A stretch of 64,000 nucleotides of DNA, taken from assembly GCF_030408835.1 (NCBI RefSeq), contig NZ_CP047357.1:2418001-2482000 (forward strand). Reading direction: 5' to 3'. The position numbers and the translations under genes are program-made. Positions 1 through 64,000 of the stretch are shown here, piece after piece; the stretch's first letter is position 1, and every line of letters begins with the position of its first letter. The DNA is from Corynebacterium freneyi. GTDB lineage: Bacteria > Actinomycetota > Actinomycetes > Mycobacteriales > Mycobacteriaceae. The notes beneath the pieces are model-generated. The model searched no databases, was not told where the DNA came from, and saw only the letters and a list, made by a program, of their open reading frames with translations.

Positions 1-1512
<1,512 letters not shown>

Positions 1513-1789
1513 GCTATTTCAGTGAAAAGCTCAAAACCGGCAAAAACAAACGACAAACCAACCACACTCGGCTGGCCTGGCATTCATATCCGAAAAAACA
1601 GTGCACCCACCCCGACAGGGTGAAGGAGCAGGCACACCAAACAGGTTGAAAAGAAAGAGCAACCAGAAACTCCTGGCACTCACCAAATCAACACAAAATA
1701 AAGTACATCGGCACACTATCGAGTTCTCAAAAAACACACGCACACCCACAACAACCAGGCACACCCAGCGCCGCAAGCAGCAAGAAGGA
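1513..1789 (-). other. rrn leader with boxA-like antitermination region (first operon)
   Basis: This is the transcribed leader upstream of the first 16S gene. On the minus strand it contains the actinobacterial leader motif TTTGAGAACTCGATAGTGTG (around 1710-1735), typical of the boxA/processing region. It is nearly identical to 10766-11037 upstream of the second 16S, with a few substitutions and a small indel near 1640. The similarity stops abruptly at about 1786, just before the promoter. Confidence 0.75.
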
Positions 1790-1819
1790 ATCTTAAACCA
1801 CCCGCCCCACCGAAGTCAA
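1790..1819 (-). promoter_or_regulatory. rrn promoter P2 (first operon)
   Basis: Minus strand -35 TTGACT (1814-1819) and -10 TAAGAT (1790-1795) are 18 bp apart, directly upstream of the conserved leader. This is the best sigma-70-like promoter in the region. Assigned by eye; no start site data. Confidence 0.6.
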
Positions 1820-1911
1820 ACTCGGCGCAACCAGAAGGTAAATTCCCCGCAAACACCCCGCCCGACCAGCACCCTTGCAGGCACCAACCCGGCGTCTCGC
1901 TTGCCCCGGTA

Positions 1912-1940
1912 ACACTACACACGACCACCGCGGACACCAA
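1912..1940 (-). promoter_or_regulatory. rrn promoter P1 candidate (first operon)
   Basis: Minus strand TTGGTG (1935-1940) and TAGTGT (1912-1917) are 17 bp apart. A similarly placed pair precedes the second operon (11156-11185), with the shared context acattacacacg/acactacacacg, which supports a conserved upstream promoter. Confidence 0.45.
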
Positions 1941-1983
1941 AACCGCAGGCTAACCCCGCTATCCAGCTCATCACGGTCACGTG

Positions 1984-2013
1984 TTTACCGACCGTTCATC
2001 GCCGTCGTAAGCT
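1984..2013 (+). promoter_or_regulatory. Permease promoter candidate
   Basis: TTTACC (1984-1989) and TAAGCT (2008-2013) are 18 bp apart. A start site 6-7 nt downstream would fall on the GTG start codon at 2020, and no Shine-Dalgarno sequence precedes that codon, so the transcript may be leaderless. Inference only. Confidence 0.35.
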
Positions 2014-2019
2014 CCTTGT

Positions 2020-3477
2020 GTGAGCACCTCCAACGTCGCGGCCAAGCCCGCAGTCCATCCAGTAGATCAGTATCCGGGGCATGCGAAAGCGCTGCTCCTC
2101 GGCTTCCAGCATGTACTCGCGGCGTACGCGGGCGCGGTCGCCGTGCCGCTTTTCGTCGGTTGGGCCCTCGTGGACGCCGGCAAGATGCAGCCGTCGGACA
2201 TCCCGCACCTCATCGCCGCCGACCTTTTCGTCGCCGGCCTGGCCACCATCGTCCAGTCCGTGGGCATCTGGCGCTTCGGCGTGCGGCTGCCGTTGATTCA
2301 AGGGTGTACCTTCTCGGCGGCGATTCCGATGGTCACCATCGGTTCGCAGTACGGCGTGCCGGCCATCTACGGCTCGGTCATCGCCTCGGGCATCTTCATG
2401 ATGCTCTTCGCCCCGCTCTTCGCATCTCTCCTCCGTTTCTTCCCTCCGCTGGTGACGGGCACGGTGCTCCTCATCATCGGTACGACGCTGATGCCGGTCG
2501 CGGCCGACTGGGTCGGCGGTGGCGCCGACCTCAAGGGCACGGACGCCTACGGCACTCCGCAGAATCTGGCCGTGGCCTTCGGCGTACTGGTGCTGATCAT
2601 CTGCATCGACAGGTGGGGGCCTCCGTGGCTGTCGCGCATCGCGGTGTTGGTGGGCATGCTGGCGGGCCTCGTCGCGTGCATCCCGCTTGGCATGGTCGAT
2701 TGGTCGACGACTGAGGATTCCCCGCTGTTCGGCTTGACGACGCCTTTCTACTTCGGTTTGCCCGAGTTCATTTTCGCGGCCATCTTCGCGATGTGCATCG
2801 TGTCCTTGGTGACCATGGTCGAAGCGACGGGCGACGTTCTCGCCATCGGTGAGATCACCGGCGTCAAGGTCGATGACCGACGCATCGCCGACACCTTGCG
2901 TGCCGACGGCGCCGCCACGGTCGTCGGCGGCATTTTCAATACGTTCCAATACACCGCGTTCGCACAGAACATCGGCGTCCTGTCGATCACCGGTGTCCGC
3001 TCCCGCTGGGTGACGGCCGTCGCCGGCGGCATGCTCGTCATCCTCGGTTTGATCCCGAAGACGGCCGCGCTCGTCGCCGCGATTCCCGCGCCCGTACTCG
3101 GTGGCGCGGGCATCGCACTGTTCGGCATGGTCGCCGCCTCCGGCGTCCGCACGTTGTCGAAGGTGAAGTTCACCGATACCAACGTCATCGTCGTCGGCGT
3201 GCCCCTGGCCCTGGCGTTGCTGCCGGCCGTCGCGCCGGATCTGTTCACGCAGCTTCCCGCATGGGCGCAGACGTTCATGGCCTCGGGCATCTGCATCGGC
3301 GCGGTCGCGGCGATCCTGCTGAACCTCGCGTTCAACACCGGTACGCGTGCACCGCACACCGCGAAGCCGAGCGCGCATGACTCGTTCCGCGGCGGCATCA
3401 ACTCCGAGGACCACGACCATGACGGTTTCGGTGACGTCCCCGGAACCGGTGCAAATTCCTCCACGGGCAACGAGTAA
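2020..3477 (+). CDS. NCS2-family xanthine/uracil-type permease
   Basis: The 485-residue polytopic membrane protein belongs to the nucleobase-cation symporter 2 family (uric acid, xanthine or uracil uptake coupled to H+ or Na+). The N-terminal part has the family pattern LLGFQHVLAAYAGAVAVPL (about residues 27-45) and the family's QGCTFSAAIP segment near residue 93. The middle holds the conserved EATGDVLAIGEITG region (about residues 268-281), followed by the NTFQYTAFAQNIGVLSITGV segment typical of the substrate site. About 12-14 hydrophobic segments are visible. The GTG start at 2020 lacks a Shine-Dalgarno sequence. The C-terminal tail is hydrophilic and His/Asp-rich. The gene stands alone, divergent from the rrn promoters, with its own terminator. 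The context does not show which base is transported. Confidence 0.9.
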   Translation: MSTSNVAAKPAVHPVDQYPGHAKALLLGFQHVLAAYAGAVAVPLFVGWALVDAGKMQPSDIPHLIAADLFVAGLATIVQSVGIWRFGVRLPLIQGCTFSAAIPMVTIGSQYGVPAIYGSVIASGIFMMLFAPLFASLLRFFPPLVTGTVLLIIGTTLMPVAADWVGGGADLKGTDAYGTPQNLAVAFGVLVLIICIDRWGPPWLSRIAVLVGMLAGLVACIPLGMVDWSTTEDSPLFGLTTPFYFGLPEFIFAAIFAMCIVSLVTMVEATGDVLAIGEITGVKVDDRRIADTLRADGAATVVGGIFNTFQYTAFAQNIGVLSITGVRSRWVTAVAGGMLVILGLIPKTAALVAAIPAPVLGGAGIALFGMVAASGVRTLSKVKFTDTNVIVVGVPLALALLPAVAPDLFTQLPAWAQTFMASGICIGAVAAILLNLAFNTGTRAPHTAKPSAHDSFRGGINSEDHDHDGFGDVPGTGANSSTGNE

Positions 3478-3493
3478 CCAGCGGTTCATGCCA

Positions 3494-3524
3494 CGGGCCA
3501 CGTCCAATGGACGTGGCCCGTTTT
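3494..3524 (+). terminator. Rho-independent terminator of the permease, interrupted at its T-tract
   Basis: A perfect 12-bp stem (CGGGCCACGTCC / GGACGTGGCCCG) with an AAT loop is followed by TTTT. The insertion sequence begins two bases later, and the duplicated target cgttttgt comprises the stem end plus the T-tract. Confidence 0.9.
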
Positions 3525-3526
3525 GT
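3519..3526. repeat. 8-bp target-site duplication, left copy
   Basis: cgttttgt directly abuts the left inverted repeat of the ISL3 element. The same 8 bp recur at 4985-4992 directly after the right inverted repeat. An 8-bp duplication is the usual length for this family. Confidence 0.92.
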
Positions 3527-4984
3527 GGCTCTTCAGGATTTAGAGTGCGTTGATCTTGGTGTGCAGCTGTCCGGAGTGGATCAAGGATCGCAAGATGTAG
3601 TGCCCGAGGTTCTTGAACCCCAGAGCGATGCCGCGCAGATGCTCCAGGCGCCCGTTGATCGCCTCGACGGGCCCGTTGGACGCGCCGATATCGAAATACG
3701 CCAGCACGTCCTTCTGGCGCCGGTACAGCGTGTTTCCCAGCTGCTTAATCTCCTCTAACCCCTTCGGCATCGTCGATGAACGCAGCGTGCTGATCACCTT
3801 CTGCATCAGCTTCTTGCCCTCGGCTTTCTTCGGGTACTGATAGGCGGCGATGATCTGCTGATACACCGACCACGTCACCTCCAAAGCCACGTAGTCTTCG
3901 TCGGTGGCCCACAGTTGCTCGAGTCGCCGATGCTGTCGATCAGTGAGGAAGTCAATCCTGGTCAACAGGGTTTTCCGGTTCTTATACAACGGATCGTTTT
4001 TCTTGCCCCGCCGCCCGGTGGTCATCCGCTGCAGGCGCTGCCGGCACACGGTCAACTTGTCGGCGGCCAGGTGCACCACGTGAAAGGGATCCATCACCGC
4101 CTGCGCCCGCGGCAGGGCCTGTTTGGTGGCGGTGGCGTAGCCGGCAAACCCATCCATCGTGACAACCTCGACCCGGTCGCGAAAGCCCTGCCCACGCTGG
4201 CCGAGCCAATCGCTCAGTACCGCGGCGCTACGACCCGGGACCATGTCCAGCAACCGGGCCGGTCCGGCGCCGTCGATGACGGGGGTGATGTCGACGAGCA
4301 CGGTGACGAACGAGTCCGGCTCACCGGCCCGGTGGGTGTGCTTCCACACGTGCTCGTCCACGCCCAGCACGCGTACCCCGGCAAGGTGGCCGGGGTCGTC
4401 ATAGACCAGGTGCCGGCAGGCATCCAGGGCGAGGTCGTTGACCAGGTCCCAGCCCAAGCCCAGGGCTTTGGCGGTGGCGGAGATACTCATTTTGTCGATC
4501 GCCAACCGTTGCAGAATCCAGCGGGTCACCCGGCGAGTGACGGTGCGCCCGCGTTCGGCGCAGGCCAGTTCGCCCTGGTAGATCCGCTGGGTACAGGACT
4601 GATTCAGGCACAGGAACCGCGGCACGCGTACCTGCAACCTGGTGGGGAAGCCGACGACGGGAAGATCGGTCAGCCGGCGCACGACGTGATCACGCAGCCG
4701 GCCTGTGTGTCCGCAGCCCGGGCACTTGTCGCAGGAGTCGATGGGACGAGCACTGATGACCGTGAACTCGCCGGCATCCGCGGCATCGGTGATCGTTAAT
4801 CCCAGCTCCGCGGTGCGGCAAATGGTGTCGGCGACGAGGTTGAACGTAGGCTGCATCGTAGGGTCCTGGTTCGGTCAGATGGTTGTGTGGTAACTCTCAT
4901 CTTGTACCGGCCAGGGCCCCTACATGTTGTGCCACCCCGACATATCACTTCCCGCTAATTACGCACTCCAGATCCGGATGAGCC
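3527..4984 (-). mobile_element. ISL3-family insertion sequence (IS31831-like), complete
   Basis: The 1,458-bp element is bounded by 23-bp imperfect terminal inverted repeats at 3527-3549 (begins GGCTCTTCAGGATT) and 4962-4984 (complement begins GGCTCATCCGGATC), with 19 of 23 positions matching. It carries one transposase gene and is flanked by the 8-bp duplication cgttttgt. Length, ends and transposase all fit the corynebacterial IS31831/IS1207 group of ISL3. The intact ends, intact gene and perfect duplication suggest a fairly recent and possibly still mobile insertion. Confidence 0.95.
3540..4856 (-). CDS. tnp: ISL3-family transposase
   Basis: The 438-residue protein has an N-terminal zinc-finger-like region (CDKCPGCG near residue 42 and a second Cys pair in LCLNQSC near residue 83). 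A helix-turn-helix region (RTVTRRVTRWILQRLAIDKMS) follows. The DDE catalytic core has Asp in GVDEHVWK (about residue 166), Asp in TMDGFAGY (about residue 234) and Glu in NGPVEAINGRLEHL (about residue 405). The full length matches IS31831-type transposases (about 436 residues). The ORF is uninterrupted, so the enzyme is probably functional. Its stop lies 13 bp inside the left end of the element. Confidence 0.96.
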   Translation of the reverse strand: MQPTFNLVADTICRTAELGLTITDAADAGEFTVISARPIDSCDKCPGCGHTGRLRDHVVRRLTDLPVVGFPTRLQVRVPRFLCLNQSCTQRIYQGELACAERGRTVTRRVTRWILQRLAIDKMSISATAKALGLGWDLVNDLALDACRHLVYDDPGHLAGVRVLGVDEHVWKHTHRAGEPDSFVTVLVDITPVIDGAGPARLLDMVPGRSAAVLSDWLGQRGQGFRDRVEVVTMDGFAGYATATKQALPRAQAVMDPFHVVHLAADKLTVCRQRLQRMTTGRRGKKNDPLYKNRKTLLTRIDFLTDRQHRRLEQLWATDEDYVALEVTWSVYQQIIAAYQYPKKAEGKKLMQKVISTLRSSTMPKGLEEIKQLGNTLYRRQKDVLAYFDIGASNGPVEAINGRLEHLRGIALGFKNLGHYILRSLIHSGQLHTKINAL

Positions 4985-4992
4985 CGTTTTGT
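4985..4992. repeat. 8-bp target-site duplication, right copy
   Basis: cgttttgt immediately follows the right inverted repeat and matches 3519-3526 exactly. Confidence 0.92.
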
Positions 4993-5438
4993 TGTCCCCT
5001 CCCGTGTGCTCCCCAGCGCTCGTCCGTGCGCCGGCACCAGTGTGTTCCCGTTGCCTCCTACGCAGCTGCTCTTTCCCTCAAGCAGCGCCTGCCCATCTCA
5101 AGCGCCGCCTGGGCTTCTGCACGATTCATGTGCGCGATTCATCCTCGCGGTCAATGCAGTTACATGCAGGTGAGCTAATCGTTACCCGGTACCGACAGCC
5201 GTCATGCGCGGACGCGGCGCCGCAGCATCGAGACGCCGGCGCCGGTCGCTCCCCGCTTGCCTCGGAGCCAGTCTGCAGTCAGCCTGAACGCCGCGCCGGC
5301 CCCACTCCTCGCCCCGGACACGGTGCGCATAGGACTCCGCAACGCCTCCCCCACACGCAAACGCCCTCTTGAGGCGCGTAAAGCGTGGTCCCCGCCAACC
5401 CCCAAAAAAGGACCGGCAGCAACCACACCCCACACAAT
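4993..5438. other. Intergenic stretch between IS and rrn terminator
   Basis: About 450 bp without a convincing gene. The short reading frames here have no recognisable product, no ribosome binding site and unusual composition. Before the IS insertion this was the DNA just downstream of the permease terminator. Confidence 0.5.
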
Positions 5439-5507
5439 AAAAAAAGAGGGAGTCTCCCCCGCCACCACCAACCCCACGGGGCAGGCGACAACGAAGGAAA
5501 CTCCCTC
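5439..5507 (-). terminator. rrn operon terminator
   Basis: On the minus strand, just after 5S, GAGGGAGTTTCC and its partner GGAGACTCCCTC enclose a GC-rich loop and are followed by seven T residues (a-tract 5439-5445 on the plus strand). This is the end of the complete rRNA operon. Confidence 0.85.
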
Positions 5508-5518
5508 ACACAAGTTAT

Positions 5519-5636
5519 TGGCCGGCAGTGACCTACTCTCCCACACCCTCCCAGGTGCAGTACCATCGGCGCAGGTGGGCTTAGCTTCCGGGTTCGGAAT
5601 GGGACCGGGCGTGACCCCACCGCTATAACCACCGAC
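5519..5636 (-). rRNA. rrf: 5S ribosomal RNA
   Basis: The minus strand reads GTCGGTGGTTATAGCGG, then the conserved CCCATTCCGAACCCGGAAG core, then GGGAGAGTAGGTCACTGCC. Length of about 118 nt and position after 23S fit. Ends are approximate to a few bases. Confidence 0.93.
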
Positions 5637-5802
5637 ACGATCTACGGGAACACACCAACCACACACACCAACCACCACACACAGGTGGCCGGCAAGGGTC
5701 GGGGGTGCTGTCCCAGACGCTGGATAGTGGACGCGAACCAAACCTGGTTCCTCATTACTCGCAGAATTGTCAACCGCACACCCCACAACAAAGGGGGGTG
5801 AG

Positions 5803-10765
<4,963 letters not shown>

Positions 10766-11042
10766 GCTATTTCAGTGAAAAGCTCAAAACCGGCAAAAAC
10801 AAACGACAAACCAACCACACGGGCTGGCCTGGCATTCATATCCGAAAAAACAGTGCACCCACCCCGACAGGGTGAAGGAGCAGGCACACAAAAACAGGTT
10901 GAAAAGAAAGAGCAACCAGAAACTCCTGGCACTCACCAAATCAACACAAAATAAAGTACATCGGCACACTATCGAGTTCTCAAAAAACACACGCACACCC
11001 ACAACAACCAGGCACACCCAGCGCCGCAAGCAGCAAGAGAAG
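10766..11042 (-). other. rrn leader (second operon)
   Basis: Transcribed leader nearly identical to 1513-1789, including the TTTGAGAACTCGATAGTGTG boxA-like motif near 10964-10988. Identity with the first operon ends around 11038. Beyond that the promoters differ. Confidence 0.75.
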
Positions 11043-11072
11043 AACTTACCACACCCGGAATCTGCCGCGCAA
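11043..11072 (-). promoter_or_regulatory. rrn promoter P2 candidate (second operon)
   Basis: Minus strand TTGCGC (11067-11072) and TAAGTT (11043-11048) are separated by 18 bp, at the same place relative to the leader as P2 of the first operon. Confidence 0.4.
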
Positions 11073-11155
11073 ACGGCTCGAACCGGAATGTTTCTCGCTC
11101 TTCCCCCAGCCAGTGACCCGATCACCTTGCGGTGTCGGTCGCGCTGACCACCAGA

Positions 11156-11185
11156 ACATTACACACGCCGCGCCGAACAAAGCAA
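11156..11185 (-). promoter_or_regulatory. rrn promoter P1 candidate (second operon)
   Basis: Minus strand TTGCTT (11180-11185) and TAATGT (11156-11161) are 18 bp apart, in the 3' flank of murA. The context resembles P1 of the first operon. Confidence 0.45.
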
Positions 11186-11212
11186 AACGCCAGGTCACTC
11201 CGCAGTTCAGCG

Positions 11213-12475
11213 CTACCGCACGCGCTCGATGTCGGCGCCGAGCGAATTGAGCGTCTCCACGAACGTCGGGTAGCCGCGATCGATGTGATAGACGTCGTGG
11301 ACCTCCGTGACGTCGCCGGGCTCGGTGCACAATCCCGCCAGCACCAATCCGGCGCCGGCGCGAATGTCCGACGACCACACGGGAGCCGAACTCAGACGCT
11401 CCTTGCCGCGGATCATCACGTGGTGGCCGTCGACGGTCGCGTCGGTGCCCAGGCGAATCATCTCGTCGACGAACCGGAAACGGGACTCGAAGACGTTCTC
11501 GGTGAGCACGCTGACGCCCTCGCTCACCGCCGCCAACGCAATGGCCATGGGCTGCAGGTCCGTGGGGAACCCCGGGAACGGCAGGGTCTGGTAATTCACG
11601 GCCTTCGCCCGGCCCTCCATGCGCACGCGGAATCCCGACCCGTAGGTCTCCACCTGCGCCCCGGCGTTCTTCAACTTCTCCAGGGCCAGATGCAGGTGAG
11701 CCGGGCTGATGCCGCCGACGGTGACGTCGCCGCCGGTCATCGCCGCCGCGTACGCCCACGTGCCGGCGACGATGCGGTCGCCGACGACCTCATGCTGCGT
11801 CGGGGTCAGCTTCTCCACCCCATCGACGGTGATGGTGTTCGAACCGGCGCCCTGGATGCGGGCGCCCATGGCCACGAGCATGTCGCACAGGTCGACGATC
11901 TCCGGCTCTCGCGCCGCGTTGTCCAGCACCGTGCGCCCCTTCGCGAGCACGGCGGCGGTGAGGATGTTCTCCGTGGCACCGACCGACGGGAAGTCCAACG
12001 AAATGTGCCCGCCGGTGAGCCCATCGGCCTCGGCCACGACGCACCCGTGGTTGATGTACGTCCGGGCGCCGAGCTTCTCCAGACCCGACTGATGCATGTC
12101 CAACGGCCGCGAACCGATGGCGTCACCGCCGGGCAGGGCGACGATGGCCTTGCGGCACCGCGCGGTCAGCGGGCCGAGCACGCACACAGACGCGCGGAAC
12201 TGGCGCACCGCGTCGAAGTCCGCCTGCGGCGACAGCTCGGCTGGAGTGTCGATGCGCACGACGTCGCCCTCGCGCTCGACGGTGCACCCGAGCCCCTCGA
12301 GGACCTTCTGCATGAGCGGCACGTCGTCGATGGCCGGGCAGTTTGTCAGCACCGTGGTGCCCTCCGCCAACAGCGCCGCACCCATCAACTTGAGCACGGA
12401 GTTCTTCGCGCCGGACACGCGGACCTGTCCGCTCAGCCGCGCGCCGCCCTTGACCAGGAATCGTTCATTCGCCAC
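11213..12475 (-). CDS. murA: UDP-N-acetylglucosamine 1-carboxyvinyltransferase
   Basis: MurA transfers enolpyruvate from PEP to UDP-GlcNAc, the first committed step of peptidoglycan synthesis in the cytoplasm. The GTG start at 12475 gives 420 residues, the family's normal size. A longer reading would add an Arg-rich tail with no homology. The KGGARLSG start, [13 protein letters not shown] motif (PEP/UDP-GlcNAc binding) and C-terminal [27 protein letters not shown] are all present. The active-site loop reads [11 protein letters not shown], so Asp (about residue 118) replaces the Cys that fosfomycin alkylates in most bacteria, as in mycobacterial MurA. It lies just upstream of the second rrn operon on the same strand, as in many Actinobacteria. 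Confidence 0.97.
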
Positions 12476-12576
12476 GGCCCCCACGAAACCACACTTTCGC
12501 CGTCGCCGCCGCGACTTCCCCCGCGGCCGCCGCTCCTTCCCCCACCACCGCCGCAAGCGCCGCCTAGAGTGGGGCC

Positions 12577-13185
12577 ATGTCCGTTCACCTGACCCGCATT
12601 TACACCCGCACGGGCGACGACGGCACCACGGGCCTGTCCGATTTCAGCCGCGTCCCCAAAGACGACCCGCGCCTGGAGGCGTACGCCGATTGCGACGAAG
12701 CCAACGCGGCCATCGGCCAGGTCCTGGCGCTCGGCGAACCGTCCGAGGACATCGCCGCGGTGCTGCGCCACATCCAAAACGACCTTTTCGACGCCGGCGC
12801 CGACTTGGCCACCCCGATCGAAGCCGACCCGGAGTACCCGCCGCTGCGCATCACGGAGGACTACGTCACCCAGCTGGAGCGGTGGTGCGATTCCTTCAAC
12901 GAGGACCTGCCGTCGCTGAAGTCCTTCATCCTCCCGGGCGGCACGAAGGCCGGCGCGCTGCTGCATTCGGCGCGCGTCGTCGCCCGCCGGGCGGAGCGCA
13001 GGGCCTGGACCGCGGTGCGCGAATTCCCGGACACCACGTCGCCATGGCCGGCGAAATACCTCAACCGGCTGTCCGACCTGCTGTTTATCCTCTCCCGCGT
13101 CGCCAACGACGGCGATGACGTGCTGTGGGTGCCGGGCGGCGAACGCGGATCCGACTCCTCCACCCAAGGCAACGACGACGCGTGA
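12577..13185 (+). CDS. PduO-type ATP:cob(I)alamin adenosyltransferase
   Basis: This 202-residue cytoplasmic enzyme converts cob(I)alamin and ATP to adenosylcobalamin. The N-terminal [14 protein letters not shown] motif (residues 7-20) binds ATP. The C-terminal half has the helix-bundle signature RRAERRAW (about residues 138-145) and the [13 protein letters not shown] segment. It is transcribed divergently from murA with about 100 bp between start codons. It fits the window's cobalamin theme: cobalt importer, B12 riboswitches, and a valine pathway leading to propionyl-CoA. The last ~20 residues are a low-complexity acidic tail. Confidence 0.93.
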
Positions 13186-13251
13186 CGGCGGCCCGGCCCC
13201 CACGCCGACCCGTCGTCACGCGAAACACGCTGCGCGAAACCGCGCCCGCCG

Positions 13252-14088
13252 TCAGGGCAGGGCGCCGATGCGACGCGCGGCGTTGACGGCTTCATAGCGG
13301 GTGTGGGCGCCGAGCTTGCGCATCACCGACCGCAGGTAGGACTTCACGGTCTCGGCGCCGATGCCCATCTCCTCCGCCGCCTCGACGTTGGTGTGGCCCA
13401 ACGCCACGCAGGCCAGGACGTCGAGCTCACGGGCCGACAGCTTCGTGGTCTGCTTCACCCGCACGGGCGTGACCATCTGGTCGCACAGTTCCTCGAGCTC
13501 CTGGCGCAGCTTCTCGTCGTCGACGCGGTTGGCCAGCATGCGCAGCTTCGAATGGGTGGAGCGCACCTGCTCCCACTCCGCGCCGTTCATGACGCGGCCG
13601 CCCTTGCCGCCGGAGGCTCGGTCCATGTTGCGGCACGCGTCGGCCACCGACAGATCCTGCTCCAGGCAGCGGGCGGTCATGGTGACCTCCTCGAGCACCT
13701 TGTCGCCCAGCCGCACCGACGAATGCACGCCCGCGTACAGCACGCCGCGCACCTGACGGGCCACGATGACCGGCACCGCGACGAGGGAATGCAGGCCCTC
13801 GTCCTTGATGTTCTGGTCGTACTCGTGGGTGATCACCTTCGCCCGGAGGTAGTCGCTGACGCCGACGGGCCGGCGGGTCGACATCACCCGGCCGCCGACG
13901 CCGGCACCGGATTCGACGATGAGGTTGTGCAACGCCGGGGTGCGCAGCCCCACCCAGTGGCTGATCTGCATCTTTCCGCCGTCGATCACGTCGGCGTACA
14001 TGGTCACCGGGATCCCGGTCGCGTTCTTCAGGGTGACCAGAGACGACTTGACTACCTCGTCGTCGTCCAGAATTCGGTGGGGATCCAT
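13252..14088 (-). CDS. ramA: LuxR-family regulator of acetate metabolism, RamA-like
   Basis: The 278-residue protein has an N-terminal GAF-like domain (about residues 15-160, with MQISHWVGLRTPALHNLIVESGAGVGGRV) and a C-terminal LuxR helix-turn-helix (about residues 212-275, KLSARELDVLACVALGHTN then ETVKSYLRSVMRKL). Length and N-terminal pattern match RamA of C. glutamicum, the activator/repressor of acetate, TCA and sugar genes. The ATG at 14088 has a strong AGGAGG 8 nt upstream. A longer frame exists upstream but lacks homology. In C. glutamicum RamA controls itself; runs of G/C resembling its loose A/C-rich sites lie upstream, but I cannot assign one. Confidence 0.92.
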   Translation of the reverse strand: MDPHRILDDDEVVKSSLVTLKNATGIPVTMYADVIDGGKMQISHWVGLRTPALHNLIVESGAGVGGRVMSTRRPVGVSDYLRAKVITHEYDQNIKDEGLHSLVAVPVIVARQVRGVLYAGVHSSVRLGDKVLEEVTMTARCLEQDLSVADACRNMDRASGGKGGRVMNGAEWEQVRSTHSKLRMLANRVDDEKLRQELEELCDQMVTPVRVKQTTKLSARELDVLACVALGHTNVEAAEEMGIGAETVKSYLRSVMRKLGAHTRYEAVNAARRIGALP

Positions 14089-14331
14089 GAACGTGCCTCC
14101 TGCTGCCCTACCTGCCGCCCACCGCCAGGTGGCCCCGAGCGGGGGGCGCATTTCCGTACACCGGAAACTATACCCTCCAAAAGGGTGCCCCTGCATTGAG
14201 GCGATCCTCACAATTTTGGCGGATATCCCACCCCCGCGATACGGAAATATCTCCATTCGCGTTCCCGGGGTGACCGTCGCGGGCCCGTTTCCCACCCCCG
14301 GGGCATGCGGGGCGACCGGCGGAAACGGGGC

Positions 14332-14378
14332 GGGACCGGTCGTCGTCAAGCACATCCTGCTTGACGACGGCCGGCCCC
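14332..14378. terminator. Long hairpin built from an inverted pair of the GCTTGACGAC motif
   Basis: A 21-bp stem with one mismatch, one G-T pair and a 5-nt loop contains GTCGTCAAGC (14342-14351) and its complement GCTTGACGAC (14359-14368). It lies 36 bp after the echA stop and probably ends the leftward valine operon, though no T-tract follows on either strand. The stem arms are the recurring 10-mer described in the findings. Confidence 0.6.
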
Positions 14379-14413
14379 GTACGACTTCGTCCCGGACTAC
14401 CCGAGGCCGCCGA

Positions 14414-15193
14414 TCAGCGCTCCCACTCGGGCTTGCGCTTGTCCGCGAAGGCGTTCATGCCCTCGTACTTGTCGGCGGTGGAGAACAGCGAGTAGAACAC
14501 GCGGCGCTCGTAGTGGATGCCCTCGGTCAGCGTGGTCTCCAGCGCGCGGTCAACGGCGTCGGTGGCGATGTAGGACGCGGTCAGCGGCATGTTCGCCACC
14601 TTCTCCGCGATCTTCGCGACTTCCTCGGCGAAGCCCTCCAACGGCAGGATGCGCGACACCAGGCCCGAACGCTCGGCTTCCTCCGCGTCCATCATGCGGC
14701 CGGTGAGCACCAGATCCATGGCCTTGTACTTGCCCACGGCCTTGGTCAGGCGCTGCGAACCGCCCATGCCGGGGATGACGCCCAGGGTGATCTCCGGCTG
14801 ACCGAACTTGGCGTTGTCCGCGGCCAGGATGATGTCGCCCATCATCGCCAGCTCGCAGCCGCCGCCCAGCGCGTAGCCGGACACCGCGGAAATGATCGGC
14901 GTGCGCACGCGGGACAGGCGATCCCAGCCGCCGAAAAGGTCGTCCAGGTAGACGTCCTTGTACGAAAGGTCCTTCATCTCCTTGATGTCGGCGCCGGCGG
15001 CGAAAGCCTTCTCGGAGCCGATGATCACGATGGCGCCGATGCCGTGGTCGCGGTCGAAGCCCTCCACCGCGTCGGCCAGCTCGTTCATCACCGTCGTGTT
15101 CAGCGCGTTGAGCGCCTTCGGGCGGTTCAGCGTGATCGTGGCCACGCGCCCCTCGACGGAGGTCAGGATGGTTTCGTAGGTGCCTTCGGACAT
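14414..15193 (-). CDS. echA: Enoyl-CoA hydratase
   Basis: The 259-residue crotonase-fold enzyme hydrates 2-enoyl-CoA, here probably methacrylyl-CoA to 3-hydroxyisobutyryl-CoA. Visible landmarks are [10 protein letters not shown] (about residue 23), the oxyanion-hole region [11 protein letters not shown] (about residue 64), and [21 protein letters not shown] with the catalytic Glu in this segment and in [16 protein letters not shown]. It is the last gene of the mmsA operon and its start lies 8 bp after the mmsB stop. The motif set is that of a true hydratase rather than 3-hydroxyisobutyryl-CoA hydrolase, so that hydrolase step is not encoded in this cluster. Confidence 0.95.
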
Positions 15194-15201
15194 TGGTTTT
15201 T

Positions 15202-16119
15202 CTAGTTCCTTTCGTCGGAGGCCGCGCCATCGGCCCGGGTCTGTTCAATGATGGCAGAAAAGTCCAGGCCGCCGTTGCCGTCCGCCAGGAATCGCGAGTA
15301 GAGCTCGCGGGCCAGCCGCCCCATCGGCGCCGAGGTGCCGGCGGTGTCCAGGGCGTGCTCGGCCAGGCCGAGGTCCTTGTCCATCAGGGCGGTGGCGAAG
15401 CCCGGCTTGAAACCGTTGTTCGCCGGCGACGTCGGCACCGGACCCGGAACCGGGCAGTTGACCGTCAACGCCCAGCAGGCGCCGGTGGAGTTGGAGACGA
15501 CCTCGTGGAACGCCTCCGGGGTCAGGCCCAGCTTATCGCCGAGCAACATCGCCTCGCCGATGGCGATCTGTTCGACGGCCAGGACCATGTTGTTGCACAC
15601 CTTCGCGGCCTGACCGGCGCCGGAGTCGCCGCAGTGCACGATGGAACGGCCCATGTGCTCGAGGACCGGGCGGGCGCGCTCGACGTCGGCCTCGTCGCCG
15701 CCGACCATGAAGGCCAACGTGCCCGCCGCCGCGCCCGAGATTCCCCCGGACACCGGGGCGTCGACGTGCCGGTGGCCGGCCGCCGCGACGCGGGCGGACA
15801 GCTCCCGGGCGTCGTCGACGGCGATCGTCGACGAATCGATGAACAGCGCCCCGGCCGGCGTGACCGGCAGCAGCTCGTCGTAGACGGCGCCGACGATCTT
15901 CCCGTTCGGCAGCATCGTCACCACGGCGTCGGCCGCCGCAACCGCGTCGACGGCGGATTCGTGGACGGTCACGCCTCCGTCGGCGGCGGTCTGGCGCGCC
16001 TCCGGCGACGGATCGGAGCCATGGACGTCAAGGCCCGCCTTGGCCAGGTTCACGGCCATCGGGCCGCCCATGTTGCCCAGGCCGATGACGGCCACGGTGC
16101 GGATGTCGGTGGTGCTCAT
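15202..16119 (-). CDS. mmsB: 3-hydroxyisobutyrate dehydrogenase
   Basis: The 305-residue NAD-dependent enzyme oxidises 3-hydroxyisobutyrate to methylmalonate semialdehyde. The Rossmann motif [19 protein letters not shown] starts at about residue 11. The substrate motif [16 protein letters not shown] lies near residue 123. The catalytic Lys region [11 protein letters not shown] of the family appears here as [15 protein letters not shown] near residue 170. The ATG at 16119 follows a poor ribosome binding site. It sits between the acyl-CoA dehydrogenase and echA in the valine pathway. Confidence 0.95.
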
Positions 16120-16153
16120 CTGGATTCTCGCTCCTCGTGTGTGGGGGTGGGTC

Positions 16154-16163
16154 GTCGTCAAGC
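16154..16163 (+). repeat. Interspersed motif GTCGTCAAGC, intergenic copy
   Basis: One of 15 exact copies of GTCGTCAAGC/GCTTGACGAC. Starts on the plus strand as GTCGTCAAGC: 14342, 16154, 22910, 27131, 32039, 48029, 49481, 56143, 63933. Starts as GCTTGACGAC: 14359, 22154, 32862, 35740, 57220, 57787. This copy lies in the acd-mmsB gap. Confidence 0.8.
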
Positions 16164-16247
16164 AATCGGTGCCGCAACGGAGCCGACCCGGACCGACCGG
16201 AGTCGGCGGGGCCGGCGGGGCCGGCGGGGCCGGAAGATCTGAAAGGT

Positions 16248-17405
16248 CTAGAAGGTCAGCGCGCCCTTGGCGGCGGCGCGACCGAGCATCATGCGCATGA
16301 TTTCGTTGGTGCCCTCGAGGATCCGCATGACGCGCAGATCGCGGACGATGCGCTCGACGTCGTACTCCTCCAGGTAGCCGTAGCCGCCGTGCAACTGCAG
16401 GGCCTCGTCGGCGACGTGGAAACACGTCTCGGTGACGTGCAGCTTCGCCATCGCGCACGCCTCCGGGTACCCCGGGGCCTTCGTGTCCAGCGCATTGGCC
16501 GCATGCGACAGCATCAGACGCGACGACTGCAGGCCCGCTGCCATGTCGGCGATGCGGTGGCGCAGCGCATCATTGTCGATGAGCGTGCCGCCGAACGCCT
16601 TGCGGTCCCGCAGGTAGGACACCGCGCGGCCGAAGGCGAACTCCGCGCCGCCCAACGCACAGGCCGCGATGTTGATGCGGCCGCCGTTGAGACCCCGCAT
16701 CGCCATGGTGAAGCCCTTGCCCAGGCCCCCCTCGCCGCCGATGAGGCGGTCGGCCGGGATGCGCACCCCGTCGAACATGACCTGCGCGGTCGGCTGATTG
16801 CGCCAGCCCATCTTCTTCTCGTTCGGGCCGAAGGACAGGCCCGGGGTGCCCTTGTCCACCAGGAACGCCGAGATGCCCTTCGCGCCCTCGGCGCCCGTGC
16901 GGGCCATGACCAGGTAGACGTCCGAGGCGCCGGCACCGGAGATGAACTGCTTCACGCCGTCGAGCACCCACTCGTCACCGTCCTTGACCGCGCGCGTCGA
17001 CAGCGACGCCGCATCGGAACCGGCGTCGGGCTCGGTGAGGCAGTACGAACCCAAAACCTCCATCGACGCCAACCGCGGAACGAACTCCGCGCGCTGCTCC
17101 TCGGTGCCGAACTCGTCGACCATCCACGTCACCATGTTGTGGATCGACAGGAACGCCGACGTCACCGGGCAGCCGCGGGCGATGCGGTTGAACACCACCA
17201 CGCCGTCGGAACGGGTCAGCCCCGTGCCTCCGTGGTCCTCGGAGCAGTAGAGGGCGCCGACGCCGAGCTCGGCCAGGCCGCGCATCTCGTCGACGGGGAA
17301 ATGGTGGTTCGCGTCCCACTCGGCGGCGTACGGCGCAATGTGCTTGGCCACGTACGCGTCGATGGTGTCGGCGAGCATCTTCTGGTCTTCGGTGATCCAG
17401 GTCAT
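16248..17405 (-). CDS. Acyl-CoA dehydrogenase, probable isobutyryl-CoA dehydrogenase
   Basis: The 385-residue FAD flavoprotein has the full family pattern: GLAELGVGALY; the FAD-binding CLTEPDAGSDAASLSTRA near residue 125; RINIAACALGGAEFA; and near the end QLHGGYGYLEEYDVERIVRDLRVMRILEGTNEIMRM with the catalytic Glu. Its position between mmsA and mmsB points to oxidation of isobutyryl-CoA to methacrylyl-CoA in valine breakdown, as for ACAD8-type enzymes. The exact chain specificity is inferred from context. Short direct repeats (attccggcgggtgc, two copies) fill the gap to mmsA. Confidence 0.93.
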   Translation of the reverse strand: MTWITEDQKMLADTIDAYVAKHIAPYAAEWDANHHFPVDEMRGLAELGVGALYCSEDHGGTGLTRSDGVVVFNRIARGCPVTSAFLSIHNMVTWMVDEFGTEEQRAEFVPRLASMEVLGSYCLTEPDAGSDAASLSTRAVKDGDEWVLDGVKQFISGAGASDVYLVMARTGAEGAKGISAFLVDKGTPGLSFGPNEKKMGWRNQPTAQVMFDGVRIPADRLIGGEGGLGKGFTMAMRGLNGGRINIAACALGGAEFAFGRAVSYLRDRKAFGGTLIDNDALRHRIADMAAGLQSSRLMLSHAANALDTKAPGYPEACAMAKLHVTETCFHVADEALQLHGGYGYLEEYDVERIVRDLRVMRILEGTNEIMRMMLGRAAAKGALTF

Positions 17406-17488
17406 GGGTGCCTTCCTGATCTTCCTTCGATTCCGGCGGGTGCCGTGATTCCGGCGGGTGCTTCGGTTCCTGCGGGCGGTTCCGGCGG

Positions 17489-19009
<1,521 letters not shown>

Positions 19010-19052
19010 GCCTGTTCTTCCCTTCGCCGCGGGCTTCCGCCCGTCATGTTTT

Positions 19053-19070
19053 GGTTAACGATCGCTAACC
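19053..19070. promoter_or_regulatory. Near-palindromic operator upstream of mmsA
   Basis: GGTTAACGATCGCTAACC is palindromic except for one base pair. It lies 44 bp upstream of the mmsA start. The form suits a TetR- or GntR-type repressor. The regulator is not in the window. Confidence 0.5.
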
Positions 19071-19079
19071 GAAAACGTA

Positions 19080-19095
19080 TGTGACGCGGGTCACG
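19080..19095. promoter_or_regulatory. GlxR (CRP-like) binding-site candidate
   Basis: TGTGACGCGGGTCACG matches nine of ten conserved positions of the corynebacterial GlxR consensus TGTGA-N6-TCACA. Position upstream of mmsA suggests cAMP/GlxR control of valine breakdown. Inferred from the motif only. Confidence 0.5.
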
Positions 19096-19284
19096 AAATC
19101 TAGGAGGAGGTATGGCGCGACCACATTTGGGGGCACCGTGTTAATGTTGCGAATTGACTGTTAACTCTTCGCCTCCCTGCTTGGCGCCCGCTTTTACCCC
19201 GGCCAACCTTGCTTTACGACGACCACCTGGCAGACCTTCGCCACCCGAGTTTTCTTTTTGCGAATTTCGTCCTAAGGTGACCTG

Positions 19285-19500
19285 CGCAACTGGTTCCGCC
19301 CCCGCGGTTGTCGCGGGATGTCGGACGCAAGAGGGAATCCGGTGAGAATCCGGAGCTGTCCCGCAGCGGTATGCCGGAACGAAAGCCGTCAAAGGCACTG
19401 GGGTCGATGCCCCGGGAAGCGACGGCCGGTAGGCCCCGCCCACTTGGGCGCACGCCGGCGAGCCCGAATACCTGCCCGTTGTGCCGGCTCATCCGATCCG
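19285..19500 (+). promoter_or_regulatory. Cobalamin riboswitch upstream of metE
   Basis: The B12-box architecture is clear: GGAATCCGGTGAGAATCCGG (about 19334-19353), then GCTGTCCCGCAGCGGT, then paired elements ending near CCTGCCCGTTGTGCCGGC. A -10-like TAAGGT lies at 19273-19278. Linkage to the B12-independent methionine synthase is the classic arrangement in which adenosylcobalamin turns metE off. The boundaries are estimates. Confidence 0.9.
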
Positions 19501-19630
19501 GCTCACCGAGGGCGCTCGTGGACTGGCGCGACGTGGCGTAAACCGACGGGCGAGTCTCCCCGTCGGTGGCTTCGGCGCAGGTTCAGGTGCGACCCCGGTC
19601 TTTCTTGACGAGGATCGAGGAGATCACCCC

Positions 19631-22042
19631 ATGACCGCACGTTCGACCCGGGCGGGCCAACGCCCGCCGTTCACCGCGACGGTGCCGGGCTTCCCGCGCA
19701 TCGGCGCCCACCGGGAGCTGAAGAAGGCCATCGAGGCCTATTGGCGCGACCCGGCCCTGGCACCGGAATTGGCCGACACCGCCGCCACGTTGATCGATCG
19801 CCGCCTCACGCGCGCGACCGCGACCGGCCTGGATTCGGTGCCCGTCGGCACGTTTTCCCACTATGACCAGATGCTCGACGTCGCCGCGATGGTGGGCGCC
19901 CTGCCCGCGCGCGTCGACGACATCGCCGACCATGAGCCCGGTTCCGGGTCCGACCCCGAACGTGACCCCTCCGCCGACGACCTGCTTCCGACGTGGCTGG
20001 ACCGCTATTTCGCCGCCGCCCGCGGCGCGGAGGGGATTGCGCCGTTGGAGATGACCAAGTGGTTCGACACGAACTACCACCACCTGGTCCCCGAGCTCGA
20101 TCCGGCCCGACCCTTCGCCGCCGACCCGTCGTTCCTGGTGGCGCAGTTGCGCCGGGCCCGCCGCCATCACGTTCCGGCGCGGGCGGTGCTCATCGGCCCC
20201 GTGACGTTCCTGGCCCTGTCGAAGATGGCCGACGGCACCGTCGGCGCGCCGTTGGACCGCCTGCCCGAACTCGTGGACGCGTACCGCGACATCGTCGATG
20301 CCGTCGCCGACGAGGGCGTGGAGTGGATCCAGTTCGACGAACCGGCCCTCAACACCGGGCATCTGCCGGCGGGCCGCGACGGCGAGGTGTCGGAGCAGTG
20401 GCGCCGCCTGGTCGTCCATGCCCACGTCCGGGGCGTGCGCGTGCTGGCGCAGACGTATTTCACCGACGCCCAGCGAACGGTGGACCTTCTCTCCGGCACC
20501 GGCGTCGACGCCGTCGGCGTGGATTACGTCGCGGGAGCCGCCCCGGATCTGTCCGCCCTGCCGACGTCGACGCTGGTCGTCGCGGGCGTCGTGGACGGCC
20601 GCAACGTGTGGCGCACGGATTGCGCCCGGGCCCTGGGCGCGCTCGCCGAGGTCGCGCAGTCGCACCCGGTCGCGGTGTCCACGTCCTGCTCGCTGCTGCA
20701 CGTGCCGCATTCTCTGGCCGCCGAGCCGTCGCTGGCCGATGAACCGGAGTTGCGGGCCCGCCTGGCGTTCGGCGAGGAGAAGATCATCGAGGTCGTCTCA
20801 CTCGCCCGCGCCCTGCACCATCCGAACTGCGAGCGCATCCGCCGCAACGGGATCCTCGCCGACGCGGAGACCGCCGCGAACGAGGAGCAGGCCGAGCAGA
20901 CCGAGCAGACGGAACGGGCCGGGCAGCCCGATCCGGACGCGTCCGCGGCAGCCGTGGAGCACGAGGTTCCCCGACGCAAGGGCGGGGTCCACGACCGGGC
21001 GCCGTTCCCGGAACGCCGGGAGGCCCAGCGCCGGCGCCTGGACCTGCCGCCGCTGCCCACGTCGACGATCGGTTCCTTCCCGCAGACGCCGGAGGTCCGT
21101 GCGGCCCGGGCGGCGTTCGCACGGGGCGAGTCGTCGGCGCCCGCCTACGAGGCCGCGATGGTCCGCGAGATCCTGCACGTCATCGACGAGCAGGAGAAGC
21201 TGGGGTTGGACGTGCTCGTGCACGGCGAGCCGGAGCGCAACGACATGGTGCAGTACTTCGCCGAGCAGCTCGACGGGTTCCACTGCACGTCGAACGCGTG
21301 GGTGCAGTCCTACGGCACCCGATGCGTGCGTCCCCCGATCCTCCACGGCGACGTCTCGCGCCCCGAGCCGATGACGGTGCGTTGGTTCCGCGCGGCGCAG
21401 GACATGACGGAGCGGCCGGTCAAGGGCATGCTCACCGGCCCGGTGACCATGTTGGCCTGGTCCTTCGTCCGCGATGACCAGCCCCTGGCGGACACCGCGC
21501 ATCAGGTGGCGCTGGCCATCCGCGCCGAGTGCGAGGACCTGGAGGCGGCGGGCGCGCGGGTGATCCAGGTCGACGAGGCCGCGATCCGCGAGCTGTTGCC
21601 CCTGCGCCCGGAGGACCGCGCCGCCTACGCGGAGTGGTCGGTGGAGGCGTTCCGCACCGCCACCGGCGGGTTGGCGGACCACGTCCAGCTGCACACGCAC
21701 ATGTGCTACTCGGATTTCGAGTCGATCCTCGATCTGATCCGGGACATGGACGCCGACGTCACCACGATCGAGGCGGCCCGCGCCGGCTTCGAGCTCGTCG
21801 ACGCCATCGCCGCCTCCGATTTCGACCTGCCCGTGGGCCCCGGCGTGTGGGACATCCATTCGCCGCGCGTACCGGGCGTGGACGAGGTCACGGCGCGCAT
21901 CGACCACGCCTCCCGCGCCCTCGGCCCCGACCGGGTGTGGGTGGTTCCCGACTGCGGGTTGAAGACCCGCGGTTGGCCCGAGACCAGGGCGTCGTTGGAC
22001 GCTCTCGTGAAAGCCGCCCGGAAGGTCCGGGCGTCGCTGTAG
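19631..22042 (+). CDS. metE: Cobalamin-independent methionine synthase
   Basis: MetE methylates homocysteine from 5-methyltetrahydropteroyltri-glutamate. The ATG at 19631 has GAGGAG 9-10 nt upstream and gives 803 residues. An upstream in-frame extension would run into the riboswitch. The N-terminal half starts with TVPGFPRIGAHRELKKAIEAYWR. The C-terminal half has LPPLPTSTIGSFPQT and the zinc ligands in QLHTHMCYSDF and VVPDCGLKTRGWPE. It is longer than the usual ~755 residues. The extra length is mainly a charged Glu/Gln/Arg-rich linker between the two barrels (about residues 415-475). Confidence 0.96.
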   Translation: MTARSTRAGQRPPFTATVPGFPRIGAHRELKKAIEAYWRDPALAPELADTAATLIDRRLTRATATGLDSVPVGTFSHYDQMLDVAAMVGALPARVDDIADHEPGSGSDPERDPSADDLLPTWLDRYFAAARGAEGIAPLEMTKWFDTNYHHLVPELDPARPFAADPSFLVAQLRRARRHHVPARAVLIGPVTFLALSKMADGTVGAPLDRLPELVDAYRDIVDAVADEGVEWIQFDEPALNTGHLPAGRDGEVSEQWRRLVVHAHVRGVRVLAQTYFTDAQRTVDLLSGTGVDAVGVDYVAGAAPDLSALPTSTLVVAGVVDGRNVWRTDCARALGALAEVAQSHPVAVSTSCSLLHVPHSLAAEPSLADEPELRARLAFGEEKIIEVVSLARALHHPNCERIRRNGILADAETAANEEQAEQTEQTERAGQPDPDASAAAVEHEVPRRKGGVHDRAPFPERREAQRRRLDLPPLPTSTIGSFPQTPEVRAARAAFARGESSAPAYEAAMVREILHVIDEQEKLGLDVLVHGEPERNDMVQYFAEQLDGFHCTSNAWVQSYGTRCVRPPILHGDVSRPEPMTVRWFRAAQDMTERPVKGMLTGPVTMLAWSFVRDDQPLADTAHQVALAIRAECEDLEAAGARVIQVDEAAIRELLPLRPEDRAAYAEWSVEAFRTATGGLADHVQLHTHMCYSDFESILDLIRDMDADVTTIEAARAGFELVDAIAASDFDLPVGPGVWDIHSPRVPGVDEVTARIDHASRALGPDRVWVVPDCGLKTRGWPETRASLDALVKAARKVRASL

Positions 22043-22098
22043 CAGTCGGGTCGACGGGCCTCCTACCGTCGGCCGCATGCTGCGGCGATGAATGAAAG

Positions 22099-22152
22099 AC
22101 CGCTCCCCCGCGCGCGTTCCGGCAGTCCGCGCGCGGGTGGAGCGGTTCTTTT
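22099..22152 (+). terminator. metE terminator
   Basis: Long GC-rich stem: ACCGCTCC plus GCGCGCG pair with CGCGCGC plus GGAGCGGT, followed by TTCTTTT. A copy of GCTTGACGAC (22154-22163) begins two bases after the T-tract, and a further short hairpin (GACGCCC/GGGGCGTC) follows it, toward the convergent cbiO. Confidence 0.88.
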
Positions 22153-22177
22153 CGCTTGACGACGCCCACCTGGGGCG

Positions 22178-22972
22178 TCATCGGCCCAGCAGGTCCTCCG
22201 GGCCGCGGATGGTGGCGGGGTCGCGCCCCAGCGCCCTGGCCACCACCGGCGCCCAGGGCAGGGACAGTCGCGCCCGCGTCACCAGATCGGCGTCGACGAG
22301 GACGTCGGCGGCGTCTCCGGTGACCACCGACCCGTCGACGAGGACGGCGGCGCGGGCGGCGAAGGCCCAGGCGACGTCGATGTCGTGGGTGGCCATCACC
22401 ACGGCCACGCCCCGATCGTGGAGCGCGCCGAGGGTGTCCAGCAGAGTGCGCGTCGCCGCCGGGTCGAGTCCCGCGGTGGGCTCGTCGAGAAGCAGGACGT
22501 CGGGCCGCATGGCCAGCGCACCCGCCAACGCGACCCGCTTGCGCTGCCCGTAGGACAACTGGTGCGGCACACGGTCGGCGAGATCGGTGATCTCGGCGGC
22601 GGCCATGGCCTCGGCGACGCGCACGCGCACCTCGTCGTCCGGCAACCCCTGATTGACGGGGCCGTAGGAAACGTCGGCGGCGACGGAGGTGGCGAACAAC
22701 TGATCGTCGGGATCCTGCAGCACCAGCTGGACCCGCTGCCGCAGATGATTGCGGCCGCGGCGGGAATAGGAAAACGGCGAACCGTCGAAGTCGAGCCGCC
22801 CTGCGGACGGCCGGATCGCACCGGCCAACAAGCGGAGCAACGTCGACTTGCCGGAACCGTTCGCCCCCAGCAGCGCCATGCGCTCCCCGGCGAGGATCTC
22901 CAGGTCGACGTCGTCAAGCACGCGCACACCGGGATGCCGGAACCCGACGCCGCGCGCGGCGAGAATGCTCAC
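22178..22972 (-). CDS. cbiO: Cobalt ECF transporter ATPase
   Basis: The 264-residue ABC ATPase has Walker A LLGANGSGKSTLLRLL (about residue 36), Q-loop VLQDPDDQLF, signature LSYGQRKRVALAGALAM and Walker B VLLLDEPTAGLD. The Q-loop and VLQDPDDQ pattern are those of energy-coupling-factor importers. The GTG at 22972 overlaps the cbiQ stop as GTGA. An in-frame GTG three codons earlier is the alternative. It is the last gene of cbiMNQO, which feeds cobalt to cobalamin synthesis or loading. The codons for VLDDVD contain one copy of the recurring GCTTGACGAC motif. Confidence 0.94.
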   Translation of the reverse strand: MSILAARGVGFRHPGVRVLDDVDLEILAGERMALLGANGSGKSTLLRLLAGAIRPSAGRLDFDGSPFSYSRRGRNHLRQRVQLVLQDPDDQLFATSVAADVSYGPVNQGLPDDEVRVRVAEAMAAAEITDLADRVPHQLSYGQRKRVALAGALAMRPDVLLLDEPTAGLDPAATRTLLDTLGALHDRGVAVVMATHDIDVAWAFAARAAVLVDGSVVTGDAADVLVDADLVTRARLSLPWAPVVARALGRDPATIRGPEDLLGR

Positions 22973-23709
22973 GGCAACCACCCCCGCACCGCGGCCGTGA
23001 CCGCCGTGACGACGACGAGCACCACGACCGATGCGACCAGGAACCGGGCGTCGCGCGGGCGGTCGACGACCATGACCCCCGCGGCACCCGGCTCGGCGCG
23101 CAACTCCAGGCCCTCGCCGAGACGGCGGGCCCGCTCGAACGACAAGACGAACAGATTCGCCGACTGCGCCGCCACGCCCGTGAGCAACCCGCGCCGCGTG
23201 ACGTGGCCCAGGCGCTGGGCCTGCGCCTCATGCATCATCTTCGCCGTGCCCGCCAACGAGCCGACCATCCGATAGATGAGCTCGGCCAAATACGTCAACG
23301 TGCGCGGAATGCCCGACCGATTCAACCAGGCGAGCACCTCCGACAACGGCGTGGTCACCGTGAACAACATCGTGCAGCCGATCGCCGCCGTCGCCCGCGC
23401 GACGACTTCCGCCGCGCGCTGCGGCCCCGTCGGCGACCAGACCAGTCCGTCCAGCGTGATGGTGAACAACAACGGCAGAATGCCCACCGCGACGAACGCG
23501 GCGGGAGCGGACCACAGGGTCAGGAACAACCCCGCCGGCACCCTCGCGATGACGGCCGCGACCGCCACCGCGACGATGATCAGCACGGCCGCCGGCCACG
23601 GGGGCAACGAAATGGCCAGCAACAGCAGGCCACCGCACAACAGGGCCTTCTCGCCGACGTTGCGCCGCGCCCACCGATTGCGGGCCGCGGCGGTTTCGAG
23701 GGCGTTCAC
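22969..23709 (-). CDS. cbiQ: Cobalt ECF transporter transmembrane protein
   Basis: The 246-residue energising membrane subunit has several hydrophobic segments after a charged N terminus, and the family coupling-helix motifs LIYRMVGSLAGTAKMMHEAQAQRLG (about residues 140-164) and FERARRLGEGLELRA. The GTG start at 23709 lies one base after the cbiN stop and fits the usual N terminus. A longer frame upstream would overlap cbiN and is low-complexity. It partners with CbiO ATPase and CbiM/CbiN. Confidence 0.9.
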   Translation of the reverse strand: MNALETAAARNRWARRNVGEKALLCGGLLLLAISLPPWPAAVLIIVAVAVAAVIARVPAGLFLTLWSAPAAFVAVGILPLLFTITLDGLVWSPTGPQRAAEVVARATAAIGCTMLFTVTTPLSEVLAWLNRSGIPRTLTYLAELIYRMVGSLAGTAKMMHEAQAQRLGHVTRRGLLTGVAAQSANLFVLSFERARRLGEGLELRAEPGAAGVMVVDRPRDARFLVASVVVLVVVTAVTAAVRGWLP

Positions 23710-23710
23710 G

Positions 23711-24049
23711 CTACGAGGACTCCCGCTCCTTGCTGCGGCCACGGTAGAAGCCCAGCGCGTAACCGAGCACGCCGCCGCCCAGGCCGGCCTGCAGCGCGAA
23801 GAGACCGGACTCGACCTCGCCCGGCAGCTCGTCGACGACCGGCTCGAACCACGGCTCGTAGTCCGGGTTGCTCTCCTCGATGAGCTCGGTGGCGGCACCG
23901 TCCGCGCCGCCGAAGGGCTCCTCCTCGGGGTCGCCCAGGTTGAAGAACATGGGGAACACCGCGATGACGACGGCCAGGACGATGAGGCCGATGGTCACCC
24001 CCGCACCGGAGCGCTTCGGGGGCGTGTGGGTCTGATTCGAGGCGGTCAT
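23711..24049 (-). CDS. cbiN: Cobalt transport protein CbiN-like (PDGLE domain)
   Basis: The 112-residue small membrane protein has one N-terminal hydrophobic helix (about residues 17-38), an acidic extracytoplasmic loop, a second helix ([21 protein letters not shown]) and a basic end. This two-helix topology and the location between cbiM and cbiQ identify the CbiN subunit, which is poorly conserved. The start overlaps the end of cbiM (4 bp, ATGA). Confidence 0.85.
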
Positions 24050-24801
24050 CGCACGGTCTCCTTCTCGTCGGCGTCGGCGGGGGCGGTCAGGCGCTCGTCA
24101 TGGGCGACCGCGTCGGCGATCGCGACGTCGGAAAGCTCGTTCTTCTTGAGCACGCCCAGGGAGAACAGCTCCTTCTCCGCGACGGTGCGCAGGGCCTTGA
24201 CCACCAGCACCGTCAGCAGCGCCTCGATGACGGCCAGCGGGATCTGGGTGACGGCGAACAGCGACAGGAACGTCGCCAGCGCACCGCCGAACCCGCCCGG
24301 ATCCGCCGGGTGCGCCAACGCCAGCTGCGTGGCCGTGACCACGTAGGTGGACAGATCCGCCAGGAACGCCGCGACGAACACCGAGGGCAGCAAACCGCCG
24401 CCCAAACGCCTGGTCAGGACGTACCCGCCCCACGCGACCCACGGGCCGACGATGCCCATGGAGAACACGTTCGCGCCGAGCGTGGTGATGCCGCCGTGGG
24501 CCAGCAGCAACGACTGGAAGAGAAGAACGATGGAGGCCAATACGGCCATGATGGGCGGCCTGAACATCACCGTGCCCAGGCCCGTGCCCGTGGGGTGCGA
24601 CGTCGAGCCGGTCACCGACGGGATCTTCAGGGCCGACAGCACGAACGTGAACGCGCCGGCGGCGCCGAGGAGCAAACCGGTGCCCGGCTTCTCCTTGAGC
24701 AGCTTGTTGACTCGCCACGCACCGTGGACGACGAACGGCGCCGCGGCCACCGTCCACCCCACCGCATGGCCGACGGGCAAAAAGCCCTCTGCGATATGCA
24801 T
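24046..24801 (-). CDS. cbiM: Cobalt ECF transporter substrate-binding subunit
   Basis: The 251-residue membrane protein begins [16 protein letters not shown]; the N-terminal Met-His is the metal ligand of CbiM/NikM subunits. The [15 protein letters not shown] motif appears as [31 protein letters not shown], followed by [22 protein letters not shown], the family signature that recognises Co2+. The C-terminal hydrophilic extension is short. It is the first gene of the operon and sits behind the second cobalamin riboswitch. Confidence 0.96.
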
Positions 24802-24884
24802 GTGAATTTATCCTCACGCGCCCCCGTCACCTCGCGGGTGGCGCACCGATCCACCCGGCGCCCATCGACGCCGGGGCCGATCCA

Positions 24885-25095
24885 CGGCCGGTCTCCTGGC
24901 TGACGGGGCTGCCCCGCGGGACGTGCCGCGAAACATCCGCTCCGGCGCCTTCCCGCGCCCCGCCGGTCCTTTGCCATCGGCCGTGCGGAGCCCGGTGGCA
25001 TGTGCCGGACCGGGGTCACCCCGATCACAGTGGCGAGGGCCGCCGCCCACTTGCAGGGCGTTCCCGTCCACCGCGAATCTGCCTCCCATCCTATG
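24885..25095 (-). promoter_or_regulatory. Cobalamin riboswitch upstream of cbiMNQO
   Basis: On the minus strand the order is GACGGGAACGCCCTGCAAG, GCCACTGTGATCGG, GCCGATGGCAAAGGACCGGC, and finally AGCCAGGAGACCGGCC just before cbiM. This is the standard cobalamin riboswitch layout with the CAGGAGACC element near the 3' end. It implies that cobalt import is repressed when adenosylcobalamin is plentiful. Confidence 0.88.
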
Positions 25096-25174
25096 CCCCG
25101 CAGCCGACGGCGATGCGGCGCGGGCGGCGACTCTCCCCCTGGTCGCGGGCTTGCAGGTGCCCCCACCCCAAAAC

Positions 25175-25190
25175 TAGACGTACCTGTCTG
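25175..25190. promoter_or_regulatory. McbR operator candidate upstream of cysK
   Basis: TAGAC-GTACCT-GTCTG matches nine of ten bases of the McbR box TAGAC-N6-GTCTA known from C. glutamicum sulfur genes. A -10-like TACACT lies at 25212-25217, so a bound repressor would cover the -35 region. Confidence 0.65.
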
Positions 25191-25255
25191 TACAAAGAGG
25201 GCATCGCGGCGTACACTCGCCCACCGACGAAGGAAACGAGAAAGGAACCGACTGG

Positions 25256-26188
25256 ATGACCATCCACGACAACATCACCGACCTGATCGGCGGCACCCCG
25301 CTGGTCAAGCTCAACCGCCTCACCGAGGGCCTGCCCGGCACGGTCGTCGCCAAGCTGGAGTTCTACAACCCGGCCAACAGCGTCAAGGACCGCATCGGCA
25401 AGGCCATCATCGACGCCGCGGAGGCCTCCGGCGAGCTGAAGCCGGGCGGCACCATCGTCGAGGGCACCTCGGGCAACACGGGCATCGCCCTGGCGCTGGT
25501 CGGCGCCGCCCGCGGCTACAAGGTCATCCTCACCATGCCGGACACCATGAGCCAGGAGCGCCGAGTCGTGCTGCGCGCATTCGGCGCCGAGCTGGTGCTG
25601 ACCCCGGGCGCCGAGGGCATGAAGGGCGCGGTGAACAAGGCCAAGGAGATCGTCGAGAACACCGACAACGCCATCCTGGCCTCCCAGTTCGCCAACCAGG
25701 CCAACCCCGAGGTTCACGCCGCCACCACCGGCGAGGAGATCTGGGCCGACACCGACGGCAAGGTCGATTACTTCGTCGCCGGCATCGGCACCGGCGGCAC
25801 CATCACCGGCGCCGGCCGCACGCTTAAGAAGCACAACCCGGACGTCAAGCTCGTCGCCGTCGAGCCGGCGGATTCCCCGCTGCTCACCGAGGGCAAGGCC
25901 GGCCCGCACAAGATCCAGGGCCTGGGCGCCAACTTCGTCCCGGAGATCCTCGACCGGGACCTGCTCGACGAGGTCCTCACCTCCACCAACGAAGATGCCA
26001 TCGCCACCTCCCGCGAGCTGGCGAAGCAGGAGGGCATCCTCGGCGGCATCTCGGCCGGCGCCAACGTCAAGGCCGCCCTCGAGATCGCCGCCCGCCCCGA
26101 GGCCGAGGGCAAGACCATCGTGGTCATCATCCCGGACTTCGGCGAGCGCTACGTCTCCTCCATCCTGTACCAGGACCTGCGCGACTAA
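25256..26188 (+). CDS. cysK: Cysteine synthase (O-acetylserine sulfhydrylase)
   Basis: The 310-residue PLP enzyme makes cysteine from O-acetylserine and sulfide. The PLP lysine lies in [14 protein letters not shown] (about residue 44). [12 protein letters not shown] binds the substrate carboxylate, and [11 protein letters not shown] binds the PLP phosphate. The ATG has AAAGGAA upstream. It is followed by cysE in the same direction; a hairpin (CCGCCGACGC / GCGTCGGCGG, 26217-26250) lies in the 85-bp gap. The McbR-like box indicates control by sulfur status. Confidence 0.97.
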
Positions 26189-26273
26189 ACCCGGACTGCG
26201 CCCCCTCCCGCATCCGCCGCCGACGCTCCCTCATACCGGGGCGTCGGCGGTGCGCTATGTAAAGTTGGTCACC

Positions 26274-26867
26274 ATGAATTCGTTCCTGAGGATCCTCAAG
26301 GAGGACCTGGACAACGCCCGCGCGCACGACCCCGCCGCCCGCGGTGACGTGGAAAACGCCCTGGTCTATTCGGGCCTGCACGCCATTTGGGCGCACCGAG
26401 CCGCCCACGCGCTGTGGCAGAAGGGGGGCGCGGCGAAGGGCCTGGCGCGAATCCTGGCCCAGTTCACCCGGTTCCTCACGGGCATCGAGATCCACCCGGG
26501 CGCGAAGATCGGCCGCCGGTTCTTCATCGACCACGGCATGGGCGTGGTCATCGGCGAAACCGCCGAGATCGGCGACGGCGTGATGCTGTACCACGGCGTC
26601 ACCCTGGGCGGCCGCAGCCTGGCGAAGGTCAAGCGGCACCCGACGTTGGAGGACAACGTGACGGTCGGCGCCGGCGCGAAGGTGCTGGGCCCTGTCGTCA
26701 TCGGCGCCGGTTCGGCCATCGGCGCCAACGCGGTGGTCACGCGGGACTGCCCGCCCGATTCCATCGTGGTGGGCATTCCGGGCAAGGCCCGCCCCCGTCA
26801 GCCGGAGGAACACCGGCCGCTGCTGGACCCGGCGGAGTACGTCCAGGGCGACGGCGACGGGATCTAG
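26274..26867 (+). CDS. cysE: Serine O-acetyltransferase
   Basis: The 197-residue enzyme acetylates serine for CysK. The C-terminal left-handed beta-helix contains the hexapeptide repeats and catalytic His residues ([25 protein letters not shown] and [11 protein letters not shown]). The short N-terminal helical part marks it as the compact EpsC/CysE type found in Gram-positive bacteria. The ATG at 26274 (gtcaccatgaattc) is the start best placed before the conserved N-terminus. Confidence 0.95.
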
Positions 26868-26928
26868 CTGCGGCATCCGACTGCAATTCCGCCGTCGAAC
26901 CACGAACGGCGCCGACCGGGCGACGACA

Positions 26929-26967
26929 AAGGGCCGACCCCGCACACCACGGGGTCGGCCCCTTTTT
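26929..26967 (+). terminator. cysE terminator
   Basis: GGGCCGACCCCG pairs with CGGGGTCGGCCC around a 7-nt loop and is followed by CTTTTT. Confidence 0.92.
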
Positions 26968-26973
26968 CGGGCT

Positions 26974-27005
26974 AAACCACGGGGTCGCCACTGCCCCCGT
27001 GGTTT
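26974..27005. terminator. Hairpin between cysE and the GNAT gene
   Basis: AAACCACGGGG pairs with CCCCGTGGTTT around a 10-nt loop. It probably ends the leftward GNAT transcript. There is no strong T-tract. CCACGGGG occurs three times in 60 bp here, partly shared with the neighbouring terminator. Confidence 0.5.
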
Positions 27006-27037
27006 GGGCCCCGTGGTGTGGATTGGGTGCGTGGCGG

Positions 27038-27316
27038 TTACGCGACCAGGTCGGCGTAATCGGGGTTCTTCGCGATGAACCGCTCCACGGCCGAGCACGA
27101 CGGGATGACGGATCCACCGGTTCGGCGGACGTCGTCAAGCGCGGCCTGGATCAGGGGCTTGGACAGGCCCTGCCCCTGGAACCGCTCGTAGACGACGGTG
27201 TGATTGAAATTCAACGCACCTTCGGCGGGCTCGTAGGCCGCGAAACCGGCCTCTTCGCCGTCGACGATGATGACGTAACGACGTCCGGACTCGTCGTGAT
27301 CGATGGTGTGCGCCAT
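27038..27316 (-). CDS. Small GNAT-like N-acetyltransferase (YjdJ/COG2388 type)
   Basis: The 92-residue protein has a minimal acetyltransferase fold with the acetyl-CoA loop in ERFQGQGLSKPLIQAALDDVR (about residues 44-64) followed by SAVERFIAKNPDYADL. This is the pattern of the short COG2388 proteins. The substrate is unknown. The ATG at 27316 is preceded by GAGGGAGAAT. The ALDDV codons carry a copy of the GCTTGACGAC motif (27131-27140 on the plus strand as its complement). Confidence 0.85.
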   Translation of the reverse strand: MAHTIDHDESGRRYVIIVDGEEAGFAAYEPAEGALNFNHTVVYERFQGQGLSKPLIQAALDDVRRTGGSVIPSCSAVERFIAKNPDYADLVA

Positions 27317-27400
27317 GGTGATTCTCCCTCGGTCGATGATGTTTCCCACCAGGGTACGCACGCCCGGCGGACACCATCGCGCAATCGACGGACGGAACCG

Positions 27401-27871
27401 TCAGACGGCGCCGTGGTCGACCGCGGCCGGCGGAGTGCCGGGCTGCTCGTCGGCGCGACCGACGGCCACACGACAGGGCACCGACCCCGTGCCATGGGCC
27501 CGTTCGGCGGCGACGCCGGAACGCCAGCCGGGACTCACCAGGTCCGCGAGCGATCCCGACAGATCCGCCAGCTCCGCGTGCGACAGACCGGGGACGACGA
27601 CGGTGATGCGGTGACGCGCCCGCTCCCCCACGTCGGCACCGGGGTTGGCTTCGCGCCACTCGTCCAACATGGACGAACCCTGGGCACCGTCGGGCATGAC
27701 GTCCTCGTACACACGCGCGCCGGAGCCGGGGACGAACTCCTCGAGCGCTCCGCGAATCGTGTCGGCTGCGGCCACCCGGCCGGGCTCGTCGGTGAAGAGG
27801 AAGATGCGGATGACCGACGGCAGCGACTCATCGCCGGACATCGTTCCCGCCGATGCGAATTCGGTACTCAT
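27401..27871 (-). CDS. Conserved-looking protein of unknown function
   Basis: The frame of 156 residues has coding-like composition but I do not recognise the family. It begins MSTEFASAGTMSGDE (ATG at 27871; an ATG two codons earlier is possible). No signal peptide or membrane segment is visible. The middle is a mixed alpha/beta-looking stretch (VIRIFLFTDEPGRVAAADTI, then HRITVVVPGLSHAELADLSGSLADLV), and the end is Pro/Ala-rich. It could be a small cytoplasmic binding protein. Confidence 0.55.
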   Translation of the reverse strand: MSTEFASAGTMSGDESLPSVIRIFLFTDEPGRVAAADTIRGALEEFVPGSGARVYEDVMPDGAQGSSMLDEWREANPGADVGERARHRITVVVPGLSHAELADLSGSLADLVSPGWRSGVAAERAHGTGSVPCRVAVGRADEQPGTPPAAVDHGAV

Positions 27872-27959
27872 GGACATTGATTTTACCGACGTCGTCCCAC
27901 GGCCGAATCGATGAGGGCGGGGTAAGTTCCGCGCCGAAAAAGGCCCGGCGGGGACGACG

Positions 27960-27994
27960 AAAAACCGGAAGCCCGCCTTTCGGCGGACTCCCGG
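27960..27994 (-). terminator. Terminator after tRNA-Phe
   Basis: Minus strand GGAGTCCGCC GAAA GGCGGGCTTCC followed by GGTTTTT. It ends the leftward tRNA cluster. Confidence 0.85.
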
Positions 27995-28005
27995 CCATTC
28001 GATTG

Positions 28006-28078
28006 TGGCCAGAAGCGGGATCGAACCGCTGACCTTCCACTTTTCAGGCGGACGCTCTACCAACTGAGCTATCTGGCC
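28006..28078 (-). tRNA. tRNA-Phe (GAA)
   Basis: The 73-nt cloverleaf reads GGCCAGA acceptor, D-arm GCTC/GAGC, anticodon loop CTGAAAA and T-loop TTCGATC. CCA is not encoded. Confidence 0.97.
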
Positions 28079-28104
28079 GAACAAACCCTCTGGGGGAATG
28101 TCGG

Positions 28105-28178
28105 CGACCCTGACGGGACTTGAACCCGCGACCTCCGCCGTGACAGGGCGGCGCGCTAACCAACTGCGCCACAGGGCC
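28105..28178 (-). tRNA. tRNA-Asp (GTC), copy 1
   Basis: The 74-nt cloverleaf has GGCCCTG/CAGGGTC acceptor, anticodon loop CTGTCAC and T-loop TTCAAGT. It is identical to the copy at 28433-28506. Confidence 0.97.
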
Positions 28179-28432
28179 TTATGCCGCACACGAACTCCGT
28201 CCGTGCACGAGTTGATACTCTACACAGCCGTTCATCGGGGGCACAAATCTGCAGCTCACGGCGAAATTCCGCTCATTCCCCGCACCCGTCGCCACGCCTC
28301 CCCCGCCACGCCGCTCCCTTGCCGCGCGATAAAAAGGAAAGGGGCGAACGTCGCAAAGCAATACCCGCCACCGACGAACACGAAAGGCGGCCACCCACCT
28401 GAAATGGATGACCGCCTTCGCCAGAAAAATGG
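28179..28432. other. Spacer between the two tRNA-Asp genes
   Basis: Contains no gene. It includes a terminator for the upstream tRNA-Asp (stem 28386-28416, GGCGGTCATCC with GGGTGGCCGCC using G-U pairs) and a GTCGCAAAGC variant motif at 28350-28359. The two tRNA-Asp genes are therefore probably separate transcription units. Confidence 0.55.
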
Positions 28433-28506
28433 CGACCCTGACGGGACTTGAACCCGCGACCTCCGCCGTGACAGGGCGGCGCGCTAACCAACTGCGCCAC
28501 AGGGCC
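28433..28506 (-). tRNA. tRNA-Asp (GTC), copy 2
   Basis: Exact 74-nt duplicate of the first tRNA-Asp, 328 bp upstream of it in transcription order, directly after tRNA-Glu. Confidence 0.97.
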
Positions 28507-28537
28507 TTGTTCTGTTGTGCTCCCATTCGGGGAGTGG

Positions 28538-28610
28538 TACTCCCTACGGGATTCGAACCCGCGCCGCCGCCTTGAAAGGGCGGTGTCCTAGGCCGCTAGA
28601 CGAAGGGAGC
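28538..28610 (-). tRNA. tRNA-Glu (TTC)
   Basis: The 73-nt cloverleaf has GCTCCCT/AGGGAGT acceptor, anticodon loop CTTTCAA and T-loop TTCGAAT. It is 31 bp upstream of tRNA-Asp copy 2, so the two are likely cotranscribed. Confidence 0.97.
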
Positions 28611-28627
28611 TCGTCTTCGCGTTGGGC

Positions 28628-28647
28628 GCGGGGGAACGAACCCCCGC
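28628..28647 (-). terminator. Hairpin after the PepSY-type gene
   Basis: GCGGGGG and CCCCCGC enclose a 6-nt loop between the stop of the leftward membrane-protein gene and tRNA-Glu. No T-tract. Confidence 0.55.
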
Positions 28648-28668
28648 GGCAACGTATGAAACACTAGC

Positions 28669-29646
28669 CTACGGCACACCACCCGACAAAATCGCAGGTT
28701 CGCGCTGCTTTTCGACGGTCCGGCGGCGAGCCCTCGAGCGGCCGATGAGCACGAGATCGAGCAGCAGGAAGCCGATCATCGACATGCCGAGGAGCGGCAG
28801 GAACGCGCCGACCGTCGCGGCGAAGACGACCACCCCGGCGACGATGCGCCACGACGGCACATCCGGCAGGCCGGGAACCGACGTGCCGCGCACGGTGGGA
28901 CGACGCAGCCACCACATGCGGTAACCCAGCACGATGATCGCCGCGATGCCCAGGCCGGCGGCGATGACGCGATCGGCCTGGGCGGGTGAGGCCGGCCCAC
29001 CGGCGCCCGGCGATTCCGGCGGCAGCGTGGCGTCGACCTTCGGCGCCTTCCAGTCCAGCGCGGAAACGACGGCGTCGACGTTCGCGCCGGCCCTCTGCGA
29101 CCACGTGATGCGGGTGGCGGCCAGGCCGAGCATCGCGACGATCAGCCACACGCCGAGAACGGCGTGGAGATTGAGCGACCGTCGACGGCGGCCCGCGTCG
29201 CCCGTCGGGGCGGGGGCGGCGCGCCACAGGCGGGTTCGGGTGCCGGGATCACGACGTCGGGCGGCCGACACGCGGCGCCACCACAGGTACAGCCCGCCCA
29301 GTGCGAGCACCCACAACCACGAAGCGGCCAGCTCGGCGTAGAGTTCGCCGGGTTCGCCCAGGTGGAGTTGCTGATGCAGACCGGACAGCCACCGGCGCAC
29401 CGGCAGCTCGCCGAGCCCGGAATAGGTCCGCTCCTCGCCGACGACGGCGGCGGTCGCCGGGTCGACGGTGAGCAGGTCGGCGTAGACGACCTTCTCGATC
29501 GTCGGCGCCAGCGCGTAGAACGCACCGGAAATGGCCGCGATCAGCAGGAATGGGCCGACCATCAAACCCGCGTAGAAGTGCAGGCGATGGAGGAAACGCG
29601 CGGGCCGGTCGCGGTTGACGCGACGGGCCGCGGGGGTTTCGGACAT
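28669..29646 (-). CDS. PepSY-associated transmembrane protein, shortened
   Basis: The 325-residue membrane protein has the N-terminal RFLHRLHFYAGLMVGPFLLIAAISGAFYAL segment (about residues 17-46), HQQLHLGEPGE motif (about residue 90) and a second helix LWVLALGGLYLWWRR, followed by LNLHAVLGVWLIVAMLGLAATRITWSQRAG. These define the PepSY_TM (COG3182) family linked to siderophore reduction or iron uptake. Family members usually have 400-500 residues with an extracytoplasmic PepSY domain. Here that region is replaced by a short linker (about residues 205-230, DATLPPESPGAGGPA) before three C-terminal helices. An 18-bp palindrome sits just upstream. Confidence 0.85.
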   Translation of the reverse strand: MSETPAARRVNRDRPARFLHRLHFYAGLMVGPFLLIAAISGAFYALAPTIEKVVYADLLTVDPATAAVVGEERTYSGLGELPVRRWLSGLHQQLHLGEPGELYAELAASWLWVLALGGLYLWWRRVSAARRRDPGTRTRLWRAAPAPTGDAGRRRRSLNLHAVLGVWLIVAMLGLAATRITWSQRAGANVDAVVSALDWKAPKVDATLPPESPGAGGPASPAQADRVIAAGLGIAAIIVLGYRMWWLRRPTVRGTSVPGLPDVPSWRIVAGVVVFAATVGAFLPLLGMSMIGFLLLDLVLIGRSRARRRTVEKQREPAILSGGVP

Positions 29647-29688
29647 GGGGTCAAAACTCCTCGGGAAAGACTCGGGGGTGCGACTGGA

Positions 29689-29706
29689 AGCGTTCGGCCG
29701 AACGCT
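29689..29706. promoter_or_regulatory. 18-bp perfect palindrome upstream of the PepSY-type gene
   Basis: AGCGTTCGGCCGAACGCT is a perfect palindrome 43 bp upstream of the ATG at 29646. Size and position suit a dimeric repressor operator. The regulator is unknown. Confidence 0.55.
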
Positions 29707-29756
29707 GATTAGTCGAATCCATTCCCCGAGAGTTCCCGGCGATTTATCCCCTCAGG

Positions 29757-31094
29757 TCAGACCGCGTCCGCGGGCTCCGACTCCGGCGCGGACTCAGACT
29801 CCGGCGCGGGCTCCGACTCCGGAGCCGGTGCGCGCAGCCAGCCCTTCCGATCGAACCACACGGAAGCGATCAGGCCGATGGTCACCGCGACGGCCACGGA
29901 AATGCCGGCGTAGATCAGCGCGTTGCCGACGCCCGACTCCCACGTGCCGCCGAGGTAGAGCATCGACCGCGAGCCGAGGTAGATCTGGTGCATCGGCGAG
30001 ATCAGGCCCAGCACCCGGAAGAACTCCGGCACGGCCTCCAGCGGCAGCGTGCCGCCGGCCGACGGCAGCCCCAGGACGATGAACAAGATGAGGTTGACCA
30101 CCAGACCCGGGTTGCCCAGCAGCGCGTTGATGGCGTGGCTGACCCAGCCGACGGCGAGGATCATCGCGGCGGTGAACCCCCACAGGGCGAACGGTTTGTG
30201 CAGGGGCATGCCGACCATCGAGCCGATGACGACGTACAGCGCCGCGACGAGGGCGGCCTGGGTGGCGGACATGCCGAACTTCACCACGAGGGTCGCCAGC
30301 CGCGACACGCGATGGTGGTCGTGCCGCACGAATACCGGCCCCCACTCCAGCGAGTGGATGCCCAGGCGGTTGTCGACGATCTGGCCGGTCACCATCGCAC
30401 CGGTGAAGCCGGCGAGCACGATGAGCAGCGTCCAGTAGAACGCGGACAGGCCGTTGCCGGTGCCGTCGGGAAGCGGGTGGAATTCCTCGAATTTGAAGTC
30501 GACCGGGTGCGCCGCGGCGGCCAGGGCGGTGCCGGTCGGCCCCTGCCCTTCCGGTGCGTCCGCGGCTGCGGCTTCGACCTTTTCCAGCAGTTGCTTGCCG
30601 ACGGCTTCGTCGACCTCCGTGCGAACTTGGAAGCCGACCTCCTTGACGATGGTCGATGCACCCAAGCCGGCCGCGGGGTTGGAGACGATGCGGATGTCCG
30701 GGGCGACGACCTCGTTGTCGACCATGGTGCCGATGCCCCAGGCGTTGAGGCGGGAACTGAAGTTCTCGGGGATGACGATCGCGCCGTACAGTTCACCCCG
30801 CGACATCTGGTCGATGGCTTCCTGGCCGCTGAGCTGACGCAGGTCGAACTGCTCTTCGTCGATGCCGTCGACGAGGCCTTCGACGACCTGGTCGCCCGCC
30901 CTCAACTCGGTGCCGTCGAGGGTGCCGGCGCCGCGGTCGGCGTTGACGATGGCGATCGGGAATTCATGGAGGTTTTTCTTGGGATTGACGTTGCCGGTGA
31001 GGTAGGCGCCGCCGAAGAAGATCGTCAGCAGGGCGACGGCGAGGGTCGGAGCCAACCAGAACGCCAGTGTCCGGCGGGGATCGCGGGTGCTCAT
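29757..31094 (-). CDS. YhgE/Pip-family membrane protein (ABC-2-like)
   Basis: The 445-residue protein has an N-terminal helix (about residues 10-32, FWLAPTLAVALLTIFFGGAYL) followed by GNVNPKKNLHEFPIAIVNADRGA, the typical start of YhgE/Pip proteins. A large extracytoplasmic domain (about 35-230) and five or six C-terminal helices follow. The end is a repeated acidic-proline tail (PAPESEPAPESESAPESEP), encoded by a short tandem repeat at 29766-29825. The family resembles ABC-2 permeases such as phage-infection protein and type VII secretion accessory EsaA. It is cotranscribed with the TetR gene by an ATGA overlap, so the TetR protein probably controls it. Substrate unknown. Confidence 0.88.
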   Translation of the reverse strand: MSTRDPRRTLAFWLAPTLAVALLTIFFGGAYLTGNVNPKKNLHEFPIAIVNADRGAGTLDGTELRAGDQVVEGLVDGIDEEQFDLRQLSGQEAIDQMSRGELYGAIVIPENFSSRLNAWGIGTMVDNEVVAPDIRIVSNPAAGLGASTIVKEVGFQVRTEVDEAVGKQLLEKVEAAAADAPEGQGPTGTALAAAAHPVDFKFEEFHPLPDGTGNGLSAFYWTLLIVLAGFTGAMVTGQIVDNRLGIHSLEWGPVFVRHDHHRVSRLATLVVKFGMSATQAALVAALYVVIGSMVGMPLHKPFALWGFTAAMILAVGWVSHAINALLGNPGLVVNLILFIVLGLPSAGGTLPLEAVPEFFRVLGLISPMHQIYLGSRSMLYLGGTWESGVGNALIYAGISVAVAVTIGLIASVWFDRKGWLRAPAPESEPAPESESAPESEPADAV

Positions 31095-31693
31095 CGCGCC
31101 ACCCCCAATCCGCCGTCGACGCCCCGGACGAGCAGGACCCCGAGGTCGGAGACGAGCTCGTCGAGGGGGCCGCGGTCGTCGTCGCCCGCCCACTGCGCCG
31201 CGGTCCACGCGATGGAGGCGGCGATGGCGCGGGCGGCGGTTTCCGGCGCCAGCGGTCCGGCGGCGAGGCTGCCGCCGAGGGTCGGGGCGGCGAGGATCCG
31301 GCCCGCCAAGTAGTCGATGGACTGATGGAGGACTTCCTGGCCGCCCGGGCCGGCGAGGACGCGATGCATGAAGTCGACGTGCGGCTCGAGCTTTTCGACG
31401 GCGATGCCGATGACCTCGAGGATACGGTCGATGTCGCCGGAGTCGAAGCCGTCGGAGGCCGGATCGATGTCCGCGAACGCCTCGTCCAGGCGGAGAACGG
31501 CGGCGTCGGCCCATGCCTCGGCCAGGTCGCCGTAGACGGCGTAGAAGGTGGGCCGGCTGACGCCGGCTTCGTTGACCAGGTCGGTGATCGTGATGTCGAC
31601 CGGCGCCCGTTCATCCAAGAGCGCGACGGCCGCGGTGCGGAGCTTGTCGCGGGACCGGGACGCCGGTCGCGGTGGATTCTGGATTTTACGCAT
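31091..31693 (-). CDS. TetR-family repressor
   Basis: The 200-residue protein has an N-terminal helix-turn-helix (about residues 16-60: RDKLRTAAVALLDERAPVDITITDLVNEAGVSRPTFYAVYGDLAEAWADA) and a variable ligand-binding C-terminal domain. It overlaps the YhgE-type gene by 4 bp and reads first in the pair. A 14-bp palindrome lies 8 bp before its start codon, so autoregulation is likely. No Shine-Dalgarno sequence is seen, and the transcript may be short-leadered. Confidence 0.92.
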   Translation of the reverse strand: MRKIQNPPRPASRSRDKLRTAAVALLDERAPVDITITDLVNEAGVSRPTFYAVYGDLAEAWADAAVLRLDEAFADIDPASDGFDSGDIDRILEVIGIAVEKLEPHVDFMHRVLAGPGGQEVLHQSIDYLAGRILAAPTLGGSLAAGPLAPETAARAIAASIAWTAAQWAGDDDRGPLDELVSDLGVLLVRGVDGGLGVAR

Positions 31694-31701
31694 GTAAGTT
31701 T

Positions 31702-31715
31702 TTTACACCTGTAAA
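31702..31715. promoter_or_regulatory. Operator candidate of the TetR-YhgE pair
   Basis: TTTACACCTGTAAA is a perfect palindrome immediately upstream of the TetR start (31693). An AT-rich sequence resembling a -10 box overlaps it. It fits an autorepressor site. Confidence 0.65.
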
Positions 31716-31772
31716 CAGCCGCAGTGCAACCACTCCCGACCAAAAATCCCGAAATAATCTACGGCGCACATG

Positions 31773-31810
31773 AAAAATCCCCCTAACCTGCACGAACAGG
31801 AAAGGGGGAA
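31773..31810 (-). terminator. Terminator after tRNA-Lys
   Basis: Minus strand CCCCCTTTCCTG and CAGGTTAGGGGG around a TTCGTG loop, followed by ATTTTT. Confidence 0.85.
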
Positions 31811-31813
31811 AAG

Positions 31814-31886
31814 TGGGCCCCGTGGGGCTCGAACCCACGACCTACGGATTAAAAGTCCGCAGCTCTACCAACTGAGCTAGAGGCCC
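31814..31886 (-). tRNA. tRNA-Lys (TTT)
   Basis: The 73-nt cloverleaf has GGGCCTC/GGGGCCC acceptor, anticodon loop CTTTTAA and T-loop TTCGAGC. CCA is not encoded. Confidence 0.97.
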
Positions 31887-32196
31887 ATGCCCGGAAAATC
31901 CTACCGCCCCCTCCCCCGCGAGAGGAAAACCGGGTCCCGTGTCGTGCCCACACCCCACGCGACCGCCCCGTACTCCACGCAACGGTTGCGAAGCCCCGGC
32001 GACACGCACGGTCACCCCCGGTTCTCACTCGACGGACCGTCGTCAAGCAGTGGTCTTACGCATTTCGATTACCCCCACCCCCATCGCCGCCGGGAACCAA
32101 CCGAGGCAGCGGGACGACTGTTGCAGTGAGAGGCTCATCGCCCTCCGGGACTTCGCGCGCCCTTTTCCGCTGCCCGCTTTTCGCCGAGGAGAGTTC
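31887..32196. other. cyd operon upstream region
   Basis: The 310 bp without a gene separate tRNA-Lys and cydA. They must hold the cyd promoter, but I see no clear -35/-10 pair. A GTCGTCAAGC motif copy lies at 32039-32048. A good ribosome binding site (GAGGAGAG) precedes the cydA ATG. Confidence 0.5.
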
Positions 32197-33771
32197 ATGG
32201 ACGTCGTGGACGTGTCACGGTGGCAATTCGGCATCACCACCGTCTACCACTTCATATTCGTGCCGCTGACCATCGGTTTGGCGCCGATGGTCGCGTTGAT
32301 GCAGACGATGTGGCAGGTGACGGGGAAGGCCCACTGGTACCGGGCGACGCGGTTCTTCGGCACCGTCTTCCTGATCAACTTCGCCATGGGCGTCGCCACG
32401 GGCATCGTGCAGGAGTTCCAGTTCGGCATGAACTGGTCGGAGTACTCGCGGATGGTCGGCGACGTCTTCGGCGGGCCGCTGGCGCTGGAGGGACTGATCG
32501 CGTTCTTCCTGGAGTCGACGTTCCTGGGCTTGTGGATCTTCGGTTGGGGGCGCATCCCCGGCTGGCTGCACACCGCATCGATTTGGCTGGTCGCGATCGC
32601 CGTGAACCTGTCGGCGTATTTCATCATCGTGGCCAATTCGTTCATGCAGCACCCCGTGGGTGCGGTGTACAACCCGGAGACGGGCCGCGCGGAGCTCACC
32701 GACTTCGTCGCGCTGCTGACCAACCCGACCGCGCTGGCGGCGTTCCCGCATGCGGTGGCCGGTTCCTTCCTCACGGCCGGCACGTTCGTGCTGGGCGTGA
32801 CGGGTTGGTGGATGGTCAAGGCCGCGCGACTGGAGCGGGCCGCGGCGGCGGAGGGTCGGGAGCTTGACGACGCACAGCGCCACGACGCGCACCGTCCCGC
32901 CCACCGTTTGGGGTGGTGGACCGTGGTGTTGTCCTCCATCGCCGTGGCATGGACGGGTGACATCCAGGCCAAGCTGATGTTCGTGCAGCAGCCGATGAAG
33001 ATGGCGTCGGCCGAGTCGCTGTGCGTGACCGAAACCGATCCGCGCTTCTCCGTTCTGTCGATCGGCACGCACAACAATTGCGAGTCCGTCGTCCACGTGC
33101 TGGATCTGCCGTGGGTGCTGCCCTTCCTGGCGGAGGGCAAGTTCAGCGGGGTCACGCTGGAGGGCGTGCTCGACCTGCAGCAGCGCTACGAGATGATGTT
33201 CGGCCCCGGCAATTACCAGCCGAACCTGTTCGTCACGTACTGGTCCTTCCGCGCGATGATCGGCCTCATGGTCGGCTCGCTGGCGATCGCGTTTTTCAGC
33301 TGGCTGTTCACCCGCGGCGGCCGTCTGCCGCAGGGCAAGTGGGCGACGTGGTTCGCGTGGGGTTCGTTGGCGGCGATTCCGTTCCCGTTCCTGGCCAACT
33401 CCGCCGGATGGGTGTTCACCGAGATGGGCCGTCAACCGTGGGTGGTCCACCCGAACCCGGAGTCCTTCGGTGACCCCAGGACGGAGCTGATCCGGATGAC
33501 CGTCGACATGGGCGTGTCGGATCATGCGACGTGGACGGTCGTGGTCACGCTGGTCGGGTTCACGCTCATCTACGCGATCCTCGCGGTGGTGTGGTTCATG
33601 CTCATTCGGCGGGTGGTGGTCAGCGGCCCGCCGGTCGAGTCCGGCCCATCCGTCGACGGCGGGGAGGGGCCGGCGGCCATCGTCGGAGCCGGCGCCCCCG
33701 TCCGCTTCGCCGCCGACGCCGCGACCGAACCCGACGCCGCCACCACGACCACCACCGAAAAGGACGCGTGA
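32197..33771 (+). CDS. cydA: Cytochrome bd ubiquinol/menaquinol oxidase subunit I
   Basis: The 524-residue membrane protein carries the haem ligands: His in TTVYHFIFVPLTIG (about residue 18), His in NSFMQHPVGAVYN (about residue 151) and the Met region downstream. The quinol site is marked by GWVFTEMGRQPWVVH (about residues 405-419). The enzyme reduces O2 at high affinity without pumping protons. The hydrophilic C-terminal tail (about residues 475-524) is Ala/Thr-rich and low-complexity. A GCTTGACGAC copy encodes ELDDA in a hydrophilic loop. It is the first gene of cydABDC. Confidence 0.96.
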   Translation: MDVVDVSRWQFGITTVYHFIFVPLTIGLAPMVALMQTMWQVTGKAHWYRATRFFGTVFLINFAMGVATGIVQEFQFGMNWSEYSRMVGDVFGGPLALEGLIAFFLESTFLGLWIFGWGRIPGWLHTASIWLVAIAVNLSAYFIIVANSFMQHPVGAVYNPETGRAELTDFVALLTNPTALAAFPHAVAGSFLTAGTFVLGVTGWWMVKAARLERAAAAEGRELDDAQRHDAHRPAHRLGWWTVVLSSIAVAWTGDIQAKLMFVQQPMKMASAESLCVTETDPRFSVLSIGTHNNCESVVHVLDLPWVLPFLAEGKFSGVTLEGVLDLQQRYEMMFGPGNYQPNLFVTYWSFRAMIGLMVGSLAIAFFSWLFTRGGRLPQGKWATWFAWGSLAAIPFPFLANSAGWVFTEMGRQPWVVHPNPESFGDPRTELIRMTVDMGVSDHATWTVVVTLVGFTLIYAILAVVWFMLIRRVVVSGPPVESGPSVDGGEGPAAIVGAGAPVRFAADAATEPDAATTTTTEKDA

Positions 33772-33776
33772 TCATC

Positions 33777-34805
33777 ATGTTCGGACTGGATCTGCCGGTT
33801 TTGTGGTTCATCCTGGTGGCGTTCCTGTTCGCCGGGTATTTCCTGCTGGAGGGCTTCGACTTCGGCGTCGGCATCCTGTTGCCGATCCTCGGGCGCGACG
33901 AGGCCCGCCGAAACGCGATGCTGCGCACCATCGGCCCGGTGTGGGACGGCAACGAGGTGTGGTTGATCACCGCAGGCGGCGCCCTGTTCGCGGCGTTTCC
34001 GGAGTGGTACGCAACCATGTTCTCCGGTTTCTATCTGCCGCTGTTCCTGATCCTGCTGGCGCTCATCGTCCGCATCGTGGGCCTGGAGTGGCGGAAGAAG
34101 ATCGACGATCCGACGTGGCGCCGTCGTTGCGACGCCGCGATCATCGTCGGTTCGTGGTTGCCGCCGGTGCTGTGGGGCGTGGCCGTGGCCAACCTGGTCC
34201 GCGGCGTTCCGCTCGACGCCGATCACGGCATGTCCAGCGGCCTCGACGTCCTGGTCGGCCTGCTCAACCCGTATGCGCTGCTCGGCGGCGCGGCGCTGAC
34301 GGCGGTGTTCATCCTCCACGGGCTGACGTTCCTGCGGCTGAAGACCGCCGGCCGGCTGCGCGAGGAGGCCCACGGCGTGCTCGTGCCCGTCGCCGGTGCG
34401 GCGGTCGTGCTCGGCGCGGCCTTCGTCCTGTGGACGCAGATCGCCCACGGCAAGCCGTGGACCTGGGCCGTGACGGTCCTGGCGCTCGTCGGGGTCCTCG
34501 GCGGGGTGGCCATGGTCCTGCGTGATCGCGACGGCATCGCGTTCACGGCGACGTCGGTGGCCGTCGTCGCGGTGACCGTGCTCATCTTCGGGTCGATGTA
34601 CCCGTGGCTGATGCCGACCACGCTGGCCGACGGCGCGGGCCTGGACGTGTGGAACGCGGCGTCGAACCCGTACACGCTGAAGATCATGACGTGGGCGGCG
34701 TTGTTCATCACCCCGTTGGTCATCGCGTATCAGGCGTGGACGTACTGGGTGTTCCGGAAGCGGATCACCGCAGAGCCCGTCGCCGCCGAACCCGTCACCG
34801 CATGA
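33777..34805 (+). CDS. cydB: Cytochrome bd oxidase subunit II
   Basis: The 342-residue membrane protein begins MFGLDLPVLWFILVAFLFAGYFLLEGFDFGVGILLP, the family N terminus, followed by VWDGNEVWLITAGGALFAAFPEWYA. Eight to nine membrane helices are visible. A GTG at 33768 overlapping the cydA stop (GTGATCATCATG) is an alternative in-frame start. Its AAAGGA is better placed for the GTG, so either start is possible. The end overlaps cydD by ATGA. Confidence 0.95.
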   Translation: MFGLDLPVLWFILVAFLFAGYFLLEGFDFGVGILLPILGRDEARRNAMLRTIGPVWDGNEVWLITAGGALFAAFPEWYATMFSGFYLPLFLILLALIVRIVGLEWRKKIDDPTWRRRCDAAIIVGSWLPPVLWGVAVANLVRGVPLDADHGMSSGLDVLVGLLNPYALLGGAALTAVFILHGLTFLRLKTAGRLREEAHGVLVPVAGAAVVLGAAFVLWTQIAHGKPWTWAVTVLALVGVLGGVAMVLRDRDGIAFTATSVAVVAVTVLIFGSMYPWLMPTTLADGAGLDVWNAASNPYTLKIMTWAALFITPLVIAYQAWTYWVFRKRITAEPVAAEPVTA

Positions 34806-36331
34806 CCAGCCGGGGCCCGGTCGATCCCCGGCTGGCCCGGCTGTCCGCCCCGGCCCGGAGGTGGATCGTCGCGGCCGCGCTGCTGGCGGCGCTGCGGGTC
34901 GTCGGCGTCCTGGCCTTCGGAGTCCTCGTGGGCACCATCGCGGCCGGGATCATCACCGGGGAGCGGACGATCGCCGATAGTTCCGGGCTGCTCGCCGCGC
35001 TGGTCGGCGTGGCCGTGGCCCGCGCGGCGGTGGCGTGGGCGGAGGCGCGTTTCGGGCGTCGCGCGGGGGCGGAGGTCGTCGCGGATCTGCGTGCCCGCAC
35101 CCTGGCCCGCCTGGCCGTCGCCGATCCCCGCCATGTGGATCGCGCGAAGTGGCGGACGCTGCTCGGCGAGGGCATCGAGGGCGTCGGCCCCTACGTGGCG
35201 GGGTATCTTCCGGCGCTGGCGTCGACGGTGATCGCCACGCCCGCGGCGTTGGCTGCGGTGTGGTGGCTCGATGCGGGGTCGGCGCTCATCGCGGCGGTGA
35301 CGCTTCCGCTCATTCCGGTCTTCATGTGGTTGGTCGGCACCCTCACCGCCGGTCGGACGGCCCGTCGTCTGCGTGACCTGGGCCTGTTGTCGGATCAGAT
35401 GCTCGATCTCGTGGCGGGTCTGCCGACGCTGCGCGCCTTCGGCCGCCACCGCGCGCCCGCCGACGAGATCCGCCGTCTGTCGGAGGCGCACCGGGCGTCG
35501 ACGATGTCGGTGCTGCGCATCGCGTTCCTGTCGGGTTTCGTCCTCGAGTTCCTGGCCACGCTGTCGGTGGCGTTGGTGGCCGTCGGCATCGGTTTCCGCC
35601 TGCTCGACGGCGGCATGACGTTGGCGGCGGGGCTGACGGTGCTCATCATCGTCCCGGAGGTCTACGGCCCCGTCCGCGAGGTCGGCGTCCGCTTCCACGA
35701 CGCCCAGGACGGGTTGGCCGCCATCGACGACGTCTTTTCGCTTGACGACGGCCCCTCCCCCACGCCGGCCGTCGCAAAGCAGGATGACGCCGGGGAGCAT
35801 CGCCCGGACGCGGGCATCCGGGTGATCTTCGACCACCTCACCGCCTCGGGGCGCGACGGCGACCGACCCGGCGACCTGTGCGGGACCGCGGAGCCCGGCG
35901 CGATCACCGTGCTGGCCGGCGACAACGGTTCGGGCAAGTCGACGGCGCTGCTGGCGCTGCTGGGCATCGTCGCCGAGGGAGTGACCGGGTCCGCGACGGC
36001 CGTGGGCCCGAATGGTGCGCTGACCGGCGACGATCTGTGGGCGCGCACCTCCTACGTGCCGCAGCGGCCGGTGCTCGACGCGGCGTTGGTCGGCGATGCG
36101 GCAGGTTTATCCCTCGGCGAGAAGCAGCGCGTCGCCGTCGCCGCGGAACTGATGCGCGACCGCGAGCTGATCATCCTCGACGAGCCGACCGCACACCTCG
36201 ACGAGGACAACGCCGCCGAGATGATGTCCCTGCTGCGAGAGCGGGCCGCGGCGGGCGCGACGGTGCTGGTGGCGTCCCATGATCCGCTGGTGCTGGCGGC
36301 CGCGGACGTCGTCGTGGAGGTGGCCCGATGA
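34802..36331 (+). CDS. cydD: Thiol reductant ABC exporter subunit CydD
   Basis: The 509-residue half-transporter has an N-terminal six-helix domain (about residues 18-300) and a C-terminal ATPase with Walker A LAGDNGSGKSTALLALLG (about residue 372), a shortened signature SLGEKQRVAVAAELM and Walker B LIILDEPTAHLD. CydDC exports glutathione/cysteine-like thiols (in this lineage possibly other thiols or haem-related cargo) and is needed to assemble cytochrome bd. The linker between domains (about residues 310-340) is encoded by DNA containing an inverted pair of the recurring motif. It overlaps cydB and cydC by 4 bp each. Confidence 0.92.
   Translation: MTSRGPVDPRLARLSAPARRWIVAAALLAALRVVGVLAFGVLVGTIAAGIITGERTIADSSGLLAALVGVAVARAAVAWAEARFGRRAGAEVVADLRARTLARLAVADPRHVDRAKWRTLLGEGIEGVGPYVAGYLPALASTVIATPAALAAVWWLDAGSALIAAVTLPLIPVFMWLVGTLTAGRTARRLRDLGLLSDQMLDLVAGLPTLRAFGRHRAPADEIRRLSEAHRASTMSVLRIAFLSGFVLEFLATLSVALVAVGIGFRLLDGGMTLAAGLTVLIIVPEVYGPVREVGVRFHDAQDGLAAIDDVFSLDDGPSPTPAVAKQDDAGEHRPDAGIRVIFDHLTASGRDGDRPGDLCGTAEPGAITVLAGDNGSGKSTALLALLGIVAEGVTGSATAVGPNGALTGDDLWARTSYVPQRPVLDAALVGDAAGLSLGEKQRVAVAAELMRDRELIILDEPTAHLDEDNAAEMMSLLRERAAAGATVLVASHDPLVLAAADVVVEVAR
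35740..35780. repeat. Inverted motif pair inside the cydD linker
   Basis: GCTTGACGACGGCC (35740-35753) is followed 13 bp later by GGCCGTCGCAAAGC (35767-35780), whose complement is GCTTTGCGACGGCC. The arms match at 13 of 14 positions allowing the TGA/TTG difference, giving a potential hairpin within the coding sequence of a non-conserved protein linker. Confidence 0.75.
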
Positions 36332-37944
36332 GCCTTTCCGCCGACCTGCGCGCCCTGCGCTCCGCCCGTCCGCTGACCGGGCTGCGGTGGCGCGAACTCG
36401 TCGCCCCCGTCGTCGCCGGTTCCGTGACGTTGATCTCGGCGTTGGCGCTGACCATCGTGTCGGCGTGGCTGATCACGAAGGCGTGGCAGCAGCCGAGCGT
36501 CATGGACCTCACCGTCGCCGTGACCGCCGTCCGCGCGCTGGGCATTTCGAGGGCCGTGTTCCGGTACGTCGACCGGGTCGTCTCGCATGATCTGGCCCTG
36601 AGGTGCGCCGCACGGACCCGCGTGTCGGCGTATCGGGCGCTTGCCGACGACCCGTCGTCGCGCGTCCTGCGCCTGGGTCGCGGCGCCCTGCTCACCAGGC
36701 TCGGAGACGACGTCGACCTCGTGTCCGACGTGGTGGTGCGCGCGCTCGTGCCGGCGGGCCTGGCGGTGACGACGTCGGCGGCGGCCGTCGGGTTCACGGC
36801 GCTGCTGTCCCCCGCCGCCGCGGCCGTGCTGGCGATCGGGCTGATCATCGCGGGCACCTGCGCACCGTGGGCGGCGGCGCGCGCGGCCCGGATTGCCGCA
36901 GCCGAGCGGGCCGCGGCGATGGAGAACCACGTCGCCGCCGTCGACCGGGTGCTCGTCGACTCCCCCGCCCTGCGCGTGCGCGGCGAGATCGACGGCGCCC
37001 TGGCCGACGCCGACCGCGCCGCCCGCCGGCTCGCCCACGCCGAAGAATCCGCCGCACCCGCCGACGCCGCGGGAAACGCGATCTCCGTCCTGTCCTCCGC
37101 CCTGACGGTCATCGCAGTGCTCGTCGTCGCGGGCATGGCGGCACCCGATCATTCTCCCCAGTGGATGGGCGTGCTCGCGCTGCTGCCCCTGGCCGCCTTC
37201 GAATCCGTCGCCGCCCTGCCCGGCGCGGCCGTCGCCGTGACCGGAGCCGCCGGTGCGGCGAGGAGGCTCGCCGAATTGACCGACGCGGGCGGCTCTGGCG
37301 AACCCGGCGAACCGGGCGCCACGCAGGCGTCGTCACGCGAAACGTCCCCGAACACGGCCCCGGAGGCACCCCGCGTGCACGCGCGGAACCTCGTCTACGG
37401 CCACGACCGCGACGTGGGCAGGCGCGATCTGGACCTGCCCTTCGGGGCGAGGGCAACCATCGTCGAACCATCCGGGTCCGGCAAGACGACGCTGCTGATG
37501 ACGCTCGCCGGCCTGCTGCCCGCCCGCGGCGGGGAATGGTCGGCAGACGGTGCGCTGTTCGTCGCCGAAGACGGACACGTGTTCGCCACCACCGTCCGCG
37601 ATAACCTGGCGGTCGGCGCACCGCACGCCACCGACGACATGATGAACGCCACCCTGCGCGCCGTCGGCCTCGGCGACTGGGTGGCGGGACTGCCCGACGG
37701 CCTGGGCACCGTGCTCGCCGCCGGCGCCGACGACATGTCCGGCGGCCAGCGGCGCCGCCTGCTCCTGGCCCGCGCCCTGCTCACCGACGCGCCGATCCTG
37801 CTTCTCGACGAACCCTTCGAACACCTCGACGACGCCGGAGCCGCGGAACTGCGCGCGATCCTCGACTCGCCCGTCCTGCCCGGCGCGCGCCCCGAGCGGA
37901 CCATCATCGTCGTGGAGCACCCCCGCACGGGCGGTCGGGGCTGA
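36328..37944 (+). CDS. cydC: Thiol reductant ABC exporter subunit CydC
   Basis: The 538-residue partner of CydD has six N-terminal helices with MDLTVAVTAVRALGISRAVFRYVDRVVSHD (typical of CydC) and a C-terminal ATPase with signature MSGGQRRRLLLARALL and Walker B ILLLDEPFEHLD. The Walker A reads VEPSGSGKTTLL: the usual first Gly of GxxxxGKT is Glu. The downstream GSGKTT is intact, so nucleotide binding may be retained. The linker before the ATPase includes a GTCGTCACGC motif variant (37329-37338). The C-terminal end is short after the Walker B/H-loop (VVEHPRTG). Confidence 0.92.
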   Translation: MSLSADLRALRSARPLTGLRWRELVAPVVAGSVTLISALALTIVSAWLITKAWQQPSVMDLTVAVTAVRALGISRAVFRYVDRVVSHDLALRCAARTRVSAYRALADDPSSRVLRLGRGALLTRLGDDVDLVSDVVVRALVPAGLAVTTSAAAVGFTALLSPAAAAVLAIGLIIAGTCAPWAAARAARIAAAERAAAMENHVAAVDRVLVDSPALRVRGEIDGALADADRAARRLAHAEESAAPADAAGNAISVLSSALTVIAVLVVAGMAAPDHSPQWMGVLALLPLAAFESVAALPGAAVAVTGAAGAARRLAELTDAGGSGEPGEPGATQASSRETSPNTAPEAPRVHARNLVYGHDRDVGRRDLDLPFGARATIVEPSGSGKTTLLMTLAGLLPARGGEWSADGALFVAEDGHVFATTVRDNLAVGAPHATDDMMNATLRAVGLGDWVAGLPDGLGTVLAAGADDMSGGQRRRLLLARALLTDAPILLLDEPFEHLDDAGAAELRAILDSPVLPGARPERTIIVVEHPRTGGRG

Positions 37945-37967
37945 ACGGAAGAGGCGGAAAAGGCGAA

Positions 37968-37999
37968 ACGGGGCGGCAGCCGTCGCTGATCCGCCCCGT
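37968..37999. terminator. Hairpin between convergent cydC and the protease gene
   Basis: ACGGGGCGG pairs with CCGCCCCGT around a 14-nt loop. It can serve both strands. No T-tract. Confidence 0.55.
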
Positions 38000-38052
38000 C
38001 GCGCAGGCCTCGTCGGCCTACTCCGGTACCCCGATTGCCACGATTGCCGCGA

Positions 38053-39099
38053 TTACCGCGCGACCAGGTCCGGCAGCGGGATGTTCGGCAGAGGCACCTC
38101 CGGCAGCGGCAGTTCCGGGATCTCCGGGATCTCGGGGATCTCCGGGAGGGACGAACCCGGGGCCTGCTCCTCGGCCTCCTCCGGCTCGTTCTCGGCGATC
38201 CAGGCCTCGTCGGACGCGGCGTCCTCGCCGATGGTGCGGAACTCGCTGTGCGGCTCGGTGGAGTCGGCCACCCGGAAGTGATCGTTGACCGTGCCGTCCT
38301 CGATGCCGTACGCATCCTCCAGCGCCTGGTCGACCGGCTGGTAACGCGACACCGGGCCCACGGCCATGGAGTTGACGCCGATGACCTGGTTGGTGTGCGG
38401 GTTGTAGGCGTTTCCGCCCGAGTCGCCGTGATCCAGGTGCGAGATCGCCCAAACGCCGTTGCGGACGCGGAAGATCTGCACGCCGCAGTTGCGGCCGGTG
38501 CGGGAACCGTCGGAGCAGATCGGCTGGCCGAAGTTGTCCACCGACACCTCGCCGGGCTGCAGCTCGGAGTAATCGACGATTCCGGTCATGACGGCGCCCT
38601 CGCCATGGTTGTCGCCGTGCTCGTCGACGGAGTAGCTCACCGCGGTGGAGTCGATGTCGTCGTCGAGCTCGATGAAGGCGTAGTCCGAGCCGTTGAACAG
38701 GGAGTCGAGGAAGTTCGGGTTCTCCTCGATGTCATCTTCGTCGGGGATGAAGAAACCGGCCGGGCCGACCTCGCCGATGCGCACGTCGCCCTCGGCCGTC
38801 GGCGCGTAGATGATGCCCGAGGACTGGGGCATCTGCTCGTGGCCTTCCTTGTTCACGCAGTGGCCGGCGGTGAGCAGGACGCGCTGCTGGTTGCCCTCGG
38901 CGTCGGTGACGGTGCCGGCGACGCCGGTGGAGCACATGCCGGTGCGGACGTGGCGGCCGTCCTCGACGACCGCGTCCTTTTCGGGCATGCGGATCGGGGA
39001 GCCCGGTCCGACGGTGAGGGCGCTTGCGGCGGGGGCGGCGAAGGTCGCCCCGACGGTGACCATCGCGGCGATGATCGACGTGCTCCGGTTCAGTTTCAT
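38053..39099 (-). CDS. Secreted trypsin-like serine protease
   Basis: The 348-residue protein has a Sec signal peptide (about residues 1-27, KLNRSTSIIAAMVTVGATFA ending near ASA). The S1-family triad residues are in LLTAGHCV (His), GSDYAFIELDDD (Asp) and HLDHGDSGGNAYN (Ser). Extra Cys residues in MCSTG, ICSDG and RNCGVQ suggest disulfides outside the cytoplasm. The C terminus is an acidic region followed by a proline-rich repeat (LPEIPEIPEIPELPLPEVPLP), perhaps a wall-spanning or surface-retention tail. It stands alone, convergent with cydC. Substrate unknown. Confidence 0.9.
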   Translation of the reverse strand: MKLNRSTSIIAAMVTVGATFAAPAASALTVGPGSPIRMPEKDAVVEDGRHVRTGMCSTGVAGTVTDAEGNQQRVLLTAGHCVNKEGHEQMPQSSGIIYAPTAEGDVRIGEVGPAGFFIPDEDDIEENPNFLDSLFNGSDYAFIELDDDIDSTAVSYSVDEHGDNHGEGAVMTGIVDYSELQPGEVSVDNFGQPICSDGSRTGRNCGVQIFRVRNGVWAISHLDHGDSGGNAYNPHTNQVIGVNSMAVGPVSRYQPVDQALEDAYGIEDGTVNDHFRVADSTEPHSEFRTIGEDAASDEAWIAENEPEEAEEQAPGSSLPEIPEIPEIPELPLPEVPLPNIPLPDLVAR

Positions 39100-39403
39100 G
39101 CGGTTCCCCTGAGTGTCTCGGGCCGGGGCGCTGTTCGCTCTCCGGCGGATCCGGAGCCACCGTAACCGTGACATTCCGGCACCGCCCGTCAATTGGGCGG
39201 CATGTCGCGGATCACTTTTTCCCATCCTTCCCAGTCGTTTACGGCATACACTCGAGTCACTTTCGCACCACGAAAGCATGTGTGCAGCCACCCGAAGGAG
39301 GGGCGGCGGCAAAGCAAGGCGCGGAAGGGGAAATGGTGGACGGGAGATGAAGGAGCGAGGGCGAGTGCGAGAGCGAGGGGCACCGCCGAAAAGCGCCGCC
39401 CGC
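39100..39403. other. Intergenic region between protease and CoA-transferase genes
   Basis: About 300 bp with no supported gene. It holds the protease promoter region and a small hairpin CCGCCC/GGGCGG (39182-39200). A purine-rich stretch (39290-39385) precedes the end of the CoA-transferase gene. Confidence 0.45.
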
Positions 39404-40696
39404 CTACTCCGCGAGCCGGGAGATGATGTTCAGCTCGCGGGCCCGGCGATACAGGTCCTCGCGATGGTCCGGGTGGGCGACCTCGATGAGTCGGCGTGCG
39501 CGCGTCGAATAGTCGGTGCCGCGCAGCCGGGCGATGCCGTGCTCCGTGACCACGTTGTCGATGTAATTCTTGTGCGTGGTCACCGGGGAATTCGTACCGA
39601 GCTCCACCTTGATCCGGCTCGCACCGTCGCGGGTGACCGACGGGCACACGATGTAGCCGCGACCCCCCTCCGAGCGACGGGCGCCGATGGCGAAGTCAAG
39701 CTGCCCGCCGGCACCGGAATAGAAGCGCCCCGCGATGGTCTCGGACGCCGCCTGCCCGAGCAGGTCGACCTCCGTGGTGGCGTTGACGCTGACCATGTTG
39801 GGCTCCTGCCCGATGAGGAACGGATCGTTGGTCCTGTCGACCGCGTCGAGGTACACGACGGGATTGCGGTCGACCCAGTCGTAGAGCTTGCGGGTTCCCA
39901 TGATGAACGTCGCCACGCACTGGCGCGGGTGCGACCTCTTGAACCGGCCCGTCACCGCACCGCATTCGACCAGGTCCATGACCCCGTCGGACATCAGCTC
40001 GGTGTGCACGCCCAAATCCTCGCGGTCCTTCAGCATGGCCAGGATCGCGTTGGGCAGCTTGCCGATGCCCAACTGCAGGCAATCGCGATCCTCGATCTCC
40101 GGCGCGATGAGCTCGGCGATCCGATGCTCGGCCGACCCCTCCGCCGGCAGCAGCGGCGGCACCTCGAGCACCGGCGCATCGGACCGCGTGGCACCGACCA
40201 TCTGGCGGGCATGGATCTGGTTCTGGCCGAAGGAGTGGGGCACCTTCGCGTTGATCTCGCCGAAGATCGGCAGGTTTCCGATGAACTGCACCGAATAATC
40301 CGCGCCGAGCCCGATGGACATGTACCCGTGCTCGTCCGGCTCGGACACCGAGGCGATGAGGATGTCCGGCTTGATGTGGTCGCGCACCAGCTCGGGAATC
40401 ATGGAGAAGTTGACCGGATACAACTCCGCGGTGCCGTTGGAATGCCCCTTGCGCGATCCGCCGCCGAGGAAGAACTCGTGATGAGTGAGCTTTCCGGGGT
40501 ACTCCCCCATTTGATACGGCCGCAGGGATTCGGTGCACATCTGGTAGACGTGCACGTCCTCGAGTTGGTCGGCGTGCGCGTCGAGCATGTCCAGCAGCGT
40601 CGGCGGCTCGCAGCCCGCCACGGGAACGAGGATTTTCATGCCCGGCCGAATGTGCTCCAGCAATGCCTCCGGCGCCAGATCAAGATGCTCGTACAC
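39404..40696 (-). CDS. Acetyl-CoA hydrolase/transferase-family CoA-transferase
   Basis: The 430-residue protein belongs to the family with acetate and 4-hydroxybutyrate CoA-transferases. It reads AEHRIAELIAPEIEDRDCLQLGIGKLPNAILA in the middle and GVHTELMSDGVMDLVECGAVTG with the probable catalytic Glu (about residue 237). GAGGQLDFAIGARRSEGGRGY lies near the end. The length fits the 4-hydroxybutyrate/butyrate type better than the ~500-residue corynebacterial succinyl-CoA:acetate transferase. The GTG at 40696 has AAAGGA 8 nt upstream. A 14-bp palindrome lies 36 bp further upstream. The acyl acceptor is uncertain. Confidence 0.85.
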   Translation of the reverse strand: MYEHLDLAPEALLEHIRPGMKILVPVAGCEPPTLLDMLDAHADQLEDVHVYQMCTESLRPYQMGEYPGKLTHHEFFLGGGSRKGHSNGTAELYPVNFSMIPELVRDHIKPDILIASVSEPDEHGYMSIGLGADYSVQFIGNLPIFGEINAKVPHSFGQNQIHARQMVGATRSDAPVLEVPPLLPAEGSAEHRIAELIAPEIEDRDCLQLGIGKLPNAILAMLKDREDLGVHTELMSDGVMDLVECGAVTGRFKRSHPRQCVATFIMGTRKLYDWVDRNPVVYLDAVDRTNDPFLIGQEPNMVSVNATTEVDLLGQAASETIAGRFYSGAGGQLDFAIGARRSEGGRGYIVCPSVTRDGASRIKVELGTNSPVTTHKNYIDNVVTEHGIARLRGTDYSTRARRLIEVAHPDHREDLYRRARELNIISRLAE

Positions 40697-40731
40697 GGCC
40701 GCGTCCTTTCGTTCAGTTAATGACCCTTCAC

Positions 40732-40745
40732 GCAATGTACATTGC
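40732..40745. promoter_or_regulatory. 14-bp palindrome between CoA-transferase and dus
   Basis: GCAATGTACATTGC is a perfect palindrome in the divergent region, 36 bp from the CoA-transferase start. It is a likely operator for that gene. I do not recognise the regulator. Confidence 0.5.
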
Positions 40746-40832
40746 ATTCCAAGACAAACCACCCCCGGGTGAACCCCCGCCGACGGCGCCGAGCGATTTC
40801 GCCCCGCCCCCTCCCGGTGCGACAATGCGACC

Positions 40833-41999
40833 GTGACAGACCTTCGCATCGGCCCCCACCAGCTCGCCTCCCCCGTCGTGCTCGCCCCCATGGCGGGCGT
40901 GACCAACGTGGCGTTCCGTACGCTGTGCCGCGAGCAGGAACGCGAGCGCATGGGCACCGTCGCCGGTCTCTACGTCTGCGAGATGGTCACCGCCCGCGCG
41001 CTGGTCGAACGCAACGACAAGACCATGCACATGACCACCTTCGCCGACGACGAGGACCCGCGGAGCCTGCAGCTCTACACCACCGACCCGGAGTGGACGT
41101 ACCGGGCGGCGAAGATGATCGTCGACGAAAACCTCGCCGACCACATCGACATGAACTTCGGCTGCCCCGTGCCCAAGGTCACCCGCCGCGGCGGCGGTTC
41201 CGCCCTGCCGTACAAGCGCCGCCTTTTCGGCAACATCGTCGACGCCGCCGTCCGCGCCACCGAAGGCACCGACATCCCCGTCACCGTGAAGTTCCGCGTC
41301 GGCATCGACGACGACCACCACACGCACCTCGACGCCGGCCGCATCGCCGCCGACAACGGCGCCGTCGCCGTCGCCCTGCACGCGCGCACCGCCGCCCAGC
41401 GCTACTCGGGAACGGCCGACTGGTCGCAGATCGCCCGCCTGAAGGAGCACATGGTCGACTCCGGTCACGACACCGTGCCCGTTCTGGGCAACGGCGACAT
41501 CTTCGCCGCCGGCGACGCCCGCCGCATGATGGACGACACCGGCTGCGACGGGGTCGTCGTCGGCCGCGGCTGCCTGGGCCGGCCGTGGCTGTTCGCGCAA
41601 TTGTCCGCCGAGCTGCGCGGCCTGCCCGTCCCGCCTGCCCCGACCTTCGCCGAGGTCGCCGGCATCCTCCGCCGCCACGCCGAACTCCTCGTCGAGCACG
41701 AGGGCGAGCGCAAGGGCTGCCGCGATCTGCGCAAGCACATCGGCTGGTACCTCCGCGGCTACCCCGCCGGTTCGGAGGTCCGCACCGCCCTGACGCGGGT
41801 GACCACCCTCGCCGAACTCGACGAAGTTCTCGCGCCGCTTTACGACGGCCCCCACGCCGGTGCCCTCCCCGACGACGCCGACGGTGCCCGCGGGCGCCAG
41901 GGATCGCCCGGAAAGGTCATTCTCCCGGAGGGTTGGCTCGACGACCCGGAGGATGAAACCGTGCCCGACGGCGCGGATTTGATGCATTCCGGCGGTTAG
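40833..41999 (+). CDS. dus: tRNA-dihydrouridine synthase
   Basis: The 388-residue FMN enzyme reduces uridines in the tRNA D-loop. The N-terminal barrel has VVLAPMAGVTNVAFR (FMN binding, about residue 14), HIDMNFGCPVPKVTRRGGGSAL with the catalytic Cys (about residue 110), ALHARTAAQRYSG and VLGNGDIF followed by GVVVGRGCLGRPWLF. This motif set is that of DusB-like bacterial enzymes. The start is GTG. The C-terminal ~50 residues are an acidic extension beyond the usual domain. Confidence 0.95.
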   Translation: MTDLRIGPHQLASPVVLAPMAGVTNVAFRTLCREQERERMGTVAGLYVCEMVTARALVERNDKTMHMTTFADDEDPRSLQLYTTDPEWTYRAAKMIVDENLADHIDMNFGCPVPKVTRRGGGSALPYKRRLFGNIVDAAVRATEGTDIPVTVKFRVGIDDDHHTHLDAGRIAADNGAVAVALHARTAAQRYSGTADWSQIARLKEHMVDSGHDTVPVLGNGDIFAAGDARRMMDDTGCDGVVVGRGCLGRPWLFAQLSAELRGLPVPPAPTFAEVAGILRRHAELLVEHEGERKGCRDLRKHIGWYLRGYPAGSEVRTALTRVTTLAELDEVLAPLYDGPHAGALPDDADGARGRQGSPGKVILPEGWLDDPEDETVPDGADLMHSGG

Positions 42000-42090
42000 C
42001 TTCCCCTATTCGGGGTCAATGTCGGCGAGTTTGCCGGGGGCGATGGTTCCAACAGGCGAAAGGGTGGGCGAGGCCTTACCATTGGTGGCC

Positions 42091-42819
42091 ATGCGCACCG
42101 TTTACCGCGAACAGATGGACAACCTCGCCCACGGCCTGATCGTGATGTGCGACCACGTCCATGGAATGCACCGCGCCGCCGCCAAGGCGCTTTTCGACGC
42201 CGACCTCGAGGCCGCCGAGTCGGTCCTCACTTCCCTCGACAAGCTCGACGAATTCCGCATCGCCGCAGAGGACCGGGCTTTCGAGCTGCTCGCCCGCGAA
42301 GCTCCCGTGGCGCGCGACCTGCGCCAGGTGGTCTCCGGCATCTACATCGTCGAGGACATGGCCCGCATGGGCGCCCTGTCCGTGCACATCGCCAACACCG
42401 CCCGCCGTCGCCACCCCGGGAAGGCCCTGCCCGAGCAGGTCGAGGGCTACTTCCGCGAGATGGCCTCCGTCGCCGACACGATCACCCACGACACCCGTCA
42501 GGTCCTCATCGACTACGACGTCGCCAGCGCCCTGCAGGTCAGCGACGACGATGACGCCATCGACGACATCCACAGCCACCTGTTCACCCTCACCACCGCC
42601 GACGACTGGCCGCACACGTCGGCCGAGACCGTCGACGTGACCCTGCTGAGCCGCTACTTCGAGCGTTACGCCGACCACGCCGTGGCCGTCGCCGCCCGCA
42701 TCGTCTACCTGGCCACCGGCTACAAGCAGGAGGACTACCTGCGCGAGTTGGACTCCGAGGAGCGTCGCGCCGCGATCTCCAAGCGCTTGAGCGACATGGC
42801 TCGCCACTTCCACTCCTGA
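42091..42819 (+). CDS. phoU: Phosphate transport regulator PhoU
   Basis: The 242-residue all-helical protein has two PhoU repeats (about residues 15-105 and 125-215), with EDMARMGALSVHIANTARRR and YFERYADHAVAVAARIVYLATG as the repeat metal-binding helices. PhoU links the Pst transporter to phosphate signalling and restrains uptake. It is convergent with the pstSCAB operon rather than part of it, as in related Actinobacteria. The ATG at 42091 is chosen because the conserved MRTVYREQMDNL start follows it. Confidence 0.95.
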   Translation: MRTVYREQMDNLAHGLIVMCDHVHGMHRAAAKALFDADLEAAESVLTSLDKLDEFRIAAEDRAFELLAREAPVARDLRQVVSGIYIVEDMARMGALSVHIANTARRRHPGKALPEQVEGYFREMASVADTITHDTRQVLIDYDVASALQVSDDDDAIDDIHSHLFTLTTADDWPHTSAETVDVTLLSRYFERYADHAVAVAARIVYLATGYKQEDYLRELDSEERRAAISKRLSDMARHFHS

Positions 42820-42859
42820 GTCGCCTCCCGCGCGAACGCTGCCGAACCAGACGCAGCCG

Positions 42860-42896
42860 AACCCGCCCCACGCCATTCCGGCATGGGCGGGTTCTT
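42860..42896 (+). terminator. phoU terminator
   Basis: AACCCGCCC pairs with GGGCGGGTT and is followed by CTT. The loop itself can pair partly (GCC/GGC). Confidence 0.7.
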
Positions 42897-42942
42897 CGCT
42901 TTTCCCCGTTCAATGCCGCATGCGGGGTCGGACTCCCACACG

Positions 42943-42982
42943 AAAAACCCCGCTCCCCCACCTTGCGGGCGGGAGCGGGGTT
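42943..42982 (-). terminator. pst operon terminator
   Basis: AACCCCGCTCCC and GGGAGCGGGGTT form a strong stem; on the minus strand it is followed by TTTTT-like sequence (a-tract 42943-42947). Confidence 0.88.
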
Positions 42983-43006
42983 CGTCGTGAAGCGAAAAAA
43001 GGCGGC

Positions 43007-43783
43007 TTAGCCAAAGCGACCGGAGATGTAGTCCTCGGTCTCCTTCTTGTCCGGGTTCTCGAAGATCTTCTTCGTCGCGCCGACCTCGACGAGCTGGCCG
43101 GGCTTGCCGGTCGCCTCGAGCGAGAAGAACGCGGTCTGGTCGGACACGCGGGCGGCCTGCTGCATGTTGTGCGTCACGATGACGATGGTGAAGTCTTCCT
43201 TCAGCTCGTGGATCAGGTCCTCGATCGCCAGGGTGGAGATCGGGTCCAGGGCCGAGCAGGGCTCGTCCATGAGCAGAACCTCCGGCTCGACCGCGATGGC
43301 GCGGGCGATGCACAGACGCTGCTGCTGACCACCGGAGAGGCCGCCGCCCGGCTTGTCCAGACGGTCCTTGACCTCGTCCCAGAGGTTCGCCGAACGCAGG
43401 GACTTCTCGGCGACCTCGCGGAGCTTCTTCTTGTTCTTCTCGCCGGACAGCTTCAGGCCGGCGACGACGTTGTCCTCGATGGACATGGTCGGGAACGGGT
43501 TGGGGCGCTGGAACACCATGCCGATGGTGTTGCGGACCGACACCGGGTCGATCTTCGGACCGTAGATGTTCTCGCCGTCCAGCAGAACCTCACCGGTGAC
43601 GTACGCACCGGGGATCACCTCGTGCATGCGGTTGAGCGAACGCAGCACGGTGGACTTGCCGCAACCGGACGGGCCGATGAAGGCGGTCACGGAACGCGGC
43701 GGGACGTGGAGGTTGACGTCCTTCACGGCGTGGAAGTCGCCGTAGTAGATGTCGACGTTGTTGAGATCGAGGCGCTTGGCCAT
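43007..43783 (-). CDS. pstB: Phosphate ABC transporter ATPase
   Basis: The 258-residue ABC ATPase has Walker [20 protein letters not shown] (about residue 36), the PstB-specific [17 protein letters not shown], signature [16 protein letters not shown] and Walker [18 protein letters not shown]. It ends with the usual FGR-less short tail (ISGRFG). It is the last gene of pstSCAB. Confidence 0.98.
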
Positions 43784-43820
43784 GATTCGTGGTCTCTTTC
43801 CTGTGTTGGGCCGGCGGCCG

Positions 43821-44756
43821 CTACTGCTTGACGGAGAACTTGGCGGAGATGACGCGGGCGATGACGTTGATGACTGCGATGATGAGCACCAGCGTCAGGG
43901 CGGCGCCCCACATCTTGTCGAACGCGGCGCCCGTGTTGCCGGCCTTGTACATGTCGAGCATGAACAGCGGCAGCGAGGACTGCGACTGACCGAACGGGTT
44001 CCAGGTGATGATTCGCGACGTCGCGACCAGGATCAGCATCGGGGCCGACTCGCCCATGACGCGGGCGATGGACAGCATGATGCCGGTGACGATGCCGGAC
44101 AGGGCGGTCGGCAGGACGATCTTGGCGATCGTCTTCCACTTGGGCACGCCCAGGGCGTACGACGCCTCGCGCAGGTCGTTGGGCACGACGCGCAGCATTT
44201 CCTCGGTGTTGCGGACGACGATCGGCAGCATCAGAAGCACCAGGGCCAGCGACACCGCGAAGCCCGAGCGCGACATGCCGAACATGACGACCCACATCGA
44301 GTAGATGAACAGCGACGCGACGATGGACGGCACGCCGGAGAGGATGTCGACCATGAAGGTCGTGATCTTGCCCAGGCGGGAGTTGCCCGCGTACTCGACC
44401 AGGTAGATGGCCACGAAGATGCCGAACGGCACCGTGATGATGGAGGTGACCAGCGCCTGCACGAGGGTGCCGATGATGGCGTGGGCGACGCCGCCCGACT
44501 CGGAGCCGACGGTGACGCCGAGCTGCGAGGTGGTCCACCACGAGGCGGACGTGATCATGGGGAAACCGCGGGTGATGACCTCGTAGAGGACCCAGCCCAG
44601 CGGGATGAGCGCCAACGCCATGGAGGCGTAGATGATGACGGTGGCGAACTTGTCGCCGACCTTGCGCGAGTTCTTGATCGGGGTGAACGCCGAATCGGAG
44701 GTCGAGACCTTGGCGGCCGGGTCCTGATCGATGACGGCCTGATTGTCGATTGCCAT
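43821..44756 (-). CDS. pstA: Phosphate ABC transporter permease PstA
   Basis: The 311-residue membrane protein has six hydrophobic segments and the permease coupling motif in [37 protein letters not shown] (about residues 180-216). The N-terminal ~30 residues are hydrophilic. It forms the channel with PstC. Confidence 0.97.
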
Positions 44757-44766
44757 TGTCTGCTCC

Positions 44767-45819
44767 CTACTTCTTGGCGATGATTCGGGCGGCGGAGTTG
44801 ACCACGAAGGTCAGGAAGAACAGGACCAGGCCGGCGGACATGTAGGCGCCCGCCTTGAGGTCGTCGTTGAACTCCGGGGCGGCGTTGGCGATCGCGGTGG
44901 CGAACGTCGTGCCGCCCTCGAAGAACGAGCCGCGGAACGCGTTGGACGGGGAGATGACCATGTACAGCGCCATGGTCTCGCCGAGCGCGCGTCCGAGGCC
45001 GAGCATCGAACCCGAGATGTAGCCCGACTTGCCGAAGGGCAGGACCGCCATGCGCACGGTCTCCCAGCGGGTGGCGCCCAGGGCGAGCGAAGCCTCGATG
45101 TGGCCGCGCGGCGTCTGGACGAAGACCTCGCGGGTGGTGGCCGCGATGACCGGCAGGATCATGATCGCCAGCACCACGCCACCGGTGAACAGGTTGCGGC
45201 CGGTTTCGAAGGCCGGCGAGTTCGGGTAGGTGGTGAACAGGAAGATGCCGCCGAGGTTGGACGCGGCCCAGTTGTAGAACCCGCCCAGCGCCGGACCGAG
45301 GGCCATGAAACCCCACAGGCCGTAGACGATCGACGGCACGGCGGCCAGCAGGTCGACGAGGTAGCCCAGGGGCTTGACGGCCTTCTTGGGCGCGTAGCTG
45401 GTCAGGAAGATGGCGATGCCGAGCGCGACCGGCATGGCGAACAGCAGCGCGAGCACCGACACCGCGACGGTGACCAGGAACAGGTTCGGGATGCCGAAGT
45501 ACATCGCCGCCGTGTCGTTCAGGTTCCAGCGGTCGGAGTACGTGAAGAAGTTCGCCTCGTTGTTGCGCATCGAGGGAACCGCGCGGAGGAGAAGGAAGAT
45601 GGCGATCGCGATGATCGACACGGTGACGAGGGAGGCGGCGCCGACGGACAGGAAGTTGAAGATCCTGTCACCCGGGCGGACGACGCCCTTGGCCACTACC
45701 GGCTCGCCGCCGGCGGGTTCTTCTCCGGAGCCATTGCGCGGCGCGTCGAGGGCGGACGCGGCGGCCCGATCCTTTTCGGCCATCGCCGGTTCTCCCGAGG
45801 CGGAAGTGGAAGAGGTCAT
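44767..45819 (-). CDS. pstC: Phosphate ABC transporter permease PstC
   Basis: The 350-residue membrane protein has a hydrophilic N-terminal part (about residues 1-50) followed by six helices. The coupling loop is TREVFVQTPRGHIEASLALGATRWETVRMAVLPFGKSGYISGSMLGLGRALGETMAL. It starts 169 bp after the pstS stop; the next gene, pstA, follows within 11 bp. Confidence 0.97.
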   Translation of the reverse strand: MTSSTSASGEPAMAEKDRAAASALDAPRNGSGEEPAGGEPVVAKGVVRPGDRIFNFLSVGAASLVTVSIIAIAIFLLLRAVPSMRNNEANFFTYSDRWNLNDTAAMYFGIPNLFLVTVAVSVLALLFAMPVALGIAIFLTSYAPKKAVKPLGYLVDLLAAVPSIVYGLWGFMALGPALGGFYNWAASNLGGIFLFTTYPNSPAFETGRNLFTGGVVLAIMILPVIAATTREVFVQTPRGHIEASLALGATRWETVRMAVLPFGKSGYISGSMLGLGRALGETMALYMVISPSNAFRGSFFEGGTTFATAIANAAPEFNDDLKAGAYMSAGLVLFFLTFVVNSAARIIAKK

Positions 45820-45987
45820 TGAGTTTCCTTAGCTGGTGAGCTGTGAAGACGGTGATGTTCCCCAAACGTGCCACCGGCCGATCGACCCTCGGCCTCCCCT
45901 CCCGGGAGGATTCGGGCCAATCGGCCGCGGTGTCGCTGTGGGGGTGCGGTCACCGGCGCATCGGCCGGTCACCGCGGTCGAAGCGTC

Positions 45988-47079
45988 CTACTGGATGGCG
46001 TCGACGGCGTCGACGAGCTTCTGCTTGAAGTCACCCTGAACCGGGATGTAGCCCAGGTCCTCGAGCTCCTCGGACTGGCCCTCCTCCAGGACGATCTTGA
46101 AGAAGTTCTTGACCAGGTCACGGGTGGTCTCGTCGTAGCCCGCGGAGCAGACGATCTCGTACGTGGTCAGGACGAGCGGGTAGGCGCCCTCTTCGTCCAT
46201 GGCGAACAGGGCTTCGGCGTCGACGACCATGTCGTTGCCCTCGCCCTTGAACGCGACCTTGTCCAGGGCGGCGCCCACGGAGTCGGCGTTGAGCTCGACC
46301 GGGCCGTGACCGAAGTCCATCTTGGCGATGCCCAGGTCCTTGTCCTTGGCGAAGCCCGCCTCGACGTAGGTGATGGCGCCCGGGATCTGGGCGACCTGGT
46401 CGACGACGCCGGCGGAGCCGTTGGCGCCCGCGCCGGTGGCGGTCGGGAAGGACTTGGAGGCCTCGTGCTCCCAGTCCTCCGGGGCGGCCGAGGTCAGGAA
46501 CTTCATGAAGTTGTCGGTGGTGCCCGACTCCTCCGAGCGGTACACGACGGAGATGTCGGTGTCCGGCAGGTCGACGCCCTCGTTGAGCTCGGCGATGGCC
46601 GGGTCGTTCCACTTGGTGATCTTGCCGTCGAAGATCTGGGCGGTCACGGACGGGGACAGGGCCACGTCGACGCCCTCGAGGTTGTAGGCGATGGCGACCG
46701 GGCCGATGACCATCGGCAGGTGCCAGGCGTCGTTGCCCTCGCAGCGGTTCTTGGCTTCCTCGATCTGCTCGTCCTTCAGCGGCGAGTCGGAGCCGGCGAA
46801 CGCGACGGTGTTGGCGATGAACTGCGACTGGCCCGAGCCGGAGCCGGTGGCGTTGTAGGACAGGGTCGAACCCGGCGAGTTGGACTCGAACAGGGTCGCG
46901 AACAGGTCCATCGCGCGCTGCTGCGAGGTGGCGCCCTCGCCCTGCAGCTCGCCGGTGGTCTCGGTGAGGCCCTCGACCTGAGACTCGGCGTTGGAGCCGC
47001 CCTCGGAGCAGGCGGACAGGGTCAGGCCGGCGACGGCGGTGAGGCCGAGGATGGCGGCGCGGCGGTTGTTCTTCAGCAC
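45988..47079 (-). CDS. pstS: Phosphate-binding lipoprotein PstS
   Basis: The 363-residue substrate-binding protein has a lipoprotein signal with lipobox LSAC (Cys about residue 24) after LKNNRRAAILGLTAVAGLT. The phosphate-site pattern includes GSGSGQSQFIANTVAFAGSDSPLKDEQ and VYRSEESGTTDNFMKFL. The GTG at 47079 has GGAGGA 8-9 nt upstream and gives the expected signal peptide. It is the first gene of the leftward pstSCAB operon, presumably induced by phosphate starvation; I did not identify a regulator site. Confidence 0.95.
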   Translation of the reverse strand: MLKNNRRAAILGLTAVAGLTLSACSEGGSNAESQVEGLTETTGELQGEGATSQQRAMDLFATLFESNSPGSTLSYNATGSGSGQSQFIANTVAFAGSDSPLKDEQIEEAKNRCEGNDAWHLPMVIGPVAIAYNLEGVDVALSPSVTAQIFDGKITKWNDPAIAELNEGVDLPDTDISVVYRSEESGTTDNFMKFLTSAAPEDWEHEASKSFPTATGAGANGSAGVVDQVAQIPGAITYVEAGFAKDKDLGIAKMDFGHGPVELNADSVGAALDKVAFKGEGNDMVVDAEALFAMDEEGAYPLVLTTYEIVCSAGYDETTRDLVKNFFKIVLEEGQSEELEDLGYIPVQGDFKQKLVDAVDAIQ

Positions 47080-47305
47080 GGGGGTTCCTCCGGGAAAAAT
47101 CTCGGTTTCGGGCAAGGGCCCGACAGGGCTGTCGTTTCGATCCGTCGATGCGCGCCGAAAAACGGCGCACCTCACACGGATGTCGAAGTCCGGTCGGACT
47201 CCGCTGTCTGAGAAAGGTATAGGCCGATGGTTGCCGGATCACATGCAGAAGATGAACGATGAGTGAACTAGGCAAGTAATTCCGCCCCACGGGCGGAGAC
47301 TTCAC

Positions 47306-48190
47306 TCACATTCCGTACATGACGTCGCGTCGGGCCACCTCGAAACCCGTTCGCTCGTACGTCCGCACCGCCGGTTCGTTGTCGCCTTCCACGTACAGGA
47401 TCACCCGATCGTCGCCCCGATCCCGCAGGTGGCGCATCCCCGCGCGCGTCAGCCAACCGCCGATGCCGCGGCCGCGCGCCGCATCGGCGAGCCCGATGAC
47501 GTACACCTCGCCGACTCCCCCGCCATGCTGCTTGGTCCAGTGGAAGCCGAGGATCTCCCCCGTGTCCTCGTCGACGGCGAACAGCACGCCGGCCGGGTCG
47601 AACCACTCGACGGAACGTCCGCGCCGCAGCCGCTCCAGGTCCCACCCGCCCTGTTCGGGGTGCCAGTCGAAGGCTTCGTTGTTGACGGCCAGCCACGCCT
47701 CGTCGACCGCGTCCTCCCCCATCCGGGCGGTGGCCGCGGGCAGGTCCTCGAGCCGGATCCCGGCCGGCGGTTCCTCCTCGCCGAGCCCCGACACGGCCTG
47801 CCCGGGGGCGGTCATCTGCAGCAGTTCGCGCACCACGCGCCGCCCGGACGACGCCGCCAGTTCCGCGGCCCCCGGCACGTCTCCATGGGCCCACACGGGA
47901 AGGGGCTTTCCGACGAGTTCGTCGACGGCCCGCAGCAGCGCGGTGCCCGCCCCACGGCGGCGGTGCTCCACCGCGACGGCCAATTCGGCGGAATCGTCGG
48001 CGACGGCGGCCAACCCGACCAGCGAACCGTCGTCAAGCACCCGCAGGTGCCGATGACCGGCGGAAGGATCCGACAGTCCCAGAACGAACGCCTCTCCGAA
48101 GGGCTCGACCCCGTCGGCCGCCTCGATGGCGGACAACAGGGCCCGGGCCTCGGCGAGATCGGGCGCGCCTTCTTCGATGCGGAACGTCAC
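47306..48190 (-). CDS. mshD: Mycothiol synthase
   Basis: The 294-residue protein has two GNAT domains. It acetylates the cysteine amine of Cys-GlcN-Ins in the last step of mycothiol synthesis. The first domain has AVEHRRRGAGTALLRAVDELVG (about residue 78). The second has VYVIGLADAARGRGIGGWLTRAGMRHLRDRG (about residue 235), then LYVEGDNEPAVRTYERTGF. The GTG at 48190 overlaps the upstream regulator gene as GTGA, so the two are cotranscribed. One GCTTGACGAC copy encodes VLDDGS. The gene supports an actinobacterial host. Confidence 0.95.
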   Translation of the reverse strand: MTFRIEEGAPDLAEARALLSAIEAADGVEPFGEAFVLGLSDPSAGHRHLRVLDDGSLVGLAAVADDSAELAVAVEHRRRGAGTALLRAVDELVGKPLPVWAHGDVPGAAELAASSGRRVVRELLQMTAPGQAVSGLGEEEPPAGIRLEDLPAATARMGEDAVDEAWLAVNNEAFDWHPEQGGWDLERLRRGRSVEWFDPAGVLFAVDEDTGEILGFHWTKQHGGGVGEVYVIGLADAARGRGIGGWLTRAGMRHLRDRGDDRVILYVEGDNEPAVRTYERTGFEVARRDVMYGM

Positions 48191-48873
48191 GGCTGGTCCT
48201 CCTCGGGCTCGACTGCCTTGTAGCCGACGTTGCGGACGGTGGCGATGAGCCCCTCGTGACGATGGCCGAGCTTGGCCCGCAAACGCCGGACGTGAACGTC
48301 CACCGTACGCGTGCCGCCGTAGTAGTCGTAGCCCCACACGTCCTGCAGCAACTGCTCGCGCGTGTAGACGCGACCGGCGTTGCGGGTGAGGAACCGCAGG
48401 AGCTCGAACTCCTTGAACGTCAGGTTCATCGGCTCACCGTTGAGGCGCGCGGTGTACGTGTGCTCGTCGACGACCAGATCGCCGAGCGTGAGCACCGGGC
48501 TCTCCTCCGGCTCCGTCACCGGCACCGGGTGGCGCGACAACAGCAGCCGCAGGCGCGCGTCGATCTCCGCCGGCGTCGCCGACGGCAACAGGAAATCATC
48601 GACCGCCCACGAACCGTCGATGGCGATCAACGCCGTGTCCGCCGCGAGCACCGCCACCGGCAGATCCGGGTTCGCCCCCGCGATGTGCCGGCACAGCCCG
48701 CGCGCGGCCACCAGATCCGGGCCGGTGGCGTCGATGATCGCGACGGTGACGTCCTCCAGCAGAGTCGCCGATTCCTCGGTGGCCGGCATCCGGATGATGT
48801 CGTGGTTCAGCAGCCCGAGATTGGGCACGCGCTCACGGACCCCGGGGTCGTTGCTGACGATGGCCAGGCGCAC
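48187..48873 (-). CDS. GlnR-like orphan OmpR-family response regulator
   Basis: The 228-residue protein has an N-terminal receiver-like domain (about 1-110) and a C-terminal winged helix (about 130-220: LTFKEFELLRFLTRNAGRVYTREQLLQDVWGYDYYGGTRTVDVHVRRLRAKLG). The receiver segment VAARGLCRHIAGANPDLPVAVLA and FLLPSATPAEIDARLRLLL match the actinobacterial nitrogen regulator GlnR, and the mshD neighbour is the same as for M. tuberculosis GlnR (Rv0818). The usual acidic pair near the N terminus is absent (MRLAIVSNDPG), consistent with phosphorylation-independent action. No sensor kinase is adjacent. Confidence 0.88.
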   Translation of the reverse strand: MRLAIVSNDPGVRERVPNLGLLNHDIIRMPATEESATLLEDVTVAIIDATGPDLVAARGLCRHIAGANPDLPVAVLAADTALIAIDGSWAVDDFLLPSATPAEIDARLRLLLSRHPVPVTEPEESPVLTLGDLVVDEHTYTARLNGEPMNLTFKEFELLRFLTRNAGRVYTREQLLQDVWGYDYYGGTRTVDVHVRRLRAKLGHRHEGLIATVRNVGYKAVEPEEDQP

Positions 48874-48976
48874 GGGAGCACACTCCGCTTCTTTTCGGTT
48901 CTTCTCGGATCTCCTACCGGGATCATCTTAACGGCCGCGCATTCTCGGCCCGACGCGCATGCGGTACTAATGGGGG

Positions 48977-49816
48977 GTGAGCATTTCTCGCCCGGTCACA
49001 CGCATTTTCGCCGCCGTCGGCGCCGTCGCGCTGCTCGCCGTTGGCGCGGATTTCGGGCTCGCCATCCACGCGGAACGCAACCTGGCCAACCGGATCCGCG
49101 AGGAAATGAACCTGCCCGCCGACCCCTACGTCAGGCTGGGCGGCGCCGCCTACGCGTCGTCGTTCTTCACCGGCAAGTGGAGTTCCATCCAGGTCCGCGC
49201 CCGCGACCTGGAGATCGACAACTTCGGCCTGGTGTCCGTCGAATCCGGCGCCGTCGACGTCGAGGTGCCCCCGTCAGCGGTGTGGTCCGGCGATTTCAAG
49301 GACGGCTTCACCGAGCGCTACCACACGACGCTGCAGCTCGACGGCCTGTCGTTGGGCCGCCAGTTCGACTTCACCGACCTGGCCATCCAGAACCACGAGG
49401 ACATCTCGCCCGCCGGCGGCTGGGAAACCGAGGCCATCTTCGAGGCCACTCCCCCGGGGTGGTCGGCGCCCGCGGAAGTCGTCGTCAAGCTGCGGATCGT
49501 GCGGGGCGACGCGAAGTTCATCCCCGTCGAGGTCATCTCGGGGCCCGAGGGACCGGATTCGAAGGACGTCCGTCGGGGCCGGGAGCTTTCCGACGACGCC
49601 ATCGACGCGATCCTGCCCGCCTTCGAACTGGAGTTGACCGGGGCCGAACTGCCCCTGCGCCAGCGGCCCACCCGCATCTACGTCTCGGGCGGCTCCGTCT
49701 TCATCGAGGGCGACGAACTGTTCCGCACCGTCTCGCCCGAGGACTTCCTGCCCGTGGCCACGCACGACCCCGAACTCGGCGGGGAGACGGACCGGGGCGA
49801 CGACTCTTCGCAGTAG
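48977..49816 (+). CDS. lmeA: LmeA-family phospholipid-binding protein (DUF2993)
   Basis: The 279-residue protein has an N-terminal signal anchor (about residues 8-30, IFAAVGAVALLAVGADFGLAI). A DUF2993 domain follows, with RIREEMNLPADPYVRLGGAAYASSFFTGKWSSIQVRARDLEIDNFGL. The family includes mycobacterial LmeA (Rv0817c), which promotes lipomannan synthesis in the periplasm. It is divergent from the GlnR-like gene, as in Mycobacterium. A GTCGTCAAGC copy encodes VVK. The C-terminal end is acidic. Confidence 0.88.
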   Translation: MSISRPVTRIFAAVGAVALLAVGADFGLAIHAERNLANRIREEMNLPADPYVRLGGAAYASSFFTGKWSSIQVRARDLEIDNFGLVSVESGAVDVEVPPSAVWSGDFKDGFTERYHTTLQLDGLSLGRQFDFTDLAIQNHEDISPAGGWETEAIFEATPPGWSAPAEVVVKLRIVRGDAKFIPVEVISGPEGPDSKDVRRGRELSDDAIDAILPAFELELTGAELPLRQRPTRIYVSGGSVFIEGDELFRTVSPEDFLPVATHDPELGGETDRGDDSSQ

Positions 49817-49826
49817 TGTCGGAGGC

Positions 49827-50477
49827 ATGAGCGACACCAACGAAAACACGGGAGACGTTCCCCGCCGCCTCGACGGCAACGAGGCAATCGACCGGGCCGC
49901 CGAGCAATCCGCGTCGACCGGCGGGCGCAACATCGCGGACCTGCCGGGACTGCCGATCGCGGAGAACACCGCGAACCTGCGCCACGGCCCCAACCTGCAC
50001 GACGGCCTGCTGGCGCTGCTGCCGCTGGTCGGCGTGTGGCGCGGCGAAGGCCAGGCCGACACCGTCGTCGACGGCCAGTACCGCTTCGGCCAGCAGATCA
50101 TCTTCAGCCACGACGGCGAGAACTACCTCAGCTACGACTCGCGGTTCTGGAAGATCGACGAGGACGACAACGTCATCGGCCCCGACCTGCGCGAGACCGG
50201 TTTCTGGCGCATCAACGACGACGACGAGATCGAGTTCCTGTGCACCCACTCGACCGGCGTCGTGGAGATCTACTACGGCAAGCCGGTCACCGAACGCGCG
50301 TGGGAGGTCCAGGCGGCGTCGACGATGGTCACCGCCACCGGACCGGCGTCGCTGGGCCCGGGCAAGCGCCTGTACGGCCTGATGCCGAACAACGACCTCG
50401 GGTGGGTCGACGAGCGCCTGCGCGGCGATGAGTTCATCCCGCGCATGTCCGCCCAGCTGAAGCGCTGGGCCGGTTAA
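49827..50477 (+). CDS. Nitrobindin-like FABP-family protein (peroxynitrite isomerase)
   Basis: The 216-residue protein has a ~60-residue hydrophilic N-terminal extension, then a beta-barrel beginning ALLPLVGVWRGEGQ (the GxWxGxG family motif, about residue 68). FGQQIIFSHDGENYLSYDSRFW and THSTGVVEIYYGK follow. The fold is the haem-binding nitrobindin barrel proposed to detoxify peroxynitrite, related to Rv0813c. It follows lmeA by 10 bp and overlaps the end of the convergent pabC by 4 bp. Confidence 0.9.
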   Translation: MSDTNENTGDVPRRLDGNEAIDRAAEQSASTGGRNIADLPGLPIAENTANLRHGPNLHDGLLALLPLVGVWRGEGQADTVVDGQYRFGQQIIFSHDGENYLSYDSRFWKIDEDDNVIGPDLRETGFWRINDDDEIEFLCTHSTGVVEIYYGKPVTERAWEVQAASTMVTATGPASLGPGKRLYGLMPNNDLGWVDERLRGDEFIPRMSAQLKRWAG

Positions 50478-51358
50478 CGCGCGAGGGCTTCGTCGCAGAG
50501 CTCCCTGAACTCGGCTTCCGCTTCCGGGCCGGGCGCGGGGAGCTCTTCGCCGTCGAGGGAGGTCACGCGCACCGCGATGCGAACGGAGGAGACCAGCCAC
50601 ACCGCGTCGGCGGTGCGCAGGTCTTCCGGCGTGAGCTGCGACGGCACGCACTCCCAGCCCTTTTCGGCGGCGAGATCGAACAGCGCGGCCTGGGTCGTGC
50701 CGGGCAGCACGCCTTCGCCGGGGTTCGGGGTGAGCAGCCGGCGGCCGCGGACGAGGATGATCGTCGACGTCGGCCCCTCCAGGAGGTTGCCCTCCGCCGA
50801 GGTGAAGATGACGTCGTCGAAGCCGTGCTCCTTCGCGTGGCGCAGGGCGGCCATGTTGGCGGCGTAGGACAGCGTCTTGGCGCCGATGAGCGCCCACGGG
50901 GCCCGGTTGCCCAGGTCGAGCTCGAAGCCGCGTTCGGCGAGCATGACCCGCACGCCGCGCTCGCGGGCTGCGGCGACGCCGGCGGCGGGGGTGACCATGA
51001 TGTAGCCGGTCGGCAGGCCCGTGGATTCGCGGCCGCGGGAGTAGACCCACCGCATCGACGCATCGCCGTCGATCGCCCCGTCGTTCCATTCGGCGACGGC
51101 CAGCGCGGAGGCTTCGCGCCACCGGTCGAGGTCGGGGGCGGGCAGCTGCAGCATGTCGGCCGAGGACAGGAACCGGTCTTCGTGGCGGGCGACGTTGCAG
51201 GCGTGACCATCCCTGATCAACAGTGTTTCGAAGACGCCGTCGCCGCGGACGGCGCCGAGGTCATCCGGGTAGAGGAAGGGCGCCGAACCGTCGGCGACGC
51301 GGGGGGCGTCGCCGGAGAGGACGTCGACGAGGATGATGTCGCGATGCGGGGCTGTCAT
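50474..51358 (-). CDS. pabC: Aminodeoxychorismate lyase
   Basis: The 294-residue fold-type IV PLP enzyme releases p-aminobenzoate for folate synthesis. It has RGDGVFETLLIRDG (about residue 38), the PLP-Lys region APWALIGAKTLSYAANMAALRHAKEHGFDDVIFTSAEGNLLEGPTS, and PGTTQAALFDLAAEKG. The family overlaps with branched-chain and D-amino acid aminotransferases. The neighbourhood (nitrobindin, YgfZ) supports PabC. It is divergent from ygfZ with 34 bp between starts. Confidence 0.92.
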   Translation of the reverse strand: MTAPHRDIILVDVLSGDAPRVADGSAPFLYPDDLGAVRGDGVFETLLIRDGHACNVARHEDRFLSSADMLQLPAPDLDRWREASALAVAEWNDGAIDGDASMRWVYSRGRESTGLPTGYIMVTPAAGVAAARERGVRVMLAERGFELDLGNRAPWALIGAKTLSYAANMAALRHAKEHGFDDVIFTSAEGNLLEGPTSTIILVRGRRLLTPNPGEGVLPGTTQAALFDLAAEKGWECVPSQLTPEDLRTADAVWLVSSVRIAVRVTSLDGEELPAPGPEAEAEFRELCDEALAR

Positions 51359-51392
51359 GCCCCATAGCTTATTCCCCGGGCGGCGCGTTACG

Positions 51393-52505
51393 ATGGCCGA
51401 CGTGACCATCGATGAGTTCAGTCCGATCGTTCATCACGTCGCCGGGGCGGTCGCCGTCCCGGACGGTGATCCCGGTGGGCGGGCGGGCGTCGCATGGCAT
51501 TACGGCTCGCCTCTGGTCGAACAGCGGGCGATCGCCGACGGCGCCGCACTGGTGGATCGTTCCCACCTCCGCGTCATCCGGGTGTCCGGCCCGGATCGCC
51601 TGGAGTGGTTGAACACCCTTTTTTCCCAGAAGCTCGATGATGCGGGCGCCGGCGTCGCCACCGAGGCCCTCGACCTGGATCCGCAGGGGCGCGTCCTGCA
51701 CCACATGGGCGTGTCGGTCCTGGAGGATTCCGTGCTTCTCGACGTCTCCCCGTTGGGCGCGGAGTCGCTGCACCGTTTCCTGACCATGATGATCTTCCGC
51801 TCCGACGTCACCGTCGAGTTCGCGGACCTGGCGATCGTGTCGGTGCTCGGCCCCGACGCCGGGAAGGTGCTCGCCGCCGCGGGTTTGCCGGACCCGGGCG
51901 CCGGTGCGGTGGCCGTGTCCGACGACGGAACCGTGGTGCGCGGCACGACGTGGCCGGCGACCGGTGCCCGCGACGTGTTCGTCGCCCGCGACGGGCTGAC
52001 CGACGCCTGGGATCGCCTGGTTTCCGCCGGCGCGACGCCGACGGGCCTGATGGCGTGGGAGGCCGAACGCGTGGTGTCCCTGCACCCCGAGCCGGGCCTG
52101 GACATCGACGGGAAGATGATCCCCCACGAGGCCCCGACGTGGATCGGCCCCGCCGTGCACCTGGACAAGGGCTGCTACCGCGGCCAGGAAACCGTCTCCC
52201 GCGTCCACAACCTCGGTCGACCCCCGCGCACCCTGGTGCTGCTGCACGTCGACGGATCCGATTCCGCCCTCCCCGAGCCGGGTGACCCGGTGACCGCGGG
52301 CAAGCGCACCGTCGGCCGGGTGGGCACCGTCGTCGAGCACCACGAACTGGGCCCCGTCGCGCTGGCGCTGGTGAAGCGGTCCTCCCAGGAAGGCGTCGAT
52401 CTCGCCGCGGGCGGCGTCGCGGTGGCCGTGGATCCGTCCACGGTGGATCGGGACGAATCGGTGCGGCCGGGACGGGCGGCCGTCGACAAGCTCCGGGGGC
52501 GCTGA
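51393..52505 (+). CDS. ygfZ: Folate-binding YgfZ/GcvT-like protein
   Basis: The 370-residue tetrahydrofolate-binding protein carries the YgfZ hallmark KGCYRGQETVSRVHNLGRPPR (about residue 262) with the conserved Cys. Upstream is LVDRSHLRVIRVSGPDRLEWLNTLFSQ as in GcvT-fold proteins. YgfZ supports Fe-S cluster enzymes under oxidative stress. The ATG at 51393 is chosen because the frame before it belongs to the divergent promoter region. Confidence 0.93.
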   Translation: MADVTIDEFSPIVHHVAGAVAVPDGDPGGRAGVAWHYGSPLVEQRAIADGAALVDRSHLRVIRVSGPDRLEWLNTLFSQKLDDAGAGVATEALDLDPQGRVLHHMGVSVLEDSVLLDVSPLGAESLHRFLTMMIFRSDVTVEFADLAIVSVLGPDAGKVLAAAGLPDPGAGAVAVSDDGTVVRGTTWPATGARDVFVARDGLTDAWDRLVSAGATPTGLMAWEAERVVSLHPEPGLDIDGKMIPHEAPTWIGPAVHLDKGCYRGQETVSRVHNLGRPPRTLVLLHVDGSDSALPEPGDPVTAGKRTVGRVGTVVEHHELGPVALALVKRSSQEGVDLAAGGVAVAVDPSTVDRDESVRPGRAAVDKLRGR

Positions 52506-52636
52506 CGTCCGCGGCGTGGGCCGAAAATTCTCCATTTTCATCTAAATCGCAGGTCAACGGCCTGATTCAACCCCCGATCACGCGCCCCGTGGCGCGGTGT
52601 GGCGGATAGGCGTCAACGCTTCGTCCGCAGATGGGC

Positions 52637-52642
52637 TATGGT
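52637..52642 (+). promoter_or_regulatory. Promoter -10 candidate for the DUF3073 gene
   Basis: TATGGT with TCAACG 18 bp upstream. Transcription from here would give a leader of about 80 nt containing a GC-rich hairpin before the ATG at 52728. Confidence 0.35.
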
Positions 52643-52727
52643 GTCACTCAGGAATTAACGCATTAGATGATGGAGGGGCGGCCGAATCCCCGTGCCGCGC
52701 CCCGGACCTAAACAAGGGGGTCAGGCC

Positions 52728-52913
52728 ATGGGTCGCGGCCGTGCCAAGGCAAAGCAGGCGAAGGTTGCTCGTCAGCTGAAGTACGACACTCCGGATATGG
52801 ATCTGGAGCGTCTCCAGCGGGAGCTCGTGGGCAAGTCGGATGATGACGGCGCCTACGATGACTACTCCGATTACTCCGACTGGGAGGATTGGAACAGCGG
52901 CGACGACCGCTGA
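52728..52913 (+). CDS. DUF3073 small protein
   Basis: The 61-residue protein begins with a basic stretch MGRGRAKAKQAKVARQLKY, then YDTPDMDLERLQRELVG, and ends with an acidic Tyr/Asp-rich tail (YDDYSDYSDWEDW). This matches the actinobacterial DUF3073 family (Rv0810c in M. tuberculosis, also next to purM). Function unknown. The charge-segregated layout suggests nucleic acid or protein binding. Confidence 0.93.
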   Translation: MGRGRAKAKQAKVARQLKYDTPDMDLERLQRELVGKSDDDGAYDDYSDYSDWEDWNSGDDR

Positions 52914-52961
52914 CGCACCCGGAGTTTCACCGACCGTGGTGAACATGCCGTGCACAGCGTG

Positions 52962-53013
52962 AAAAGAAGGGGGCGGGCCCCGGCCGATGTGGCCGAGCCC
53001 GCCCCCTTCTTTT
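52962..53013. terminator. Bidirectional terminator between DUF3073 and purM
   Basis: AAAAGAAGGGGGCGGGC pairs with GCCCGCCCCCTTCTTTT, and the loop region adds CGGCC/GGCCG. A- and T-tracts on both sides allow it to work for both convergent genes. Confidence 0.93.
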
Positions 53014-53053
53014 GTGCCTCGTCCTTTTATTCCCCGTCGTACGGCGGCCCTGG

Positions 53054-54115
<1,062 letters not shown>

Positions 54116-54193
54116 GTCGGCTTCACGTCTCCCGGTGAGGTTCGTTGTCGGAAATGTTGTGTCGGATCCGCCGTCCAGCGTATCCGGCGCGGG

Positions 54194-55753
54194 TCAGGCC
54201 GGGGAGGCCTGCATCCGCGCGACGGCTTCGGCGTTGGCGTCCCCGGCGGGCAGGCCCAGCGGGTACACGCCGTCGAAGCAGGCGCGGCACAGGTCGGCGG
54301 GCGCCTGCTCGGACGCCTCGGTCATGCCCTCCACGGACACGAAGCCGAGGGTGTCGGCGCCGATGGCCGTGGCGATGCCCTGCACCAGGTCGCCCTCGGG
54401 CAGACCATTGGCGATGAGCTCGCCCGGCGAGGCGAAGTCGATGCCGTAGAAGCACGGCCACTTCACCGGCGGCGACGCGATGCGCACGTGCACCTCCGCC
54501 GCGCCGGCCTCCCGCAGCATGCGGATCAGCGCGCGCTGGGTGTTGCCGCGGACGATGGAGTCGTCGACGACGACCAGGCGCTTGCCGGCGATGACCTGCT
54601 TCAGAGGGTTGAGTTTGAGGCGAATGCCCAGCTGGCGAATGGTCTGCGACGGCTGGATGAAGGTGCGGCCGACGTAGGCGTTCTTGGTCAGGCCCTGGCC
54701 GAAGGGAATGCCCGACTCCTGGGCGTAGCCCACGGCGGCGGGGGTGCCGGAGTCCGGAACCGGGATGACCAGATCACCGTCCGCCGGGAACTCGCGCGCT
54801 AGCTGGCGGCCGAGCTCCAGGCGCACCGCGTTGACGGAGCGACCGCGGATGACGGAGTCGGGGCGCGCGAGGTAGACGTACTCGAAGACGCAGCCCTTGT
54901 GCTTGATTTCGGCGAAACGGCTGGACCGCACGCCGGAGGCATCGATGGCCACGAGCTCGCCCGGTTCGATCTCGCGCACGAACGAGGCGCCGACGATGTC
55001 GAGGGCGCAGGTCTCCGACGCGACGACCCAACCGTTGGACAGCCGGCCCAGCACCAGCGGGCGCACGCCCTGGCGGTCGCGTGCGGCGTACAGGGTTTCG
55101 CCGTCGGTGAAGGTCAGGCAGAACGCGCCCTCGAGCCGCGGCAGCAGACGCAGGGCCGCCGCCTCCACCGTCGTGCCGGTGTGCGCGGCGCCGTCGTCGG
55201 CGCGACGCTCGTCGGCGACCAGCCCGGTCTCGTGCGCCAGCAGGGCGCACATGATGTCGGAGTCGCTGGGCAGGTGGCCGGACAGGTCGACGAGGCCGTG
55301 CCCCGCGGCCTCCTCCGCCAACGCGACGTGGTTGATCAGATTGCCGTTGTGCCCCAGGGCGATGTCGGTGCCGTCCGGAGCCATGCGGAACATGGGCTGG
55401 GCGTTTTCCCACGACGGCGAACCGGCCGTGGTGTATCGAGTGTGCCCCACCGCGATGTGCCCCTTCAGCGCGTCGAGCGACTGCTCGTCGAAGACCTGGG
55501 ACACCAGACCCAGATCCTTGAAGACGAGGATCTGGTCTCCGTCTCCCACCGCGATGCCGGCGGCCTCCTGGCCGCGGTGCTGCAGGGCGAACAGCCCGTA
55601 ATAGGTGAGCTTGGAGACGTCCTCGCCGGGCGCCCAGACGCCGAACACTCCGCACTCTTCGCGGGGCGGCTGCTCCCCGAGATCGTCGAGCGGGGAGGCG
55701 GGTGACTGGGATGACGCCGGGACGGGGGAACCGTAGTTCAGGGTATCGGCCAC
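54194..55753 (-). CDS. purF: Amidophosphoribosyltransferase
   Basis: The 519-residue enzyme makes phosphoribosylamine, the first purine step. The glutaminase Cys follows a 33-residue propeptide (PREECGVFGVW, Cys about residue 34 from the GTG at 55753). The PRPP-binding loop VVVDDSIVRGNTQR lies near residue 370, and Fe-S or structural Cys residues occur in KWPCFYGIDF and LCRACFDG. The GTG start is preferred over an upstream frame that overlaps the neighbour's end without homology. Confidence 0.97.
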   Translation of the reverse strand: MADTLNYGSPVPASSQSPASPLDDLGEQPPREECGVFGVWAPGEDVSKLTYYGLFALQHRGQEAAGIAVGDGDQILVFKDLGLVSQVFDEQSLDALKGHIAVGHTRYTTAGSPSWENAQPMFRMAPDGTDIALGHNGNLINHVALAEEAAGHGLVDLSGHLPSDSDIMCALLAHETGLVADERRADDGAAHTGTTVEAAALRLLPRLEGAFCLTFTDGETLYAARDRQGVRPLVLGRLSNGWVVASETCALDIVGASFVREIEPGELVAIDASGVRSSRFAEIKHKGCVFEYVYLARPDSVIRGRSVNAVRLELGRQLAREFPADGDLVIPVPDSGTPAAVGYAQESGIPFGQGLTKNAYVGRTFIQPSQTIRQLGIRLKLNPLKQVIAGKRLVVVDDSIVRGNTQRALIRMLREAGAAEVHVRIASPPVKWPCFYGIDFASPGELIANGLPEGDLVQGIATAIGADTLGFVSVEGMTEASEQAPADLCRACFDGVYPLGLPAGDANAEAVARMQASPA

Positions 55754-55806
55754 GCCGCCCAGGATAGTCGCGCCGCCGGGGCGCAGACCAAACCGCCCCT
55801 TGCCGT

Positions 55807-56214
55807 TCACCCCAACCTGCACACGGGCAGATGCGCGGCCAGCTCGCCCGCGCGGGTGCCCGACACGTCCATCGACTCGCCGGGCTCCTCCCCCTCACGC
55901 TCGCGCGCCTCGTCGAATCCGACCAGGCCGGCGGCGATGCGCAGCCACGTCCGGGGCGTCATCTCGACGACGTTGGGCGGGGTGCCTCGGGTGTGCCGGG
56001 GCCCTTCGATGCACTGAACCGCCACGAACGGGGGCACGCGCAGTTCCACGCTGTGCCCGGGGGCCTCTTCGGCGAGCATCCGGGCGGACAGCCGAACGGC
56101 CTTGGCCAGCTCCGCCCGCCCCGGGCGCGTGGCCGACTGGCCGTCGTCAAGCAACCACTCCCCCACCGCCGCCATGGCGGCCCTCAATTCGATCGGGTCG
56201 ACCTTCTTTGCCAT
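55807..56214 (-). CDS. Sterol-carrier-family conserved protein
   Basis: The 135-residue protein begins MAKKVDPIELRAAMAAVGEWLLDDG and has VELRVPPFVAVQCIEGPRHTRGTPPNVVEMTPRTWLRIAAG, the pattern of the small actinobacterial SCP2-like proteins such as Rv0807 next to purF. A lipid-binding role is inferred only from the family. One GCTTGACGAC copy encodes LLDDG. Confidence 0.85.
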   Translation of the reverse strand: MAKKVDPIELRAAMAAVGEWLLDDGQSATRPGRAELAKAVRLSARMLAEEAPGHSVELRVPPFVAVQCIEGPRHTRGTPPNVVEMTPRTWLRIAAGLVGFDEAREREGEEPGESMDVSGTRAGELAAHLPVCRLG

Positions 56215-56235
56215 GCCCGCATTATTGTGGATGTC

Positions 56236-57204
56236 ATGCCTTCGTCTTCGGTGACCCTCCGTTTCCTCGCCGCCCCCACGGACGTGCTCATGGCCGGCTC
56301 CAACAGCGTCCACGGCGGCCGCGTGCTGCAGTGGATCGACAAGGCGGCCTACGCCTGCGCGACCGGCTGGTCGGGGCAGTACTGCGTGACCGCGTATTTC
56401 GGCCACATCCACTTCGACCGTCCGATCCCGTCCGGCCACATCGTGGAGGTCCGGTCGAAGATCGCGTACACCGGCCGCACGTCGATGCACATCATTAACG
56501 AGGTACTGTCGCGCGACCCCCGCGAGGGCGAGTTCACCCGCGCCGCGGATTGCCTGGTCATTTTCGTGGCCATGGACGAAAACCGGAAGCCGACCCCGGT
56601 GCCGCCGTGGGAGCCGCAGACGGACGAGGAGAAGCGCACCCGGGAAGCCGCGTTGTCCCGCTTCGAGCTGCGCCGCGACATCGAGGCCGCCATGCGCGCG
56701 CAGACGTACACCTCCGAGTCTTCGGCCCCGGAGCTGGTGACGCGTTTCCTGGCCAAGCCGTCCGACGTCAACTGGGGCGGCAACGTACACGGCGGCACGG
56801 CGATGGAGTGGATCGACGAGGCTGCGTCGGCGTGCTCCATGAATTGGGCGGGGCGGCAGACCATCGCGGTGTACGCGGGCGGCGTTCGGTTCTACAAGCC
56901 GATCCACATCGGCGACCTGGTGGAGGTCCGGGCCCGTATTCTGCGCACGGGCACGACGTCGATGCACATGAGCGTCCACGTCCATTCGGGTGAACCCCGC
57001 AAGGGGCGCGGCGGGCTGCAGTTGGCGCTGCATTCGTCGATGACGTACGTGGCCATCGACGATGATTTCAAGCCGCAGCCGGTGCCGCATTTCCAGCCGA
57101 CGACGGACGAGGACAAGCGCCTGTACGCTCACGATCTGGCGTTGAAGGAGCTGCGCAGCAAGTACAAGCCGATGCCGCTGGTCGGTTCCCGGGACAGCGA
57201 GTAG
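56236..57204 (+). CDS. Double-hotdog acyl-CoA thioesterase
   Basis: The 322-residue protein has two hotdog domains. The first (about residues 6-120) has NSVHGGRVLQWIDKAAYACA. The second (about residues 165-300) has GNVHGGTAMEWIDEAASACSMNWAG; both carry the VHGG substrate motif. This matches YciA/BACH-type acyl-CoA hydrolases, which cleave acyl-CoA to free acid and CoA. The ATG at 56236 starts 21 bp from the divergent gene. Confidence 0.92.
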   Translation: MPSSSVTLRFLAAPTDVLMAGSNSVHGGRVLQWIDKAAYACATGWSGQYCVTAYFGHIHFDRPIPSGHIVEVRSKIAYTGRTSMHIINEVLSRDPREGEFTRAADCLVIFVAMDENRKPTPVPPWEPQTDEEKRTREAALSRFELRRDIEAAMRAQTYTSESSAPELVTRFLAKPSDVNWGGNVHGGTAMEWIDEAASACSMNWAGRQTIAVYAGGVRFYKPIHIGDLVEVRARILRTGTTSMHMSVHVHSGEPRKGRGGLQLALHSSMTYVAIDDDFKPQPVPHFQPTTDEDKRLYAHDLALKELRSKYKPMPLVGSRDSE

Positions 57205-57219
57205 GTCCGGGCGTTTTTG

Positions 57220-57229
57220 GCTTGACGAC
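57220..57229 (-). repeat. Interspersed motif GCTTGACGAC, intergenic copy
   Basis: Sits after a T-run (gcgtttttgg) between the convergent thioesterase and arsC. Another intergenic copy follows arsC's upstream side at 57787-57796, in the same TTTTG context. Confidence 0.75.
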
Positions 57230-57258
57230 GGCCCGCGTGGTGGTCCGTGAGCCGGGGG

Positions 57259-57675
57259 TCACATGTCGTCGAGGAGCTTCCGGACGCGTCCGTCGATGTC
57301 GTCGCGGATGAGGTTCATGCGCTCCTCCCCCTCGATGCCGCGGAGGCTGGGTTCGTCGACTTCCCAGCGTTCGACGTCGGTCTTCATGCCGTCGCGGGCC
57401 GGGATGTCCGCGCCGCCGACGATGATGACGCGGTCGGCGCCGCGCATGACGGCGTCGTCGATGGCGGTGGGCGTGCCGCAGGTCATGTCGGCCCCGATTT
57501 CGGCGACGGAGGCTGCGGAGTCCGCGTTGATCGTCGAGGCGGGCGTGAGGCCGGCGGAGCGCACGTCGATGTCGCGGCCGGCTTCGTCGGCGCGCAGGCG
57601 CATGATGGCTTCGGCCATCTGGGATTTGCCGCCGTTGGTGTTGCACAGGAAGTAGACGGTGGGTTTGTCGGACAT
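57259..57675 (-). CDS. arsC: ArsC-type arsenate reductase / low-MW phosphatase-like protein
   Basis: The 138-residue protein has the phosphatase fold with P-loop FLCNTNGGKSQMAEAIMRL (about residues 9-27). The Cys is present but the usual CX5R Arg is Lys (CNTNGGKS), as in the mycothiol-coupled corynebacterial arsenate reductases. WEVDEPSLRGIEGEERMN with the Asp-Pro-like segment follows. Function as a mycothiol/mycoredoxin-dependent arsenate reductase fits the presence of mshD. No arsR, acr3 or other ars gene is adjacent, so a role beyond arsenic is possible. Confidence 0.82.
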   Translation of the reverse strand: MSDKPTVYFLCNTNGGKSQMAEAIMRLRADEAGRDIDVRSAGLTPASTINADSAASVAEIGADMTCGTPTAIDDAVMRGADRVIIVGGADIPARDGMKTDVERWEVDEPSLRGIEGEERMNLIRDDIDGRVRKLLDDM

Positions 57676-57884
57676 CGTCGCGTCGCTTTCTTAGGTGGGG
57701 CGTGGGGTGGCGCCGGGGCCGCGGTCGCGACCAGGATACGTGCGGGGGCGGATCGTCGAACGTTTCTTTTTTGGCCGGATGGTTTTGCTTGACGACGGCG
57801 GCGGGTACGCATGCGCCCTGATGCACATGTGAACGGTGGGGCGAAACGAACCCGAATCGTTACCCAATGTTCGAAGGAATCGAC
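57676..57884. other. Region upstream of arsC and the HNH gene
   Basis: No gene seen. It contains the arsC promoter region, a GCTTGACGAC copy (57787-57796) and the palindrome CACATGTG (near 57824). Confidence 0.45.
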
Positions 57885-57900
57885 TCGAACACTTGTATGA
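57885..57900. promoter_or_regulatory. LexA/SOS-box candidate upstream of the HNH gene
   Basis: TCGAAC-ACTT-GTATGA resembles the actinobacterial SOS box TCGAAC-N4-GTTCGA (10 of 12 fixed positions). It overlaps a good -10 (TATGAT, 57896-57901), so LexA would block the promoter. A further GTTCGA half-site lies at 57869-57874. Confidence 0.55.
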
Positions 57901-58011
57901 TGAATGGTGACGGCGGGGCCGGGGAAGGCCACCGCATCGGGGCAGATCAGCAGCAGCGATCACGCGACACAGGCACTTTCGACACGCGCATCCAGCGCCG
58001 GGGGAATCGAC

Positions 58012-59712
58012 ATGGCATTCGACCATGACGCAACCAACAACCACCACCATCACGATCACGATCATCACGACACCGAGCCGCCACCTGCGCGGAAGCGGTG
58101 GGCCACCGAACGCGATGAGCCGGTGAGCAACCTCGCCCGGCGGCGCAACCTCGTCGACATCGACATCTGCCTTGCAGTTACCCCCGATGGTGACGACGAC
58201 GTCGACTCCCACCTCGCCTGCGTGGCCACGCGCCTGGGACTGTCACGTGGCAAAGCCGCCCGATACTGCGACGTCGGGGTGATGCTGCGCCGCATGCCCA
58301 AAGTGTTGGGCGTATGCCGGTCGGGGGCGTGGCCGCATGAACGCCTGGCCACGATTGCCGCGGCCATTGCCGCGGTATCCGACGACAATCTCGCCGCGGT
58401 GGAAGACAAGTTCGTCGCCTACCTGTGTCCGAGGAAGGACTTCCAGGCCCTGCCCGGACCGAGGGTCTTCGCCCGGGAGTTGCGCCGCATCGTCGAAGCC
58501 ATCGAACCGGTGTCGACCCCACCCGACGATGAACCGAGGCCGATTGTCGGCGAGTCGTACGCGGTCGACAATGAGGGAGCTGGTGATTTCGGGCAGTTGA
58601 TCGTGGTGTTGCGCAAAGACCGCCTCGCCGAGTTCGACGCCACCGTGCGGGCAATCCGGGACGCGAAGGCCAACGACGGCAACGACGGCAACGAGTGTTC
58701 TTTGCCCGATGCTCTTATGGCGTTGTGTCGCGGTGGCGGTGAGGGGGTGTCGGTGACGATGAACGTCTACGTCGACGGCACCAACACCACCGGCACCAGC
58801 ACTACCGGCGCCGCCAACACCACCGGCACTGCTGATGAGTCCGATGTGCAGGTCTGGCTCGATGGTGCCGGCTGGTTGCCGAAGTACCTGACCAAGGCGT
58901 GGCTGTCCCGGGCGGCGACTGTTCGGTTGTCGTCGGACTCGGTCACCGGTGGGTATGTGCCCACCGACGCACAAAAAGCGCGGGTACGCGGCCGTGATGG
59001 TCAGTGTCGGTTCCCGGGGTGTGATGTGCCGGCGCATCGATGTCAGATCGACCATGTCATCGACTACGACCCCACCCACACCACCAGTGACGGTGACGGT
59101 GGCGGCAGTGGTTATGGGTTGGGGGTGACGGCGACGTGGAATCTGCAGTGCTTGTGCCAGCGCCACCACAACCTGAAGACCTCGAAGCATTGGCGCGCGG
59201 TGATGCATGCCGATGGGTCGGTGACATGGATCGACCATGCCGGACACGTGTTTGCCACCACGGTGGCCCACGGGCCGATTGCCCATATCGGCCGACAGAC
59301 GTTTTCCCAGCGGGCCACCCGTCGGGCGTCGACGATTCACGGGGATAATCTGCGGCGGATGAAAGCCGAAGCCGACAGACAGGCGGCGATGGAGCAGGCC
59401 GATATCGATGCCGCACTGCGCACACACGCCCGTCAAACCAGACGGTACGAGGAGGAGTTGGCTGATTTCGTTGCCGGGCCGCTCAACTCCGATGACCCGG
59501 ATGTGCGGCAACAGGCCGGTGGGTTGGTGGTCGCGGCTGATGATGGGTGGCCGTGTGTCGATGATGAGTTGTGGTCGCGGCAGCAGGTCTCGGCGCGGGT
59601 GGCCAGGCGTAGGCGTGAGCAGGGGTCTGGGTGGTGTCGGGCTGATGTGGATGCCCACCGCGTGCCGCAGCCGCCGAAGCCGCTGGGGCCGCGACCCGGA
59701 ATTCCCTTCTGA
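58012..59712 (+). CDS. DUF222/HNH endonuclease (13E12-type)
   Basis: The 566-residue protein has a His/Asp-rich low-complexity start (NNHHHHDHDHHD), a DUF222 helical domain (about residues 25-300) and an HNH nuclease near residues 320-385: RDGQCRFPGCDVPAHRCQIDH then WNLQCLCQRHHNLK. A Gly/Thr repeat (TNTTGTSTTGAANTTGTAD, about residue 260) and a Gly-rich insert within the HNH region are unusual. The ATG at 58012 is chosen because the earlier in-frame ATG at 57904 lies only 2 nt after the -10 box and could not be on the transcript. The family is mobile and multi-copy in Actinobacteria. Function unproven. Confidence 0.85.
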   Translation: MAFDHDATNNHHHHDHDHHDTEPPPARKRWATERDEPVSNLARRRNLVDIDICLAVTPDGDDDVDSHLACVATRLGLSRGKAARYCDVGVMLRRMPKVLGVCRSGAWPHERLATIAAAIAAVSDDNLAAVEDKFVAYLCPRKDFQALPGPRVFARELRRIVEAIEPVSTPPDDEPRPIVGESYAVDNEGAGDFGQLIVVLRKDRLAEFDATVRAIRDAKANDGNDGNECSLPDALMALCRGGGEGVSVTMNVYVDGTNTTGTSTTGAANTTGTADESDVQVWLDGAGWLPKYLTKAWLSRAATVRLSSDSVTGGYVPTDAQKARVRGRDGQCRFPGCDVPAHRCQIDHVIDYDPTHTTSDGDGGGSGYGLGVTATWNLQCLCQRHHNLKTSKHWRAVMHADGSVTWIDHAGHVFATTVAHGPIAHIGRQTFSQRATRRASTIHGDNLRRMKAEADRQAAMEQADIDAALRTHARQTRRYEEELADFVAGPLNSDDPDVRQQAGGLVVAADDGWPCVDDELWSRQQVSARVARRRREQGSGWCRADVDAHRVPQPPKPLGPRPGIPF

Positions 59713-59715
59713 CGC

Positions 59716-59866
59716 ATCCCCGTTCTAGGACAACACCTCCTGAGGACAACACCGTTCGAGGACAACCCGTTCTGGGGCAGCCCTTCCATCGCAGCCAGTT
59801 CTGAGGAAAACCCCTCCAGGACATTGCGCTTCAAAGCCAGCCGGCTTCGAGGACATCCCACGCCAA
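59716..59866. repeat. Degenerate 15-16-bp tandem repeats upstream of marR
   Basis: About nine imperfect units close to GGACAACACCGTTCGA lie between the HNH stop and the marR promoter. The first three are closest to each other. No coding function is apparent. Confidence 0.7.
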
Positions 59867-59915
59867 TGACAACAGGAAGATGCCACCAGATTCTCGGGCC
59901 ACCCTCTCGCCACAT

Positions 59916-59945
59916 GCATAGGCGACATATATAGTCGCCCTATGC
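59916..59945. promoter_or_regulatory. Operator overlapping the marR start codon
   Basis: GCATAGGCGAC and GTCGCCCTATGC form an inverted repeat (one extra base in one arm) around ATATATA. The ATATAT also looks like a -10 box, and the ATG at 59942 lies at the far edge of the repeat. This suggests a leaderless, autorepressed marR transcript. Confidence 0.65.
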
Positions 59946-60382
59946 AAAAAGATGATGCGACCCGACTGGCGAACGATCTCGTCTGGGCAAGCAGCCGATT
60001 CGCTCGCGCCGCGTATCAGTCCACGCAGGTCGAACTGTCCTACGTTTCCCTCCGCGCTCTCGCCGCACTCTCCCGCGAGCCGGGGCTTCGCGTCGGCGAA
60101 CTCGCCCGTCGCGAGGGCATCACGCAGCCGTCGATGAGCCAAGCAATCAAGAAACTCGTCGACGCCAACCTGGTCACCCGCCACCCATCACCATCGGACG
60201 CACGCGCCTCCGATCTGATGATCACCGACCATGGCCGCGAAGTTCTCGTGCAGTACCGCGCGGATTCCGCCGCAAACATCCTGCCCATCTTCGACACCTT
60301 CACGGACGAAGATCTCGCCGCACTCACCCGCGCCACCGAACTCATGCACCACCTGGCCGAGGAGCTCGGCCAAAACCGATAG
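59942..60382 (+). CDS. MarR-family regulator
   Basis: The 146-residue protein has the winged-helix DNA-binding region LSYVSLRALAALSREPGLRVGELARREGITQPSMSQAIKKLVDANLVTRHPSPSDARASDLMITDHG (about residues 30-97) with the wing, and the helical dimerisation ends. It precedes an MFS exporter by 35 bp, the usual repressor-transporter pair responding to a phenolic or drug-like ligand. No Shine-Dalgarno sequence: the start codon sits inside its own operator. Confidence 0.93.
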   Translation: MQKDDATRLANDLVWASSRFARAAYQSTQVELSYVSLRALAALSREPGLRVGELARREGITQPSMSQAIKKLVDANLVTRHPSPSDARASDLMITDHGREVLVQYRADSAANILPIFDTFTDEDLAALTRATELMHHLAEELGQNR

Positions 60383-60417
60383 ACCCGTACGTCCGCACCA
60401 CGCAGAGGAGGAAATCC

Positions 60418-61617
60418 TTGGCATCCGACGCCGATACGCAATCAATGCTCAAGCAACCCATCGCAGTCTGGGCCCTCGCATTCGCCTGCGCGGTCTCGTT
60501 CATGGGCATCGGACTCGTGGACCCGATCCTTCCCGCGATCAGCCGCGAACTCGAAGCGTCACCGACCCAGACGATGCTGCTGTTCACCAGCTATCTGCTC
60601 ATCACCGCGTTGGCGATGTTCTTCAGCGCCGCCATTTCGTCAAAAATCGGCGTGAAAGTCACGCTCTTGACCGGCTTGGCCCTCATCGTGCTCTTCGCCT
60701 TCCTCTCCGGAGCCGCGAATTCCGTCGACACGATCATTGGATTCCGGGCCGGCTGGGGCCTGGGAAACGCGCTGTTCATTTCAACTGCCCTCGCCGCAAT
60801 CGTCGGCGCCGCCGCGGGCAGCGCCGGGCAGGCCATCATTCTTTACGAGGCCGCCATGGGCATCGGCCTCGCCGTCGGCCCGCTCGCAGGCGGACTGCTC
60901 GGCTCCATCTCCTGGCGCGCACCCTTCTACGGCACCGCGGTGCTCATGACCATCGGCTTCCTCGCAATCGCAACGCTGCTGAAGCTCGGGCCGAAGAAGC
61001 CGGAACCCGTTGCATTCGACGCGGGCCTCGTCGCGTTGAAGGAACCGACGCTACTCACATTGGGAGCCGTCGCGTTCTTCTACAATTTCGGTTTCTTCAC
61101 CCTGCTCGCCTACTCCCCTTACCCGATCGACCAAGCCGCCGCCGCGGCAGGCAATAATTTCGGGGCGATCGAGCTCGGCTTCGTGTTCTTCGGCTGGGGA
61201 CTCACTCTCGCGATCTCCTCCGTTTTCCTTGCACCGCGGCTCACGCAATCGTTCGGCCTCTTTCCGGTCCTGATCGCCATCTTGAGCGGTTTCGGCATTC
61301 TCCTTGCGGCACTCGGATTCGGCGCGGAAAACCTCATCGCCGTCATCGTGCTGGTCATCGTCGCCGGTGTGTTCATCGGCGTCTTCAACACCGTCCTCAC
61401 CGAGGCCGTGATGGAAGCCACCGACCTTCCCCGCGGCGTCGCCTCCTCCACCTATTCCGGCCTGCGCTTCCTCGGCGGTGCCATCGCCCCTGCGGTCTCC
61501 GGCCCCTTGGCAGCCACATTCGGAGCCGGTGTCCCCTATTGGTTTGGCGCGGCATCACTGGTGTTGTCGCTGGGAATCCTGCTCACCGGAAAGCGCCACC
61601 TCGGCCGGATCCTGTAA
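60418..61617 (+). CDS. MFS drug/metabolite exporter
   Basis: The 399-residue protein has 12 predicted helices, with DPILPAISRELEASPTQTMLLFTSYLLITALAMFFSAAISSKIGVK (motif A-like loop) and GRLA-type motif C variant MGIGLAVGPLAGGLLGSISWRAPFYGTAVLM (about residues 145-175). The TTG start at 60418 is preceded by a strong AGAGGAGG. It is probably controlled by the adjacent MarR. Substrate unknown. Confidence 0.92.
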   Translation: MASDADTQSMLKQPIAVWALAFACAVSFMGIGLVDPILPAISRELEASPTQTMLLFTSYLLITALAMFFSAAISSKIGVKVTLLTGLALIVLFAFLSGAANSVDTIIGFRAGWGLGNALFISTALAAIVGAAAGSAGQAIILYEAAMGIGLAVGPLAGGLLGSISWRAPFYGTAVLMTIGFLAIATLLKLGPKKPEPVAFDAGLVALKEPTLLTLGAVAFFYNFGFFTLLAYSPYPIDQAAAAAGNNFGAIELGFVFFGWGLTLAISSVFLAPRLTQSFGLFPVLIAILSGFGILLAALGFGAENLIAVIVLVIVAGVFIGVFNTVLTEAVMEATDLPRGVASSTYSGLRFLGGAIAPAVSGPLAATFGAGVPYWFGAASLVLSLGILLTGKRHLGRIL

Positions 61618-61640
61618 CCGCGCATCATCGACGACGCTGT

Positions 61641-61736
61641 GGCATGCACGTGAGCGGGCACGCGCGTGGGCGGGCATGCGCATGAGAAGGAAGGCGCATG
61701 AGCGGGCATGCGCGTGATCGGACATGAGTGTGGGGG
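61641..61736. repeat. Degenerate 16-bp tandem repeats downstream of the MFS gene
   Basis: Five to six imperfect units close to GGCATGCGCGTGAGCG. Their sequence differs from the repeats upstream of marR, but the unit length is the same, so the marR-MFS pair is flanked on both sides by short tandem repeats. Confidence 0.7.
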
Positions 61737-61767
61737 CCACAGATGCCGAGGGAGCGAACGTCCGCGC

Positions 61768-62622
61768 CTACTCTGTCGCGTCGTCCGATGCCCGGCGCGC
61801 GCCGCGCACCAGGTACACGACCAACCCGACGGCAACGAGGACGAGCACTCCCAATACGACCCACAGATCCGACACGGCGCCCGATACGGTCGTCAGCCAT
61901 TCCTGCATGGCGAACTGCTGATCCACCGTCGTCACGCCGCCCAACCCCGCGGTGCCGCCGGTGACGATGAACAGAACACCCAACCCCACCAACACGACAC
62001 CCGCGATCAACGACAGGGAATTCGTGTGCACCGGGCCGACCTTCACGCTGCGCGGACGCAACCACGACCTCGAACCCAGATCCAACTTCTCCCACAGCAG
62101 AGCCATGAGCAGCAGAGGCGCCGCCATGCCCAACGCGTACACCGCCATCAAAGCCCCACCCTGCACGGGCGAGCCGCCGGCCAAGGCGACGGTCAGAATC
62201 GCACCGAGCAGCGGCCCCGAACAAAATCCCGCCAACCCGTACACCGCACCGAGCACCGCGACATTGAGTACGCCGGTCCCCCGCGCCGTCGCCTCCGCAT
62301 CAGGGCCGAACCGGCCACCGAACCGAAATCCGCCGCCCAACCCGGTGAACACGCCCAAAGCGATGACCACCACCCCCGCGACCATCGTGACGGTCGAACG
62401 GTGCACCGTCAGCAGCGACCCGACCGCACCGACGCCGGCGCCCATCGGCACGAGCACCGCGATCATGCCCAGGTAAAACACGGCAGTGCGCTGCACCAAC
62501 TTGCCCACGCCGTCGAAGGCGTACGCGAAAAACGACGGCAACAGCAACGCCGAACACGGGCTCAACAGCGACAGCAAACCGCCGAGAAACGCCCCTACGA
62601 CACCGATCGAGCCGACTCCCAC
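61768..62622 (-). CDS. CcdA/DsbD-like thiol-disulfide transmembrane protein
   Basis: The 284-residue protein has six core helices and both redox Cys positions of the CcdA family: LLSPCSALLLPSFFAYAF (Cys about residue 23) and GLAGFCSGPLLGAILTVALAGG (Cys about residue 133). Two further helices lie at the C terminus (about residues 200-220 and 255-275). It should pass electrons from cytoplasmic thioredoxin to extracytoplasmic thiol proteins. The next gene, a membrane-anchored DsbA-like protein, ends 3 bp before its start and is the likely partner. Confidence 0.92.
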   Translation of the reverse strand: MGVGSIGVVGAFLGGLLSLLSPCSALLLPSFFAYAFDGVGKLVQRTAVFYLGMIAVLVPMGAGVGAVGSLLTVHRSTVTMVAGVVVIALGVFTGLGGGFRFGGRFGPDAEATARGTGVLNVAVLGAVYGLAGFCSGPLLGAILTVALAGGSPVQGGALMAVYALGMAAPLLLMALLWEKLDLGSRSWLRPRSVKVGPVHTNSLSLIAGVVLVGLGVLFIVTGGTAGLGGVTTVDQQFAMQEWLTTVSGAVSDLWVVLGVLVLVAVGLVVYLVRGARRASDDATE

Positions 62623-62625
62623 GCG

Positions 62626-63450
62626 CTACTCCCCGGCCCCGTCGGGCAGCTGAGACTCGATGGCCTCGACGAACGACTCCAACGGCTGAGCACCGACGAT
62701 CACGCCTTTGCCCACGATGAACGTCGGCGTCGAATTCACCCCGTACAGGGAGCCCTCCTCGGCGTCCTTCGCGATCGCCTCGTCGAAACGATCCGACATC
62801 ATGTCCGCGCGGAACTTCTCCAGATCCGGGATGCCCGCCTGCTCGGCGAACTCCATCAGCGCCTGCTCGTTGAGGTCGGCGTGACCGCGCTCGGGGGCCG
62901 CCGCCATGACGACCTCATGGAACTCGCGGAACGTGCCCTGCTCCGCGGCGGCACGGCCCGCGCGGGCGGCGAGCATCGATTCCTCGCCGAAGATCGGCAT
63001 GTCGCGCCACTCGATGCGCACCGTGCCCGCCTCCACGTAATCCGCCATCAGAGTCGGCTCGATGTCGCGGGCGAACTTCGCGCAGAACGGGCAGCGCCAG
63101 TCTGAATAATTGATCAGCACGACCGGCGCGTCGACGGCTCCCACCGCCATCGGGTCCCCCTCGTCGCGGCGGGCGAGGAAACTCAGGCCCTCACCTTCCG
63201 ACGCCCCCTCCGCCCCGGACCGGCCACCATCGACCGAATTCGAGGTGCCGCCGCCGGCCTCCGTCGCCGAACCAGAGCCCGAACCGGAGCCCGAACCCGA
63301 ACCAGAGCCTCCCCACACCATGTACCCGCCGACGCCGATGATGAGCAGAATGACCACCACCAGCGCGATCACGGCCGGCACCATCCCGGGTGCGGGCTTC
63401 TTCTTCCGGGGTGCGGTGGCCGGGGCGCCGGCCGGGGCGGTGTCGCTCAT
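62626..63450 (-). CDS. Membrane-anchored DsbA-like thioredoxin
   Basis: The 274-residue protein has an N-terminal anchor helix (about residues 23-46), a Gly-Ser repeat linker (GSGSGSGSGSGSGS, about residues 48-61) and a DsbA domain with the active site DWRCPFCAKF (Cys120 and Cys123). The cis-Pro loop is NSTPTFIVG. It belongs to the actinobacterial group that oxidises or isomerises disulfides in secreted proteins. The ATG at 63450 is chosen because it gives the anchor helix near the N terminus. Confidence 0.93.
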   Translation of the reverse strand: MSDTAPAGAPATAPRKKKPAPGMVPAVIALVVVILLIIGVGGYMVWGGSGSGSGSGSGSGSATEAGGGTSNSVDGGRSGAEGASEGEGLSFLARRDEGDPMAVGAVDAPVVLINYSDWRCPFCAKFARDIEPTLMADYVEAGTVRIEWRDMPIFGEESMLAARAGRAAAEQGTFREFHEVVMAAAPERGHADLNEQALMEFAEQAGIPDLEKFRADMMSDRFDEAIAKDAEEGSLYGVNSTPTFIVGKGVIVGAQPLESFVEAIESQLPDGAGE

Positions 63451-63486
63451 GGGGTCTCCACTTCCACGTCGGGTCGGGCGTGCATT

Positions 63487-63496
63487 GCTTTGCGAC
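63487..63496 (-). repeat. Motif variant GCTTTGCGAC, intergenic
   Basis: Variant of the recurring 10-mer in the gap upstream of the DsbA-like gene. Other exact copies of this variant are at 28350-28359 and 35771-35780 (both as the complement GTCGCAAAGC). Confidence 0.6.
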
Positions 63497-63588
63497 GGCC
63501 GCCCGTTCACGGCGACCGCCCGCCAATCGAATACGGCCTACCGTATCCCACGGCCGTGACGCGCGTGGGGCGCCCGCCACCGCGCACG

Positions 63589-63625
63589 AAAAACCGGCCC
63601 TCCCGCCATCGCGGAAGAGCCGGTT
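63589..63625 (-). terminator. purL terminator
   Basis: Minus strand AACCGGCTCTTCCGC, loop GATG, GCGGGAGGGCCGGTT then TTT. Confidence 0.88.
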
Positions 63626-63641
63626 CACGCCGAAAAACGGA

Positions 63642-64000
63642 TTACTCCGCCTCGACCACCGAGTTCGCGCCCGCCGCATGGGCGAACAGCTTCGGCAGGG
63701 TGTCGCGCCATGCGGACTCCGCCTCGGACACCGGGATCTCGAAGGAAATGTCGCCACCGGACACGCGGATGACCTTCTCGTCATCGGCGGTCAGGACGCG
63801 GCCGATCTTCGCGAACGGCACGCCCACCTCGGCGGCACGGGCCTCCAGGTCCGCAGCGGCACCGGCCGGCACCGCGACCAAAGCGCGCGAGGCCGACTCC
63901 GAGAACAGGGCCACGAACGGGTCGGCGGAGACGTCGTCAAGCGAAACCTCGATGCCGACGCCCGACTGAGCCGCAGCCTCGACGATGGCCTGCGACAGGC
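63642..64000 (-). CDS. purL: Phosphoribosylformylglycinamidine synthase subunit PurL, C-terminal part
   Basis: The leftward frame is open to the window edge, so only the last ~119 residues are seen. They include QAIVEAAAQSGVGIEVSLDD, FVALFSESASRALVAVPAG and AEVGVPFAKIGRV, typical of the PurL C-terminal AIRS-type domain, ending FAHAAGANSVVEAE. PurL makes FGAM in step 4 of purine synthesis. A GCTTGACGAC copy encodes SLDDV. The gene continues beyond base 64000. Confidence 0.92.
   Translation of the reverse strand, partial: LSQAIVEAAAQSGVGIEVSLDDVSADPFVALFSESASRALVAVPAGAAADLEARAAEVGVPFAKIGRVLTADDEKVIRVSGGDISFEIPVSEAESAWRDTLPKLFAHAAGANSVVEAE

Follow-up and report, generated by a model that had tools for sequence, protein, structure and literature searches.

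A 10-mer, GCTTGACGAC, recurs across a 64,000-nucleotide stretch of the Corynebacterium freneyi genome (the window), which raises the question of what role so short a word could play. The window holds 16 copies, compared with a mean of 0.11 and a maximum of 1 in 100 dinucleotide shuffles. An earlier note on this DNA had listed 15 copies in both orientations; all 15 of its coordinates are exact and both orientations are indeed used (seven copies on the plus and nine on the minus strand), while one copy, at 2732 on the plus strand, had been missed. Each of the 16 copies sits within the one-base-longer word GCTTGACGACG. The underlying core is GCTT-NN-CGACG, in which the two middle bases are free, and it occurs 36 times in the window versus 1.4 times in shuffles. 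Of the near variants pointed out in the note, GCTTTGCGAC belongs to the same motif, differing in the free middle bases, while GCGTGACGACG, present three times in the window, breaks the core. The copies in the window are listed below, with their coding or intergenic status and their sense taken from the gene calls of this analysis.

2732..2742, plus: GCTTGACGACG, the copy beyond the earlier list
14341..14369 (14341-14351 minus, 14359-14369 plus): inverted pair of GCTTGACGACG, intergenic hairpin
16153..16163, minus: GCTTGACGACG, intergenic
19211..19221, plus: GCTTTACGACG, intergenic
22154..22164, plus: GCTTGACGACG, intergenic by gene call
22483..22493, minus: GCTTCTCGACG, coding, sense
22909..22919, minus: GCTTGACGACG, coding, sense (L-D-D)
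24126..24136, minus: GCTTTCCGACG, coding, sense
25345..25355, minus: GCTTGGCGACG, coding, antisense
27130..27140, minus: GCTTGACGACG, coding, sense (L-D-D)
28349..28359, minus: GCTTTGCGACG, intergenic
28707..28717, plus: GCTTTTCGACG, coding, antisense
30464..30474, minus: GCTTCCCGACG, coding, sense
30593..30603, plus: GCTTGCCGACG, coding, antisense
31390..31400, plus: GCTTTTCGACG, coding, antisense
32038..32048, minus: GCTTGACGACG, intergenic
32862..32872, plus: GCTTGACGACG, coding, sense (L-D-D)
35740..35750, plus: GCTTGACGACG, coding, sense (L-D-D), inverted with the copy at 35770
35770..35780, minus: GCTTTGCGACG, coding, antisense
36639..36649, plus: GCTTGCCGACG, coding, sense
37800..37810, plus: GCTTCTCGACG, coding, sense
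41837..41847, plus: GCTTTACGACG, coding, sense
42189..42199, plus: GCTTTTCGACG, coding, sense
42983..42993, minus: GCTTCACGACG, intergenic
47905..47915, plus: GCTTTCCGACG, coding, antisense
48028..48038, minus: GCTTGACGACG, coding, sense (L-D-D)
49480..49490, minus: GCTTGACGACG, coding, antisense (V-V-K)
49585..49595, plus: GCTTTCCGACG, coding, sense
51734..51744, plus: GCTTCTCGACG, coding, sense
52481..52491, minus: GCTTGTCGACG, coding, antisense
56142..56152, minus: GCTTGACGACG, coding, sense (L-D-D)
57220..57230, plus: GCTTGACGACG, intergenic
57787..57797, plus: GCTTGACGACG, intergenic by gene call
63487..63497, plus: GCTTTGCGACG, intergenic by gene call
63932..63942, minus: GCTTGACGACG, coding, sense (L-D-D)

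Genome-wide excess and codon context

The genome-wide count is far from expectation: GCTTGACGACG occurs 487 times compared with 13 for the reversed word, and the 10-mer was found 110 times in a 504-kb sample, where a Markov model expects 6.1. The core itself is present in 1,720 copies, about one per 1.7 kb, versus 119 for the reversed control (14-fold), with T favoured ahead of it and C two bases behind. Such an excess of a short non-palindromic word is a feature of the DNA-uptake sequences of Neisseriaceae (DUS) and Pasteurellaceae (USS). Evenness of spacing beyond random was not significant (P=0.10). The 27 single-mismatch forms sum to 694 copies in 701 kb (about 26 each) versus 465 copies of the core, with 166 of them contributed by GCTCNNCGACG and 100 by GCGTNNCGACG, the second in abundance. 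Perfect copies do not outnumber singly mismatched ones in these 701 kb; to our knowledge, such a surplus is not a property of every uptake sequence.

The seven coding copies read in the note as xLDDx, and the antisense one read as VVK, are recovered by independent gene calls at codon offset 2, and CTT, described there as disfavoured, makes up 3.3% of Leu codons in the 504-kb sample. In this sample one codon frame houses 201 of the 241 coding copies, and genes with very high GC3 hold few copies, as would suit an artefact of codon or mutational bias. There is virtually no chance that this explanation is right. In Leu-x-Asp settings flanked by G on both sides, CTT-NNC-GAC is used in 139 of 356 cases versus 5.3 expected (26-fold over the codon-matched expectation), and with one wrong flanking base it falls to 1 of 131 and 3 of 183, as expected, which rules out codon context as the source of the excess. 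The same doubt had been raised in the note for L-D-D; in the right frame and with the right flanks, CTT-GAC-GAC is found in 42 of 60 cases compared with 1.24 expected. Moreover, intergenic copies are denser than coding ones.

Placement, conservation and dialects

In the 504-kb sample the core density is 0.54/kb in genes versus 1.48/kb in intergenic DNA (2.7-fold), and it is highest, at 2.93/kb, between convergent genes. Genes contain 241 of the 331 copies, and most of the 331 lack a close partner. Ten of the 18 close pairs are wholly intergenic; all ten are inverted and fold as terminator-like hairpins. The hairpin of the window has the arrangement CGTCGTCAAGC-ACATCCT-GCTTGACGACG and a predicted energy of -19.1 kcal/mol. 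The two rRNA spans of the window contain no copy of the core, and genes with GC3 <0.80 hold five copies in 20.3 kb. On mobile DNA, one copy was counted in phage BFK20 and none in a C. atrinae plasmid, although the counted word may not be the dialect of their hosts; a C. comes plasmid has five copies in 50 kb where about one is expected, with the same reservation about its host.

Conservation was measured against one close relative (genome G164), where identity is 0.93 in the core, 0.82 at the two free bases and 0.80 in the flanks. The third base of CTT is kept in 23 of 34 cases inside motifs versus 8 of 69 outside, i.e. against codon preference. Some scrambled words are retained about as often as the motif. 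An internal gap is present at 7 of 108 aligned sites, which points to an origin by point mutation rather than by insertion.

Among 201 Corynebacterium genomes, 141 carry the CGACG core, 10 carry only the GCTTNNCGATG (CGATG) dialect and 50 carry neither; one genome with both dialects (G143) is counted among the 141. Many genomes of the genus contain hundreds to nearly two thousand copies, which over the 141 positive genomes sum to 76,487 forward and 76,514 reverse. The two dialects cluster on the tree. No comparable excess was found in 120 genomes from 49 other genera, and no further dialect in 80-100 kb from each of five of the 50 motif-free genomes (G014, G039, G152, G163 and G120). Other GC-rich words, of the CGACGCC type, are in excess in genomes G015 and G033.

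Rival readings of the word

Signals of the Chi type (recombination and repair) and of the KOPS type (polar segregation) are orientation-biased. The word resembles them in being abundant, conserved and located mostly in genes, but it lacks their polarity, as the note had argued for KOPS: the genome holds 861 copies of the core on one strand and 859 on the other, by GC skew the G-rich strand carries 242 copies and the C-rich strand 223, and the two halves of the chromosome coordinates give 147/141 and 79/98. A polar signal was rejected for this lack of orientation bias relative to replication, and a Chi- or KOPS-like role is very unlikely. Recognition by a methyltransferase, a restriction enzyme or an epigenetic regulator is suggested by the split word, which looks like some enzyme sites, and by the dialects, which could track enzyme specificity. 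Restriction sites are avoided as a rule, however, whereas this word is enriched, and a methylation role leaves the hairpins and the codon-defying conservation unexplained, making this reading highly improbable.

Little credence can be given to the word being primarily a transcription terminator with its single copies as relics, since the hairpins and the dense convergent gaps agree with this but the location of most copies in genes, the scarcity of close partners and the conservation of coding CTT copies, with single coding copies kept better than background, do not. It is also unlikely, if conceivable, that the word is selected as a site for a genus-specific nucleoid or chromosome-organising protein with no role in uptake. 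Its whole-chromosome spread, conservation and strand symmetry agree with such a protein, as does the retention of ComEC and DprA in motif-free genomes; alone, however, the protein predicts neither inverted hairpin copies at convergent gene ends, nor the lack of copies in the window's rRNA spans, nor a one-base change in the whole copy set between clades. The methylation and nucleoid roles, which the note held to be equally open, are less well supported than uptake, the reading that it had put first and that is favoured here.

A putative uptake sequence and comparable systems

As judged from sequence, GCTT-NN-CGACG probably serves the genus Corynebacterium as a DNA-uptake sequence with dialects. 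The lack of strand polarity, the inverted pairs and intergenic excess, the point-mutation origin with a conserved core, the dialects and the presence of competence genes are all features published for DUS or USS in the available text of the reports (PMC7811141, PMC12616744, PMC5031613, PMC1626085, PMC3630211).

The genome studied (G000) encodes ComEA, ComEC, DprA, TadA, two T2SSF proteins and two TadE-like proteins, and of pilus ATPases only the Tad type was detected. Whether a genome carries the motif cannot be told from this machinery, because genomes without the motif retain ComEC (80/80), DprA (76/76) and TadA (78/80) equally; the presence or absence of these near-universal proteins was rejected as a switch. 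No TadA scored above the cut-off in the motif-bearing draft genomes G021 and G113. We know of no sequence-specific DNA receptor in any Tad pilus. By analogy with ComP of Neisseria, the most likely receptor, at a guess, would be a minor pilin encoded at the Tad locus, a TadE_Rv3655c-type or an Rv3654c-type TadE-like protein. In the latter, the variable residue of the C-terminal A-x-A-G-P is Arg in 29 of 29 CGACG genomes (taken by eye for G000 and G001) and Lys in seven, Arg in two and Gln in one of 10 CGATG genomes. Among motif-free genomes with the usual Tad type, ten could be read and have Arg (nine) or Thr (one), an eleventh (G073) being left out because a contig end cuts the protein, and no basic residue is found there in eight of eight genomes of the divergent Tad type. 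Assigning the receptor by this match of residue to dialect was set aside; the pattern is weak and was not counted, because it is confounded by descent and Arg also occurs in motif-free genomes.

In competent cells, a sequence-specific Tad pilus subunit would capture double-stranded DNA from outside the cell, pilus retraction and ComEA would bring it across the mycomembrane and wall, and one strand would enter the cytoplasm through ComEC to be recombined by DprA and RecA. Since fragments bearing the word would enter better, matches would spread by recombination at the expense of near-matches, so that copies would accrue by point mutation where coding permits and lost copies would be restored. 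Dialects would be specificities that drifted apart between clades; in some clades the preference may have disappeared, the machinery may have fallen out of use, or both.

The data suggest that tags for recognising kin DNA are also used in an entirely different phylum. Uptake sequences have been described in two proteobacterial families, Pasteurellaceae and Neisseriaceae (PMC5031613, PMC7811141), and none was found described for Actinomycetota in the literature searched. On present evidence it is somewhat likely that the word is a genus-wide self-DNA code, evolved independently of these families, read by a Tad pilus and with at least two dialects acting as gene-flow barriers. If so, sequence-coded recognition of kin DNA, here in a third, actinobacterial origin, evolves repeatedly and can be tied to a Tad pilus; many Corynebacterium species would be naturally transformable under conditions still to be found, the word would be a practical tag for delivering DNA to laboratory strains, and its dialects would limit gene flow within a genus whose members live on skin and mucosae or are used in industry.

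Transformation by a Tad pilus has a parallel in Micrococcus luteus, an actinobacterium of another genus and order, for which the available text treats the tadA genes and comEA as competence genes and mentions no uptake sequence (PMC6667448). Neisseriaceae DUS, as described in the accessible parts of the reports, likewise occur on both strands in copy numbers from hundreds to thousands, form inverted pairs serving as terminators and have clade-specific dialects sharing a core, with competence genes present; their receptor is ComP, while in Corynebacterium both receptor and uptake are proposed (PMC3630211, PMC12616744). The Corynebacterium word is unrelated to DUS, is split by two free bases, and belongs to an actinobacterium in which a Tad ATPase was the one pilus ATPase detected. 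From USS of Pasteurellaceae it also differs in word and phylum, and uptake preference, measured for USS, is here presumed. Single-mismatch forms are relatively commoner in the 701 kb examined here, perfect copies outnumbering singly mismatched ones in H. influenzae, as far as that source describes (PMC1626085). In the available text, USS are similar in their spacing (about 1 kb in H. influenzae), point-mutation origin, subclade variants and lower density in coding sequence, and they are scarce in rRNA genes, as the Corynebacterium word may be, judging from the two rRNA spans of the window (PMC7811141, PMC1626085).

The word and its core motif

All 15 positions of GCTTGACGAC listed in an earlier note, which had likened this 10-mer, recurring in both orientations, to DNA-uptake sequences, are exact, and a 16th copy at 2732 had been overlooked. 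The 16 exact copies in the window compare with a mean of 0.11 and a maximum of 1 in 100 dinucleotide-preserving shuffles. G follows in 16/16 copies, which extends the word to GCTTGACGACG. In the whole genome (a single contig of 2,880,330 bases, with the window at 2,418,001–2,482,000) GCTTGACGACG has 247 forward and 240 reverse copies, against 13 for the reversed word, so that the genome-wide count proposed in the earlier note reveals an excess.

A 504-kb sample of the genome, comprising the window, 20 evenly spread 20-kb stretches and the Tad and comEC loci (20 kb each), contains 110 copies of GCTTGACGAC (6.1 expected from a fifth-order Markov model), 35 of GCTTTGCGAC (1.0), 22 of GCTTTCCGAC (1.3) and 41 of the 9-mer GCTTTACGA (2.3, fourth-order). 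The part common to these over-represented words is the core GCTT-NN-CGACG, present 331 times in the sample versus 2 to 18 times for each of six scrambles. The window holds 36 core copies (dinucleotide-shuffle mean 1.4, maximum 6); genome-wide there are 861 on the forward strand and 859 on the reverse, with 119 for the reversed control. The NN pair of the 331 cores is GA in 110, TA in 41, TG in 34, TT in 26, CA in 23, TC in 21, GC in 20, CT in 16 and GT in 11; A is its first base in only 3. Of the 206 copies whose NN is GA, TA, TC or TG, roughly half carry a T before the core and roughly two thirds a C two bases beyond it.

Taken one word at a time, the consensus is strong, yet the near-matches together exceed the perfect copies, since a 701-kb sample contains 465 core copies and 694 copies of the 27 words differing at one core base, about 26 each. 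The commonest of these are GCTCNNCGACG (166) and GCGTNNCGACG (100). Other changes at the position altered in GCGTNNCGACG reach 42 and 16 in the same sample; GCGTNNCGACG is possibly a tolerated variant.

Placement, codon context and conservation

The longest copy-free gap of the 504-kb sample, window positions 2732–14341, includes an rRNA operon and a 438-codon frame at 3540–4856. RNA gene annotation of the window gives:

1–1511, minus strand, 16S rRNA gene, truncated at the edge of the window
5520–10764, minus strand, rRNA operon (5S, 23S, 16S)

No core copies lie in these two rRNA spans. The 16S piece and the 16S-23S-5S operon share a strand and fall within 11 kb; the 438-codon frame lies between them. 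The window also carries two cobalamin riboswitches, at 19274–19493 (plus strand) and 24869–25090 (minus strand).

With genes predicted by a self-made caller trained on this genome, whose single gene boundaries are approximate, the 504-kb sample has 241 copies in genes (0.54/kb), 88 between genes (1.48/kb) and 2 across an edge. Intergenic spaces hold 2.93 copies per kb where the neighboring genes converge, 1.22 where they run in tandem and 1.42 where they diverge. There are 18 neighboring pairs less than 80 bp apart; 10 are wholly intergenic, all 10 inverted, and as RNA these have folding energies of −9.9 to −55.0 kcal/mol, with a second GC-rich stem enclosed in some. Genes with GC3 below 0.80 (5 copies in 20.3 kb) and above 0.94 (12 in 63.9 kb) are both copy-poor, and composition therefore has its own effect. 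The lack of strand bias noted earlier holds: in 701 kb the G-rich strand carries 242 copies and the C-rich strand 223, the genome-wide split is 861/859, and polarity is absent. Spacing is not significantly more even than random (variance-to-mean 0.65, P = 0.10).

Coding copies of the sample are 159 sense and 82 antisense, and one codon frame holds 201 of the 241. Codon usage as the cause is ruled out. CTT makes up 3.3% of Leu codons in predicted genes, while L-D-D in the right frame and with the flanking bases is written CTT-GAC-GAC in 42/60 cases against 1.24 expected, the excess over synonymous forms that the earlier note had made a check. For L-x-D under the same restrictions, CTT-NNC-GAC is used in 139/356 (5.34 expected), and the excess is gone when a flanking base differs (1/131 with 1.7 expected; 3/183 with 2.8 expected). 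The antisense V-x-K form is found in 62/91, against 33.7 expected.

Comparison with the close relative G164 aligned 174 kb of 257 kb tried, at a mean identity of 0.86. Across 74 copies that align without gaps, their 12-base flanks included, identity is 0.926 in the core, 0.818 in the NN pair and 0.799 in the flanks, and the full motif is present in G164 at 50. The one-base neighbors GCTC..CGACG and GCTG..CGACG are retained at 10/38 and 4/21. The other scrambles have few sites; some of them match the motif in retention (GTTC..CGACG 12/23, GCTT..GCAGC 4/6, reversed word 4/9), and three more stand at 0/3, 0/2 and 0/1. Word retention alone is therefore a weak argument. A matched test took the third base of CTT codons with CT kept, setting aside 2 CT-lost codons inside and 11 outside motifs: T is kept in 23/34 inside motifs versus 8/69 outside (Fisher P = 1.3e-8). 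Copies mostly change by point mutation and are held against codon preference, since T is kept in this way and only 7/108 copies have an internal gap. The 101 gap-free copies comprise 68 with the core intact, 16 with one change (10 at the wobble T) and 17 with more.

Dialects, mobile DNA and competence genes

In 201 Corynebacterium genomes, sampled evenly from a larger set and scored positive when the CGACG core reaches at least 3 times the reversed control, the core is found in 141, with 115 to 1,964 copies each; the lowest, G129, is marginal (115 vs 27). Strand totals over the positives are equal (76,487 and 76,514). A second dialect, GCTTNNCGATG, has 625–1,337 copies in 11 genomes and at most 213 in every other; of the 11, only G143 carries the CGACG core as well. 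Neither word set is present in 50/201, and no other dialect was found in five such motif-free genomes (80–100 kb each). Motif-free G015 and G033 (samples L052–L053, L084–L093) show an excess word around GGCGTCGA / CGACGCC, which may reflect either codon effects or a remote dialect. In motif-free G120 (L135–L138), TGGTTCGGGT-type words are in excess, and in G152 (L127–L130) the over-represented words are dominated by a repeat, present about 50 times, that resembles a CRISPR in appearance only.

Among 246 genomes from 67 other genera, none has more than 33 copies of the exact 11-mer; most counts fall below the reversed control, and some genomes of family f9 modestly exceed it (G209, 25 vs 8; G289, 20 vs 4). 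Across 49 other genera (120 genomes), GCTTNNCGAYG stays within about 2.1 times control, versus 13.5 in C. freneyi. Single records of Dietzia, Rhodococcus, Mycolicibacterium and Nocardia are at or below control. Two metagenome-assembled genomes, Corynebacterium sp. S30M_Sa_12 and a C. urealyticum, have word counts identical to G136 and motif-free G146, respectively. A tree of the helicase gene adjoining the Tad locus (41 rows: 38 surveyed genomes and 3 named records), one gene and not a species tree, shows the CGACG state in both branches of the earliest split in the genus, requires 2 changes to account for CGATG and unites four motif-free genomes whose Tad locus is divergent as a single clade (100/100).

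Phage BFK20 carries a single copy, where composition predicts about 0.8 for both dialects; a C. atrinae plasmid has 0, and a C. comes plasmid 5 in 50 kb of its 83.5 kb (about 1 expected); the C. freneyi density would predict 26–30 in each. These counts weakly support scarcity in mobile DNA, and host dialects may differ from that of C. freneyi. A C. atrinae plasmid has an annotated DprA gene (L261:43260–44171).

The C. freneyi Tad locus encodes TadA (TIGR03819), two T2SSF proteins, a CpaE/Ssd-like ATPase just below the NCBIfam cut-off, a TadE_Rv3655c-type minor pilin, an Rv3654c-type TadE-like protein and a DUF4244 protein, whose end was judged Flp-like on reading. Away from it, comEA and comEC adjoin, below full-length NCBIfam equivalog cut-offs and above domain cut-offs; dprA is also outside the locus. 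ComEC is present in 80/80 genomes (40 CGACG-core, 10 CGATG and 30 motif-free), TadA above cut-off in 78/80 of these (the exceptions, G021 and G113, are motif-bearing drafts) and DprA in 76/76 of a similarly mixed set, and therefore these genes do not discriminate motif state. The lowest TadA scores (136–159 bits) belong to 18 motif-free genomes, which, from eight examined, may share a divergent Tad type; motif-bearing G047 scores equally low (155 bits). Each of the 78 genomes has one T2SSE match above cut-off, which leaves Tad as the sole pilus ATPase detected.

Comparison with known uptake sequences

Literature matches listed for the word and its variants were papers unrelated by title. Among those listed for uptake sequences, competence or natural transformation in Corynebacterium or Actinobacteria, none reported an uptake sequence in this phylum in its title or abstract start, most subscription journals being outside the scope. 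In excerpts of a stem-loop survey, small repeat families of C. diphtheriae are described, one of which, Cod-2, lies within genes (PMC2267715).

The word is conserved, strand-symmetric, dialect-forming and placed like a DNA-uptake sequence, with which it shares most of the features that can be checked from sequence. That it is one we consider probable; its action in uptake, and the receptor through which it would act, we infer. According to excerpts of published work, uptake sequences of Pasteurellaceae and Neisseriaceae are often inverted terminators and form dialects, occur sparsely in coding DNA, in rRNA genes and in new segments, and in H. influenzae are spaced about 1 kb apart (PMC5031613, PMC7811141, PMC12616744). 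Point mutation is likewise given as the origin of USS (PMC1626085, PMC7811141), and gene flow is described as limited by DUS dialects (PMC3630211).
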